Part shown: positions 1-64,000 of the stretch, piece by piece | Layout of the letters: each line of letters begins with the position of its first letter | Numbering within the stretch: the first letter of the stretch is position 1 | Assembly: GCF_039555335.1 (NCBI RefSeq) | Contig: NC_092628.1 | Location: 30,227,409 to 30,291,408 of the forward strand | DNA length: 64,000 bases | Origin: Amphiura filiformis | Lineage: Eukaryota; Echinodermata; Ophiuroidea; Amphilepidida; Amphiuridae | Direction of reading: 5' to 3' | Notes under the pieces: generated by a model | Database searches by the model: none | Told to the model about the DNA's origin: nothing | Seen by the model: the letters and a program-made list of their open reading frames with translations, nothing else | Program-made: the position numbers and the translations under genes

Positions 1-546
1 TGGAGTGGAATAGTGTTCGAATGTATGTAGGGAGAGGCGAGAAGGAGACACTTGGGACAGGGAAGAGGAGAGGGGAGCCTAGGTAAGAGGTATGGGTTGT
101 GCTTACAGGGGACACGATTCATAATCATATCATCTCCATCATCATCATCGTTTGTTTCATACAAACAAAGCCGCCGCCCCCCCCCCCCACCACCACACAC
201 ATGCGGGATTATACGCGCATGATTTCTAGGCCTCGGGTGTAATTATACCGTGACCTACGACAGAAAATCAGATTTGATGAGCATCAACTACCACCCGCGG
301 TGATAGATATCCGAAAATGCACAATAGCATAATAGACCATTATATACATATACCATTATACAGTGTCCTCCCAGCACAATAGTGTTATGATTGCAGACCA
401 GATCTGTACCACTTTTTAATCCCTTGATTTTTGGTTTCTGAACAAAAGAGAAACCCAAACTTATTTGAAACGAGGGACTGCTGATAAAAGAAATTCCGCA
501 AACTGTAAATTGATCTAATATCCTGTTGATTTCATATGACATACTG

Positions 547-1265
547 CATGGAAATGTTCTTTGCTGAAATAAGTAAGATTAGGCTAATAAATGCGACGGA
601 AGGTGTCACTTGTGGTGACATGCGCCTATTCCAGCGTTTCCAATGTGGCGCAAAGACGGAAATCCGTTAGAACGCAGAGACGAAGAAACGTTAGTCCACA
701 AAATGTCCCGATTCCTTTAACAATCTCTATAGGCCTATGGTTTAATTTATGCAAGATATCAGGAAAATGGCAGAGAAAGTCTTATTCATGGATGTGTGGG
801 ATGGAAGAAATTGCCAGCCTTAGAAGACAAAGGTCCTTCAAGGTCTGGAGGACTCAGATGAAAGAAATGATTGCTTGTTCATTACGTGTTTGGCATGTCC
901 TTTATGGAGGGTAACTGGTTGGTAGCGCCCGGGGCAAGAAACAAAATTGTCCAGCCCTAATTGCAAGACGTCGACAGCCATCTTTGGCTGTTATTTGTGT
1001 CCAATCGCCACATCCGTGCAACCTACTTCCGTAACCATTTCTCTGATACATTACAGAAACAGCTCGAAACCGATTAAACCATTTGGCGACCCTAAAGGCA
1101 GGTGAAGTTTTTTGTCTCTTCATTCAAACGGGTTCACGTCTTTCCGCCATTGTAAGCACTGGAATAGGCGTATGATGTCACCACGAGTGACACCTTCCTT
1201 CCGATTTACGTATTAGCCTAATCATAATATTTCACGAAATATTTCATGCAAAGAACATTTCCATG
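547..1265. repeat. Fold-back (long inverted repeat) element
   Basis: The left end, starting CATGGAAATGTTCTTTG, returns inverted at 1249-1265. The inverted arms extend roughly 140 bp each, around 547-690 and 1120-1265. Related arm sequence recurs near 2,310-2,450 and interior sequence near 4,130-4,250, so this is a dispersed family. The short open frames inside lie on the arms and show no recognisable protein. Confidence 0.7.
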
Positions 1266-2439
1266 TACGCCATATGCAAATCAACACAGGATATTGAATC
1301 AATGTTCATTATATACAGTTTGCCGAATTCTCCCGGGGAATTATTTTTCCAGCAATGTTGCAATACGTGTTTGTTTGCATGTGTATTTTGCTATCCAAGC
1401 AAAATAATACAAAATAATTTTTAAGGGACCTTCGAAAAATGTTACAAAAACGTCCGGAAAACCGTTTTATGACCTCCATAGAACTCGACATTTAAATGTA
1501 CTCTGGCAACATTTATGCGTCCACATGAAAATACTACTTTAAGACTAATTTAACTAAAGCCAATCAAATGATGATACTGTATGTGTCCAAAGAAGGATCA
1601 AGTACCATCACTCCGATGATGCATGGCCTTCGACCAAGATGGCCGACACTTTCAGGTCAGTAAAATATATTTGGTATTTTAACATTCTGTTAATTGTATG
1701 TGTTCAAGTTGAACAACTCACCACATCCGTGCCCTTATGAACCCACGCAGAAGCCGACTCCCATCCACGCTTGCATTTCGGACAAGAAAACCAGCCGTAT
1801 CGTTTTTCTGCATTTCCTGCCATTGCCGTCTGTATAATGAGAGCTTTCTCTTCAACTGAAGTGCCTATATTAGTTTATGACATGTGTCTCCTCAGATTTT
1901 TTAGCAGATTCAACAACCAAATGTGAAGTACGTGCTTTTTGTATATACTCCGTATTACTACATGACAGATTTTGCGTCAGAATAACTATTGCAACATCAC
2001 TGATGTCGCAATCACACTACACGTAGACCTATGTTTCATGATAACATAATTATGTTAATCAAACAAACTGTGATTGCGACATTTCCTTATCAGTATATGT
2101 GATGACGCAATGGCTTTGCATGCAGAAATCACTCTGCAATGTCAAGTATATATGTCATTTTAACGTAAAGCAGGCGCTAACGAAGGGGAAAATAAAATAA
2201 ATAACTTTTTCCTCATTAATTTCACAATTATTTGACAGCAAGTAACATTGTTGTACAGATATTATCTTAGTGTTCTTAAATGGATATTTCAATGGCAAAA
2301 ATGTAAGTGGAAAAATGGAAATGTAAGTAAAATTAGCCTAATAAATTAATGGGATGAAAGGTGTTTGTGCATGTGGCGACATCATGCACATATTCCAGTG
2401 CTTACAATGGCGGAAAGACGGGAATCCGTTTGAATGCAG

Positions 2440-3905
2440 AATTGTCCAGCTCCCTGGACAGAGGCAACGAAGTGATCCTGATTGCACTGGACCTAATGGC
2501 CTTTGCTCGAAACTCATGGCAAAAGGAGTATCCGTCAAACTCCTCACCTGGATTAGGAGCTACCTGACAGATCATTCCATTAAAGTTGTCTTATCTGGCC
2601 AGTCATCAAGTACTTCCTCCATCAATGCATCAGTTCGCAGGGGTCAATATTGGGCCCACTTTTGTTCTCTGTCTTCATTGATGACCTGGGTGATGAGTGT
2701 GAAAACCAACTCTCCCTCTATGCAGATGATTCCACCTTGTTCTATGAGATATCTAGAGACACCCAGAAGCTGTTACTGCTAGCCAGAACAGAGACCTGGA
2801 GAAAATGAGGATCTGGGCAGACAGATGGAATGACAATATCAAGAAAGAGGAATCCAACCAAGCTAGATCTTATGTTTGGTACCACCAAACTGGCTGAGAA
2901 GGAGGAGCTGGAGTCACAGTCGACAGCAAGCTGACCTGGACAAAGCACATGTCTAACGTCTCGTCCAGAGCAGGACAGAAGCTGGGCGCTCTCCCGGGGG
3001 CGCTCTGAGGAGAGTTGCAAATAAATTTGATGTCAGGGCCGTTTACAGGGCTCAAGTTCGCAGTGTGATGGAATACGCCTCACTCTCCTGGATGATTACC
3101 CGCGCCACCACTCTAGGATTCTATACACCAATCCGAGAAGCCTGTAAAGTGTGCTGAGGCTTGTGGATCAACGTCTAGGCGTTGTGCCTGTGCGTAGCGC
3201 ATTATAAATCACTGCGCTTTTTTTTCTTCTTTTTTTTTTACTGTATTTGGCCCTCCATTGACGGAAACACTGATGTAGCAGTGCGGAAGATTTCATCAAT
3301 TCATGATCGTGTATTGAAAATCACTGTTGTGTACAATTCTTTATAGCACACTAACAATTGGTGGCACCCCCGACATTGGGACACCGCAGTTTTACGTCGG
3401 GGACAACACAGCCATGGCGTAGTCGGATTGGTGTATACAGAGGAAGGGCCTTCGAATCATAGGCGTGAACGAAGAGGAAGTAAACACAATTACGCTGAAC
3501 ATTACATCTCGCCATCAAAACTCCCAAAAGCCATAAGGGACTGAGTCACCCTCAATTCCAATTTTCAGAAAGAAACTGAAAACTCACCTTTTCAGTTAGC
3601 TTCTTTCTTGTTCCTTCTTTGTTTCTTTTTTCATCCTTCCTCTACTTGTTCAACGCTTTGATAAATTTTAAAGGCGCTTTAGGAACACAGGATAAAGGCA
3701 CACCAGCTTGTGCCCACCATATCTGAAGGCACTGCTATCAAAGCCATTTGTAGTCAGAAGACCTACACGCTCCAGCTTGTCCATGCCTTGCAATGCTCTC
3801 ACAGTACCAGTTTCTAGAACCGTATCTACTGGCAGGACCTTCATCCACACAGTTAACGTTTGGAATAACCTACCAGATGGAGTAGTTGGAGATATCTGAC
3901 AACGG
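2440..3905 (+). pseudogene. Decayed non-LTR retrotransposon (LINE) reverse transcriptase
   Basis: Three disrupted frames together read as the 3' half of a LINE reverse transcriptase. At 2641-2806 the frame reads GSILGPLLFSVFIDDLGDE followed by LYADDSTLF, the YADD catalytic motif. The preceding part, 2520-2637 (LLTWIRSYLTDHSIKVVLSG), is in another frame. Around 3018-3110 lies RAVYRAQVRSVMEYASLSW, and at 3440-3600 QRKGLRIIGV and FRKKLKTHLFS. The stretch 3708-3899 reads ...FIHTVNVWNNLPDGVVGDI, a common LINE C-terminus. About 270 bp of unrelated sequence (3165-3435) interrupts it. Frameshifts and stops show it is dead. The clade (CR1- or Jockey-like) is uncertain. Confidence 0.8.
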
Positions 3906-4129
3906 CGCACCATCCCTAAAGAGCAGAGTGCATAAGCATCGTATTTCTCGTGTCTGATGCTTTACTGTATCCCTTCACTCTTGTTGTTCCTAAGCTGCTG
4001 TGAACCACTGATTGACCCATGTGGTTGTCTTTCATAGTGCCTAGGTACCTATATTAGTTTTAGACCTGTGTCACTCCTCACGGACTATTGTTCACTTTAG
4101 CATTTTTTTTTTTTAAATAAACTTAAAAA

Positions 4130-5360
4130 GAAACTTTAGTCCACAAAATGTCCAGATGCCTTTACATTGGTGGCTAAATGGTTTAATATGTGTCTACAAG
4201 GTATCAAGAAAATTGTTACGGAAAAAGGTTGAACGAAAGTGGTGATTGGATGCAAATAACAGTCAAAAATGGCTGAGCGCGTCTAGCAAGGGTTGATGAA
4301 TTCGGCAATTTTAATTGCAATAATAGGGTCACATGGTTACTCCATAAAGGACATAATGGCATTTAAGCACATGATGAACACAATATCTTGTGGATTCAAG
4401 GTCATCCAGTGCCTTTTGGGCTAGCCACGTGAAATTTCTTCTGAGTCCTCTAGACGTTGAAGGATATTTGTCTTCTAAGGCTGGTAATTTCTTCCACCCG
4501 ACACTCATACGATCATTTGCCCATTCTTTATACCTTGCTAAATCCGATTGAACTCCGGGGGCACTCCAACTTTGGAGGTGACGCGTATGTAGGGCTGTTA
4601 AGACCCCTTTGTTCAGCATCGCTGTCACCCAAAGACCACATATTTTTTTACGAACGCATGCTCTGTCACCCGAAGACCCCTTATTTTTCCATTTGATCTG
4701 TCACCCAAAGACCCTTACAAGTTCAATTTGAACAGCAACTTTCATTTTTCACTGATTTTGTTACTTATTTTGAAAAAACAATGAAATTTGAAGCCATTTA
4801 GAACTAGAAATTTGATTTTCGAGGTTTTTGCTGCACTGTTTCGGCTCTCACCCAAAGATTCCATTTAAAAAAAGGTGATATTCTCACCCAATGACCCCAT
4901 ATTTTTTACATTTGCTCTCACCGAATGCCAAAAATCATGCTCTCACCCAATGACCCCATATTTTTTACATTTTGCTCTCACCGAATGCCCCTTAGTGCGA
5001 AAGTGCCAGCCCTACACCTATATCCATTTCATATTGAAGTGCCCCCCGGAATGAACTATTTCGAGACCATTGCAAAGGCATCGAGACATTTTTATGGACT
5101 AAAGTTTCTTCGTCCCTACATTTTCAATCGGTTTTAGCAAGGTGCAAGGAAAGTGGTGGGTAAATGATCGTATGAGTCTCGGGTGGAAGAAATTACCAGC
5201 CTTAGAAGACAAATATCATTCCAACTTCTGGAGGACTCCAGAACATTTCCATCCAGGTACGTCATGTGAAAAATTTCGACAGGACATTGGATCTGTGTTT
5301 AACAGTTTAGGGAATCCTTTTGTTTTCAGCAATATTGCAATACTTGCAATAATGTGTAGT
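4130..5360. repeat. Fold-back element carrying a nested MITE
   Basis: Sequence at about 4430-4554 (GGCTGGTAATTTCTTCCACC and neighbours) returns inverted at about 5100-5250, with a second repeat inserted between the arms. The same arm sequence occurs once in the fold-back at 547-1265 (near 790-860), so all three stretches belong to one family. No protein-coding content was recognised. Confidence 0.55.
4555..5049. mobile_element. MITE with CCGGGGGCACT termini
   Basis: The termini are inverted: CCGGGGGCACT at the left and AGTGCCCCCCGG at the right. Subterminal GTAGGGCTG and CAGCCCTAC are also inverted. The interior holds several copies of a short unit resembling TCACCCAAAGACCCC separated by AT-rich spacers. 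A second member of the family lies at 55477-55884. It appears inserted in the fold-back at 4130-5360. Confidence 0.6.
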
Positions 5361-5837
5361 GTGTGTACAATATAATAATCTACTTCACAGCCGTAGTCTA
5401 TACCTCCTCTTTTATTCATTGGGCGACGAACTTCAGGAATAAGCAGAAACTGCTGTAGCTAATTGTTGTGGGAGAGAGATCAGACTGGTTCGTTTCTTTG
5501 TATTATATTATTCAGCCAATTACTTCAGCGGTATCCGTCTGCTCTGTCTGATTATCGCGTAAAACGAACTAGGTCACGCGATACTACGCAGGTGACCAGC
5601 GAATGAGGTGCCGATGTAATGACGACGTGATTCAATTAGCCAATCAAAACCCCACTTCCGTATACGCCATAAACTGCGCCAAATTGGCAAACCGCTGAAG
5701 TACTGTGCTGAAAACTATAGGCAAATTCTTTATCCTGATTGGTAAGATGGGATGGAAAAAGAAAGTTCCTGACTTCTGTGTTGCCTATGATGGTCATTGG
5801 TCATGTTATCAAATCTCAAGAGAGTATCAATAGACAA

Positions 5838-6560
5838 TACACTACTTGGTGAAAGCATGGTTAACTCTGTCATTAAAAAAGTTTCTGGTCGTCTCAAGTT
5901 CATTCTCACATTCTCAATCAAACTTTGCGCAAAAATCTTAGCTCTGCTTTGATTCAGTGCCACATGGCTTACTGTTGCACATCTTGCTATAGTGGCCTCA
6001 CTCAGAACCATAAAAATAAACTGCAAATTACTCAAAATAAGGTTGCTCGTTACATCTTGAAACTTTCTCCCAGGGATCACATTGGGCAACATGAGCTAAA
6101 CCGCTGAGGTTTAATCATGTCTTTAACATCTTTATCAAGTGAAGATAATTTCATTGTTCCTAGGGTAAAAGGTATATTGCTTCAAACACATTCTACTATG
6201 ACTACAAAGCCATTTTGGACTGGAATGAACTCCCATCAAACATCAAGGGATTGTCTACCAAGTCTGGCCAGCAACTCTCTCAGTCAAGAGATGTCTGATT
6301 TCACTGTGTAGGTTTTTTTTTGTTTCCCTTTTGTTCTCTCATCTTTTCTTGGGACCCCATCGGAAATAAGCTTGCCTTTCCTGCGGGCTTAATGGGTTAT
6401 TCCGGCTTGTCATTTTTTTTGTCTGTGTGTCCTGATCTTAAATGGCTTTGTGGCTGATTTAATTAAGCTTTAATTAATTTGTCACTTTGATGTGCTTTGT
6501 AATGATTTTTCTGTCTCTATAATTTGTTTTTGTTCTTGCCAAATAAAAACAAACAAACAC
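5838..6560 (+). pseudogene. LINE 3' end: reverse-transcriptase C-terminus and tail
   Basis: The frame at 5925-6107 reads LRKNLSSALIQCHMAYCCTS and then LQITQNKVARYILKLSPRDH, the region after the palm domain in many LINE reverse transcriptases (a domain with 'NKVARYI'). A shifted frame around 6210-6290 gives ILDWNELPSNIKGLSTKSG. Stops and shifts separate the blocks. The segment ends near 6560 in AAATAAAAACAAACAAACA, a typical LINE tail. Orientation is plus and the copy is dead. Confidence 0.75.
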
Positions 6561-6975
6561 TGCTTCACTTGACAGATTGTGTTGTTTTATAAACCAGACT
6601 CCATGCAGCAAGTCTCTTAAAACATGTAAAATCTCCTTGGTTGCTGTATTAAAATAGCATATTATTGGCGATGTAAACGGGTTTAAATGTACCTCCTTTT
6701 GAAGCACAACATGACCAACACATAGAGAGTTTACAATCTCTCATGACATTCTGCAATGAGCAAACTTTTACCTTTTATACACACAATCTATTAATAGACC
6801 ATTCTGTCATTCACTTCCTGTGGGAATTTCTAAGATGATGTCATATTATCCATTTTACAATCTAAGGAATTTTCCCAATGGTGCAATATAGAGAACGGGG
6901 CTTTAGGCGCAAGAAGTGTGGAAAATCGCAACCTCTCTCATTTCACCATTAGTTGTACTTAAAGTTGATACGAAC

Positions 6976-7116
6976 CTGATGATAGCAACGCCATCATAAG
7001 CATCCCTACCGATGTTGCTTCGGATGCCATAATAAGCCCAATCGCTGCCAAGAAGCTAAACGTCATTGCGGTAAAACGAGGCGAAATGCGTTTACTGAAC
7101 GCACCAGCAAAAGGAC
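6976..7116 (-). CDS. Monocarboxylate transporter-like exon (second seen)
   Basis: This minus-strand exon encodes PFAGAFSKRISPRFTAMTFS and then FLAAIGLIMASEATSVGMLM. That corresponds to transmembrane segments 2-3 and the loop with the basic 'R/K' motif of the SLC16/MFS monocarboxylate transporter family. The acceptor is TTTTTCAAG before 7116 and the donor is GTTCGT after 6976. The frame continues exactly from the exon at 8975-9152: a single T left over there joins GT here to make Cys. Later exons would lie further left, but no convincing match was seen at 1-6975, so they may be beyond the window. Substrate cannot be told. Confidence 0.72.
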
Positions 7117-7433
7117 CTTGAAAAATGTATATGAAAAATATTTTGCATCAATGGTATCAATACAATAAGCTCTCTCTGTCTGTCACAAACCAAGATCAGT
7201 AGTTCAAGATAACACATCATGATGCAGTCATGTCTACAGTAGAATTCACCGCGACCTTTGCAGGACTTAAACCCCATTAAAAGCTATTAAACCAAGATAA
7301 CACTCATTGAAAACAGCTCAACTGATTAAATCAGATCTTCTCTGGTTGTGCACATGTGTCTGTTTTATATGTGCGGTATCGCAATGAGCTGGTATTATAG
7401 CTTCAGTTGGGTAACCGATTATAAAGGAAACGC

Positions 7434-7769
7434 ATATTTCCAAACATCTAAATTAGCTAAAAATTTATGACATGTTACAAAACTATATTTTCTAGAATTT
7501 TAGAAGAATACTTTTAATATTGGCCGGTTATTTTTCACACAGCGACGTTAACTAGGCAATGTGCTATTACCTATAACATACACTAAAACACCAAAGTACG
7601 AATATTTCCAAACATCTAAATTAGCTAAAAATTTAGGACATGTTACAAAACTATATTTTCTAGAATTTTAGAAGAACACTTTTAATATTGGCCATTTATT
7701 TTTCACACAGCGACGTTAACTAGGCAAATCCCCATACTTCTAACGTACGCTATTTGTAGAGGTCACGCG
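7434..7769. repeat. Tandem duplication, period 168 bp
   Basis: Two adjacent copies begin ATATTTCCAAACATC at 7434 and 7602 and both end with CACACAGCGACGTTAACTAG. They differ at only a few positions, so the duplication is recent. It lies in the intron of the transporter gene. No coding content. Confidence 0.8.
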
Positions 7770-8157
7770 TCAATGGTAAGAGCACTGTGTATTGTGTATA
7801 GGAAAACGGACAGTAACTGCAGTATGTACCTCTAGCAGTCAAAAATAATTTTTGAATTTCAAACTTTGTCTGAAAATGAGAGATTTTTCATTTCTGTCTG
7901 TTGGTAAGTCACTGTATGGAAGTGGTTGTGTAAGCCTACTCATAATGCAATGTGAAGTGGTTGTTTACCCATAATGCAATTTATTAAGTTGCTCAAATCG
8001 GTCTGTAACTCCAGGATAATTATCCCCGACACTCGGGGAGTATAAAACCGCAAAGTCATCCGAGGTCAAAGGTCAGGTCAAATTTAAAGTTGCTCCGATC
8101 GGCTTTGGGGAGTATCAAACCGTAAAGGTCGTTCAGAAATTGTAACCCCCACACTGT

Positions 8158-8350
8158 GTCATCGCCCCGATATCTTCATGGCAGAAATCGCCATGGTAGG
8201 TTGAATCCACCGGCACGCATGGCCATTTTGTATCGACCTGTTTAATAGTTTTGAGTCGCATAATGGGCCGAAGGACATCTGACTAAGGCTACTGACAATA
8301 GCCCCGATTAGCTCGGTGACTGACCTCGCTGTGTGTCAGTCGAGCATGGT
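8158..8350. repeat. Dispersed repeat shared with 22460-22640
   Basis: The stretch containing ATATCTTCATGGCAGAAATC and GCATGGCCATTTTG resembles sequence at about 22460-22640, which lies inside the large transposon. Divergence is considerable. Family unknown; no ORF. Confidence 0.4.
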
Positions 8351-8974
8351 ACGCAATAGGTCATATTCTTTTAGACTACCTCTACGATTGGCCTATACAC
8401 TGCGCTATATAATTCGGCACATATAAATCAGAATTATTGTCAGTTTTTGACTCAAGACGTAAGCTACTGTCTCAAGACGCAAGCTAACGACTATCATATC
8501 TGTTCAAAATATATATTCATGTGCAAGGAACTACATCTGGTTTCTTTATACGAAATCATTTACGGGAGATATTCATCATTTTCTAGCCCGGTATCCAAAG
8601 ATTTTCTTCTCATATCAAACTCGTGCATAGCAAATTCACGTGTATCGATCCCGGGTATTTATTTTAGTATACCTCTGCTGACAAAGTAATTATTAGCCAG
8701 GCGATGTCGGTGTGCCCCACAAAGTCAAATTCTGGTTTCCTTAAATACATTTTATGAGCACCATCAACTCATGGAAAGTACTTTTTCTAGATCAAAAATT
8801 ATTTGACACCATCTCCCGACACACCCCAATAAATATTTAGCCCGTGTAAAATATGCAGACCCCTTTCAGATTATTTTGGCACTTCGTGAAGAAATAGGCA
8901 TATTCCATACTTAATGTCAAATCTGTAATATTTAAGAATATGGATAAAATAATACAATAACATTATGTACATAC

Positions 8975-9152
8975 AAGCAATAGCTCCAAAGCCAGGAGCC
9001 AGTGATATACCCAAACCTATGACCCATGTTTGTGTAGAAAACTGCTGACGAAGAGTAGGCAGCATCACTCCAAATGCTTTAACCGTTCCTGTCTCTAAGA
9101 ACATGGCGATGACCGCTGCAAAGGAAATGACCCATGCCCAGCCCGTATCCTT
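8975..9152 (-). CDS. Monocarboxylate transporter-like exon (first seen)
   Basis: The minus-strand exon encodes KDTGWAWVISFAAVIAMFLE then TGTVKAFGVMLPTLRQQF and TWVIGLGISLAPGFGAIA. This matches the N-terminal signature of SLC16 monocarboxylate transporters (D-G-G-W-G-W-V followed by transmembrane segment 1 and 'KSFGVF'). The usual GG is TG here and the second G is A. The acceptor is ATATTACAG before 9152; the donor is GTATGT after 8975. An ATG at 9164 lies in frame just before the acceptor, so a start there cannot be excluded. The role would be proton-linked or facilitated transport of small monocarboxylates across the plasma membrane. The 1.86-kb intron separates it from 6976-7116. Confidence 0.75.
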
Positions 9153-9199
9153 CTGTAATATCATTTTTCAGAGTTCTAACGAAACAGCTAGCCTCATAT

Positions 9200-11340
9200 T
9201 GGTGATCAAAATATTACAAATGTACCCGACACATACATCGGGAATCGGGATCCACAAGTGAACTTTGGATGCCATCACGTATATATGATTTCCGCAAGCA
9301 GCATTCACATGACCCGGGCACAAGGCACTATAGATACATTATCAAAACGTTTATAACTGTGAGAGACCCTTACCATAGCTTAATACCTCTATCATACCCT
9401 CTGTAAAAAGGTTAAAATATTGAACAAGTAGATCTCGAGTTACAAATTAAATCACCAGCTTCCCATTGGAATTTCCATACTCCTTTCGAATCATGCTAAG
9501 AAGACACCTTTCTGAACATAAATGTGAAGTTTCGTGCTCATTTGATGTATTTCACCTGATTTCAACCCTAAACGTTTTCTTATATTTAGGCCCATACCAA
9601 TCTACAACTTCCTGCTGGCTATACCTTGTTTAGAACTTTCAAAAGAAGTACCTGAATGTGCAACCATAACTGTTTCAAAATAGCCCACGAAAGTCATGCA
9701 GGTAACTCCGAGGTCATGTATTGAATTGTTTTGAATGAGGAATACTACGGGAACCAGCACCTTTTGTTAGAAGTCACACATGAGCATGATGAGTGAAGTG
9801 GATAACCTCTATTGTTGTGAATGAGTCAATGACATTCAATGACACTTAAGATTTAATTTGCATACACCTACTAATTGGTCATATTAAACCCAATAACATC
9901 GAAATTTTTGGTTGTGAATAAAAAGTTTACCTGGACTTAGTGCAATTTTGATTTTGTGCCATATCGGCCATCGTGGATGATTGTTGGCAAATGTTCGCTA
10001 AATGCATGATTTCAATGCCTCGGTTTGAAAAAATAATTTATGCCATTGACTAGTAAAGTGCCATTTCATAAGAAACCCTTTGATACTTTCACAATATGCT
10101 TGTTTCATGTTTGCATATATGTTAAAATAAAGAAATATATAAAGGTAAATATATGCTTATGCCAATTTTGCTCCCAATTGATATTTTTGGACCTTGTCAT
10201 TTAATTTTGTTCCAATGACCGGTCTTTGAAAATTCATAATTCGAAAAGTTTTTGACCGATTTTGACCATTTAACCACCAAAATACTTCTATTGATGAGTT
10301 CTATCCAGAAAACAATCTTTTGTAGCAATAGGGGCAACATGAAATTTTGATGGTTATTCCTACTCAAAGAAATTCATGCATAACTTATCGAACGAATCTC
10401 TAGTTTGGTTCAAGCTTAATGACTCCGAAACCTACCTATTTGAATAAAGTTTCAGGAGACGCTACACGATCACATGTATACACGTCGTGTCCGCCATTGC
10501 TTTCGGTCGGTGCTATAATATATTCTTACCTGAAATAGGTAAAAACTACATAAACTCGGCAAAATATCTAGCCAATACATGTTTTGCCTTTAGAACAGGT
10601 GCATTTTAAAATTACAAAACAACTGTCAACTGGTAAAACGTTTTGATGAAATTTTACTTAACTTGTGTATAAAATTGTCGAAATTATACTTGGTATTTTT
10701 TTACATAATAAAGGTCCGATTTTTCTGTGTGTATAATTTGTTTGTATGAGGCCGTACTACTAAGAATCTGGATGATTTAATGTTGAAATAGTACACCTAC
10801 CATCTGCTTCACTTTTGTGTGATCATTAGTTCGATAGTTCGAGATAATTCATGCGTGTTAAACATGAATTTAACGTTTAAATGTTGGTTTGTTAACTCAA
10901 ACAAACAGTGTGTATTGTTATGTTGTGCATTCTGACCTGAAGTTGGATAAAAGGTGCTTTTGGACTTCTAACAAACTGATGAAGGACCCAGAAATGAAGT
11001 CCAAAATAGAGTTCAAAAGTGGGCGATTAATATGCTAAGCACGACATTAAAAAAATTTTAATTACCTTATAACACCAAAGAGAGTTACAAAATTTTGAAA
11101 TCATTTAAGTTGAAATTAATTTCTACGTGATGAATTGTTTATTTTCCCTATTTATTTTCTTGTCGTCTTTGTGAGTGTTTGGTGTTTGTTTGTTTGTTTG
11201 TTTTGAAATTAGAGGATGACCAAATCTCGGGTTATTATCATCTCCTCCAAAACTGTTGGTTTGTTTTTTAATGTTTTTGATGTATTTTTATGTATATAAT
11301 ATAAATAAATAATGTAGCTATAGCACCTTATATCCAATAT
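9200..11340. other. No recognised gene or clear repeat
   Basis: AT-rich intergenic or intronic sequence. The only link to other regions is near 10735-10790, where TTGTTTGTATGAGGCCGTAC matches the degenerate tandem repeat at 52566-53060. Confidence 0.5.
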
Positions 11341-14071
11341 CAACTAGACTTAGCTGTGGTCTAAGACCACGAACACAGCCGTGTTGTGACCCCTTATTGA
11401 CCTTTGACCCCAAAATATATGAAAGTCCCATAGACATTGACTAGTGTCAATGTACATTTGCATGTGGCATCACTATGCCATGTTACTTGTGGCAGAAGGG
11501 GCATTTTGAAGGTTTTTCGTCTCAGACCGGAAGTGACCCCTTGATGACCTTTGACCCAAAATAAAAAAAAATACCACATTTACACTGGGTAACCACAATT
11601 CATATATGAACATACCGTTACTGTCCTTTGTTTTTCTTAGCTAATAAAAAAATTTTGAAGGTATTTCGTTTTATACCGGAAGTGACCCCTTAATGACCTT
11701 GGACCCCAAATCTGTGTACACCCCATATACACTGGGTAACACCAATGCATGTGTGCAAGTGGTATCACTGTCCTACGTAATTTGTGGAAGAAGATGCATT
11801 TTATAAGTATTTTGTTTTATACCGAAGTGACCCTTAATGACCTTTGACCCCAAATTAAAAAATACCACATATACACTGGGCAACCACAATTTATGTGTGC
11901 ATATATCGTTACTGTCCTACGTTTTTCTTAGCTAATAAAATTTTTTGAAGATATTTCGTTTTATACCGGAATTGACCCCTTAATGACCTTTGACCCCAAA
12001 TCTGTGTACACCCTATAGACACTAGGTAATTACAATACATGTGTGCAAGTGGCGTCACTGTCCTACGTAATTTGTGGGAGAAGATGCATTTTAAAGGTTA
12101 TTTCGTTTTATACCGAAAGTGACCCCTTAATGACCTTTGACCCATATAAAAAAAATATCACATATACACTAGGTAACTGCAAATCAGATGTGAACATACC
12201 GTTACTGCCCTATATTTTGTTTAGCTAATAAAAATTTTTGAAGGTATTTCGTTTTATACCGGAAGTGACCCCTTAATGACCTGTGACCCCAAATCTGTGT
12301 ACACCATATAGACACTGGATGATAACAATGCATGTGTGCTAGTGGCGTCACTGTCCTACGTAAGTTGTGGGAGAAGATGCATTTTTAGTTGAAATCACGT
12401 TTTTGACCCCTATGACCCCTGCGTGACCTTTGACCCCACAAGTTTCATGTGACATGTAGGAGCATGGTCAATGATCATTGTGACCAAGTTAGGTCAAGAT
12501 AGATGTAAGTGTGTGAGTGCTAGAGCAAATGTAATGGTTGACAGAAGAAGAAAGAATAAGACCACGAACACAGCCGTGCTGTGACCCCTTATTGACCTTT
12601 GACCCCAAAATATATGAAAGTCCCATAGACATTGGCTAGTGCCAATGTACATTTGCATGTGGCATCACTATGCCATGTTAGTTGTGGCAGTAGGGGCATT
12701 TTGAAGGTTTTTCGTCTCAGACCGGGAGTGACCCCTTGATGACCTTTGACCCAAAATAAAACAATACCACATATACACTGGGTAACCACAATTCATATAT
12801 GAACATACCGTTACTGACCTTTGTTTTTCTTAGCTAATAAAAATTTTTTGAAGGTATTTCATTTTATACCGGAAGTGACCCCTTAATGACCTTTGACCCC
12901 AAATCTGTGTACACCCCATATACACTGGGTAACACCAATGCATGTGTGCATGTGGTATCACTGTCCTACGTAATTTGTGGAAGAAGATGCATTTTATAAG
13001 TATTTCGTTTTATACCGTAAGTAACCCCTTAATGACCTTTAACCCCAAATTAAAAAATACCACATATACACTGGGTAACCACAATTTATGTGTGCATATA
13101 CCGTTACTGTCCTACGTTTTTCTTAGCTAATAAAATTTTTTGAAGATATTTCGTTTTATACCGGAAGTAACCCCTTAATGACCTTTGACCCCAAATCTGT
13201 GTACACCCCATATACACTGGGTAACACCAATGCATGTGTGCAAGTGGTATCACGGTCCTACGTAATTTGTGGAAGAAGATGCATTTTATAAGTATTTCGT
13301 TTTATACCGGAAGTAACCCCTTAATGACCTTTGACCCCAAATTAAAAAATACCACATATACACTGGGCAACCACAATTTATATGTGCATATACCGTTACT
13401 GTCCTACGTTTTTCTTAGCTAATAAAATTTTTTGAAGATATTTCGTTTTATACCGGAAGTGACCCCTTAATGACCTTTGACCCCAAATCTGTGTACACCC
13501 TATAGACACTAGGTAATTACAATACATGTGTGCAAGTGGCGTCACTGTCCTACGTAATTTGTGGGAGAAGATGCATTTTAAATGTTATTTCGTTTTATAC
13601 CGGAAGTGACCCCTTAATGACCTTTGACCCATATAAAAAAAATATCACATATACACTAGGTAACTGCAACTCAGATGTGAACATACCGTTACTGCCCTAT
13701 AGTTTGTTTAGCTAATAAAATTTTTGAAGGTATTTCGTTTTATACCGGAAGTGACCCCTTAATGACCTTTGACCCCAAATCTGTGTACACCACATATACA
13801 CTGGGTAATATCAATGCATGTGTGCTAGTGGCGTCGCTGTCCTACGTAAGTTGTGGGAGAAGATGCATTTTTAGTTGAAATCACGTTTTTGACCCCTATG
13901 ACCTCTGCGTGACCTTTGACCCCATGAGTTTCATGTAACTTGTAGGTGCACGGTGAATGATCATTGTGACTAAGTTAGGTCAAAATCGATGTAAGCATGT
14001 GAGTGCTAGAGCAATGTAAAAATTGACAGAAGAAGAAGAAGAAGAAGAAGAAAGAACCTGTAAGAAAAAAG

Positions 14072-14101
14072 ACACAGCCGTGACTAACGTCACGGCTGTG
14101 T
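14072..14101. repeat. Hairpin repeat copy 1
   Basis: The stem ACACAGCCGTGAC pairs perfectly with its reverse complement around loop TAAC. It closes a block of the array and is an intact 'empty site' for the large transposon. Confidence 0.9.
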
Positions 14102-16703
14102 AAAGAACTAGACTTAGCTGTGGTCTAAGACCACGAACACAGCCGTGTGGTGACCCCTTAATCACCTTTGACCCCAAAATATATGAAAACCCCATAGACA
14201 TTGGCTAATGTCAATGCACGTGTCTACGTGGCATCACTTTGCTATGCTTTTTGTGGCAAAAGGGCCATTTTGAAGGTATATCGTTTTATACCGGAAGTGA
14301 CCCCTTACTGACCATTGACCCCAAATGTGAGTACACCATATAGACACTGTGTTATAACAATGCATGTGTGCAAGTGGCGTCACTGTCCTACGTCATTTGT
14401 GGAAGAAGAAGCATTTTAAAGGTATTTCGTTTTATACCGGAAGTGACCTCTTAATGACCTTTGACCCCAAATAAAATAATACCACATATAAACTGGGTAA
14501 CCACAATTCATGTGTGAACATACCGTTACTGTCCTATGTTTTTCTTAGCAAATAAAAAATTTTGAAGGTTTTTCGTTTTATACCGGAAGTGACCCCTTAA
14601 TGACCTTTGACCCCAAATCTGTGTACACCCCATAGACACTGGGTAATAACAATGCATGTGTGCAAGTGGCGTCTCTGTCATACAGAATCTGTAGAAGAAG
14701 ATGCATTTTAAAGGTATTTCGTTTTATACCGGAAGTGACCCCTTAATGAGATTTGACCCCAAATAAAAAAATACCACATATACATTGGGTGACTGCAGAT
14801 CATGTGTGAACATACCGTTACTGTCCCATGTTTTACTTAGCTAATAAAAAATTTTGAAGGTATTTCGTTTTATACCGGAAGTGACCCCTTAATGACCTTT
14901 GACCCCAAATCTGTGTTCACCCCATAGACACTGGGTAATAACAATGCATGTGTGCCAGTGGCGTCACTGTCCCACATAATTTGTGGAAGAAGATGCATTT
15001 TAAAGGTATTTCTTTTTATACCGGAAGTGACCCCTTAATGAGCTTTGACCCCAAATAAAAAAATACCACATATACATTGGGTGACTGCAGATCATATGTG
15101 AACATACCATTACTGTGCTATGTTTTATTTAGCTAATAAAAAATTTTGAAGGTTTTTCGTTTTATACCGGAAGTGACCCCTAATGACCTTTGACCCCAAA
15201 TCTGTGTACACCACATAGACACTGGGTAATAGCAATACATGTGTGCAAGTGGGGTTGCTGTCCTACGTAAGTTGTGGGAGTAGATGCATTTTTAGTTGAA
15301 ATCACGTTTTTGACCCCTGTGACCCCCGCGTGACCTTTGACCCCGCGAGTTTCATGTGACATGTAGGGGCATGGTCAATGATCATTGTGACCAAGTTAGG
15401 TTAAAATCGATGTAAGCATGTGAGTGCTAGAGCAAATGTAATGGTTGACAGAAGAAAGAAGAAACTAGACTTAGCTGTGGTCTAAGACCACGAACACAGC
15501 CGTGTTGTTACCCCTTAATGACCTTTGACCCCAAAATATATGAAAACCCCATAGACATTAGCTAATGTCAATGTATGTGTGCACGTGGCATCACTTTGCC
15601 ATGTTATTTGTGGCAGAAGGGGCATTTTGAAGGTTTTTCGTCTCAGACCGGAAGTGACCCCTTAGTGACATTTGACCCCAAATAAAAAAATACCACATAT
15701 GAATTGAGTAACCACAATTCATGTGTGAACATACCGTTACTGTCCTATGTTTTTCTTAGCAAATAAAAAATGTTGAAGGTTTTTCGTTTTATACCGGAAG
15801 TGACCTCTTAATGACCTTTGACCCCAAGTCTGTGTACACCCCATAGACACTGGGTAATAAAATGCATGTGTGCAAGTGGCGTCACTGTCCTACAGAATCT
15901 GTGGAAGAAGATGCATTTTAAAGGTATTTCGTTTTATACCGGAAGTGACCTCTTAATGAGATTTGACCCCAAATAAAAAAATACCACATATACATTGAGT
16001 GACTGCAGATCATGTGTGAACATACCGTTACTGTCCCATGTTTTACTTAGCTAATAAAATTTTTTGAAAGTATTTCGTTTTATACCGGAAGTGACCCCTT
16101 AATGACCTTTGACCCCAAATCTGTGTACACCCCATAGACACTGGATAATAACAATGCGTGTGTGCAAGTGGCGTCTCTGTCCCGCATAATTTGTGGAAGA
16201 AGATGCATTTTAAATGGATTTCTTTTTATACCAGAAGTGACCCCTTAATGAGCTTTGACCCCAATTAAAAAAAATACCACATATACATTGGGTAACTGCA
16301 GATCATATGTGAACATACCGTTACTGCGCTATGTTTTACTTAGCTAATAAAATTTGTGAAGGTTTTTCGTTTTATACCGGAAGTGACCCCTTAATGACCT
16401 TTTGACCCCAAATCTCTGTACACCATATAGACACTGGTTAATAACAATGCATGTGTGCAAGTGGTGTCACTGTCGTACGTAATCTGTAGGAGAAGATGCA
16501 TTTTTAGTTGAAATCACGTTTTTGACCCCTATGACCCCTGCGTGACCTTTGACCCCACACGTTTCATGTGACGTGTAGGGGCACGGTCAATGATCATTGT
16601 GACCAAGTTAGGTCAAAATCGATGTAAGCATGTGAGTGCTAGAGCAAATGTAATGGTTGACAGAAAGAAAGAAGAAAGAAAGAAAGAACCTGTAAGAAAA
16701 AAG

Positions 16704-16733
16704 ACACAGCCGTGACTAACGTCACGGCTGTGT
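16704..16733. repeat. Hairpin repeat copy 2
   Basis: Identical 13-bp stem and TAAC loop, preceded by AACCTGTAAGAAAAAAG as in the other copies. Uninterrupted. Confidence 0.9.
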
Positions 16734-19076
16734 AACAAGAGCTATATAGAAATTGTCATGCGAGACATGACACACAAGCCGACCTGTTGATGGGTCAAGT
16801 TTGAGCAATTTAGAAATTTGACCTTTGACCCCTAAACTTTGACCTTTGGGGTCATAAATATTTTAAACATGTTTAGAATGTCGTAAGAATAATTCCTGTT
16901 GAATTTGAGCTCGATTGGACCAATTTCGAAATTTGACCTTTGACCCCTATAACTTGACCCTTGGGTCACGGATGGGGTCACCTGCTCTTGCATTGCGCTT
17001 AGGATGTCATAAGAAAGATTCCTGGTGAATTTCAGCTTAATCGGAACTTATACATGGATTTTGATTTTTTTTAAATTTTTGATTGACCTTTTGACCCCCT
17101 TAATGACCTTTGACCTCAATGAAAAAAAAAACCTTATGTACACCGACAAAATGCATTGTTGTAATTTTAATTAAAAAATTATAACATCTTTAGTTCTCGA
17201 GATAAAAATTCTTGAAGTTATTCAGCTAAAAACAGGAAGTGACCTCTTAATGACCTTTGACCCAAAATAAAAATACCATGCATACATCAGGAAACACTGA
17301 TTCATGTATGATGGTTATATTATTCTGGTCTGTTTATCTTTTGAGATAAAATTTTTTTTGAAAATTTTTGATAATTTTGGTTTTTGACCGGAAGTAACCC
17401 CTTAATGACCTTTGACCCCAAAACTGTAGGCATCCTAAAGACCCTGTCTAGTAGCAATGCATGTGTGCTAATGGCGACACTCTGCTATGTAATTTGTAAA
17501 GACAGTGATTTTTTGAATATTATTTACAAGTTTTTCAGACTGTAACCGGAAATGACCCCTTAATGACCTTTGACCCCTTATCAATGAACACCCTATATAC
17601 ACCGACCATAGACGAGTCATGTGACCAAACCGTGTCATCATCGCATGTTGTTTGTAGGAGAAGATACATTTTGAAGAAAAATCACATTGTTGACCTCTTT
17701 ATCTAGGTCAAAGGTCACACGTAGTTCAAAGTCATATGACATGTGCGGGCAATGCCAACGGTCCTTCTGACAACGTTTAGTTAAAATACGTCAACCCGTG
17801 ACTGAGTTATACGTACGAATGTGATCGACAGAAGAAAGAACTAGACTAAGCTGTGGTCTAACCCACGAACACAGCCGTGTTGTTACCCCTAATGACCTTT
17901 GACCACAAAATATATGAAAACGGCCAAAGACATTGGCTAATGTCAATGCATGGGTGCATGTGGCACCACTTTGCTATGTTACTTGTGGCAGAAGGGGCAT
18001 TTTGAAGGTTTTTCGTCTCAGACCGGAAGTGACCCCTTAATGACATTTGACCCCAAATAAAAAATACCACATATGAATTGGGTACCCATAATTCATGTGT
18101 GAACATACCGTTACTGTCCTATGTTTTTCTTAGCAAATAAAAAAAAATTGAAGGTTTTTCGTTTTATACCGGAAGTGACCCCTTAATGACCTTTGACCCC
18201 AAATCTGTGAGGACCCCATAGACACTGGGTAATAACAATGCATGTATGCAAGTGGTGTTACTGTCCTACGTAATTTGTGGGCGAAGAAGCATTTAAAAGG
18301 TATTTCGTTTTGTACCGGAAGTGGCCCCTTAATGACCTTTGACACTTAATAAAAAATACCACATATACACAGGGTAACTACAATGTATGTGTGAACATAC
18401 CGTTACTGTCCTATGTTTTTCTTAGCAAATAAAAAACTTTGAAGGTTTTTCGTTTTATATCGGAAGTGACCCCTTAATGACCTTTGACCCCAAATCTGTG
18501 AGGACCCCATAGACACTGGGTAATAACAATGCATGTGTGCAAGTGCTGTCACTGTCCTACGTAATTTGTCGGAGAAGAAGCATTTTAAAGGTATTTCGTT
18601 TTATACCGGAAGTGGCCCCTTAATGACCTTTGACCCTAAATAAAAAATACCACATATACACAGGGTAACTACAATTTATGTGTGAACATACCGTTACTGT
18701 CCTATGTTTAAAAATAAAAATTTTTGAAGATTTTTCGTTTTATACCGGAAGTGACCCTTTAATGACCTTTGACCCCAAATCTGTGAGAACCTTATAGACA
18801 CGGGATAATAACAATTCATGTGTGCAAGTGGTGTCACCGTCCTATGTAATCTGTGAGAGAAGAAGCATTTTGAGTTGAAATCACGTTTTTGACCCCTATG
18901 ACCCCTGCGTGACCTTTGACCCCACGAGTTTCATATGACATGTAGGGGCATGGTCAATGATGGTTATGACCAAGTTAGGTCAAAATCGGTGTAAGCATGT
19001 AAGTGCTAGAGCAAATGAAGTGGTCGGCAGAAAGAAGAAAGAAAGAAGAAAGAAGAAAGAACCTGTAAGAAAAAAG

Positions 19077-19106
19077 ACACAGCCGTGACTAACGTCACGG
19101 CTGTGT
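19077..19106. repeat. Hairpin repeat copy 3
   Basis: Identical uninterrupted hairpin, about 100 bp left of the copy that the large transposon split. Confidence 0.9.
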
Positions 19107-19182
19107 AAAGAAAGAAAGAACGCCAAGAAGACAGTACAAGCCGACGTTCGTCATCGGCTTGTAAGAACCTGTAAGAAAAAAG

Positions 19183-19201
19183 ACACAGCCGTGACTAACG
19201 T
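19183..19201. repeat. Left half of the hairpin split by the large transposon
   Basis: The first stem arm, loop TAAC and the next two bases GT are present, then CCCATAGC begins. The missing 11 bases of the second arm lie at 51976-51986. GT at 19200-19201 is repeated at 51974-51975 as the target duplication. Confidence 0.92.
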
Positions 19202-19215
19202 CCCATAGCAAAAAA
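19202..19215 (+). repeat. Left terminal inverted repeat of the large transposon
   Basis: CCCATAGCAAAAAA, then more A residues. It is the exact reverse complement of 51960-51973. Confidence 0.92.
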
Positions 19216-19221
19216 AAAAAA

Positions 19222-19680
19222 GGTAGCGGGTAACTACCTGCTGGTTATCGGGTGGTTACCGGAAACCTTGTGGGTATCTTTTTGAAGGTATCCGGAAGTA
19301 TCCGCTAGTGGATAACTTTTCGGATACCTATCCAGAAGGTACCCACTGAAGTGGGGAGTTACCCGATAGGTTTCCAAAAACTTATTGGTCAAAAATAGGT
19401 ACCCGTAAAGGTTCCCGGTAACTTAGCCCCACAAAAAAGGTTATCCGCAAGGTTCCCAGAAACTTTTTCATTGAAAAATAGGTACCCGCAAGGTTCCCGG
19501 AAACTTATTCATTGAAAAATAGGTACCCGCAAGGTTCCCGGAAACTTATTCATTGAAAAATAGGTACCCGCAAGGTTCCCGGAAACTTATTCATTGAAAA
19601 ATAGGTACCCGCAAGGTTCCCACAAACTTTGTCATTGAATAAGAGTTACCCAGAAGGTTCCCACAAACTTCTTGCCTGAA
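19222..19680 (+). repeat. Left subterminal repeat cluster
   Basis: Many variants of GGTTAYCCGG, GGTATCCGG, GGTACCCGCAAGG and GGTTCCCGGAAAC lie here. Four copies of a 41-bp unit start with GGTACCCGCAAGG at 19481, 19522, 19563 and 19604, nearly identical. The same short core occurs at the right end. Such clusters are where the accessory protein binds in plant CACTA elements; binding here is inferred. Confidence 0.85.
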
Positions 19681-20759
19681 AGGCTACCTCTTACTCTATG
19701 AAAAGGCTCATCAAACTTGAAAGCTACATGTACATACAAATAAAGGAATGATTTGAAGCCATAATGTACAATCTTATAATATGGATTATTAGTAATATCG
19801 GTACTAGTAATTTGATAACCTGATTTTTTGACATACTTGTAATGTTTTCGCATGTGCCAACTTGCACCTAGAAATCAATGAAACCATCGAAATTGGCAGA
19901 TTATGGGCGGTGGGCCAACAAAGCAAAGTAAGAAATACAGTGCAAGTCATAACAGCCTGTACATGTATAAATTTCAGAGGGCAGAAACCCTTCCCGACAG
20001 GTAGCATTTTGAGTATAGAATAACAAATTTAAAATGTGAAGGAAATCGTATAATTATTATGGCTTCAATACTCAATGTATTATTTAAACTGGTGGTGACA
20101 GCTTTAGATTTGTAACAAGTTTAACATCATTACCAACATACCTACAAGAAAAGGAAAAACTGATATAGCAAAATTCATGTTTTGAAGTCATTTCATTTAT
20201 ATTTTATTTTTGTCATTCATCAAACAATCAGAACAGATACAACACAATAATGATATTAATATTGATCTTAGTAGCAATAATGATGATGGCAGTTTCAAAA
20301 ACAAATACGGAATGATAAAATTGTGGTTGATTTACACAAATATTAATACCCAAACAATGCGAGCATCAAATCAAGTAACTTTTCTTCCAAATTTGTCTCA
20401 GAATTTAATGATTTTAGGCAAAAACTAAAACAAAATTAATTTGCAGCTGACATGGATGCGCCCAGCTTTTGAAATAAGGCGCGTCCTTGCGTCAAATACA
20501 TGTGAAAGTAGGCGCGGACCCGTAAATTTCCTACGGTTCATGTCCACATTACTCGTAAAATAACAAAACAATTGGCTTTTTTTAACCTAAAACATTTGAG
20601 AGTACAATTTTGCAGCTGTTGAGTGAACTCCCTGTCCACATTGTCATTAATTTACTTCAATCGGTTATTTCTTAGCAAAGGAGACCGGAAAAAACCCACC
20701 GTTTTACGGACTGACTTTTCAAGTGTGGTCGGTAGGTCAGGATTTTTATTTTTTCCTTC

Positions 20760-20939
20760 TGCTAGGATCATTAATGGTTGACATAAATTTGATTTCAAAA
20801 TGGACACAAATTCAATGCATTTTGAAATCATTATAATAGAGTATACATGACATGAAAAGAAAAATACTTTACTGTTACATACATATATTAAAAATACTAG
20901 GGCCTATTTTCTTAATGTCAACCATTAATGATCTTAGCA
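20760..20939. repeat. Short palindromic repeat (MITE-like)
   Basis: AGGATCATTAATGGTTGACA near 20764 returns inverted near 20915-20936. No coding content. Confidence 0.55.
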
Positions 20940-21723
20940 TTTAGCTCTAGGTCCAGGGACACTCAAAACGCAAAAACTAACATTTTTTTCCCCTTCTTTA
21001 TATACCTTTACACAGGCAACCAACTGTATTGTGGTCCGTTTAAACAAATAACCGTTAATTTACACCCCTATATGATTTTTTTGACCAAAAATTTCAAAAT
21101 CAATCAACCTGGGCTAAAAACAGCTGATATTACATGATTTAGCTAAATAATATATTTAAAAAATCTCCCACAATGCAAATCTAGATCGGTTGGGACCGTA
21201 AAACAGGTTGTTTTGTACTAACATGTATCATTGCCAAGCAGCCTCTTTTTTTTAACAAGTCCTTACCACTTACCAGGTAGTTTTCATTGTTCTCTTGATA
21301 TTTGATTGCTTCAATCACAGGAACCCAATTGTCGTACTTTAAGTTTGAGAGATTGAGTCAAATCCCAGCTTGTACACTTTCTTAATAATCAAAGGCTATA
21401 AAATCTTAACATCAAATTATTAAAAGCAAAACAGATTTGATGTCTTTAATGTAAGTTTCAGATTAAAAAAAAAAAAAAACTAAAGTCTGACAAGGCTTTA
21501 AAGTCAGAAAGTCTGACAACCAGCATCCTTTGCGGTAAACAGAAGATCGTCACAACATCACCAGTGTTGAAAAAGGGAGTCTGCTAGACTAGGAAACGTC
21601 CACAGTGAGTACTGTTTTATTGGACTAGAACTATATGAAATCTTGTTATAATCTGACAAGAACTGTCAGGCAAAACACAATTGTGATTTCATTTGTAACA
21701 AAAGTACACATATATGTCTTTAA

Positions 21724-22080
21724 GGGGGTACTACACCCCTCGATAAATTAATGTCTATTTTTGCATTTTTCTCAAAAACTAATAACACAGTGGTAACAAA
21801 AGTTATGTATATTATAGGGGCAAGGAATCCAATTACTACACTGGAATTTCAGTGACCCAAGACAAGCGGTTCGTCATTTATGATAAAAGAGGTACCGCTA
21901 GAATGTACCTCATTTCCTATCATATATACTGAACCGCTTGCCTTGAGTCACTGAAATTTCAGTGTAGTAATTGGATTCCTTGCCCCAATAATATGCATAA
22001 CTTTTGTTACCAGTGTGTTATTATTTTTTGAGAAAAATGCAAAAATAGTCACGAATTTACCACAGGGGTGTAATACCCCC
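21724..22080. mobile_element. TTAA-flanked palindromic MITE, copy 1
   Basis: The element starts GGGGGTACTACACCCC and ends inverted, GGGGTGTAATACCCCC, between two TTAA tetramers (21720-21723, 22081-22084). Almost its whole 357 bp is a palindrome with a short centre. TTAA duplication is the habit of piggyBac-type transposases. It sits inside the large transposon. Related copies are at 28238-28590 and 61855-62206. Confidence 0.8.
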
Positions 22081-22850
22081 TTAACTGGATCGGATGTACC
22101 CCTACCTAATAGATTCATCTATAACTTAAAATTTTATGCAGATAACCTTCGTTTTTGCAGTTATTCAAATATTGTTGCCTTAGCTATAAAGTATAAATAG
22201 CTGTAAAATGTTTCAAATGGTTCCCACAAATTATCACAGAGACTATGAAGTTGGGAAGTCTGAATGACATGTTGTCTAATATATATAATTATATACATTG
22301 TACATGTACATCTGACCCCTCTCTTTTTCACCCATAATTTCAATGTTACAAATACATGTAATGGAACATTCTTGTCATGGTGGACCATTAAGTCAACAAT
22401 CATACCAATAACATACTGGTAAATAAAATACATATGACAGCGCATAATGCCGCACATCGTCATCATCCCTATATCTTCGTGTCAAAAATTGCCGTGATAG
22501 TACGACGAATCCTCTCGTTTTTCAATAGCTATGCATGGCAATTTTGTTCGAGATAGGCCGAGCGACTCAGGCTAAGCATAGTACGTCTATCATATGAGAT
22601 ACCACCAACTTCTATTCTATACATTATTACGATTTGCGCATGCTCTAGTATCCCATATTTTGAGAATTACAATTATAAATATAAAAGAACACATTTAGCC
22701 CATCCAGCTGCTTGTATAGAATATTCGATCGGGCACGTGTATATCACAATGCATATATATGTAAACTTTCTTTATCTGTGTCAACAATAGAATATTGATC
22801 ACCAACGGAGTATCGAGCTGTATGAAAAAAATATTTATAATACAGGGTGT

Positions 22851-23371
22851 TGACACTGTGCAGCGTTCAAGCTTTGACTTATGTTTGGCACACAGAATGG
22901 TGGAAACTAAGTAAGTGAAAGATATCCTACTTAAAGGAACATTTTCTAGGGTGAAATTTTGTGTAGAAACTGAATCTGATATAAAAAAAATGCATAATTA
23001 TTAATCAACTTGAAAATTTTCCCCATAGCACTATACAGGCATATTTCTGCCCAAAATCCTCAAATTTGAGCGAAAATTTGCTGTTAAAAAAATAAGTCCT
23101 TCAAAATGGAGAAATATTATGGATCCCATTCAATGCTTTTAATATCACAACTGTACCCTTGTTACACAATTAGCATAGAAAATTAGGCACTATTTGATAG
23201 TGTTCATGTTCATACACTCACAGGAAATTAGCAAGTCAAAATTTTTGTCACCCTAAAATAGCAATTTTCGGCCAAAATCGGACAAAAACCTTGGAAACAT
23301 AAACCTTAAATAATTTTTTCGCACATTTTTCCGCCAAATGCAAGTCAAAGCTTGAACGGTTATCACTGTCA
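22851..23371. mobile_element. Non-autonomous element with inverted ends
   Basis: TGACACTGTGCAGCGTTCAA followed by GCTTTGACTT at the left returns inverted at 23341-23371 with a few mismatches. The interior is AT-rich with no gene. The type is unknown. Confidence 0.55.
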
Positions 23372-23451
23372 TATCAAGAGAGATGCAGTTCTTTAAAGTG
23401 TCCGAATGTACATTCAACCTTTATGGCTCCAACCTGAAGACTATAGAATCT

Positions 23452-23715
23452 TCAATCAAACTCATGCATGTTTGCAAACTCACATACAAAGTGTGTATCT
23501 TCAACACATTCACCAAAATACACATCTACACATAATGCTGTTATATCTTTTGCTTTTACTACATCAACAATGGTAGTTTCTTTCAACTCATGAATATGCC
23601 TAATGCTTACATTCAAAAAATTCTCTACTCCTGGAAATTCAGTTATTTTTAATAGGGTGCAAGCTTCCATCCTCTGTATAAAAGCTAAAATGTTCCATAC
23701 ATGCAGCACGAACAT
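23452..23715 (-). CDS. C-terminal part of the tnp2-type transposase, shifted frame
   Basis: On the minus strand the frame reads HVWNILAFIQRMEACTLLKI and ends DTHFVCEFANMHEFD before a stop at 23452. This resembles the natural C-terminus of invertebrate tnp2-type proteins. It overlaps the last ~30 bases of the main exon in another frame. A one-base shift near 23690-23705, just after CMCKAEQCSC in the main frame, would join them. A tiny unrecognised intron is the alternative. I cannot tell a true mutation from a sequence error. Confidence 0.55.
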   Translation of the reverse strand: MFVLHVWNILAFIQRMEACTLLKITEFPGVENFLNVSIRHIHELKETTIVDVVKAKDITALCVDVYFGECVEDTHFVCEFANMHEFD

Positions 23716-26167
23716 TGTTCTGCTTTACACATGCAATTTGGCAGGTTTTCAGCATAAAATGACACACGTCCAAACTGTACATTGCCATTTAAGAAATATT
23801 TTACTGTGTATGAGTTTCTTTTAACCACACGATTATAAGATGTTGAATGGAAAATAGAATTTCCCACTATAAGCCTATTATAGAATACCAATTTTCCAGG
23901 GGGTTCCTCTATACAATGCATGATGGCGCCAAACAAACCGCTGCTTATAGCTTTTGTGTAGCCTTTGCCAAGAGGTTCAATATGAAGTGAAGAAACCTTT
24001 CTGACAGACTTTGTTCTCTGCATTTTGTTAATAAACATGAGCGTCTTTGAGTTTTTCGGTAAATTTTGTATCATTTGCGGTAACAGATGGAGTGTATTAA
24101 CTGCACTCATTATCTGCATCTCAACATTTTGCGTACCATGAAACAACTTTAAGATCTGCCCATTGGCATCTTCAAATCCAAAACAATTAATTGCCCATAA
24201 GGGACCTGTATGAACCACAGTTTCTGGTAAGTGCAGTAATGAGTGCAGGTTTAACCCACAATATCTACTACCGTAAAGGGGCTCAAACATGAAAACAAAG
24301 TACACAAGATTATTATAACTTTTCTTTATGTCATCAGTAGAAATAGAAGAACCTGACAGAAGGTGTATAGCTTCAACAAAACATGCATAATGATAATAAA
24401 ATGTTTTCTCCATAAGGTCTGCCAAAATTGGAAGTGAATAATACAGCAACCATGATCTGAATTCAGATGCTTTCCAATACTTGAAATGAGCACCAAGTGC
24501 ACGTGGTACCCGCGAGATATTATGGGTAACCTTTATTGCCAAAAGACGGGCATCAACAACTGCAATATCGGAATATACACTGAATGCTTCTGATGCATTT
24601 GCAGATGTAAACCATAAATTAATCAAAACCTTTGAAATACCTAAAAGAACACCATGCATGTAGTCAATTACTGATCCCTGTACAAAGCTATAGGAATTCA
24701 AGGCCAATAAAAATGATGGGCCTTTGATGCCATTTACAGTATTTTTGGAATCAAAAGCTGCAAGTGCATCATGTACACACTGAGATTCTGTCCTTTGTGG
24801 ACCAGTAGGGTCATCTTTAATGAAAGGGAATATGTGAATGTTGCCACCTGCTGCAGTTCTTTCATTTCTACCAGATTGTAGACATTTCAAACAACTATAC
24901 TTACCATTGAATTGATTCATGTTCATGACAGAGCTTTTTGCGGGAAGATCAGCACAACCAAAGAGCATGAAAGCCTTTGAATTGACTGTTTCTCCATGTA
25001 CTTCTACATCAATGCCCTCTTCCTCTAAGATTTTCAGATCTCTCAGCAAAGGCTCCGTAAATCGAGGAAAAACTGGTTTGGAATCCCCAAACCATAACCC
25101 TGCAAATACCATGTTCTCCTTTCGCATGCGGTATTTTACATCCAATTCATTAATAGACAAATAAATAGGCCATAAAGAAAATTTAGAAGACTTAAATACT
25201 GGTACCCCATCAGTGTTCCAGCAGAATGATATGTTGTATGGATTGCTTAGCGGTCCTTCATTATCAAACATGTTTTTGTATATTTTTCCATCATACAAGT
25301 CTTCAATATTATTTTCAGTTGACTTTTTTCTATTAAAACGGTGCTGCAATTTCTCAAAAAACCCATCCCTACCAAACAGGTTTTTTATTTGGTTCAGTAT
25401 GGACATTTCTACGAAATACAATTTCTTTTTATCTTCTAAGTTTTCTTTACAAAATTCATTTGGACATGTTAAACTTTCACTTGTTATAGTGCCAAAACAT
25501 TTGTGACAAAAGAAGTGCTTAACAAGTGGAGTTTCAATGTCAGCAAAGTATTTCCTAAAGAAGTAGAGGCTTCTGAAAGCTGGGTGTGACTGTGAGTCAA
25601 GCATAAAGTAGCTAATGAGTGTTAAAAGATCAGACAATTGGGTTCCTGTGATTGAATGAGCAATCGAATAAGTAAGTATCAAGAGAAGTGCAAAGTGGAC
25701 GCTCAACCAATGTCCGCGATAAATTGGCCTATCTGATGCCTCCTTTGTGGAACTATATGGGTCTGTAGTGCTACCTTCTTCAGCCTCACTTTCATGAGTT
25801 TCATCCAACTCATGCATGAACTCATACCAATAATGCTCATCTGGCTGAGTGATATCATCTTCATCCATTTGTTCAATAGGCTGATTAATTGAGAGGAGTT
25901 CTTGAATTTTGGTTGAATATGTCTTACTTGGTATTGATGATTCTTCTTCAGCCGCCATGGCAGAGTCAAATACAGAATGTGTAAGTTGATCTGAAGCACA
26001 CGGTGTTGAGAAATTTCCTTCCAAATGGCATGAATGGGTGGAACTACTGGATCCATAATTGTGTGTTTCATTATATTCAGATGAGTTTATTGTATCTACA
26101 TGTACATCACAATCTTCAGTACCATCAAAGGCTTTGCTGGATGATTCGCTGGACACTCTTGCAGAGG
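23685..26167 (-). CDS. tnp2-type transposase, main exon
   Basis: This exon gives about 827 residues of transposase. Counted from the GTG at 26156: an acidic, Ser-rich N-terminus (1-145), a zinc ribbon (Cys 217, 220, 231, 236), then the RNase H-like tnp2 core. Core landmarks are WNTDGVPVF (Asp316) with KFSLWPIYLSINEL, CADLPAK (Asp403) with NQFNGKYSCLKC, and DYMHGVLLG (Asp498, the tnp2 'D-x-MH' motif). A DUF4218-like part follows, with HSLLHL and GPLWAINCFGFEDANG (Glu662). The Asp/Glu set fits DDE catalysis of cut-and-paste transposition in the nucleus. The exon has no good ATG at its start; the acceptor TTTTTACTTAG at 26168 joins in phase with 27023-27298. The in-frame stop at 23685 follows an apparent frameshift. 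Confidence 0.88.
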
Positions 26168-27022
26168 CTAAGTAAAAATAGAGAGATGAGATGTAGGAAT
26201 ATATACATTAGGAGATGAAGACTCAAGGTCACCCAATTTATATGTCTGTCAGTCACTGTGTGTTCAGACCAAGGTTATATTTTACACACACACTTCAATT
26301 GCAAACAAATGCTCTGAAAAAATGTGGAACTGCCGGAGAGCCTGAAAATGGGACCCCTGTCCGCCGCACGTACCTGTACCACCTTCACATGTGAGTGCCC
26401 CCGCCCTATACAAATTGATATATCTTTTTTTCTTTGTTGATTAATTGTATAAAGGTCCATTGCTCAAGATAACTCAAGAAAGCTGTCTATGAAGCTTATT
26501 TTCAATGTGGTCCATCCCTTTGGGTATGGTGTACAAACAGCCAGGAGTTTCCCTGATCGGATCTGGGCGCATGGTTTTGGCATCCACTCCATCCACCCTG
26601 GAACAATTCAAATGCAGTGATGGAGATTTTTGCCTGCACTGATACATAGCTCTAGAACCCGAGTCTAAAGACCTCAACTGATGGACCACATTGATCTCTA
26701 TCTACATGTAACTTAATATAATTTACCACACCATATGGGCCATTCACCAGTAGTCACATTGAAAATAGTACCCTTGAATGTGCCTATCGCATCCGATGCA
26801 TGCATATACTTCACAGTTCACTGCAATGCATACTTTACAGCTATTTTTTAATTTTGACATTTTGGGGAAATTAATAGAATTACTTTGTATTTAAAAATAA
26901 GTTCTATAATATTAATAACTGGAAAGTGGATGGACACTTCAACCGGTTTCACTTCAGTCCACACAGATGAAGGGTAAATTGGGCAATGCTACATATGGCA
27001 CCGTTACATTTGTTCAACTTAC

Positions 27023-27298
27023 TTGATGAATCTTGTTCTTCAGCAGCTAAAACAGCAGGGTCAGAATGTAAGTCTGCATTGGACAGCAGTGCCAGTGATA
27101 AATTCTCATCCGAATGAAAAGGAATAACATCATCACTGAGATCGCTAGATGACTCAATCTCATTTTGTATGCCATCAACTGGAGTACTAACAGAGTCAAT
27201 TGATGGTAATATGGTTGTTCTAGATGTCCTGTAATGAATTGGTCGTACTTGATTTCTACTGTTGACAAGCCTGGCCACTTTACAACAAGCTTGTATGT
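27023..27298 (-). CDS. tnp2-type transposase, exon 2
   Basis: The acceptor TTTATTTCCACACAG before 27298 and the perfect donor GTAAGT after 27023 define a 276-bp exon. It encodes IQACCKVARLVNSRNQVRPI, later SSDLSDDVIPFHSDENLSLA and ends EEQDSSS. It is acidic and low in complexity, with no known domain. The final A joins CC of the main exon to make Thr, and the first AC joins G from exon 1 to make Asp, so both junctions keep frame. Confidence 0.75.
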
Positions 27299-28237
27299 CT
27301 GTGTGGAAATAAAACAAGGGAAGAAAAGATAATGTAAACAGCTTAGATGTAGCCTACATTAGTAAAAAGCTATTACATAAAATTAGATGAGTACCCCCCT
27401 CATTTCTGCCATTGATCCAAAACCCAAGAACAAAGAAGAAGAGAAATGTTGGACTCAACATATAAAAACAAAATGTCAAAAACACCAAATGATGTACATG
27501 TATATAGGCATTACATATAGAGCTATAAATGCCATGAACCGCATGAAATTTATGCGCAATTTGCCAATTTCATTTATTGCATTTTTGGGCCACTTTTTAT
27601 AGTCAAATGTCTTTTATCATATGTTTCTTTTTAAAGAAACACATAAATAAGAAAATGAGCCAGGGACACAGACAAACACCACAGGTGTATTCAAGATATC
27701 CTCATCAGGTCAATGACACATTGTCGATTTAAAAAAAAGATGTCATGTAAACTGATGTACGGTACTGTATCAGTGTAAATTATAAAAAATAAAACCACGC
27801 AACCTCCTCACTTTTCCCAAAATGTGAGGATGTGAAAAAAATTATGTGAAATATATGACTTTTATATGTGGCCTTCCCTTAATTTTTTTTTAAAAGTCGC
27901 ACACCAGTACGCATCAACAATTTTAGCTCGAATCTAAACATGGGATGTGTAATCCGATGCTTGTAGCCATGAGAATGTCAAGCTCCAATGTGCACGCATA
28001 TTGCTACGCCTACGGCATACATGTATGACTATATGAGGAGAGATCGGAGCTACGAAATGTATCACAAAACGTGTCAGAAGCATGACACCATGTAAAGCAA
28101 TCAAAATTTGGAAAGTAAACACAGATCTTACTCGAGAACTCTAACTTTAATTTGCACACGATAGTTACGCATTCAATGCTCGAGTTCTTTGCTATGGTTT
28201 TTCGGTTGGACAGCGGTGCAATTTTTTATTCGGTTAA

Positions 28238-28590
28238 GAGGGTACTACACCCCTGGCCAATTTTGTGCCTATTTTTGCAATTTTCTCAAAAATTATAGTG
28301 CATTGGTGACAAGTAAGATATGTATATTATAGGGGCAAGGACTACCACTACTGCACTGGAAATTTTATTTCAACACAGACAACAGTTGTGGAGTTACGGT
28401 CAGAAATGAGGGAAAACCAAATCAATAACTACTTGCCTTGAGTTGCTGAATTTTCAGTGCAGTAGTTGTAGACCTTGCCCCTATAATCATGATAATATTC
28501 ATATCTTACTTGTCACCAATGCGCTATAATTTTTGAGAAAAATGCAAAAATAGGCACAAAACTGGCCAGGGATGTAGTAGGCCTACCCCC
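28238..28590. mobile_element. TTAA-flanked palindromic MITE, copy 2
   Basis: GAGGGTACTACACCCCTGGC at the left and its decayed inverted copy at the right lie between TTAA at 28234-28237 and 28591-28594. It is inserted in fold-back copy A. Confidence 0.8.
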
Positions 28591-28708
28591 TTAAAATGTT
28601 GAAATTTGGATGAAAGTTATTTCGATGAGTCAACTGTGAGCAATATTCACTGAAGCATGACACCGTGTAAAGCAATGGAAGTTCAAAAGTAAACACAGTC
28701 GATCACGA

Positions 28709-28911
28709 CAGGCCTGGTCTTTTGAGGCGAGTGAGAGTGATCACTTTCGCCATCATCACTCGCCTAAAATGAAGCGGAGGAGAGCTTTTTATCACTCGCC
28801 TACATTTGGTGTAATAATACAAGTGATTAAAATCACTCGCCACAGCTCACCTGGCAAGTTTTGAGGAGAGTGATTTGTCACTTGCCAGCAATTTTCAAAA
28901 GACAAGGCCTG
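28709..28911. mobile_element. CAGGCCT MITE, copy 1
   Basis: The ends CAGGCCTGGTCTTTTGA and TCAAAAGACAAGGCCTG are inverted. TCACGA, perhaps TCACGAC, is repeated on both sides. The interior repeats GGCGAGTGAT-type words. A copy in opposite orientation is at 38377-38566. Confidence 0.75.
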
Positions 28912-29548
28912 TCACGACGGGCGATATCGCATTAAAAATGTTGCTAAAATTGCACTTCAAGTTCAACAAAATTTTGGACTGTTTAAAATAGGCAATCTTT
29001 AATCAAAAGATACAGTTGACTCATCAAAATAACTTTCATTCAAATTTCAACATTCGCAGAGTAAATAACAACCGTGCAAAAAATGTCAATGTTGACGGAC
29101 CAAAATCGAAAAACAATAGCAACATACATGTACTCTAGCATCGAATGCGTACATGTAACTATCGTGCAAATTCAAAGCTAGTAAAAAGTGACTGACCCAT
29201 GATTGGTATGATTTTGAAGCTTTGAAATTGAAGTTGCCTGCAAGTCATGACTCGACGTGTCACAACCATGTCCATGATGATTAAGTACCGTACTTGAAAT
29301 GTGCGAGTTGACGCAGCTAGTACCGAAAATAATAATTCCTTGATCCCGAGTCTAGCCTGAGAGTATGAATGTACAGCGTAATGTTGCAAGTTTAGTGGAA
29401 TGACACAATAGCGCGATCGATTGTGCACGCACGTAATGCAATGCTACCCAAAGGCATGAAAGGCGTTGTACGCTCTCGCAATTGTCATTGCGTGCCGATT
29501 GAGCTCTCACTCAGGATCGAGAAACTATTACTATAATCATAGTAATAT

Positions 29549-29702
29549 TAGAGAGCTTATGAAATGACGTAACTTTAACGTCTAGAGGATTATAGAGGAT
29601 TATGTATTCAAAACCACCTTGGTTTTGAATACGTCACAATCCTCTAGACATGCTAGACGTTAAAGTTACATGTAAAGTAACGCTCATTTCGCAAGCTCTA
29701 TT
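29549..29702. repeat. Inverted repeat / hairpin
   Basis: GACGTAACTTTAACGTCTAG near 29566 returns inverted near 29645-29670, and the outer AGAGCTT/AAGCTCT words also pair. It lies just downstream of transposase exon 1. A small MITE is likely. Confidence 0.55.
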
Positions 29703-29779
29703 ATTTTATATGTTACCCCAATCAAGAATGAAATATTTTGAGTATAAGTGGCACTTTAAAAAGGCATACCTATATATAC

Positions 29780-30154
29780 CTATATCTGCAGAGTTATCTT
29801 CGACTTCGTCATGTTCGTCCCGTCACATCTTCTTTTTGCATTTGACTTTGAGACATCCTCATTATCAATTTCATGCTCATGGCCCTGGGCGCCGGTAGCA
29901 TGACTAGTATCGGTAGTATTATCACCACGAAGTAAATTTGCAATGCATTGACTGTATGAACATGATGATGTACTGGGCATGTCTGAACTTGAAGAAACAT
30001 CATGCTGCCGAGGAGATATTTCATTATTGGCAATGGCATGACTATCATGACTATCAGTATCACCACCATCATCACCACCACCAGCACGACCAGGTCCAGC
30101 AGAGGTTTGGCATGTCTGGTTGCTGCCCATCATCTGTTCACAGTTGTCATTCAT
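29780..30154 (-). CDS. tnp2-type transposase, first exon, with apparent frameshift
   Basis: The ATG at 30154 opens a frame rich in Ser, Asp and His (MNDNCEQMMGSNQTCQ...). It runs to ...SKSNAKRRCDG and then into a stop at the exon's end. The donor GTATAT follows 29780. A second frame over the last ~45 bases reads RDEHDEVEDNSADI, and only this frame matches the phase of exon 2. A one- or two-base shift near 29815-29825 therefore seems to separate start and rest. An undetected alternative first exon could also explain it. Confidence 0.5.
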   Translation of the reverse strand: MNDNCEQMMGSNQTCQTSAGPGRAGGGDDGGDTDSHDSHAIANNEISPRQHDVSSSSDMPSTSSCSYSQCIANLLRGDNTTDTSHATGAQGHEHEIDNEDVSKSNAKRRCDGTNMTKSKITLQI

Positions 30155-30949
30155 TATATCAGTGATATTATTTTATGTGGTTGAAAATTCTAACCACCAT
30201 GCACGCATGTACCAGTACCAATTCTAATCTGAGCCGAGACGGGAATTTTTTTCAGACTCGGTTGCAAAATTTTGCAGGCTTGCAGGTATGGTTAAATTGA
30301 AGTTAAATCTTGTTTGTATACATTTTGACGCAATATAAACGAACGCGTAATTAGAAAACATCTCTGTATCAAGTAAAAAGATACCAATTAAAACTAATCA
30401 GTATCAAATTACCATATCTGTAAATCTTTTAGACACAAGAAACATGAACATAAAATAATCTTTAAAAAAAATTACTTTAACCGCATAAAAACAAAATCAT
30501 TTCAGCTGGGCGGTTTGCTATAGTTTTTATGCTATTTCTTTTTCAAAACGAAGCTCCAAACGACAAGGTACTATATGTCACATGACCCCATCAAAGATGA
30601 CTCATCCAACATATTTTTGCTTAAAAACAGTAATTACACACGAACTGAAGCGGAAAATCAATCATAAATGTAGTTTTAATATTGGGTATGGGATATCTGT
30701 ACGCAATCGATTAACAAAATTGAAAAACAATACGCTGCGCAGTCGTTTTGGGGAAAAATAATTTGACACATATCTGATGACGTCATCATTATAAGTGCTC
30801 ATAAACAAGTCGCGCGCTCATTTCAATAATAAATATAACGGTTCGCCGCTATTTCCGTTGTACACACGTACATGACACTACGACTAGTTTCATCTTTTAT
30901 CGATCAATATTTTTGTGCAGAAAGGTTTTCAAACCATCTTTCCAGTACC
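30155..30949. promoter_or_regulatory. Shared divergent promoter region of transposase and BEN genes
   Basis: The two first exons are head to head with 795 bp between start codons. No TATA box or single motif could be singled out. A bidirectional promoter is inferred from the layout only. Confidence 0.45.
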
Positions 30950-31157
30950 ATGTATTTCAGCATAGTTTACTTCCCTAGCGACAACAGTCTCTACGTTTGC
31001 AACAACAAAGAAATTGGCTTAATTAATAAGGACAAGCCAAAACTCGGCCAAAGTGTATTTAAGAATTTTTTTGTAGACCATGAAAATGACCCACCCGACG
31101 GGAAGTTTTACAGGACAAGTGACCCATTCGAGGGATTCGTTATCTATGAAGATGAAC
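30950..31157 (+). CDS. BEN gene exon 1
   Basis: Encodes MYFSIVYFPSDNSLYVCN through DPFEGFVIYEDE; the donor GTAAGT starts at 31158. An in-frame upstream ATG at 30872 would add 26 residues. The first ~70 residues look like a compact beta-rich domain, not recognised. Confidence 0.8.
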
Positions 31158-34100
31158 GTAAGTCTGCATTACCTTAATTTATTATATGATGCATGTTCAT
31201 GACGTTGCCCATGTGCCGTACTGCATGCACAGAATACAGATCAGCAATTCAAATTTCTGGTTCTGGTTGAGTCGGCATAGCCAGACATGCAGTACTTCAA
31301 GTTCAACTTCAAATGAATGCTGAGTCTGAGCAGTGCCAGTGTCTGAGCACGCAAATTGAAATTCTCCTCTGACAATGATGCCGGATCCCGCTGTTGGAGT
31401 AAAGAACCAGAACCAGAAAAACAGAATGCACATGGCCTGGGCCTGGGGACATGCAATTCATGCATGCATGCATGATGATGATGATGATCGAACATAATTA
31501 ATATCATGGCTATCATGCATGCATGTCTCATCAATCGATATCATTATACATGTTGTATCAGTTCGGGGGCATTCATAATTCACGGACGTCTCTAATATAA
31601 AATATTCTTGAAACGTCAAGTCATAAGTTACATTATTATTATATTTCAGAGATGTCTCTAATAATTTATCACATACTCCTTTCTATCATGTCTATCAAGT
31701 CTAGTATAGCAATCATGTACGGTAATAGTTTCAAAACCCAGTCGCAAACAATAATTTAACATGCCAGCGCAGTGGGAATAATTTTGAGTGTAGGCCTTAA
31801 CAGGGTTCTAATACTGCTAGCCCAAGTTGAGTGCCTGCTAATTTTACTATCAATCATGAATTACGATTAGAGCGCAGGTTCGGGTTTACTTGAGAACTCT
31901 AGCTTCGAATTTGCACACGATAGTTACGCATTCGATGCTAGAGTACGTTGCTATCATTTTTCAACTATGAGTCAACTGTATCTTTTGAGCAAGATTAGCC
32001 TATTTTGGACGGTGTTCAATTTTGCTGAAGTGTAATTTTAGCAGCATTTTTGATGCGATCGCCCGTCGTGATCGGCTGAACTTCCATTGCTTTACACGGT
32101 CTCATGCTTCAGCGATTCCGACTAGATTTTGCAATATGGTCTCTAGCCTTGCTCGAGATGTCTAGCCAAGAATTTACTCACCGATAGCTTCACATTCTAG
32201 GCTATAGAGACCATTGCATTCAAAATCTAGTCGGATTCACTGAAGCATGACACCGTGTAAAGAATGGAAGTTCAGAAGTAAACACAGCCGATCACGACAG
32301 GTGATTGCATCAAAAATGTTGCTAAAATTACACTTCAGCAAAATTTTAGACTGTCCAAAATCGGCAAATCTTGCTCAAAAGGTACAGTTGACTCATCGAA
32401 ATAACTTTCATCCAAATTTCAACATTAACAATAACAGAATAAATAACCACCGGTGCAAAAAATTGCACCGTTGTCCGACCGAAAAACGATAGCAACGTAC
32501 TCTAGCATTGAATGCGTAACTATCGTGTGCAAATTCAAAGCTAGAGTTCTCGAGTACCGTAACTCAAGCCTAGTAGAAATGTGAAGCTATCGGTGAGCAA
32601 ATTCTTGGCTAGACTTCTCGAGCAACCTCGGTTACTCTTGGAATTTTTTTACTTCAAAACCATGCACATATTTTGGGCAAAACGAAGGGGCGGCAAAAAG
32701 AATTAGTAAAGAATAAAAACAATTTGGAAAAATTGTACTATACATCAAAATTTGTTGCTTTTAGAGCGCTAGCACCTATCCTTTTTTTTTTCTTTTTTTT
32801 TTTTTTTCTTTTTCTTTTTTTGCTCTTCACTTCTTCAGCCCCCCCCAGGTAGGGGCGGCCACGGTACGCCGCTAAAAAAAATTGATTTTGGCCATCATTG
32901 CCATCTTTAAGTGTGTCCTGGGACCATTTGTCAGAATTTGCACAGATAATTTTTGTACATATTTCCTAAACATTAGGAAAGCTTATTCTAATACACTCGG
33001 CTTTGTTCTGATAATCCGGTGTGCTGCATCGAGTACCCAGCTGTCGACAAAGCTTGACGTATGTGACATCACAGACCCCGTATGTGAAATCACTCATCAC
33101 TGACCCGTCTTCAAAATCAGACAGAGACGTCTGTGAATTACTAGTGCCCCGGAACTGGTATGGATGGTGAATGCTGATGGCAAATTGGCAATACACATTT
33201 ACAAATACCGGCCGGTACATGTAGATCATGTGAAGTTCTTCATGTCTTAAAATCGATTATGAAACAAGGAAATATTTATTATTATGTTTATGAATTTCGG
33301 TCATGTTTTTCACACTTGTGACTTCCAACGAGTCACGAGTAGACTGCTTGATTTATTTTTAGTTTGGCTTTACAGGTATTGCATGATTTCAAGCAAGAGA
33401 GACAAGTTTATTATTTGATAATTTGCTGAGCTTATTAATCTTGCTTTGAGATTGGCTCTACAGGCAATTGGTGAGAGACTCAACTCAAGATAATGTCCAG
33501 GATATCCTGCATTTAGCAATATTCATATTGCTTTCAGGTAACATACATAAGATTACGGTAATCTTTAAGGTACGTACACATGTCGTAGCGTAGCTATTAA
33601 AAAAAATGTGGACCACAAAATGACCCCCAGCCTGTATCAAGATGGCGGTCTTTAATTCTCTGATTGCAACTCAACTTCAACTCATGATATTTTCTATTGT
33701 TAGCAACTTAAAGCCATATTATAACATTTTCAAACAAAATACATTTAGCATTTCTTTGCCATAAAATGTTACTGTCAGATATATCCCCTTTTATTTTTGA
33801 GCCGAACAACTACGGCAAAGCAAATAAAATTGGAATTTACTACCAGCGCACTGTGCGCACATGTCGCCAATGGCCCATTTCACGGTTAGGCGCCACTTTT
33901 TGATTTTCAACATATCTGGCCTGGTGTGTAAAAAATAATGGGGTTACAGAATTTACTGTTGGTGATTTTTCATTGTCTCTGTATGGCCTACCTCCACTAG
34001 CTTAATCGGCCTTTCTAGTTTTATCTTTCAGGGCGCACAGGGGTCAGAAGTGGTCAAAAAACCACATTTCACTAGCAACCTGGAAACAGACATTTATTTT

Positions 34101-37100
34101 CCAATGCTGCCACTTTTAACTATGTTGAGCCTACCAGCTGCTTTTGTTGTTTTTATGTAGTGAACAAGTTGCACTATACAGCCATACATGAACAAAGTAT
34201 TAGTTGTCAGTTAAACTAGCATGAGAACCATTTAAATTTCTGAATTGGATGTGACATTTTCCGCTCACATCTATGTACCTTATTCAATGTGGAATAGATC
34301 GACTAATACTTTACATGAATGGCAAACTAGTGTGTTTTAGTAAAGTTCAGAGTCTTGTTACTATTTGTTGAACAAATTACACTTGTTGCTCTTAATATGT
34401 AGATACAGCGATATTTTGAATTTTTGCCAACAAATTCCGCTCACAATTTTGTCACATCCGATTAATTTTCCAAATAGTATAATTTATTAACAAAATGTGG
34501 CAGAATTTTTTCTCCTTGATTTTTAAAAATCTCCTGCTATGAGCTATCTAATGACACCATTTAATGAAAACTCCTTCATCAACTTAGCTTGCAGATGTCA
34601 TTTCAAAGTTTCCGCTCACATGTGTCACATCCATGGTACCTGTCACATCCAAAATAGTTTCTTCAAAGAACTAAGACAGGAATGGGACTAGGATGCCAGT
34701 TTGAAGTTATTTCATTACAGGTTTGTGGGGGATCAAAAGGCACAACAAATCTTTAATTCAGTATGCCTTCTTTAATTGTGACAGGAGATTCAAAAAGCTT
34801 CAATTTCCGCTCACATGTCACATCCTCAAAATTAGTAGTTTTTAGGCCAAAATACTTAAACAACATGATATTTGACTTTCTAAAATAGGTTTATTATTTT
34901 GTACATGTCATATATGATTATTTCAAAGCTTTGTCTTTGTCTTTAGAGGACAGTTTTGTATACAATTTACAGAAGCGGATGTGACATTTTCAATTGTGAA
35001 CGGAACATTTCAGTAAATTATAAACATTTTGCTTGTCAAAAATATAGAGGGTCAGGAAAAACGTTTTAGCATTGCTCAATTCAATAGAATCTCACAAAAT
35101 ATATGTGTTAGAAGTGCCCAAAGCTTATATTTTTGACAAGCAAACTGTTTATCATAATGAAACATTCCGTTCACAATTGAAAATGTCACATCCACTTCTA
35201 TAAATTGTAAACAATGTTTTAAAATGAACACTAACACAGGTTGATATGTTTCAATATATCCCATTTAATTCACTGAGTGTGTGAAAACTCTTTGAATCAT
35301 TATTTTCTGAAACATACTCTGCTTTACAGTGTGTGGTTTCCGCTCACATTGACATCAGTCACATCCAAAATTGCACAAACATCAGAATCTTGAATTTGAC
35401 CTGTGTTTTCAAACTGGCTGATATTATTTGTGAACATTACCCATATTATGACCTTCAAAGCTGTGCAATATCAGAGTCATTCATTGATTATTAAAATTGT
35501 TGAGTAAACCTTTTCATGTCAATTTCCTTTTTACCACAAAATTACATTAAAGTGGCCATAAATTTGTCATTACACAACAAAATTTGCCCAAATTTGGTCA
35601 GAAGGGAGCCTATGACATACTCGTTTATTTTAAATATCTATGATATATGTATTGGACAGTCAAAGTATAAATATACACTACTCAATATTGATCAAATTTG
35701 TTAAAAAATTACATAACATGAGATAATAAATCATAATTTTCTTCAAGAAGTAGCGAGATTTAAGCTGGGAAATGATATTTTTATGAAAATCTGGTCTTAT
35801 TTGGAAAAGAAAACCCTATTAAATTAAATTTAATCCATTTTGAAAATTTCGAGTTTTTTTCACTAAAAGTGGCGCCTAACCGTGAAATGGGCCCAATACG
35901 TACCACTCCTTCGGTCATGTTATAGTACGACCTTTTGTTGTGATCACCATCCCGCACGCCATGTACGCACTGTGTGTTATGAACATCGTGTGTGCGACTG
36001 TGCGTTCGACTAATAATTCCATCGTAATAATAAAGCGCTGGTTCCGGCGTTTTGTTCAAAATCTCGGATTTTGACAAAACTACAGCACCTAGAGTCTTGA
36101 TTTTTGCAGGCTATATTGGTTTAATAAAGTACAATTCAATTGTGTAAAAAAGTGAATTAAAAAAATTCAGTGAGGGCATCCTCCTCAGCAAATGTTATAA
36201 TATGGCTTTAACAGTAACCTCTTTTTGCATTATACATTTTGTACATGTAATTTATGCAAAGCCATTAGCCGGGTATTTGAGTAGGTAGGGTAGGTAGAAT
36301 GAGAGATGGTCATTAATAACTGCTTTCTTCCAAAGTGCAGACTGCTTACTTTACTTTTTAGTTTAGCTTGCACAGGTATTGCAAGAGAGACAAGGTTTAA
36401 GTTTATATTTGCTGAGCTTTTTCTTGCCTCTGCTTTGAGATTGGCTCCACAGGCAATTGGTGAGAGACTCAAGATACAAGGTCCTACATTTAGCCATTGT
36501 ATTTGCTTTCAGGTATAAGATAAATTCTTCTTCAAGGTACGTAGCTATTTTCTGTCTAAAGTTTGCTTCCATGCTAGTAAGAAGTTAAATAAGAGCGGTG
36601 TTCACCAAAAGTCTGGATTTATCATTCTAATAGGCCAAGTAGAATAAGTAACATGTATCGCCCCCGCCCCCCGCCCTCACCGATTTCTGGAGATTTTCAA
36701 ATTTCTTGCTCACTTAGTTTCTGAAATGGTTATAGTGTCAAAGCGAAAATGTACCCGTACCGTACATGGAAGTTCTTGGTTTTCATTTATAACACATTGC
36801 AAACTCTTCTAGCTAGGGGTAGGGTTGGGGAAATAGCAAAATATTAGGGGCCTCCGCGTTTTAATGATAGTGTTGACATTTTGACAAAGCCTTTGCAATT
36901 GTAATTTTACACAAATGAATGGTTGATTTATAACGCATTAACAAATTTAAGTAAGTGCCTCCCTCACCAAATTTTGAGATGATACATGTTATTTATTTTA
37001 CTTAGTCATGTGTTTCTAGCACAGAAAGGGGGGGGGTACGCGTAGTCAAAAATAGTTCATTTTTTGTTTCAGCAGGACGAAATAGTAAATATTGAACCAT

Positions 37101-40100
37101 GTGACTTCAACTGACTTGGCTGAGGTCACCGGATATGTGTTGCAGGGTTTCAGGGACTGTCTGTTTTGGAATTGCCAGGAGAGTTTTAAATAGCTCCATA
37201 TCTGGAGCATTCAAGGAGAGCTGTTTAGAGCATTTACAATAGTGTAAGGAGCAAATGGTCAAATAAGGAGAGCTAAAACTAACTCTCCTATATCAGATTT
37301 AAGGAGAGCAGTATTGTGCGACTGCTCTCGCTCTCCTCAAAAGGCAGTCCCTGGGGTTTCGAGTGGTTTTTTCGATCGACATAACTATAATTACCGGTAT
37401 ATCATATGAAATGTGATATGAATATCAGGTCTGATTTATAGTGATTACTAATATTCAAATCAATGATCATCCTATGCTGAATCAGCTTGATTGTTATATT
37501 TCTGTAACTGTATTCTGACATGTTTTCTTGACTATTATTTTGCAATTTATATTTTTTTACTTGACAGTGAAAAAGCACTGTAATGCGAAGTTGGAACTAT
37601 TTGAAGAGGAAGTTGGCAAAATACTGGAGATTGATGACAATGCAGTCCGAGTCAAAACACACATGCTTGGATTTGGCCAGGCCGAGATGGGGAAAAAAAG
37701 TTCTGTGAAGAGAAATGTTAACAGGGATAAGTTTGTGGCAGCTTTGGGTAAGTTTTGATTGTCAGTGAATCATTTTAAATTCCAACTTGTTAATTTTACT
37801 TACTGTACACTTGAAAACTATATACTCATCTTAAAATATTAATAAATTTTATATATCAATATATATACATTTGTACCTTACATGTAATAAAGTATTTTAG
37901 GCACATAGCCAATGAGGACAGGTTTGATACCTCCCCCATCCACCAAAAATTCATGAATGATTGAAGAATTCCAAGTGTTTCATTTTAAGTGTGGGTACCA
38001 CACTACACTACTTTAAATGTTACATGTAGTCCACAGTCCCCCCTTCCCTGGGCCACTCCCCACCCACCCAATAAAATCCTGGCTATGTGGCTATAACCAT
38101 CCATTCTTACTACTGCGCTGTACTGGGATCAGCTTGTAATATGCGAGACACATACGGTTGGTATAAAATGGCATACACAACTGGGTGGCGGGTGCATAAC
38201 CTACATGAACTGGGTGACGCCCACTCAAGAATTTATGCAGGAGTTGTGAATTTATTTGCGCGTGCAGCAACAAGAAACAAACCAATTCTCGCACATTACA
38301 AGCTAATCATATTCATTCATTACTACTACTAGTACATGACATGTATGTATAATCAGTAACATGAATGTGTAATACACAGGCTTTGTCTTTTGAAAATTGC
38401 TGGCAAGTGACAAAGCACTTTCCTCAAAACTTGTCAGGTGAGCTGTAGGCGAGTGATTTTAATCACTTGTATTAGTATTACACCAAATGTAGGCGAGTGA
38501 TAAAGCTCTCCTCCGCTTCATTTTAGGCGAGTGATCACTCTCACTCGCCTCAAAAGACAAGGCCTGAAAAGTTTGTTTCAGGAAATCTCATTGCACATGT
38601 TCTTTACCACAATAACCAGTCAAGATTAATGGGTAAATTTTCATGGGAAAATTTTCTGGACATGTGACCAATGCGTATCAATGTGAGTGTAACCTTGAGC
38701 CTAATCCCTGACCCTCGGATGTGACCTCGCTATTCAAGTCTTAGTCATTTTGAATTGGAATAAATAGTATTTTTGGCTGTAGTTTCAATAGAAATTTGTG
38801 CAGAACAAACTTATTGAATATTATGCAATCTTAATTTCTTCCCAGTATCATTAAAACGTTATTTCAAAAATATTTACCCGCAGCAAAAATATTTATCTGA
38901 GGAAACTCTTGTCATAACTCAACTTAAGGCCAAAAAAAAAAAAAAATTGTGTTGCCCTCAAGTGGGAAAATTTGGGTAGGACGGTCGGATTTCTTTTTTT
39001 TTTTTTTTTCTCTTTTTTTAAACCTTCAGTTTTTAAATAATGCTTCTTCAATTAGGGAACTTTTGTCAATTTTGACTTCTGGATACCTGTTAGACATCAA
39101 TTAAAGACTAGTCTTTCAATAAAATATTAATTTTAAGTGAAAAACATTGAGTTTTTGAACAAATCTGTAAAAATCATCATTCAAAAAAAAAAAAATGCAC
39201 CCCTGATTTTTCAGGATTTAGGGTCGGACCGTTGAGGGCAACACAACAATTTTTTTTTTTTTGGCCTAATATGTCTGCGCCCATGGGTGTCACTAATGTC
39301 CAGAAAATGTTCCCGTGAAAATTTACCCATTAAACTTTTAACTGATAATCCATGCATGAATCAAATCAGTGACAAACTTCATATACCGTAGTACTTTAGG
39401 CGACGAAAAAAACACTTTCTACAGGCGTGCAAACTTGCCAATTGATGATAATGAGTAAATGACCCTTAAAAAATTCCCTAAAGCTTGAAAAATGACGGCC
39501 AAAATCAGTCTTAGGCAGAATTTGAAGGTTTGGGTGTGTATTAAAAAAAATGGGTGTGTAAAAACTGCCTGCCTAAGCCCTTGCATCCAGCAATCGCTCT
39601 CTGCTGCTCTCCTTAAATCTGATATAGGAGAGTGATTTTTAGCTCTCCTTGACCATTCTCTCATTACATTGAAAATTAGGAAAAAACAAGTACATAATAA
39701 AAATGTAGGAGGAATGAGCATAAACACACATTTATGTCCTAAAAATTGCCAAAAAATGATGATTTAAAAAAAAAAAAAATTTTGCGCAAAATTCATAATA
39801 TTGGTCATGAACCAAATTTTAGGTATTTTAATTTGTTTAAATAGAAATGTTAGTAAGAGATTAAAAACAAAACAAATTGGAAGTTTACCATAGAAAATTG
39901 CTAAAATGGCACATGAATGCAAACGCTGCTGTAATTTGCTATTGGACCACTCAAAAATGGAATATGCCATTACATTTTAAGTTCCTAATCCTATATTGTG
40001 TATTAACTATCAAGTTTTCTCATTCTGTGTTTTGTCTAACAGCACATCATGTACTAAGTACTTTCTACTTAACGTTGACCAAACCATCACTTGCATGTCT

Positions 40101-43100
40101 AACTCATTTATACAACGATGATTAATGCTCATCTACAAAATTAAAATCAAGTGAAAGGATCTTACTGTTGCCAGGTAAAATACTGATTGATGTTGTTTGA
40201 AACCATGTACATTGTACATCAATGATCCAGGGTAATTTGAACATACCATATATTGCCTTGCCTGTAATAGCGCTTGCAATTAGGTACCGTACACCATGCT
40301 GGAATGTTTCAATATTGAAAATTATGAACGTTTTTAATATATTAACATTGACCAATGAAATCAAATTGCCAATGTTCTTAACATGAACAGAGAATACATA
40401 CAGTATGTTAATCCTACTTTTTTAAATTTAATATGGGGACAAAATTACAACTAAATCAGTGAAATTATATTGCGTCAAATGCTGATCAGTATTCAGTAAA
40501 CATGATTAGTATGATTTTAGTCATTTTGTTGACTTTAATTTGCTCCTATAATGTAAGAGTGGTCAGGTCACAAATTCCATTGTACCATAGTCGATTAATG
40601 TTTTCTGTCAATTTTGTTAGCATCACACAAGCTGAGACACTCCCACTCTACTAAATCCCCTGTTTCCCCACTGTGATTTTTTTTTCAATGGGAAGTGACC
40701 GGAATGCAAAATTTTCATGCCAAATGACAAATCACTTGGTAAATATTAGTCCCACCTTAGACCTAAAAAAAAATTGTTTGAATGGCGTAACCCGACCTAC
40801 CCTAAAATAAGGCCTGACCCTAGCCTTTTTTTCCAAAAAAAAAAAAGAATAAAAAAGTAAATTAAAAAAAAAAAAAAAAAGTTCCAAGGCCTTCATCAAA
40901 CATAATTTACACTACAGCTTTAAAATTTGCATTAGTAACTTTTTATCACAGAATATATTTGAATATATACTAAAAAATCCTTAACTACCTACCATAATTT
41001 TTTTTTTATGTTACGCCAATTAAACAATTTTTGGGGCCTTATCAGTAATTAATCAATCAGTTACATTTACTAGTATGTCATAGCGCCAAATTCAAAATGT
41101 TCAACGGCGCCCATTAGCTCAAAAAGCTACTGCTGATAAGCCTCCTGAAATAGGTGGCTCTTCAGAAACACTGTAATAATAATTAGTGTTAATGTAGTTT
41201 GAACTGATAATGATGTTTATGTGTATTGCTTTTAAAATGTTTGCAGCTAATGAACGGACAGGCAGCACCAACATGTCAAGTGCAGGACCTTCAAAAGGTA
41301 CTGGTAAGTGATATTTTTATCTTTTATATATTATCACAATTTACAACAATCCCATTTGTTACCAGAAGAGTTTGCTCAATTCCTTTTCAGGCTGTATGCA
41401 TGAAGCAAGTGAGTGAAAAAAAAAATTATGATTCTTGATGGGTTTGGACCCTTGTTTTGTTTACTATGGTTGGCTGCAAGATGTTGTGAAATGGTGATAT
41501 TACAGATCAAAACCTAGAAATCACATTTAATGCATGCTGCTTTTCAAAATTCAAACATTCAAAATTTGATTATGTTGTCATTGTTAATAGACTGAAAACA
41601 TTGACAAATCAATGCTGGAAAAAACAATGAAATTTTTCAATACATTGAAACCTTGCAATGCCTTAGTTATAAACACTTTTTTTTATCTCAATTCCTGTTG
41701 CAGAAAAAGAGGATAACAACACAAGAGCTGGATCTTCACAGCTACATACAAACGGTAAGGGTTTTCAATGTGGACTAATTTGTACAGTTCTTTAAAAATA
41801 AATGCTTCTGCACAGCCTAGATTTTGGTTCGCGAGAATCAAAATCCATATAGTCACTGCACTTACTGTATTGTACAATGATCGAGAGAAGTTGATTCTCG
41901 CAACCGAATCTATGAGAATCATGATCAATCATCATGAGAATCGATTCTGTGATTCTCGTCGAAATCTAAGCCCTGTAATCGGTTTTGTTTTTTTATCATA
42001 TTGACAGTCAATTTGATTAACAAGCCAGTTAAACATGCACCCTTCAACCTGACATCTTGTACGCTTCTCAATGGTTTTGTTATTAACAACTCTTTTCTTC
42101 ATCTTGTTACAGCTCAGAATAATGGTAGGAAACGCACACATGCACCCGGTAAGAGAAAAAAAATAATAGCAAATCTGTGAACCCTACTGTTCTGATATCC
42201 ATGGAATATACTGCACTGAGCAAAATGGAAAGGATAACAAGACTTATTTAGGCACCAGAACCAAATTTGTTAGATATTTGGATCGGACCATCGATGCTTG
42301 TTATTAATGAACATAATAGAACTAATTAATCTGAATTAATAATTTAATAGTAAATATTTTACCACAATTATCAATAGTCAATTCATTGAGTTCCTAAAGA
42401 TCGACCAAGCGTTGATGGTTGATCAAAAGATTAAGCTAATTTGTTCCTACATGTATTGCCTAAGTGATTCTACACAAGTACAACGAGACACCCATTATAA
42501 TATGACATTGCCACCAGAATCGGCTGTATTTGCTCAAAGATGTCAATATTTTGAAAGATAAAATATGAGTTTTCCTCATTTTAGCATATATGCCAAAAAA
42601 ATGTTTGCTTGCCCTTCAGTGGGATGTTTGGTGTGGTTGGTAGGTCATATTGTTAATGACACTACTGTATAGGCCTAGCCAATGAGCATTGGTCATGTGG
42701 CAAGATGAATCAATACTTCAGATTATCAACACGCTTGACACACCATAATAGATTTAATTAGGGTGACTAAATACTTACAGGCATAAGATGCAAAGTTGAT
42801 TGGAAACATTGATGCAGGAATGCACAGTTATGATATGTTATGAGTTTAGAGTAATGATTTTTCAAAATGTTGGTGAAAGTTAGCTTTGAAATTTACACAG
42901 AAAAAGTAATAAAAAAAATTGAAAAGGGCCGATCCTGATTTGGATCGATTGGTGGAAGGCAAGCAAAAAAGGGGGAAAATGTCATACATGTAGACTGAAC
43001 TGTGCATGCAACTTGAGATTAGTAGAAACCATGGCAGCATCTTGAGCCTATCTTGAGCCAATTTTGAGATTGATTTGGATGCACTAATAAATTACCTTTC

Positions 43101-46100
43101 TAAGAAAATTACACCTGTTTATTTTCTATTTGATTATATGTTAAAATTTATATTACATTTTTTACAGGTAAGGAGAATGCTGGCAATCAAGAGAACTGTG
43201 TAAAGAAACAAAACACAGGTGGTAAGTCAGAAGTTTACTCTAGTTGCCTTCACAGATAAACTTGGACTGTTGCGTCTGAGGCATGGTATGATTGGATGCA
43301 ATTTAACATTCCAAGTTTATCTCTGCAGTCAATACATATGTACATAATTTAATTGATCAAATCTGCCTGTACAAATTTATAGACAAAATATTTTGTACAA
43401 AAAAATCTTTGAATGGGCCTCTAATATGTGCTTGGTTACAAAACCGGCAAACTCATGCTCCAATGATCACTCTCTGAAATGTTTAACTTTGTTTTTGCAG
43501 CGGCTATTAGGAAAGCGAAGAAAGAAGAAAAAATCGCTACAGCCCATGAAGCTTCAAAACAAGCAAAGGCGTTGATTGAACAAATTAAAAAGAGTAACTC
43601 GTCATCTCCACCTTCATTGGTCACTAATGCCACTCCCATTGTTCATGCACCCCCTCCACCTCATTCATTGGCCACTAACTCATCTTCTGTCACCACTGCC
43701 ATTGTTCATGCACCCCCTCCACCTCGTTCATTGGCCACTAACTCATCTTCTGTCACCACTGCCATTGTTCATGCACCCCCTCCACCTCCTTCATTGGCCA
43801 ATAACTCATCTTCTGTCACCACTGCCATTGTTCATGCACCCCCTCCACCTCGTTCATTGGCCACTAACTCATCTTCTGTCACCACTGCCATTGTTCATGC
43901 ACCCCCTCCACCTCATTCATTGGCCACTAACTCATCTTCTGTCACCACTCCCATTGTTCATGCACCCCCTCCACCTCGTTCATTGGCCACTAACTCATCT
44001 TCTGTCACCACTGCCATTGTTCATGCACCCCCTCCACCTCATTCATTGGCCACTAACTCATCTTCTGTCACCACTGCCATTGTTCATGCACCCCCTCCAC
44101 CTCATTCATTGGCCACTAACTCATCTTCTGTCACCACTGCAATTAAATATGCACCTCTTCCATATGTATCTCAGCCAGCAACCATTTCATTCCCTAGCAC
44201 ATCCTCTTCCACTTCTCTGACACCTAACCTTGATACTGCAACAACTCTTTTAGCCCTTTCAACATCCAATCCAACTCAGATCATGCATGTTCCACCACTT
44301 CCCAATCTGACACATGCACCACCTGCTTCTGCCATTCCTCTCTCATCTCCACCTACCAAGTATCCATCTCATCAGCTTCCCAATCTCACACCATCTCCAT
44401 TAACTCCTTTAATTCCTGCCTCAATCATGTCCTCCTTGCCAAGCAATGTCCCATCCCCTCCAATTTCTGAATTGCTTCGGTCTGTAAATGGAGATCTCTT
44501 TCCACAACAAGAAGACTGCATAGAATGTTTTACAAAAGAGGGCGAGATAGAGAGGCTGCGACAGGAAGTTAGAGAAAGGGATGAAGAGATAGAACGCCTT
44601 AGAGAGGAAGTCATTGTTGCTGCAGAGTCAAGGGAAGACGTAATTCAACGGCTGGAGGAAGAGCTCGATGCAGCAAGAAATAGAAGAGGTAAATGTTTGT
44701 TGATCTTATTCAATTCTGTGGTTTAACATGCAATAATGTATGATAACTTAGTCACAAATGAGGTGGGTAAGATTGACAATCTCATCCCAATCAAAATTGA
44801 GAAAGCCACCTCAAGCTAGCATCTGCACTTGTATGGACCAATAAGACCATATTTTTGACTTAAAAACTACTGGAGCTACATGTATACATAAAAATGTTCA
44901 TTTGATGGGCCTCCAGTACATGTAAGATAAAGTGATTATATGAAGTACCGTACGTACCTAAAAGTAAACACCTCATTCTGAGTCTACTAACTCTGCATCA
45001 AGTTTGTGAGGGACAGACAGATAATGTATTTTGACCCTCTCAACACCCCTCATATTGTAAAAGAATCAAATGTTGGGACTGTTACTCTTACAGGTAATGC
45101 TGAGATCAGAGCTGCAGTCGGCGCACCGCCAGTTCATCAAATCCCTCTTAATGACGATGACGTTTACCAACCACGAAGAGGGCCGAAAATTAATAAATGT
45201 ATATACGTAAGTACACAAACATAATACATGTGTATATACTATCTTTTGAAAGTGACAATCAATTAGTATCTATCTGTTTTAATTTAAGGACTGCATATCA
45301 ATGCAGTCATAAAAAAAAAAAAAAAATGAGTCTTACAAATGTATTGGTGTGACAGGTTGAATAAAAGTGAGGATCAATTCATTTCGTGACATAATGTTAT
45401 TAAATGCATAAAGGTTATTAATAGATTCAGTAAACCAGCTTTTACAAACATTTCAGTCCTCGCAAAAATGAATTTGAATATGTAAAATTCATGATGTATA
45501 AAGGTATGATATTTTATGAAATCTGATGGCCCGTTCTGAACTAACGCTGTTAAAATGTTATTTTTCTGATTCTTTCATTTTTTATAGAGAATACTGCAGC
45601 AGGGTGAACCATGCCCAGCAGGATATGATCAGATCGAAAACTCATCTCTAAGTGTGCCAACAGAGTGGTTGGCACAGATACTTTCCGAGAATAAAGCCAA
45701 GTCCCGCTCCCACACATTTAAAAAAATCCTAGAGTCGTTTTTCGAGCCAGACGAAATGGGTGGAAGAAACTCAACAAGTATGACAAAGAATTTTCCGGAG
45801 ATCATGAACCCCCTAAGATGTAAGTATACATGTATGAGGGTCTGATATTAGGAAAAATAGATAATAGTGTTTATACCTTCCTGGATTCAGTAATTTAGAT
45901 ATTGCTTTTTATTGTATCTCTAAATGTGATGATGAGAAGTATATAAAAGTAACATTTTCAGAAAGGAAATGATGCAAGGATTCCAACTAGCATAACACAT
46001 TCCTGCAAAAATTAGCAGTTTATCAGAAAATCTCACAATTGAATTTTACTTTGCTGACTCGAGGAAGGTATACGGACTATAGGGAAAAAATCTACCCGCT

Positions 46101-47598
46101 GGTGATTTTTTCACAAATTGGGTTTGTTTTGAATTTGTGATGTTATTAATGTTTTTCAAATATTGTCTGACAGTTTCCGATCAAAATATAACTGGCATCT
46201 TGTATTTTTGAGACATTTTTCAAGGCAATTGCAACTCTCAATATTGTCAATAATATTTCTAAAGGCTGATATCTCACTTTCCAATTTTATAATACCATAT
46301 TTTACGAACTCAAGATCTTCGCTTAGGAATGTCCGATTTCATTGGGGAAACCGGCGTTGTGGAGCAAAATATCTCCATATTTAAAGTCATAATGTACAAT
46401 CTTTTTTCAGAATTTACCTTTATTTTTTGGCCCGATATTTTGGCATATTTGTAATATTTACACATGTTCTAACTTAAATCTATGAGCAAACTGTCAAATT
46501 CATCCTATTTGTAGTAAAACGGGACGATTTTCTGTTGGTCCGACATAAAGTCATAATTTTTTAGATTATGACTTTATGTCGGCCACGATCGCAAACCGTA
46601 GTCTCGTACAAAACTACATGTAGCTTGGTTACGCTCCCTCCACATGTGGAGGGAGCGTAACCACGTAGGAGTCTAACTCTGAGGCCGCACTCGCTGTCCT
46701 AATCCAAATAGTGCGAGATGTTTCGAGTGATAGAGGTGAAGTTTATGATGTTGTTTCTTTGCAAATTCCCAATGTTTTCACGTCCAAATGTATTGGGAAC
46801 TTTCATAATGATTGCATATTATCATTTTAGAAGGGAAAAAAAATCTAAAAATGTAAAAAGATCGTACATTAAGGCTTTAAGATAAAAAACCTCGAAATTT
46901 ATAACCTGACATGGCACATCACATTTGTACTTCAATTGTGTAAATCAACCATGATTTTATGTTGTGTACTTCTGAACACTTGAAAATTACATTTGAACTC
47001 AAAATTAAGTTTTAAAAAAATCTTTTAAAAAAATGCATTCCACATTCGTTTTGAAACCGCCATTTGAGACAGCATTATTTTCTTTTAGCCAATGAAAAAT
47101 ATTCAGAGAATTGATGATGAACATGACATATGCTAACGGTGATCATGAAAAGGTGATTGTGGAGATATACTATTGGAGTTCTTGATGTTGAAAGTTTCTA
47201 ATTCTATAAATCCTGATTGTGTCTCAGGTAAATCATAGAACAAGTCCACATGCATGGTTCTCGTGGGTGCCCTTGTTTTTTTTTTTTTTTTTTTGGAGTA
47301 TACTTAATATATTACTTGGCTGTATGCCGTTTTTTCATTTGCAATAAAATATATTGAAGACGTAATCAATTTGAAATGATTATGAATGATCGCCACCAAG
47401 TATTTGATTTGTATATAAATCAACATATTTTAACAACTTGTGTTTGTATGTTTTTGCATTCTTTCCTTTGCAGTATTTGCGATCAACCAACTGAAAATAC
47501 AGCCGTCTGACCTGACAAGATACATTAATCAAAAATGCAACTCAATGAGCAGGTCAAACAGACGTCAGAAAGTCTCAATAGAACTTTCTTTGCTATAA
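30950..47598 (+). CDS. BEN-domain protein gene, ten exons, carried by the large transposon
   Basis: Ten exons join with correct GT/AG sites and phases to a 2,244-base reading frame (747 residues plus stop): 30950-31157, 37568-37747, 41247-41303, 41704-41754, 42113-42148, 43168-43221, 43501-44688, 45094-45206, 45588-45819, 47474-47598. Residues 1-129 form an unrecognised N-terminal region beginning MYFSIVYFPSDNSLYV. 130-195 are short linker exons, 242-409 a 21-residue repeat, about 533-591 a coiled coil, and about 656-744 a BEN-like domain. Known: BEN domains bind DNA and recruit chromatin factors. Inference: it is the element's own subterminal-repeat-binding protein. A longer start at 30872 is in frame, but MYFSIVYF looks like the true beginning. 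The coding frame is undamaged. Confidence 0.85.
31891..32554. mobile_element. Fold-back element copy B
   Basis: TGAGAACTCTAGCTTCGAAT at the left returns inverted as AAAGCTAGAGTTCTCGA at the right. The interior shows additional inverted words (GACTAGATTTTG / CAAAATCTAGTC). It is the uninterrupted relative of 28131-29181 and lies in BEN intron 1. Confidence 0.75.
33342..33560 (+). repeat. Diverged direct repeat, first copy
   Basis: Contains AGACTGCTTGATTT, CAGGCAATTGGTGAGAGACT and TTGCTTTCAGGTA. The same order occurs at 36342-36540, about 3 kb further in the same intron. Function unknown. Confidence 0.6.
33872..35892. mobile_element. 2-kb element with 29-bp inverted ends and recurrent TTCCGCTCACAT motif
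   Basis: GGCCCATTTCACGGTTAGGC followed by GCCACTTTT at the left returns inverted at 35864-35892. CAAT lies just outside both ends, suggesting a 4-bp duplication. The interior carries TTCCGCTCACA words near 34257, 34436, 34609, 34804 and 35338, most followed by GTCACATCC, plus an inverted pair at about 34960-35050 and 35127-35215. No gene was recognised, so it is non-autonomous. Confidence 0.7.
36342..36540 (+). repeat. Diverged direct repeat, second copy
   Basis: Partner of 33342-33560, with CAGGCAATTGGTGAGAGACT in common. A 70-residue frame across it has no recognised domain. Confidence 0.6.
37151..37353. mobile_element. CAGGGACTG MITE
   Basis: CAGGGACTGTCTGTTTTG at the left and CAAAAGGCAGTCCCTG at the right are inverted. 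GGGTTT is duplicated on both sides (6 bp). Interior words AGGAGAGCT recur. Part of a similar repeat lies at 39590-39660. Confidence 0.75.
37568..37747 (+). CDS. BEN gene exon 2
   Basis: The acceptor TTTTTTTACTTGACAG and donor GTAAGT bound 180 bp. It encodes KKHCNAKLELFEEEVGKILE and ends VNRDKFVAAL. The 6.4-kb intron before it holds several repeats. Confidence 0.8.
38377..38566. mobile_element. CAGGCCT MITE, copy 2 (opposite orientation)
   Basis: CAGGCTTTGTCTTTTGA at the left and TCAAAAGACAAGGCCTG at the right. The sequence is the reverse complement of 28709-28911 with modest divergence. Confidence 0.75.
38627..39332. mobile_element. Outer inverted-repeat element with nested MITE
   Basis: TTAATGGGTAAATTTTCATG followed by GGAAAATTTTCTGGACATG returns inverted at about 39294-39332. 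A second palindrome lies at 38924-39269 inside it. Confidence 0.6.
38924..39269. mobile_element. Inner MITE with TTAAGGCC ends
   Basis: TTAAGGCC, a poly-A run and TTGTGTTGCCCTCAA return inverted as TTGAGGGCAACACAACAA, poly-T and GGCCTAA. Confidence 0.6.
40762..41039. mobile_element. Palindromic MITE with poly-A interior
   Basis: AAATTGTTTGAATGGCGTAA at 40771 returns inverted as GTTACGCCAATTAAACAATT at about 41010. The interior is A- and T-rich runs. Confidence 0.55.
41247..41303 (+). CDS. BEN gene exon 3 (57 bp)
   Basis: Encodes ANERTGSTNMSSAGPSKGT. Acceptor TTTGCAG, donor GTAAGTG. Both ends are phase 1, so it can be skipped without a frameshift. Confidence 0.75.
41704..41754 (+). CDS. BEN gene exon 4 (51 bp)
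   Basis: Encodes EKEDNNTRAGSSQLHTN. Acceptor CCTGTTGCAG, donor GTAAGG; both ends phase 1. Confidence 0.72.
42113..42148 (+). CDS. BEN gene exon 5 (36 bp)
   Basis: Encodes AQNNGRKRTHAP, with the basic GRKR possibly part of a nuclear localisation signal. Acceptor CTTGTTACAG, donor GTAAGA; both ends phase 1. Confidence 0.7.
43168..43221 (+). CDS. BEN gene exon 6 (54 bp)
   Basis: Encodes GKENAGNQENCVKKQNTG. Acceptor TTTTTTACAG, donor GTAAGT; both ends phase 1. Confidence 0.72.
43501..44688 (+). CDS. BEN gene exon 7: proline-rich repeat and coiled coil
   Basis: The 1,188-bp exon starts after TTGTTTTTGCAG. It encodes a basic helix (AAIRKAKKEEKIATAHEASK), the 21-residue repeats, a Pro/Ser/Thr-rich linker, and a heptad-rich helix with EIERLRQEVRERDEEIERLR near its end. 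The donor GTAAATG follows 44688. The coiled coil suggests that the protein pairs with itself. Confidence 0.82.
43638..44141 (+). repeat. Coding minisatellite, 8 x 63 bp
   Basis: Eight in-frame copies of a unit coding for IVHAPPPPRSLATNSSSVTTA follow each other with a few substitutions (R/H/P at position 9). Near-identity at the DNA level shows recent expansion. Array length probably varies between copies. Confidence 0.92.
45094..45206 (+). CDS. BEN gene exon 8
   Basis: Encodes GNAEIRAAVGAPPVHQIPLN and ends RRGPKINKCIY. Acceptor GTTACTCTTACAG, donor GTAAGT after 45206 (phase 0). Confidence 0.78.
45588..45819 (+). CDS. BEN gene exon 9: first part of BEN-like domain
   Basis: Encodes RILQQGEPCPAGYDQIENSS, then WLAQILSENKAKSRSHTFKK, LESFFEPDEM and MTKNFPEIMNPLR. 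The helix with 'L..FF..DEM' followed by a polar loop matches the start of BEN domains ('LL..LFs.eeL..ss'). Acceptor TTTTTTATAG, donor GTAAGT. Confidence 0.75.
47474..47598 (+). CDS. BEN gene exon 10: end of BEN-like domain and stop
   Basis: The acceptor TTTCCTTTGCAG precedes FAINQLKIQPSDLTRYINQK, CNSMSRSNRRQ and a stop at 47596-47598. The helix ending 'INQKCNSMSR..RR' fits the C-terminal, basic BEN helix. Confidence 0.75.
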
Positions 47599-47883
47599 CT
47601 TGCATCACACATTTCATCGGTGGTAATACATAGTGGCATAGAGTGAGTTTTCCATGGGTGTGAGAGTTCAGAGTAAAATCTGAATTCAGATTTTTGATCT
47701 CAATTTTATCTCTTTTTTGCTCTTCCTCTGTACAAAAGTATACTAGAGCTTTCCAAATTTCAGACTTTTTCAGATTTTTTTATCTGTGGTCACTCACACC
47801 CCTGGTTTTCCAAATTTCACATTTCACATAGTGGCGTAAAGGTTTAGAGCTATCCTGTATATTATATTCAATGGCAACTCGGC

Positions 47884-48200
47884 AAGGGGTGTACACCATG
47901 GATTTTTTTTAGTTTGAGTATATCATTGAGAAATGAAAAACCTGACAATTTGATCTTCATAAGTCTGTTTCATTTTCGCAGTGTCAATTTGAAATTTAGG
48001 GGGCATCGGCTTGGAAATTGTGTCGTCGTGTGAAAGTCAAACTTTAAGGGACCATTTCTCCCAAACTACACAGTACACGCACTTTTCATGCCGACCCCCT
48101 GAAGAGTTAGGGTCTCAAATGTTCAGGTTTTTCATTTCTCATTAATATCTATCAATACCAAACCAAGAAAAAAATCCATGAGGTATGGTGTACACCCCTT
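47884..48200. mobile_element. Palindromic MITE
   Basis: AAGGGGTGTACACCATGGAT at the left returns inverted as GTATGGTGTACACCCCTT at the right; the inner GAAATGAAAAACCTGA also pairs. Confidence 0.6.
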
Positions 48201-48250
48201 GTTTAAGGCATGGAATGACCCAATAGTTATTCCTTTTTAACTATTGGGTC

Positions 48251-48735
48251 AATCCATCTCAAATCACCTAATGGGTTGGCTGGACACCCTCTCAGATTTT
48301 GTTTAAAATCACTTATATCATAGCCCTATGTGCCAAATGAACACATTTCAAACGGTAGGTCTCTACTCCTTGTCGTTTCCGAGAACCGGCCTATTAAAAA
48401 TTGGGTCAGACCCCCCTTTTTGCTTACGCATGTCGATATCCATATCTTCCCCAAGGGGTAAGCTACAGGGCTACAAATTGGAATCTAGGGTGTCTTTGAC
48501 CCAAATAACAAGATTCTGGGGTCTGGACTAAAAAAAATGTACATGTCGCGAAGCGCGTGAGCAAAAAGGGGGGGATCTGACCCAATATTTAATAGGCCAG
48601 TTCTCGGAAACGACAAGGAATAGAGACCTACCGTTTGAAATGTGTTCATTTGGCACACAGGGCTATGATATAAGTGATTTTAAACAAAATCTGAGAGGGT
48701 GACCAGCCAACCTTTTGTGAAAACTAGGTGATTTG
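48251..48735. mobile_element. Palindromic MITE with GGTTGGCTGG
   Basis: Arms of about 140 bp: GGTTGGCTGGACACCCTCTC at 48274 returns inverted, ending at 48712. The inner ACCTACCGTTTGAAATGTGT pairs closely. Weaker pairing extends to about 48251 and 48735. Confidence 0.7.
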
Positions 48736-49414
48736 AGATTTACTAACCCTATTATAAAAGATAGTTTAGTAGTTTACTTCAATTTAAATGGAATCCACTG
48801 ACAGTGCCACTCACAGATAACAGTGGAGGAGTACCGACTCTGTTATTAATAGCATATCCTTTAAACATGCTGTGCTCTGAAAAGTATTTTGTTCTTCATG
48901 TATGTCACTATGTGTTGCGACTGATGAGTTTTTGCTCTGGTTGTTAGCCAAAGAAAGGGAAATATTCTTTCTGTACGTACTTGACCTGTTCATTGATTTG
49001 CATTTGTGGATTGCTGTTTTTTTACTTGTTTTTACATATTGCAGTGTATTGACTTATGTACGAAATAATTTACATAAAGCGCTAGTAGAGTACTGTATTT
49101 GTTTCATTAACCGCCCAGGGAGCTTGACAAACAAAATCATTTTTGTTGGGCACTTTGACATTGTTCAGGCCTATATTAAAAACAAAAAGTACAAAATATT
49201 CATCCATTATCATCAGTTATGTTTTGGACCAAGATTTTGATTTGCATGCATGGACAATAATTATTAATATCACAGTTTGCTTGTTGTAAAGTCCCTGGGT
49301 GGGCACATCTATACAGTTTTAGTTCAGAAATTGAACTATTATATACATTATATAATTTAGTAGTGTAGTAACAATGGTCCTACAGTGTTAAAGGGGCACT
49401 TTGTGATCCACATC

Positions 49415-49796
49415 CAGGGTCTTAGGCAGGATTTGAAGGTTTGGGTGGGTAAATTAAAAAAACTGGGTGTGTAGATTTAAGATTTGTGTACAAAGTATAG
49501 GCTAAGGACAGGAAAAATGCGTGATGCGCAAAAAACGCTGAAAATTTAGCATTTTGGATGCAATACAATCGCAGCATTTTAGGGCTGACCACGAAAAACA
49601 GTAAAAAAATTTCAATATTGCATATATTTGAACTTTTTGGGGAGAAAAATCATGCATTTTGGTCAAAAATGTGCAAATTGCGAATTTTTGCATTTTCAAA
49701 AACTGGCGTGCGCATTTTGCTCTCAAAAATAGCGCATTTTCCCTGTGCTTAGTATAGGCCATGTGGGCAAAAACTGGGTGTGTATTTAAGACCTTG
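49415..49796. mobile_element. hAT-type non-autonomous element
   Basis: The ends CAGGGTCTTA and TAAGACCTTG are inverted. The 8-bp TCCACATC is repeated at 49407-49414 and 49797-49804, as hAT transposases make. Similar sequence occurs near 39508-39580. Confidence 0.7.
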
Positions 49797-49804
49797 TCCA
49801 CATC

Positions 49805-51470
49805 CTCATCTCCCTCACTAAAAAGGTGATATTTTTTAATACCATCAGAAACATGGGATGATTGTGTACAAAACTTTGCAGATTCAGTCATTTTACAAAA
49901 GACCATTTGTCAATATGAATTTTGGGCTGGCAACATCCCAAAATTACAACACTGGCTTATGGGACTGCCATAATACATGCAATAATAATGTATAAATCAT
50001 TATCAGAAATTGATATCCAAATCAACTGAATTTTTTAGATAGGCTTCTGTTATGGATATCTATTTAGCATGGTAAAAACGAGGATCACAAAATACCCAGT
50101 AAACAGGGCCCAGGAATTAGGTTTGTGTCATTAGATTAATACAGGCTGGTGAATATTTTCTATTTAACAAGCTTCCTTGTTGGTATATGGAAGGTAAGGA
50201 CCAACTGCTCATCATAGACTATTTACTCTTTAGCAGATATGGTGCTGGTAGATGAGAAAATTAACTTGTACACAATTTTATTGTGTGACTAGATTGAGAT
50301 TCTGTAGTTTTAACTAATTTACAGGGAATAGTTTTTACGAGTTGCCTACTAAAATGGGGACTGTATTCTTAATTAAGCATTTAAGATTATGCCATACTCT
50401 TTGTAAAGATTGAGTGTGGTAGTGACATGATATAATTCAGTGGTTGCAATTTGGAATCATGCGCATTAACCCACAGCATATACATGTATACGTAAAAGGG
50501 CAGTTTGTTGGGATGCAACCACTTAAAAGGCGAAAAAGTGTATTAAATGTAACTAGGTAATGGTAAATTTTAGAGTTGGCAAAAACGTTGCTGTCAAACT
50601 CATATTGATTGGTAAGTATTTAATCCTTGTTGCATAAATGTAGAGCTAAAGGTTTTGTCATAGTTTTGTACAATGTTAATATTTGATTTGGGAAGAAAAT
50701 AACATCTGAAATGTTAACCTTATTTCAGTTTGCTTTTTGTATTACTGCAGGTGTGTTCTCCTTCCATTCTAGTACCATGGTTGCCCAAGTCAAAAATATA
50801 CCTTGTGCCGTTTTGAGTTTGGTAGTGGTGTCCTTGTTCTAGGTTGCGTAGTACGTTTACTCGCCTATCATTCTCGGAATCACAGCATAGTACACTATCA
50901 CAGCATAGTACACTAACTATGTAAAGGCTGCACTAGACCAGACAAATTTTGATGTCACTACAAAACTCAAAACAACAAAAGGTATACTAAAGTAGTTTGC
51001 AAGATGTGTCAACCAGCTCAACCTTTATTTTGATACTAGCTGCTATATCATGCATCCAACCAGATTCCTTAATTTGGTTAAAGCACAGAATATGTATTAA
51101 CCTAAAACTGGCATGATAAACAGTTACAGATTTGGGTCTTGGTGTTTTGGTGTTGATCCCATCATGCAAATGAAAGCCAACATTTTGTTATACTTGCTAG
51201 CAGTCACGTGAGAACACAAGTCCGCTTACTAATATACATATTACGTAAGAGTAATATCTTACTGTTCTCTGCTATTCTTCAATCGTATTGTAACTACCCC
51301 AGTGACATAGCCAGGATTTTACATAGAGAATTCAAGGCAGATGGTCAAAAAGGGCTAAAAATCTTAAATATAGCAGCTAGCATCATACAAGGGCAAGATG
51401 TTGCACAGAGCCCCCTCCTCCACTGGTGCAGTAATTGACCCCTCGATTCGATCTCTTTCCAGAAAATCTC
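49805..51470. other. Right non-coding part of the large transposon
   Basis: No gene or clear repeat recognised between the hAT-type insertion and the right subterminal cluster. Confidence 0.5.
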
Positions 51471-51955
51471 TGGATAGTTACCCGATGGTCTCCCATAGGT
51501 TCCCAAAAATGTGTCCATAAAATGTTGGGTTCCCAAAAGGGAAACTACCCGATGGTTATCCGGAAAGTACCCGATGGTTATCCGGAAAGCGCCTACTGTA
51601 GGTTCCCAAACAAAAGGTTACCCGGAAAGCACCCGATGGTTACCCGGAAAGCACCCGATGGTTATCCGGAAAGCACCTACTGCAGGTTCCCAAACTAAAG
51701 GTTACCCGGAAAGCACCCGATGGTTATCCGGAAAGCACCTACTGCAGGTTCCCAAAAGTATGCCATAAGAGTACCCGGTGGGTATCCGATAGTTACCCGA
51801 TGGTTACCCGAAAGTTTTCTTAAAGTAACACATATCCTCTGAGGTATCCGCTATTTTCTGAAAAGTTACCCGATGGTTTCCCGATACCTACCTCATTTGC
51901 ATGTGAAATTTGCCGGTGTCTACCCGGTGACTATCGGGAAGTTATCCGGAAAGGT
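51471..51955 (+). repeat. Right subterminal repeat cluster
   Basis: Repeated GGTTATCCGGAAAGCACC, GTTACCCGATGG and GGTTCCCAAA words, with near-tandem units at 51540-51750. The core GGTTAYCCG is shared with the left cluster and lies mostly on the same strand, i.e. in direct rather than inverted orientation. Confidence 0.85.
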
Positions 51956-51959
51956 CTGA

Positions 51960-51973
51960 TTTTTTGCTATGGG
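51960..51973 (-). repeat. Right terminal inverted repeat of the large transposon
   Basis: TTTTTTGCTATGGG, the exact reverse complement of the left end, followed by the duplicated GT. Confidence 0.92.
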
Positions 51974-51975
51974 GT

Positions 51976-51986
51976 CACGGCTGTGT
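51976..51986. repeat. Right half of the split hairpin
   Basis: CACGGCTGTGT completes the hairpin left off at 19201; the array's AAGAACCTGTAAGAAAAAAG follows as after other copies. Confidence 0.9.
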
Positions 51987-52006
51987 AAGAACCTGTAAGA
52001 AAAAAG

Positions 52007-52036
52007 ACACAGCCGTGACTAACGTCACGGCTGTGT
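52007..52036. repeat. Hairpin repeat copy 5
   Basis: Another intact ACACAGCCGTGAC / TAAC hairpin right of the large transposon. The array therefore continued across the insertion. Confidence 0.9.
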
Positions 52037-52432
52037 AAAGAGCTCTGCATTTAATCCGCTACCACTTCACACAATTTGGCAGCAAACAATAACGGCGCCG
52101 GTATGACTACCAACTAACAGCTCCACATTTTACAACTGGGTGAGGTGTGACAAGCGAGATAAACTTTAATAGGATACAATATATTTGCTATGGAAATTAA
52201 TAAAGTTCAAGTTCAAAATATTGTCTTTTTAGTTGTGTGCATAACATTCCATTCATTTTGAATAATCAGCCCTTTCGGGTTGACAGTTGGTAATTCATCC
52301 ACCCTTTTCCCCTTTCCTTGTTTTAGGCATATATGTATATATTTGTATTTGAAATGTTGTTATTTGAAAACTTACAATCCATCATGCAGTTTGCGCTCAA
52401 AAACAAAATCATTTCTCTATGAACTAAGACAT

Positions 52433-52560
52433 AAAAGGGTGACAGATCTTTTGCAGTTGCAACACCGCGTTTATGGAATTCACTTCCTGAGCATATCAAA
52501 TAATCCAAAACCGTTGATTTTTAAAATATTATACTTAAAACACACTTGATGTGTATTGCC
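52433..52560 (+). pseudogene. LINE reverse-transcriptase C-terminus
   Basis: From 52438 the frame reads GDRSFAVATPRLWNSLPEHI K and stops. This is the hallmark C-terminal block of CR1/Jockey-like reverse transcriptases. The rest of the LINE is missing, a typical 5' truncation. Confidence 0.8.
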
Positions 52561-52565
52561 TATAT

Positions 52566-53060
52566 AACTGAATCTGGGTGGTTTCATATTGTAATAGTAG
52601 AACTTGTTTGTATGAGGCAGTACTGTCGTACTAATAAGAATATGTATGGGTTAATTTTGTATTAGAAAAACTTGTTCAATTGAGGATGTACTTACTAAGA
52701 ATCTGGATGGTTTCATATTGTAATAGTAGACCTATAACTTGTTTGTATGAGGCCGTACTAACATGACTAATAAGAATATGTATGGCTTATAAAAATTTAA
52801 AAATTTGCAATAGTTCAGCTTGTTTATATGAGGACGTACTAGTAAAATATGTATGGCTTATAAAAATTTAAAAATTTGCAATAGTTCAGCTTGTTTATGA
52901 GGACGTACTACTAAAAATCTGGAGCTTTTAAATTGTAATAGTGCAACTTGTTTGCATGAGGCCGTACTACTAATGACTTCACTTACTTTTGTAATCGTGC
53001 CAATCGTTTGTATTAGGCCGTACTATTAAGTATATGGTTAAAATTTGTAGTGTTGCAGCT
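52566..53060 (+). repeat. Degenerate tandem repeat
   Basis: Units contain CTTGTTTGTATGAGGCCGTA and ACTAAGAATCTGGATGG with period roughly 60-110 bp. A single unit is found near 10735 and another near 53350. It may be the 3' tail of the preceding LINE. Confidence 0.65.
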
Positions 53061-53519
53061 ATTGTTGCAAACTTTTTTTGCCAAATATTTTGTCACCACT
53101 TAAATAACATTATGTTAAAATATTTGCAGTAGGTTATCAAAAATGTTTTATGAAAACGTTTTATATCCGACATTTAAACGTTTTCTGACCATCTTGTATA
53201 ACCTTTTGCGAATGATGGCGAAAACGATATGTGTTTGCTGGGCATCTACCATGATTTTTGTTAAGAAAGTCTCAAGTGAGAGATTGAGATTTAATGTTCG
53301 TCTTTTATAAATAGTGTTTAAAGAATATGATTGTATGGCTTAAATTTGTAATCGTACAACTTGTTTGTATTAGGATGGCTTTGGCTCATTCTGGTGGGAT
53401 TTCTAGTTCTATAACTCAGGAGAAACACGAATTAAAGCTAATTTAAGACAGAATCGATATTCAGCACTCTGTCAAATGCGTAACTACTTATAAAATAAAG
53501 GATCAGGCCAGTAGGCCGA

Positions 53520-53842
53520 GAATAAGCCCAATCGGCATTCTAACTTCCGGTTTTTGAGAGCAGTTTTGGGACACTTTGACCTCTGACATATCGGGAAAAT
53601 TGACGAAATTATTATTAATTTTCTTATTATTGTCGTAATGTTGATCATTAAAAAAACTAAATAATTAATTTATAAAATACTAATATTTTTTTTATATTTT
53701 TTTTAATTATTGTAAAACATTTAAGATTATATTTTTTCCAATATTTCTTAATTTTCTGAAAGGTCAAAGGACAAAGTGTCCCAAAACTGCAAAAACTGTC
53801 CTACAATGCATTGCAAACTTCCAATGCCGATTTGGCTTATTG
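53520..53842. mobile_element. Palindromic MITE
   Basis: AATAAGCCCAATCGGCATTC at the left returns inverted as ATGCCGATTTGGCTTATT at the right. CAGTTTTGGGACACTTTGAC also pairs. The centre is AT-rich. Confidence 0.65.
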
Positions 53843-55476
53843 GCAAAGTTAATAGCAAAAGTATGACTTGACAATGACTTGCTATGTATCTTAATGTATT
53901 GTACTTACGGTTGTATGTTTTTGTGAGCATGAAGAGCCATTTTACAAAAATGTGCTAATTTGGCCATCAGTACATGATGACTGAAGATTATAAAAATATA
54001 CTTTTATCATCTTCTAAGCTGGAATATGAGACATGGATGATGTATGTATTCCGGTTCTAAGTAATTTAACTGGCCTATTATTTGAAAAATGGATATTTGG
54101 TTTTAAACAATATTCCTGATTTAATAAGAACGAGTGACAACAAGAAAACAGTAATATTTACACTAAGTAAGACTCAATGTGTATCTTCACGATCATCGCA
54201 TGTGAAACTTGTGGATAGTTTATAGACCAGGCTGTAGATGAGCTAGGTGTCACTTGGAGCGTAAACTTATCCCATATGGTTTTTCTAGATCAGAATTTCA
54301 TGAGGAATAAGAATATCTTGGGTAACAAGCCCCTATCCTGAACAGGCTCCCACAAAGGGGGGTTCTTTCCGGGGGTCCATTTTTAAGGATAAAATATCAT
54401 AAGTTACGTTTAAACACAATAGTGTAGAGCAAACTCTTATAAATCTCATAATGTACACCCAATTAGTAAATTAAGCCCAACATATTTGATGTGGTAACAA
54501 TCTGGAGGGTGGAAGAGTAGTAGGGGGGTCTCTAAAGGACCCCTATTTCCGAGGGGGTCCATTTTAAAGGAAAACATACCCTAAGTTACGCTTAAACACA
54601 AAATAGTATAAAGTACACTCTTTTTAATGCCAAGATTGAACCCACTTATTTAAATAAGCCTTTTATATTTGATGTGGTAACAATATGGGGGTGGGGTGTA
54701 GAAGGGGGGTCTCTAAATGGCCCCCTATTTAAAAAACAACACCAGTGAAATTTGCCTAAAGTTTATTCTTTGTTTGGTATGACCAGATTTTTATGAAGAT
54801 TAAGTATATCTTGACCAAGAAAGTCAAACTCCTTCATACAAACATCCAGCCACCAACTCCCCACCCACCCACCCCACCCCCCCCCAAACAGGGGGTGCCA
54901 TTCAGGCGTTATGAGCATTTTGAGAATATAATGTGTAATAATGTATGATACTGTAATTTCAAATAATCATGATGGAGCACATCTTACAACCTAAAATCAA
55001 AATTAATGTTGATATGTTATTCCAAAACTCGATGGCAACAATACTGTGTGGGGGTGTGTGTGGGGGGGGGCAGGGCTGGAAGAGGAAGTCTCTGAAGACC
55101 CCATATTTAATAGACAGGATGGGGTCTTTAGTCTTTAGGGAATCTTATATTATACGGTTCCAAGCATTTGGGTCCGTAATTTGTAGGAAAATACTTCATA
55201 TCATTATATTACCCTTTGGTTCAAATAGGGCACAAATACTTGTTTGTACTATAAAGTTCTACCAATTATGCTTACTTAATCCTCTGTATCGCTTTCATCG
55301 CTGTTGCCTACAAAGTCTTCACAATCATGATCTATAAACAGTTCTTGCATATCATCAGGCATAACCTTCTCGAGCCATCTCAGTTCTAGTGATTCTGTCC
55401 ATCATTGTCAGCAATGTTTCCAGCCTCATAACTACAAAGGACTGATGAGCGCCATTCTCTAGCGATAAAGTTTCAT

Positions 55477-55884
55477 CCGGGGGGGCACGCAACACAAATG
55501 ACCATACGGGTATGCTCCCCCGGAAAGACCCCTGTTTTGGGTTTTGCAGCTCCAAAAGACCCCCTATATTTGACCAAAGTAAAGCTCCGAAAGACCCTTG
55601 ATTTTGATAATTTCAGCTCTAAAACACCAAAAAATTGCTTATTCCTCATATTTCTTGTTTTTTCAAGCGATTTTCAACCAAAAAGCCAAGAAACACCCTT
55701 GATTTTGACTTTTCGCAGCTCCAAAAAAACCAATTATACTTGTTCACAGCCCGGTTCGCAGCTCCGAAAGCCCCCCTTTTACCGGTTCGCCGTCAGCTCC
55801 CAAAGACCCACCACCTCAAAATTCCGGGGAGCATACCCACCAACATTTTTGATGTGCCCCCCCACCCCCCCCCCCCCCCCCCGG
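55477..55884. mobile_element. CCGGGGG MITE inserted in the left arm
   Basis: Absent from the right arm, where AAAGTTTGATCTC is uninterrupted; GTTT is found at both junctions. The ends are CCGGGGGGGCAC and a C-rich GTGCCCCCC...CCGG; an inner pair is GGGTATGCTCCCC / GGGGAGCATACCC. The interior repeats GCAGCTCCAAAAGACCC-like units, as in the element at 4555-5049. Confidence 0.8.
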
Positions 55885-56374
55885 GGTTTGATCTCAAAAT
55901 ATGAAGTCTCAGTGTATGCTGGCATGGTGGTAGCAATGACACATCAGTGATCTTGTTCTGTTTGGTAAATTTCCGATCAAAGAGTATATACCGGGCCTCG
56001 CTGACGCTTTTACACTTTATGCCATACAGCAAGGCAACATATTCTTCAAGGTCTGCCTCCATGATCCAGGGTTTCAGCAGAAGACACCCCAAGATTGGAG
56101 ACGGTATCAAGGAATTTAGGCTTGCATTTAAGTAACTTCCAACAAGTTTGTTTACCTTTACAAAAAGGAGGGGTTGTAGTCATTGACTTTCATTTGCTGG
56201 TAGTCTGCTGGTAGGATCTAATGTGTCGGTAGGATCCAGTGTAATCACTGTTCTGTAATAGAACTTTCATCAGGTCACTTTTGTCATTTTTCCTTCTTGT
56301 ACCATCTGCATTTGCTAAGCTCAAGGGAACAGGAGTTAAAGAATACTCTAAGGCTTTCTTGAAATAATGCTTAT

Positions 56375-57475
56375 GTGGTTGACTTGATGGCGTTAATTAG
56401 AACATTTAAAACGTATCCCAACACATTTGAGGCTCTTGCCTTGAAGGTGTTTTCATGCATCCCTAAAGGCTACAGGAGAGTTGATATTGTTGCTGATGCT
56501 TACCTACCACAGAGTATCAAATCATCTGAGAGAGATATACGTGGAACGGCACCCAAAATAATAGTGCGGTCAGCCCAATCAAAGTTGCCCCGCGACTTCA
56601 CTGATTGACCTTATCCAGAGTGTGCTGGAGTCCAAGAGAGAAACTATCCTGGGAAGTCTTAAGAGTGAAGTGGTTTACTTCTCTTCATACCAGAAATGTA
56701 CTCTCGTGACCAAAGAAGGTACTGCAGAGGTCCCAGAACTTATCACAGAACAAGAAGAAGCTGACACAAAGGTTATCTTGCACGCGCAGCATGTCTTGAG
56801 AAATAATGATAGTGGCACAGTCATCATCCGATCTCATTCTTGTGACATAGATATTGCAATCCTAGCGCCGGTCCTAGCGTTATCACACTTCATTGATGAT
56901 GGTGCAAGAGTTGTACTAGATACAAACACAAGCACATATGGCAAGGTTTTTAGAATGAGCGACATAGACCTAACACCAGCACAGAAGACATCGCTGATAG
57001 GATTTCATGCCTTCATAGGCAATGACTACAACTCCTCCTTTTTTTGTAAAGGGAAGTTACTTGAATGCAAGCCTAAATTCCTGGATACCTTCTCCAATCT
57101 TGGGGTGTCTTCTGCTGAAACCCTGGAGTTGCCTTGCTGTATGGTATAAAGTGTAAAAGCATCAACGAGGCCCGGTATATACTCTTTGATCGGAAATTTA
57201 CCAAACAGACCAAGATCACTAATGTGTCATTGCTACCACCATGCCAGCATACACTGAGACTTCATATTTTGAGATCAAACTTTATCGCTAGAGAATGGCG
57301 CTCAGCAGTCCTTTGTAGTTATGAGGCTGGAAACATTGCTGACAATGGATGGACAGAATCACTAGAACTGAGATGGCTCGAGAAGGTTATGCCTGATGAT
57401 ATGCAAGAACTGTTTATAGATCATGATTGTGAAGACTTTGTAGGCAACAGCGATGAAAGCGATACAGAGGATTAA
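56375..57475 (+). pseudogene. Broken gene of a mobile-element-borne nuclease-like family
   Basis: Three frames follow each other. 56375-56608 has VDIVADAYLPQSIKSSERDI. 56622-57149 has EQEEADTKVILHAQ, RSHSCDIDIAIL and IGFHAFIGNDYNSSFFCKGK. 57134-57475 has LYGIKCKSINEARYILFDRK and LPPCQHTLRLHILRSNFIAR. This order of motifs is a family often seen, without assigned function, in repeat-rich invertebrate genomes. The acidic 'EADTK' and 'DIDI' and the HAF-x-G-x-D region recall PIN/FEN1-like nucleases, an inference. A stop at 56606, a frameshift near 57130 and an absent N-terminus make it dead. Its last ~430 bp has an inverted copy in the left arm. Confidence 0.65.
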
Positions 57476-59119
57476 GTAAGCATAATTGGTAGAACTTTAT
57501 AGTACAAACAAGTATTTGTGTCCTATTTGAACCAAAGGGTAACATAATGGTATGAAGTATTTTCCTACAAATTACGGACCCAAATACTTGGAACCGTATA
57601 ATATAAGAGTCCCCTAAAGACTAAGGACCCCATCCCGTCTATTAAATATGGGGTCTTCAGAGACTTCCTCTTCCAGCCCCCGCCCCCCCCCCACACACAC
57701 ACAGTATTGTTGCCATCGAGTTTTGGAATAACATATCAACATTAATTTTGATTTTAGGTTGTAAGATGTGTTGCATCATAATTATTTGAAATTACAGTAT
57801 CATACATTATTACACATTATATTCTCAAAATGCTCATAACGCCTGAATGGCACCCCCCTGTTTGGGGGTGGGGTGGGGTGGGGAGTTGGTGGCTGGATGT
57901 TTGTATGAAGGAGTTTGACTTTCTTGGTCAAGATATACTTAATCTTCATAAAAATCTGGTCATACCAAGCAAAGAATAAACTTTAGGCAAATTTCACTGG
58001 TGTTGTTTTTAAATAGGGGGCCATTTAGAGACCCCCTTCTACACCCCACCCCCCATATTGTTATCACATCAAATATAAAAGGCTTATTTAAATAAGTGGG
58101 TTCAATCTTGGCATTAAAAAGAGTGTACTTTATACTATTTTGTGTTTAAGCGTAACTTAGGGTATGTTTTCCTTTAAAATGGACCCCCCGGAAATAGGGG
58201 TCCTTTAGAGACCCCCCTACTACTCTTCCACCCTCCAGATTGTTACCACATCAAATATGTTGGGCTTAATTTACTAATTGGGTGTACATTATGAGATTTA
58301 TAAGAGTTTGCTCTACACTATTGTGTTTAAACGTAACTTATGATATTTTATCCTTAAAAAATGGACCCCCCGGAAAGAACCCCCCTTTTGGGAGCCTGTT
58401 CAGGATAGGGGCTTGTTACCCAAGATATTCTTATTCCTCATGAAATTCTGATCTAGAAAAACCATATGGGATAAGTTTACGCTCCAAGTGACACCTAGCT
58501 CATCTACAGCCTGGTCTATTACTAGATTTTCTTTTCAAAACACCAAATAAACACATTTCGCATACCATATTTGCTTTATTCGACAATATAGTTTGTTAGA
58601 CAATGTCAACAAATAAACCGTTGACTTTGCACTCAGTAAATACCATTGTATCCGTTCCATTGACTTTAAGGTAAACTTTAGGTAAGAGAATTTTATCTCA
58701 TGGGACAAACACAGCTATCAACAATAACATAAGCCCAACCTGTATCAGGCTAATCACTCGAATATAATGATGTCGCAATATTTTTTAATAATAATCGAAA
58801 ATCAGGCTTTTTGTGATTCTTTTTTTTTTTTTTGGTGTGAGCAAAAATTGTTATCAAATTTGACCACACAGATGGATTTGTCAAGTCTTTGCCATTCTAC
58901 ATGTATGTATTTACTTTAGACCAACAATTTAGAATTATATATGAATTTTTTTTTTAAATGTTGTCAAAATGTTAATGTAAAATATTTTTCATCAACATCT
59001 TTGCAAAATATTTTGTCAACTATTAAATAACAATATGTTATGTTTTGCATCAAGTTTAAAAAAATATTTTTCGAACGTCATTATAACGTTTTATACCCAT
59101 TATATAAACCGACAATAAT

Positions 59120-59660
59120 ATTCATCATACAAAGAGTCGTGATTGGTGTACTTTGATCAGCATCATATCAATAGGAAGGAATTGATCATTAACAGGGAAT
59201 TCCCCAAGTTTTATTCCTGGGCTTTATTTAGGCCTATACGCTTATAAAAGTAAACCCAAGGAAAATAACTATAAACGAGCAAATCATTTATTATGGCTTT
59301 AAAACGTTTGTCTCATCTTTATTTTCATAATAGGAAAAATATAAATAAATCAAATATAATATTAGAACCATCATCTTTTGCCAGATTTACACAGCTTACA
59401 GTCATGTACAGAAGATATAAATGAAATGTTTATGCCATTTGTCAACCTTTATTTCAGTATGAGATTGGTCTCCTTTTCCTGTTTGTTTTTTCTTCAGAAT
59501 ATACAAGTTCTATACCTTTTTAATTATTCTAAAAGCTACCCGCATAACATAAAATGGCGCATCCAGTGGTTGTGTTTTACGCTCTTTGAGCCGTAGATCC
59601 TCCTTATACTACAATTTCTATAACACTTGGTGCATCCCTTTAAACGGTTGCATGATTCTG
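59120..59660 (+). repeat. Diverged duplication, left copy
   Basis: GGAAGGAATTGATCATTAAC and GGGAATTCCCCAAGTTTTAT near 59176 recur at 62512. The stretch 59450-59610 (TTCAGAATAT..., GCATCCAGTG) resembles 61600-61740. Copies have different internal order or insertions. Confidence 0.6.
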
Positions 59661-59933
59661 TGGGACTTCCCCTACGTTATTTTTCCTGCGTGCGCACCTG
59701 TGGGAACCCGGATGAGAACAGAGAAAAATACAGGGTCTGGACAAATCAAGAATGTACCGGTAAATAATATAATTTGTCATAATCTGCTGCTCGAAGATAC
59801 TGGATGCGATAGATCATATTTGTCACAATGTAAGTTCTTTTTTATGCAATTGTTTAAAGGTTACAATTGAGGAAAATTGTGATTTTTGATGATTCATTAT
59901 GTTGTAGACTCTATATGCATGTATGATGTTATA

Positions 59934-60998
59934 CAGGGTGTAACAATAAAATTTGTACAATTTTAAAAATAGAATGACACAATTATGCCGCTTATTTTTT
60001 GGTTTGATATTTATCTGTCTATCAAGATAATTTCTTAAGCCACCGGATAGGCTTTGTACTAATAAAATCGATGGTATACAAGTAAAGATATGGCCAATTA
60101 TGTAACCTAGTCTTAAAACCGCTTGGGCCACTTTTGTCTAAGTCTTACAAAAGTGACTGAATGGAGTTGAACCATGGACCAGTTGGGCGGTGCTTTTATG
60201 ATAGGTAGTTTTATGGGGTATTCGAAGTGGTAGAAATCATTACATAATAGAATATCTCCTTGAGTTTTTGAAAGTCACAACTAAGCACTGACATAACAAC
60301 CTCATTTACTAGAAATCGTGGCTACAGCTCAACAACTTCAACCCTAATTCACGTTGGAAGAGCGTATTTTTATGGTTGTGACATTCGGTAGCACATGGAG
60401 TCAAGCAGAATAGCTCATTTTCCAAACTCACGTCTTCCATCAAGGCATACAATTGCATATAACTATGAGAAGTAGGTAGAATTTGTTAAACAGAAATGCT
60501 GGCAATAGTGGTCACTTAATTTCAAAATGTAATTGTTTTGTATTATATGGATGCAAAATCTGTTCTCAGTTTTACCAATGCTATCTCAGGGATATGAGAA
60601 ATTACTTTATTTATAAGATAATTTGAAAGAAATTTCATGACTTCATTTATAGATTTAAAAGAAATATCATATTATTATTAAGTTCATGTTAATTATATGA
60701 AGAAACACCACTTATAATTCTTTTGTGTCAGTTCTTTGATGTTTAATGCACGATAAGCATATCACGCGGTTCAAACTTGACATGCGCAAACATGGCAAAA
60801 GTGGCCCAACACTTTTTCTGGACGATTTAATTAATCGGACATAACTTTTGAATCCAAGCTAGTAAAGAAACCAACTAAACGTCTTCTTTTAGCCACGATC
60901 TTACTGATTGTATTGCATATAACATTTGTAACATAACTCTTTTAGTTTTTTCCCGAGATGTCAAAATGCAATTGTACAAATTTTATTGTTACACCCTG
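59934..60998. mobile_element. Tc1/mariner-type non-autonomous element
   Basis: CAGGGTGTAACAATAAAATT followed by TGTACAATT returns inverted at the right end, and TA flanks both ends (59932-59933, 60999-61000). The 1,065-bp interior has no recognisable transposase. Confidence 0.8.
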
Positions 60999-61594
60999 TA
61001 CACTAAACATTGCTGAACACGAAGAGTTTCAATTAGATGCATACTGTATGGTATTAAAGACCCATGCAGTGATCCCGCCCAAGTGTAAAAATTGTTTATT
61101 AATTGCTTAAACGTGAAGGATAAGTTATTCAAATTGTCATTTGGTATTTTTGAAATGAAACATTTGGCAAAAAATTAAGAAAACAGCAGTATTGACGAAG
61201 TTGAAGCCCCATTCAAATACATGTAGCTAATTTATATACTGTCGGTATATAAATTACAGATTCATGAAAAATGTCTTATTTTGTCTTAAAAACACGGCTT
61301 TCGGCTGAACCACTATCAGGCTATGTTAGCAAATCTATGACAGTAACAAAGGTACGAAAATCTGAATTTTGATGATTTTTACGATTGTCCTGATGAGTAA
61401 ATCACTGAATGGGTCTTAATTTTCGTGCTAGAAATGAAATATCCTGGATAAAAAATTAAAGGGACATAATGGGCTTCACTCCACGGGGTTTAGCGCGCGG
61501 CTACAACGAAGTTCTTCGTATTTGGATAATAACAGCCAACTCATTAAAGGCGTGTGATCACACAAAAAAAAATTGTTTGTCAACTTTTTATTCA

Positions 61595-62595
61595 GTGTGA
61601 GGTGAGTCTTTTATCCTGTTTCTTTCTTCAGAATGTGCAACTTGTTTACCTTCATAAGCTTCAGTGCTATCCACACATAATTTAATATAGTGCATCCAGT
61701 GTTTGTGATTTTACAGGCTGTGACACGTGGTTCCTCCACTGCCACTAGCTTCTATTTCTAACGCTGGTGTGGCACCTTTGTTTCATAACCAGTAAGGTAT
61801 ATTAGCCCATTTTTCCTATCGTTAATTCTCTAAATGACCTTCCGCTTCCCTTAAGTGGGTACTACACCCCTGCCCAATTGTGTGCCTATTTTTGCATTTT
61901 TCTCAAAAAGTATAGCGCATTGGGGACAAGTATATGATATGTATATTATAGGGGCAAGGACTACAACTACTGCACTGGAAATTTTATTTCAGCACAGACA
62001 ACAGTTGTGGAGTTACAGTCAAAAATGAGGGAAAACCAATATTTGATCAATAAATCAATAACTACGTGCTTTGAGTTGCTGAATTTTCAGTACAGTAGTT
62101 GTATACAACTAGTTGTATATATTGCCCCTATAATATACCAATGTGCTATAATTTTTGAGAAAAATGCAAAAATATGCAAAAAATTTGCCAGGGGTGTAGT
62201 ACACCCTTAAGTATACCAAACGCCTCAATTTTGAAATGCGTGACATGTTTGCGCCAACATTGCTTTTTTCTTAAATTCCCTTTTATATGGCGAACTTCAC
62301 ATACTAGTATGCGGTTTTAATTAAACACGTGCGCAAAAAAATTAACAAGTGTCCTAGGGAATTTGTTGCGCTTGATTGTAGTTTTATCACTAGAGGATAC
62401 CAAAAACATTTGTATATATAAATGTAGCTACACAAAATGCTAATTCAAATATCACTACACAGCGCCATGTAGGCCTACTGACGATGTACTTTGATCAACG
62501 TCATATCAGCAGGAAGGAATTGATCATTAACAGGGAATTCCCCAAGCTTTATTCCCGGGCTTTTTTATACGCATACAAAAGTAAACCCAGCATTT
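61595..62595 (+). repeat. Diverged duplication, right copy, with a MITE inside
   Basis: Partner of 59120-59660; the shared GGGAATTCCCCAAGCTTTAT block is at about 62533. The TTAA MITE at 61855-62206 lies between the matching blocks. Confidence 0.55.
61855..62206. mobile_element. TTAA-flanked palindromic MITE, copy 3
   Basis: GTGGGTACTACACCCCTGCC at the left and CAGGGGTGTAGTACACCC at the right, between TTAA at 61851-61854 and 62207-62210. Close to copy 2, outside the large transposon. Confidence 0.8.
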
Positions 62596-62599
62596 TGGT

Positions 62600-64000
62600 A
62601 AAGAAATATAAAGCCACATTTTCAAAATAAAACATGTACCCCCTTTTAGTTTGTTCATAATTATTGTATGTAACTAATGCATAAACTGACGGACATTGGT
62701 CACTATTATATATTCATGATTCTGAATTTGACATGCTTTTACATGTTCTAATGAAACACTTACAGATATTAATCCGCAGTGTTATGCTGGGGTGTTATGA
62801 GGCCCGCCTCTTATATATAGGATTAAAAACTTAATAGGCCCTACGCAGTTGAGAAGGAGATTTCATACACTGTGGAAAGAGAACGCGATCACTCTAGATT
62901 AAGTAAAGCAAGAGTATTAAACTGAAGAGCGTTGGGGCCTTGTGGGTTTCAGCTGTTACTCGACTGATTATTTGGTATTCGTGTAGCCTACGCTCCGTAG
63001 ATTGGTAAGTAGGCCTATACATTTATTTTTACATTATGTATCCATCTATGTTTATAGAGGCATATTGAAACGTTTATACCTACTTAATGTGAGGCAGAAA
63101 TTTAAAGTTGACATAACTTTAACTTCCTATAACATAAACGGTACCTCAACACTGTTCATTCTGTATTAAAAATTTCGAATATGGTTAGATACATGCCAAG
63201 TAAGCATAGTAAGGGGCTGTGCAATAACCATGAGCCCTGGTAGGAGGGTAAAATTAGGGGGAAGAAGGTGGGGGGCAATTTTTGGCAAGCCTGGGGCGAT
63301 TTTTGGCACACATTCATGTGGCACCTTCTAAATAAATACGCTCTAAAACAGTACGGAAACGCTTTAATATGCAGATTTTCCTGCTCGTTATATATGGTCC
63401 AGATACATATCTAGACTATTTAAGGTTTGCAAATTGGGATCCCAAAAATTTGGCATGTGCAAAGGCGGAAGGGGGGGCAAAGATTTTTGGCAGGCCGAGA
63501 GGGGGGCGAAAGATTTCTTGGCAGGTCGAGGAGGGGGGTAAGCAATTTTTGGCACGTAATTTGGAAATTTTACTGGGGGGGGGGACTCATACTTATTGCA
63601 CAGCACCCAAGTATATTTTATATATTTAATGGATTACGTTAAAACAATTAACACATTTCACCTCAACTGCTCACTATCAAAATATGGATTATTAGTAGGG
63701 CAGAAAATTGTAAAAATCGTGCACTTTTGGTTAAAGGTGTTTAAATAAGCAGAGTTCTAGAGTAAAGTATGCTGAACAAATTTAGGATACGAACCACAGG
63801 TGATTTTTACCAATTTTTGGCATTTTTGATTTTCAAAATGGCCGCCATTTAGACCAAAAAACATGTGAAGAAAATGGGGTTTTGTTTAGAAACTAAACTA
63901 AAAATATCCAAAGGTATACTATTGATAAGATATTATTTGAAAATTAATAAATATATACGTATATGTTAAATGGACTCCATTATGTCTAATCCAAAATGAA
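62600..64000. other. Otherwise featureless right end
   Basis: Apart from the G-rich repeat, no gene, exon or clear repeat was recognised. Confidence 0.45.
63255..63590 (+). repeat. G-rich degenerate tandem repeat
   Basis: GATTTTTGGCA-like words alternate with GGGGGG runs, at least four units. Small frames across it code only for repeat-derived peptide. Confidence 0.6.

Follow-up and report, generated by a model that had tools for sequence, protein, structure and literature searches.

What separates the two halves of a hairpin that belongs to a local repeat array? In the window considered here (the whole 64 kb stretch of DNA that was analysed) one array hairpin is interrupted after position 19201 and continues from 51976. 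The 32,772 bp from 19202 to 51973 are very probably a CACTA/EnSpm transposon, of the TRC type known from animals, which entered the hairpin by cut-and-paste insertion. This kind of element is already known, but the present copy is unusually large and has a second gene that may aid the transposase.

The ends and the target site

An earlier note on this DNA had described 14-bp inverted ends and a GT duplication, with both ends of the element fixed to the base, and these were recovered exactly:

19202 to 19215, plus strand: left terminal inverted repeat CCCATAGCAAAAAA, matching the right end at 14/14 positions
51960 to 51973, minus strand: right terminal inverted repeat, a perfect reverse complement of the left CCCATAGCAAAAAA
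19200 to 19201: left GT of the target-site duplication
51974 to 51975: right GT of the target-site duplication

The inverted repeat and the duplication alone are not beyond chance in 64 kb, because the window holds 323 exact inverted 14-mer pairs lying 5-60 kb apart, of which 50 are flanked by a 2-bp duplication, and eight simulated windows hold 16-30 inverted 14-mer pairs each (0-4 with a duplication). Manual sorting of the 40 listed from these 50 duplication-flanked pairs assigned 36 to poly-A/T runs or to repeats from the repeat scan of the window. The hairpin breakpoints place both element ends independently of the inverted repeat and the duplication, and it is the exact coincidence of these two features with the breakpoints that is beyond chance.

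The uninterrupted array sequence had been claimed for at least four intact hairpins. This agrees with the two flanks joined computationally (90 nt), whose sequence spanning the junction is 100% identical, over 52-55 nt, to four places in the window, and with the intact 30-mer GACACAGCCGTGACTAACGTCACGGCTGTG, which has exactly four occurrences (14071, 16703, 19076 and 52006). The further description of these hairpins as an empty site in the same window stands in so far as intact hairpins are present; they are other copies of the repeat, whereas an empty allele of the locus itself would show the predicted join AACGTCACGG.

Inside the inverted repeats, both ends carry the same short motif:

19202 to 19721, plus strand: left subterminal repeat zone, with TAYCCG 11 times in 520 bp
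51454 to 51973, plus strand: right subterminal repeat zone, with TAYCCG 18 times in 520 bp, on the plus strand only

The left zone includes 6.8 copies of a 41-bp tandem repeat (19391-19670), and the right zone has 22/62/84-bp tandem repeats within 51540-51816. TAYCCG occurs 6 times in the 31.7 kb between the zones and 11 times in 31.2 kb of flanks, and simulated ends (500 each) have means of 0.5 on the left and 0.8 on the right, with maxima of 3 and 5. These repeats, common to both ends, support the proposal that the element moved as one unit.

The transposase and the type of element

That the element is a DNA transposon is strengthened by its interior, which codes for a CACTA-type transposase whose known animal relatives have CCC ends and a 2-bp duplication:

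23688 to 26167, minus strand: main exon of the CACTA transposase, in an ORF at 23685-26207 (840 aa stop to stop)
27023 to 27298, minus strand: upstream transposase exon with GT-AG boundaries and a phase that fits the main exon
29783 to 30172, minus strand: 130-codon ORF with strong three-base periodicity (60.0)

The Pfam scan covered 12 of the 26 element ORFs of at least 90 aa, seven shorter ORFs and, in segments, the gene 2 model described below. The transposase ORF matches PF02992 (Transposase_21) over residues 320-453 (E=7.9e-10; 38.7 bits, cut-off 28.6) and also DUF1258 (E=1.1e-8; 35.3 bits, cut-off 33.1). CACTA elements and their relatives have the motif order D, D, C2C, HxxxH, E (PMC12730594). 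The D, D, E triad with C2C and H(3-4)H of CACTA/EnSpm was found here by motif search, and not by alignment with relatives, as D333, D420, CLKC (439-442), HSLLH (655-659) and E679; the ORF has three C2C and three HxxxH/HxxxxH matches, and one of each was chosen between D420 and E679. The upstream and main exons are jointly open over 918 codons. The 29783-30172 ORF may supply the transposase gene with a 5' exon or stand as a small ORF of its own, and the 3' end of the transposase may be damaged, with the ORF stopping at 23685 and an overlapping frame at 23455-23724 showing raised periodicity. The transposase has no match among PDB sequences, and its structure predicted without alignment is unreliable (pLDDT 33.5).

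CACTA/EnSpm elements are characterised by a tnp2-type (Transposase_21) transposase, a target-site duplication of 2-3 bp and subterminal motifs at each end, represented here by the PF02992 match, the GT with its restored target, and TAYCCG. The ends read CCCAT and not CACTA as in the plant definition. This excludes the plant type alone, because the animal members in the available part of PMC1636069 show CCC. Indeed, the TRC elements of Schistosoma mansoni (SmTRC1), Tribolium and Aedes combine Transposase_21 with CCC ends and 2-bp duplications (available part of PMC1636069), and the CCC core and 2-bp duplication of the TRC type are both found in the present element. SmTRC1 also resembles it in having a tandem-repeat region. 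The TRC elements are 4.5, 5.2 and 9.2 kb long, compared with 32.8 kb here, and the inverted repeat differs beyond CCC. SmTRC1 gives several proteins by alternative splicing, one of them from a second ORF, whereas a divergent second gene belongs to the model of the present element and none is described for SmTRC1 in the available part of that paper (PMC1636069).

Plant elements of the En/Spm type share with the present one a tnp2 transposase, a short inverted repeat, large size, many introns, and subterminal motifs with GC-rich and AT-rich parts, and a second protein has been suggested to bind their subterminal repeats, as is proposed here (available part of PMC2613891). Sizes given there are 8.3 kb for En/Spm, 17 kb for Tam1 and 20.5 kb for Tgmt*. 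Tgmt* has CACTA ends and a 3-bp duplication, in contrast to CCC and 2 bp here, and in En/Spm and Tgmt* one transcription unit yields two products, whereas two divergent units are predicted for the present element (PMC2613891). The enlarged En/Spm elements of the red alga Chondrus crispus, likened to ours by description, are also oversized members of the CACTA superfamily, but at 16-20 kb with 4-5 ORFs they are smaller and have more ORFs (available part of PMC6431247). No animal CACTA element of such size appears among the literature matches listed, as judged from titles and the starts of abstracts.

Polinton/Maverick elements (available part of PMC8232201) and Teratorn are likewise large animal DNA elements. 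The CACTA transposase and 2-bp duplication set the present element apart from both. Polinton/Maverick elements have a target duplication of 5-6 bp, and this assignment was rejected on the 2 bp seen here. Matches to polymerase, integrase, capsid or piggyBac were absent from the 12 of 26 ORFs of at least 90 aa that were scanned.

Viral contigs showed no relative by transposase, nor by subterminal, MITE or hairpin patterns. Prokaryote genomes gave 17 pattern matches, none of them a relative, and no MITE match. There were no NCBIfam matches, and no RNA families (at gathering score) or tRNAs in the window.

The second gene and the interior

A new gene (gene 2), with six exons and 681 codons, is predicted on the plus strand, divergent from the transposase:

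30950 to 31157, plus strand: exon A, beginning MYFSIVYFPSDNS, donor GTAAGT
37568 to 37747, plus strand: exon B, 180 nt
43501 to 44688, plus strand: exon C, with a Pro-rich stretch, 21-aa repeats and then a charged segment
45094 to 45206, plus strand: exon D, missed by the automatic exon scan
45588 to 45819, plus strand: exon E
47474 to 47598, plus strand: exon F, including the stop codon

The splice sites were picked by eye; GT-AG phases are consistent and the six exons form a single open frame with no internal stop. Exon candidates of at least 170 nt number 19 on the plus strand and 16 on the minus strand (simulation mean 0.55 per strand, n=100), which manual grouping collapses to 4 and 2 separate places. 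The membership of exon B is the least certain, because it lies between inverted dispersed-repeat copies (37243-37326 and 39589-39668); skipping it keeps the frame, as it is 180 nt long. The 21-aa repeats of exon C correspond to a 63-bp array of 8.2 copies at 43630-44144. The charged segment looks like a coiled coil, and coiled-coil families account for several of the Pfam matches below cut-off. Weak matches below the Pfam cut-offs were set aside as chance, among them GMIP-like_FCH (0.0015) in the coiled-coil-like part of gene 2, Phage_holin_6_1 (0.032) in exon B, and DSRB (0.045), Pox_E10 (0.083), SAWADEE (0.13) and CARD (0.14).

Gene 2 has no recognised domain by Pfam on the model pieces or among PDB sequences. 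Its C-terminus, which at first sight resembles a BEN domain, has no Pfam match and no relevant PDB match, and classification as a BEN-domain protein was rejected. Folded alone, exon E gives a low-confidence model (pLDDT 57.9). Because no domain is recognised, a role can be given by analogy only: the product is a plausible, if tentative, candidate for an accessory protein with affinity for the subterminal repeats, comparable to TNPA of plants. The minus-strand transposase would cut at the CCC ends and join them to a target with a 2-bp stagger, while the divergent plus-strand gene 2 protein would bind the TACCCG-like subterminal repeats and help to pair the distant ends, the part attributed to TNPA in plant En/Spm.

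It is unlikely that gene 2 is instead captured host cargo with no part in transposition. Full-length CACTA elements have been described with two ORFs, one of unknown function (available part of PMC8978399), and repeat-binding second proteins are little alike in sequence even between plants (available part of PMC2613891). CACTA elements do capture fragments of host genes (PMC8978399), and gene 2, which has multiple exons, long introns and no domain that suggests transposition, has a host-like look.

The interior also contains nested repeats:

21720 to 22084: palindromic MITE with TTAA at each end
28128 to 29190: family A MITE, right edge approximate, holding a TTAA-type MITE (28234-28594)
31886 to 32556: second family A MITE, with TA at each end and an inner palindrome (31967-32396)
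34956 to 35214: palindromic MITE-like repeat
38376 to 38566: dispersed repeat copy, with another copy at 28709-28912
48243 to 48752: palindromic MITE-like repeat

The stretch 28128-32556 was also weighed as one nested element of 4.4 kb, a reading given up because two MITE copies of one family explain the outer similarity. A nested element at 37243-39668 is possible. The suggestion that later MITE insertions added to the length holds for a small share of it, as the six recognised MITE-like inserts make up 3059 of 32,772 bp; much of the remainder is predicted intron or unassigned sequence. Much of the large size would come from predicted introns and unassigned DNA, with about 3 kb from such inserts.

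These repeats bear on a further reading, which seems quite unlikely, that the ends and transposase are one CACTA family while gene 2 or much of the middle derives from other, nested elements, so that the autonomous unit would be far smaller than 32.8 kb. Besides the several nested repeats themselves, the inverted repeat copies around the skippable exon B fit such a mixture, and no homologue links gene 2 to CACTA elements. One 14-bp inverted pair (27277/49292), flanked by a CC duplication, would also enclose gene 2, but such pairs occur at the chance rate (0-4 in each simulated window), and the left member of this one falls in the transposase exon at 27023-27298. No longer inverted pair surrounds gene 2 among the 25 longest of 29 or in the repeat scan, from which short ends would escape, and exons A, C, D, E and F hold one frame over 16.6 kb that includes nested repeats. 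An assembly artefact joining unrelated pieces inside the array is most improbable. A repeated hairpin, the setting of both junctions, can mislead an assembly, but misjoined DNA would not produce flawless inverted ends and a 2-bp duplication at the two breakpoints, nor subterminal repeats that match each other there.

Implications for animal CACTA elements

The mobility of cut-and-paste elements tends to fall with increasing size, and a 33-kb element in which both ends and two gene models can be read therefore raises the question of how such distant ends pair. It is possible, though rather doubtful, that this is the largest structurally complete animal CACTA-superfamily transposon so far, in which a divergent tnp2 is partnered by an intron-rich gene for a repeat-binding protein that evolved independently of TNPA and pairs ends 33 kb apart. 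The preserved target offers a clean case of how an animal CACTA element chooses its target, and the short subterminal repeats are a direct substrate for a binding test. If the gene 2 protein does bind them, animals would have their own counterpart to plant TNPA.

Ends and target site of the element

The insertion is 32,772 bp long, spanning positions 19202 to 51973 of the window. It carries at its ends a perfect 14-bp inverted pair (CCCATAGCAAAAAA / TTTTTTGCTATGGG), with GT present outside both. A repeat array with a recurring short hairpin adjoins it on the left; a fifth copy of this hairpin is split by the element, with parts at 19201 and 51976. The inverted ends and the GT duplication lie exactly at these breakpoints; from all three features together the earlier note had fixed both ends to the base. 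The same note saw an empty site preserved in the window. This stands in that joining the flanks minus the second GT gives a 100% match over 52-55 nt across the junction to all four intact hairpins (14071, 16703, 19076 and 52006), but because these are other copies of the repeat, the empty site is paralogous, not allelic.

In 64 kb of DNA, 14-bp inverted pairs flanked by a 2-bp duplication are by themselves no rarity. Within the window there are 323 inverted 14-bp pairs 5-60 kb apart, 50 of them with a 2-bp duplication; among 40 listed of these 50, 36 were poly-A/T or within catalogued repeats when sorted by hand, and eight simulated windows gave 0-4 such duplicated pairs each. What makes the case strong is the hairpin: it sets both breakpoints on independent grounds, and these are exactly where the inverted pair and duplication fall.

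Repeated subterminal motifs, typical of the CACTA superfamily, are present here too. The left 520 bp contain 11 copies of TAYCCG and the right 520 bp contain 18, against 6 in the 31.7 kb interior and 11 in the flanks, which total 31.2 kb; ends simulated 500 times each had means of 0.5 and 0.8 and maxima of 3 and 5. All 18 right copies are on the plus strand, and two of the 11 left copies are reversed. AGGTTCCC occurs seven times on the left, four on the right and nowhere in the interior or flanks. Being common to both ends, these repeats indicate that the two belong to one family.

The array blocks at 11342-19201 begin near CTAGACTTAGCTGTGG...CACGAACACAGCCGTG and continue through 146-bp repeats with GACCTTTGACCCC. 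Several finish in a GAA-rich tract with the targeted hairpin, whose arm CACAGCCGTG is additionally found at five block starts.

Transposase and known relatives

Transposase features
23685-26207, minus strand: main ORF, 840 codons, with Pfam matches
27298-27023, minus strand: upstream exon with GT-AG sites, in phase, joining the main exon at 26167

Among the proteins scanned, only this minus-strand ORF gave Pfam matches above cut-off in the element: Transposase_21 (tnp2; E=7.9e-10, 38.7 bits, cut-off 28.6) and DUF1258 (E=1.1e-8, 35.3 bits, cut-off 33.1). Along it lie TDG, ADLP, CLKC, HSLLH and FGFE, in that order. EnSpm and its relatives are described with the order D, D, C(2)C, H(3-4)H, E (PMC12730594), and judging by the motifs we assign ours to this series; the ORF holds three C2C and three HxxxH/HxxxxH matches overall, with one of each between D420 and E679. 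Together the two exons give 918 codons without a stop. The 3′ end is overlapped by a minus-strand ORF (23455-23724) that is read in a different frame, shows elevated three-base periodicity (18.0) and has no Pfam match. It may therefore reflect a frameshift or an alternative exon, and the copy is perhaps not completely intact.

Among elements compared for size, Candystripe1 of Sorghum is about 23 kb. TRC elements are described as CACTA relatives of animals and fungi, with sizes of 4.5 kb (SmTRC1 of Schistosoma), 5.2 kb (Tribolium) and 9.2 kb (Aedes); the CCC ends and 2-bp duplications reported for these three are also found in the present element (PMC1636069). Plant-type sizes are given as 8.3 kb for En/Spm, 17 kb for Tam1 and 20.5 kb for Tgmt* (PMC2613891), Rim elements are put at 14.1 kb on average, and Chondrus En/Spm at 16-20 kb (PMC6431247). 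Among the matches listed in a literature search of titles and abstract starts there was no larger animal CACTA element, which is weak evidence of absence. No relatives were found in viral and prokaryotic sequence collections, as would be expected of an element from an animal. An animal host is suggested by the TRC-type ends and by the overall appearance of the sequence; fungi have TRC relatives too.

The predicted second gene and the bulk of the element

Exons of gene 2, the model divergent from the transposase (plus strand, shared frame, GT-AG sites)
30950-31157, plus strand: exon A
37568-37747, plus strand: exon B, skippable without frame change
43501-44688, plus strand: exon C, proline-rich repeats then a charged segment
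45094-45206, plus strand: exon D, missed by the automatic exon scan
45588-45819, plus strand: exon E
47474-47598, plus strand: exon F, end of the shared frame, without a donor

The six exons give a single 681-codon frame plus stop; the splice sites were picked by eye with open frames as guide, so that the phase agreement is partly selected. Exon B is the weakest, since it can be skipped and is flanked by inverted copies of a dispersed repeat. As a control, a scan for exon-like stretches (pyrimidine tract, AG, open frame, GTAAGT or GTAAAT) found 19 of at least 170 nt on the plus strand, in four places, and 16 on the minus strand, in two, whereas 100 simulations averaged 0.55 per strand. For all sizes the counts were 22 and 18 (simulated mean 2.26, maximum 13), and 4 and 2 in the flanks. 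Exon C encodes 21-residue proline-rich repeats (63-bp array, 97% matches); its charged segment has Pfam matches below cut-off only, several to coiled-coil families, and Pfam and PDB sequence searches recognised no other domain in gene 2.

A perfect 38-nt palindrome (46626-46663) lies in the predicted intron between exons E and F. Between the two divergent models is a 130-codon minus-strand ORF (29783-30172), Ser/Asp-rich, with strong periodicity (60.0) and no Pfam match.

With 2.0 kb of coding sequence in a span of 16.6 kb, the gene 2 model places much of the bulk in predicted introns. MITE inserts do add part of the length, as had been proposed from the sequence: six MITE-like inserts were recognised, summing to 3,059 bp or 9%. 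One TTAA-flanked palindromic MITE, ending in about GGGGGTACTACACCCC, has two copies within the element (21720-22084, 28234-28594) and one outside (61851-62210), 67-82% alike. The element also contains a direct repeat of about 200 bp (33341-33540 / 36339-36515; 75.6% alike, 3 kb apart).

Nearby, a 4.3 kb inverted structure at 54222-58519 has arms 54222-55477 / 57273-58519 (96.9%) and further arms 55886-56188 / 57017-57280 (83%). Near its centre is a 194-codon ORF (56565-57149) with no Pfam match. The whole structure resembles either a fold-back element or a mobile gene duplicated in inverted orientation.

Proposed mechanism

Direct support exists for the ends, the target duplication, the restored target, the transposase homology and the subterminal repeats common to both ends. 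Going by its superfamily, the element would be moved by its DDE transposase through cut-and-paste. The main rival for gene 2 is that it is captured cargo. At 27277/49292 a 14-bp pair flanked by a CC duplication would bracket gene 2; as ends of a separate unit this pair carries little weight, since pairs of this kind are to be expected from chance alone and its left end falls inside the transposase exon. Our own proposal is that the gene 2 protein would be a partner binding the subterminal repeats, a reading we hold tentatively, as possible but short of probable. It draws on En/Spm, where TNPA is described as binding subterminal repeats and as needed alongside the tnp2-domain protein (PMC2613891). 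Such partners are reported there to have little sequence in common between elements, so a gene 2 without recognisable homology would be expected, which is not itself evidence.
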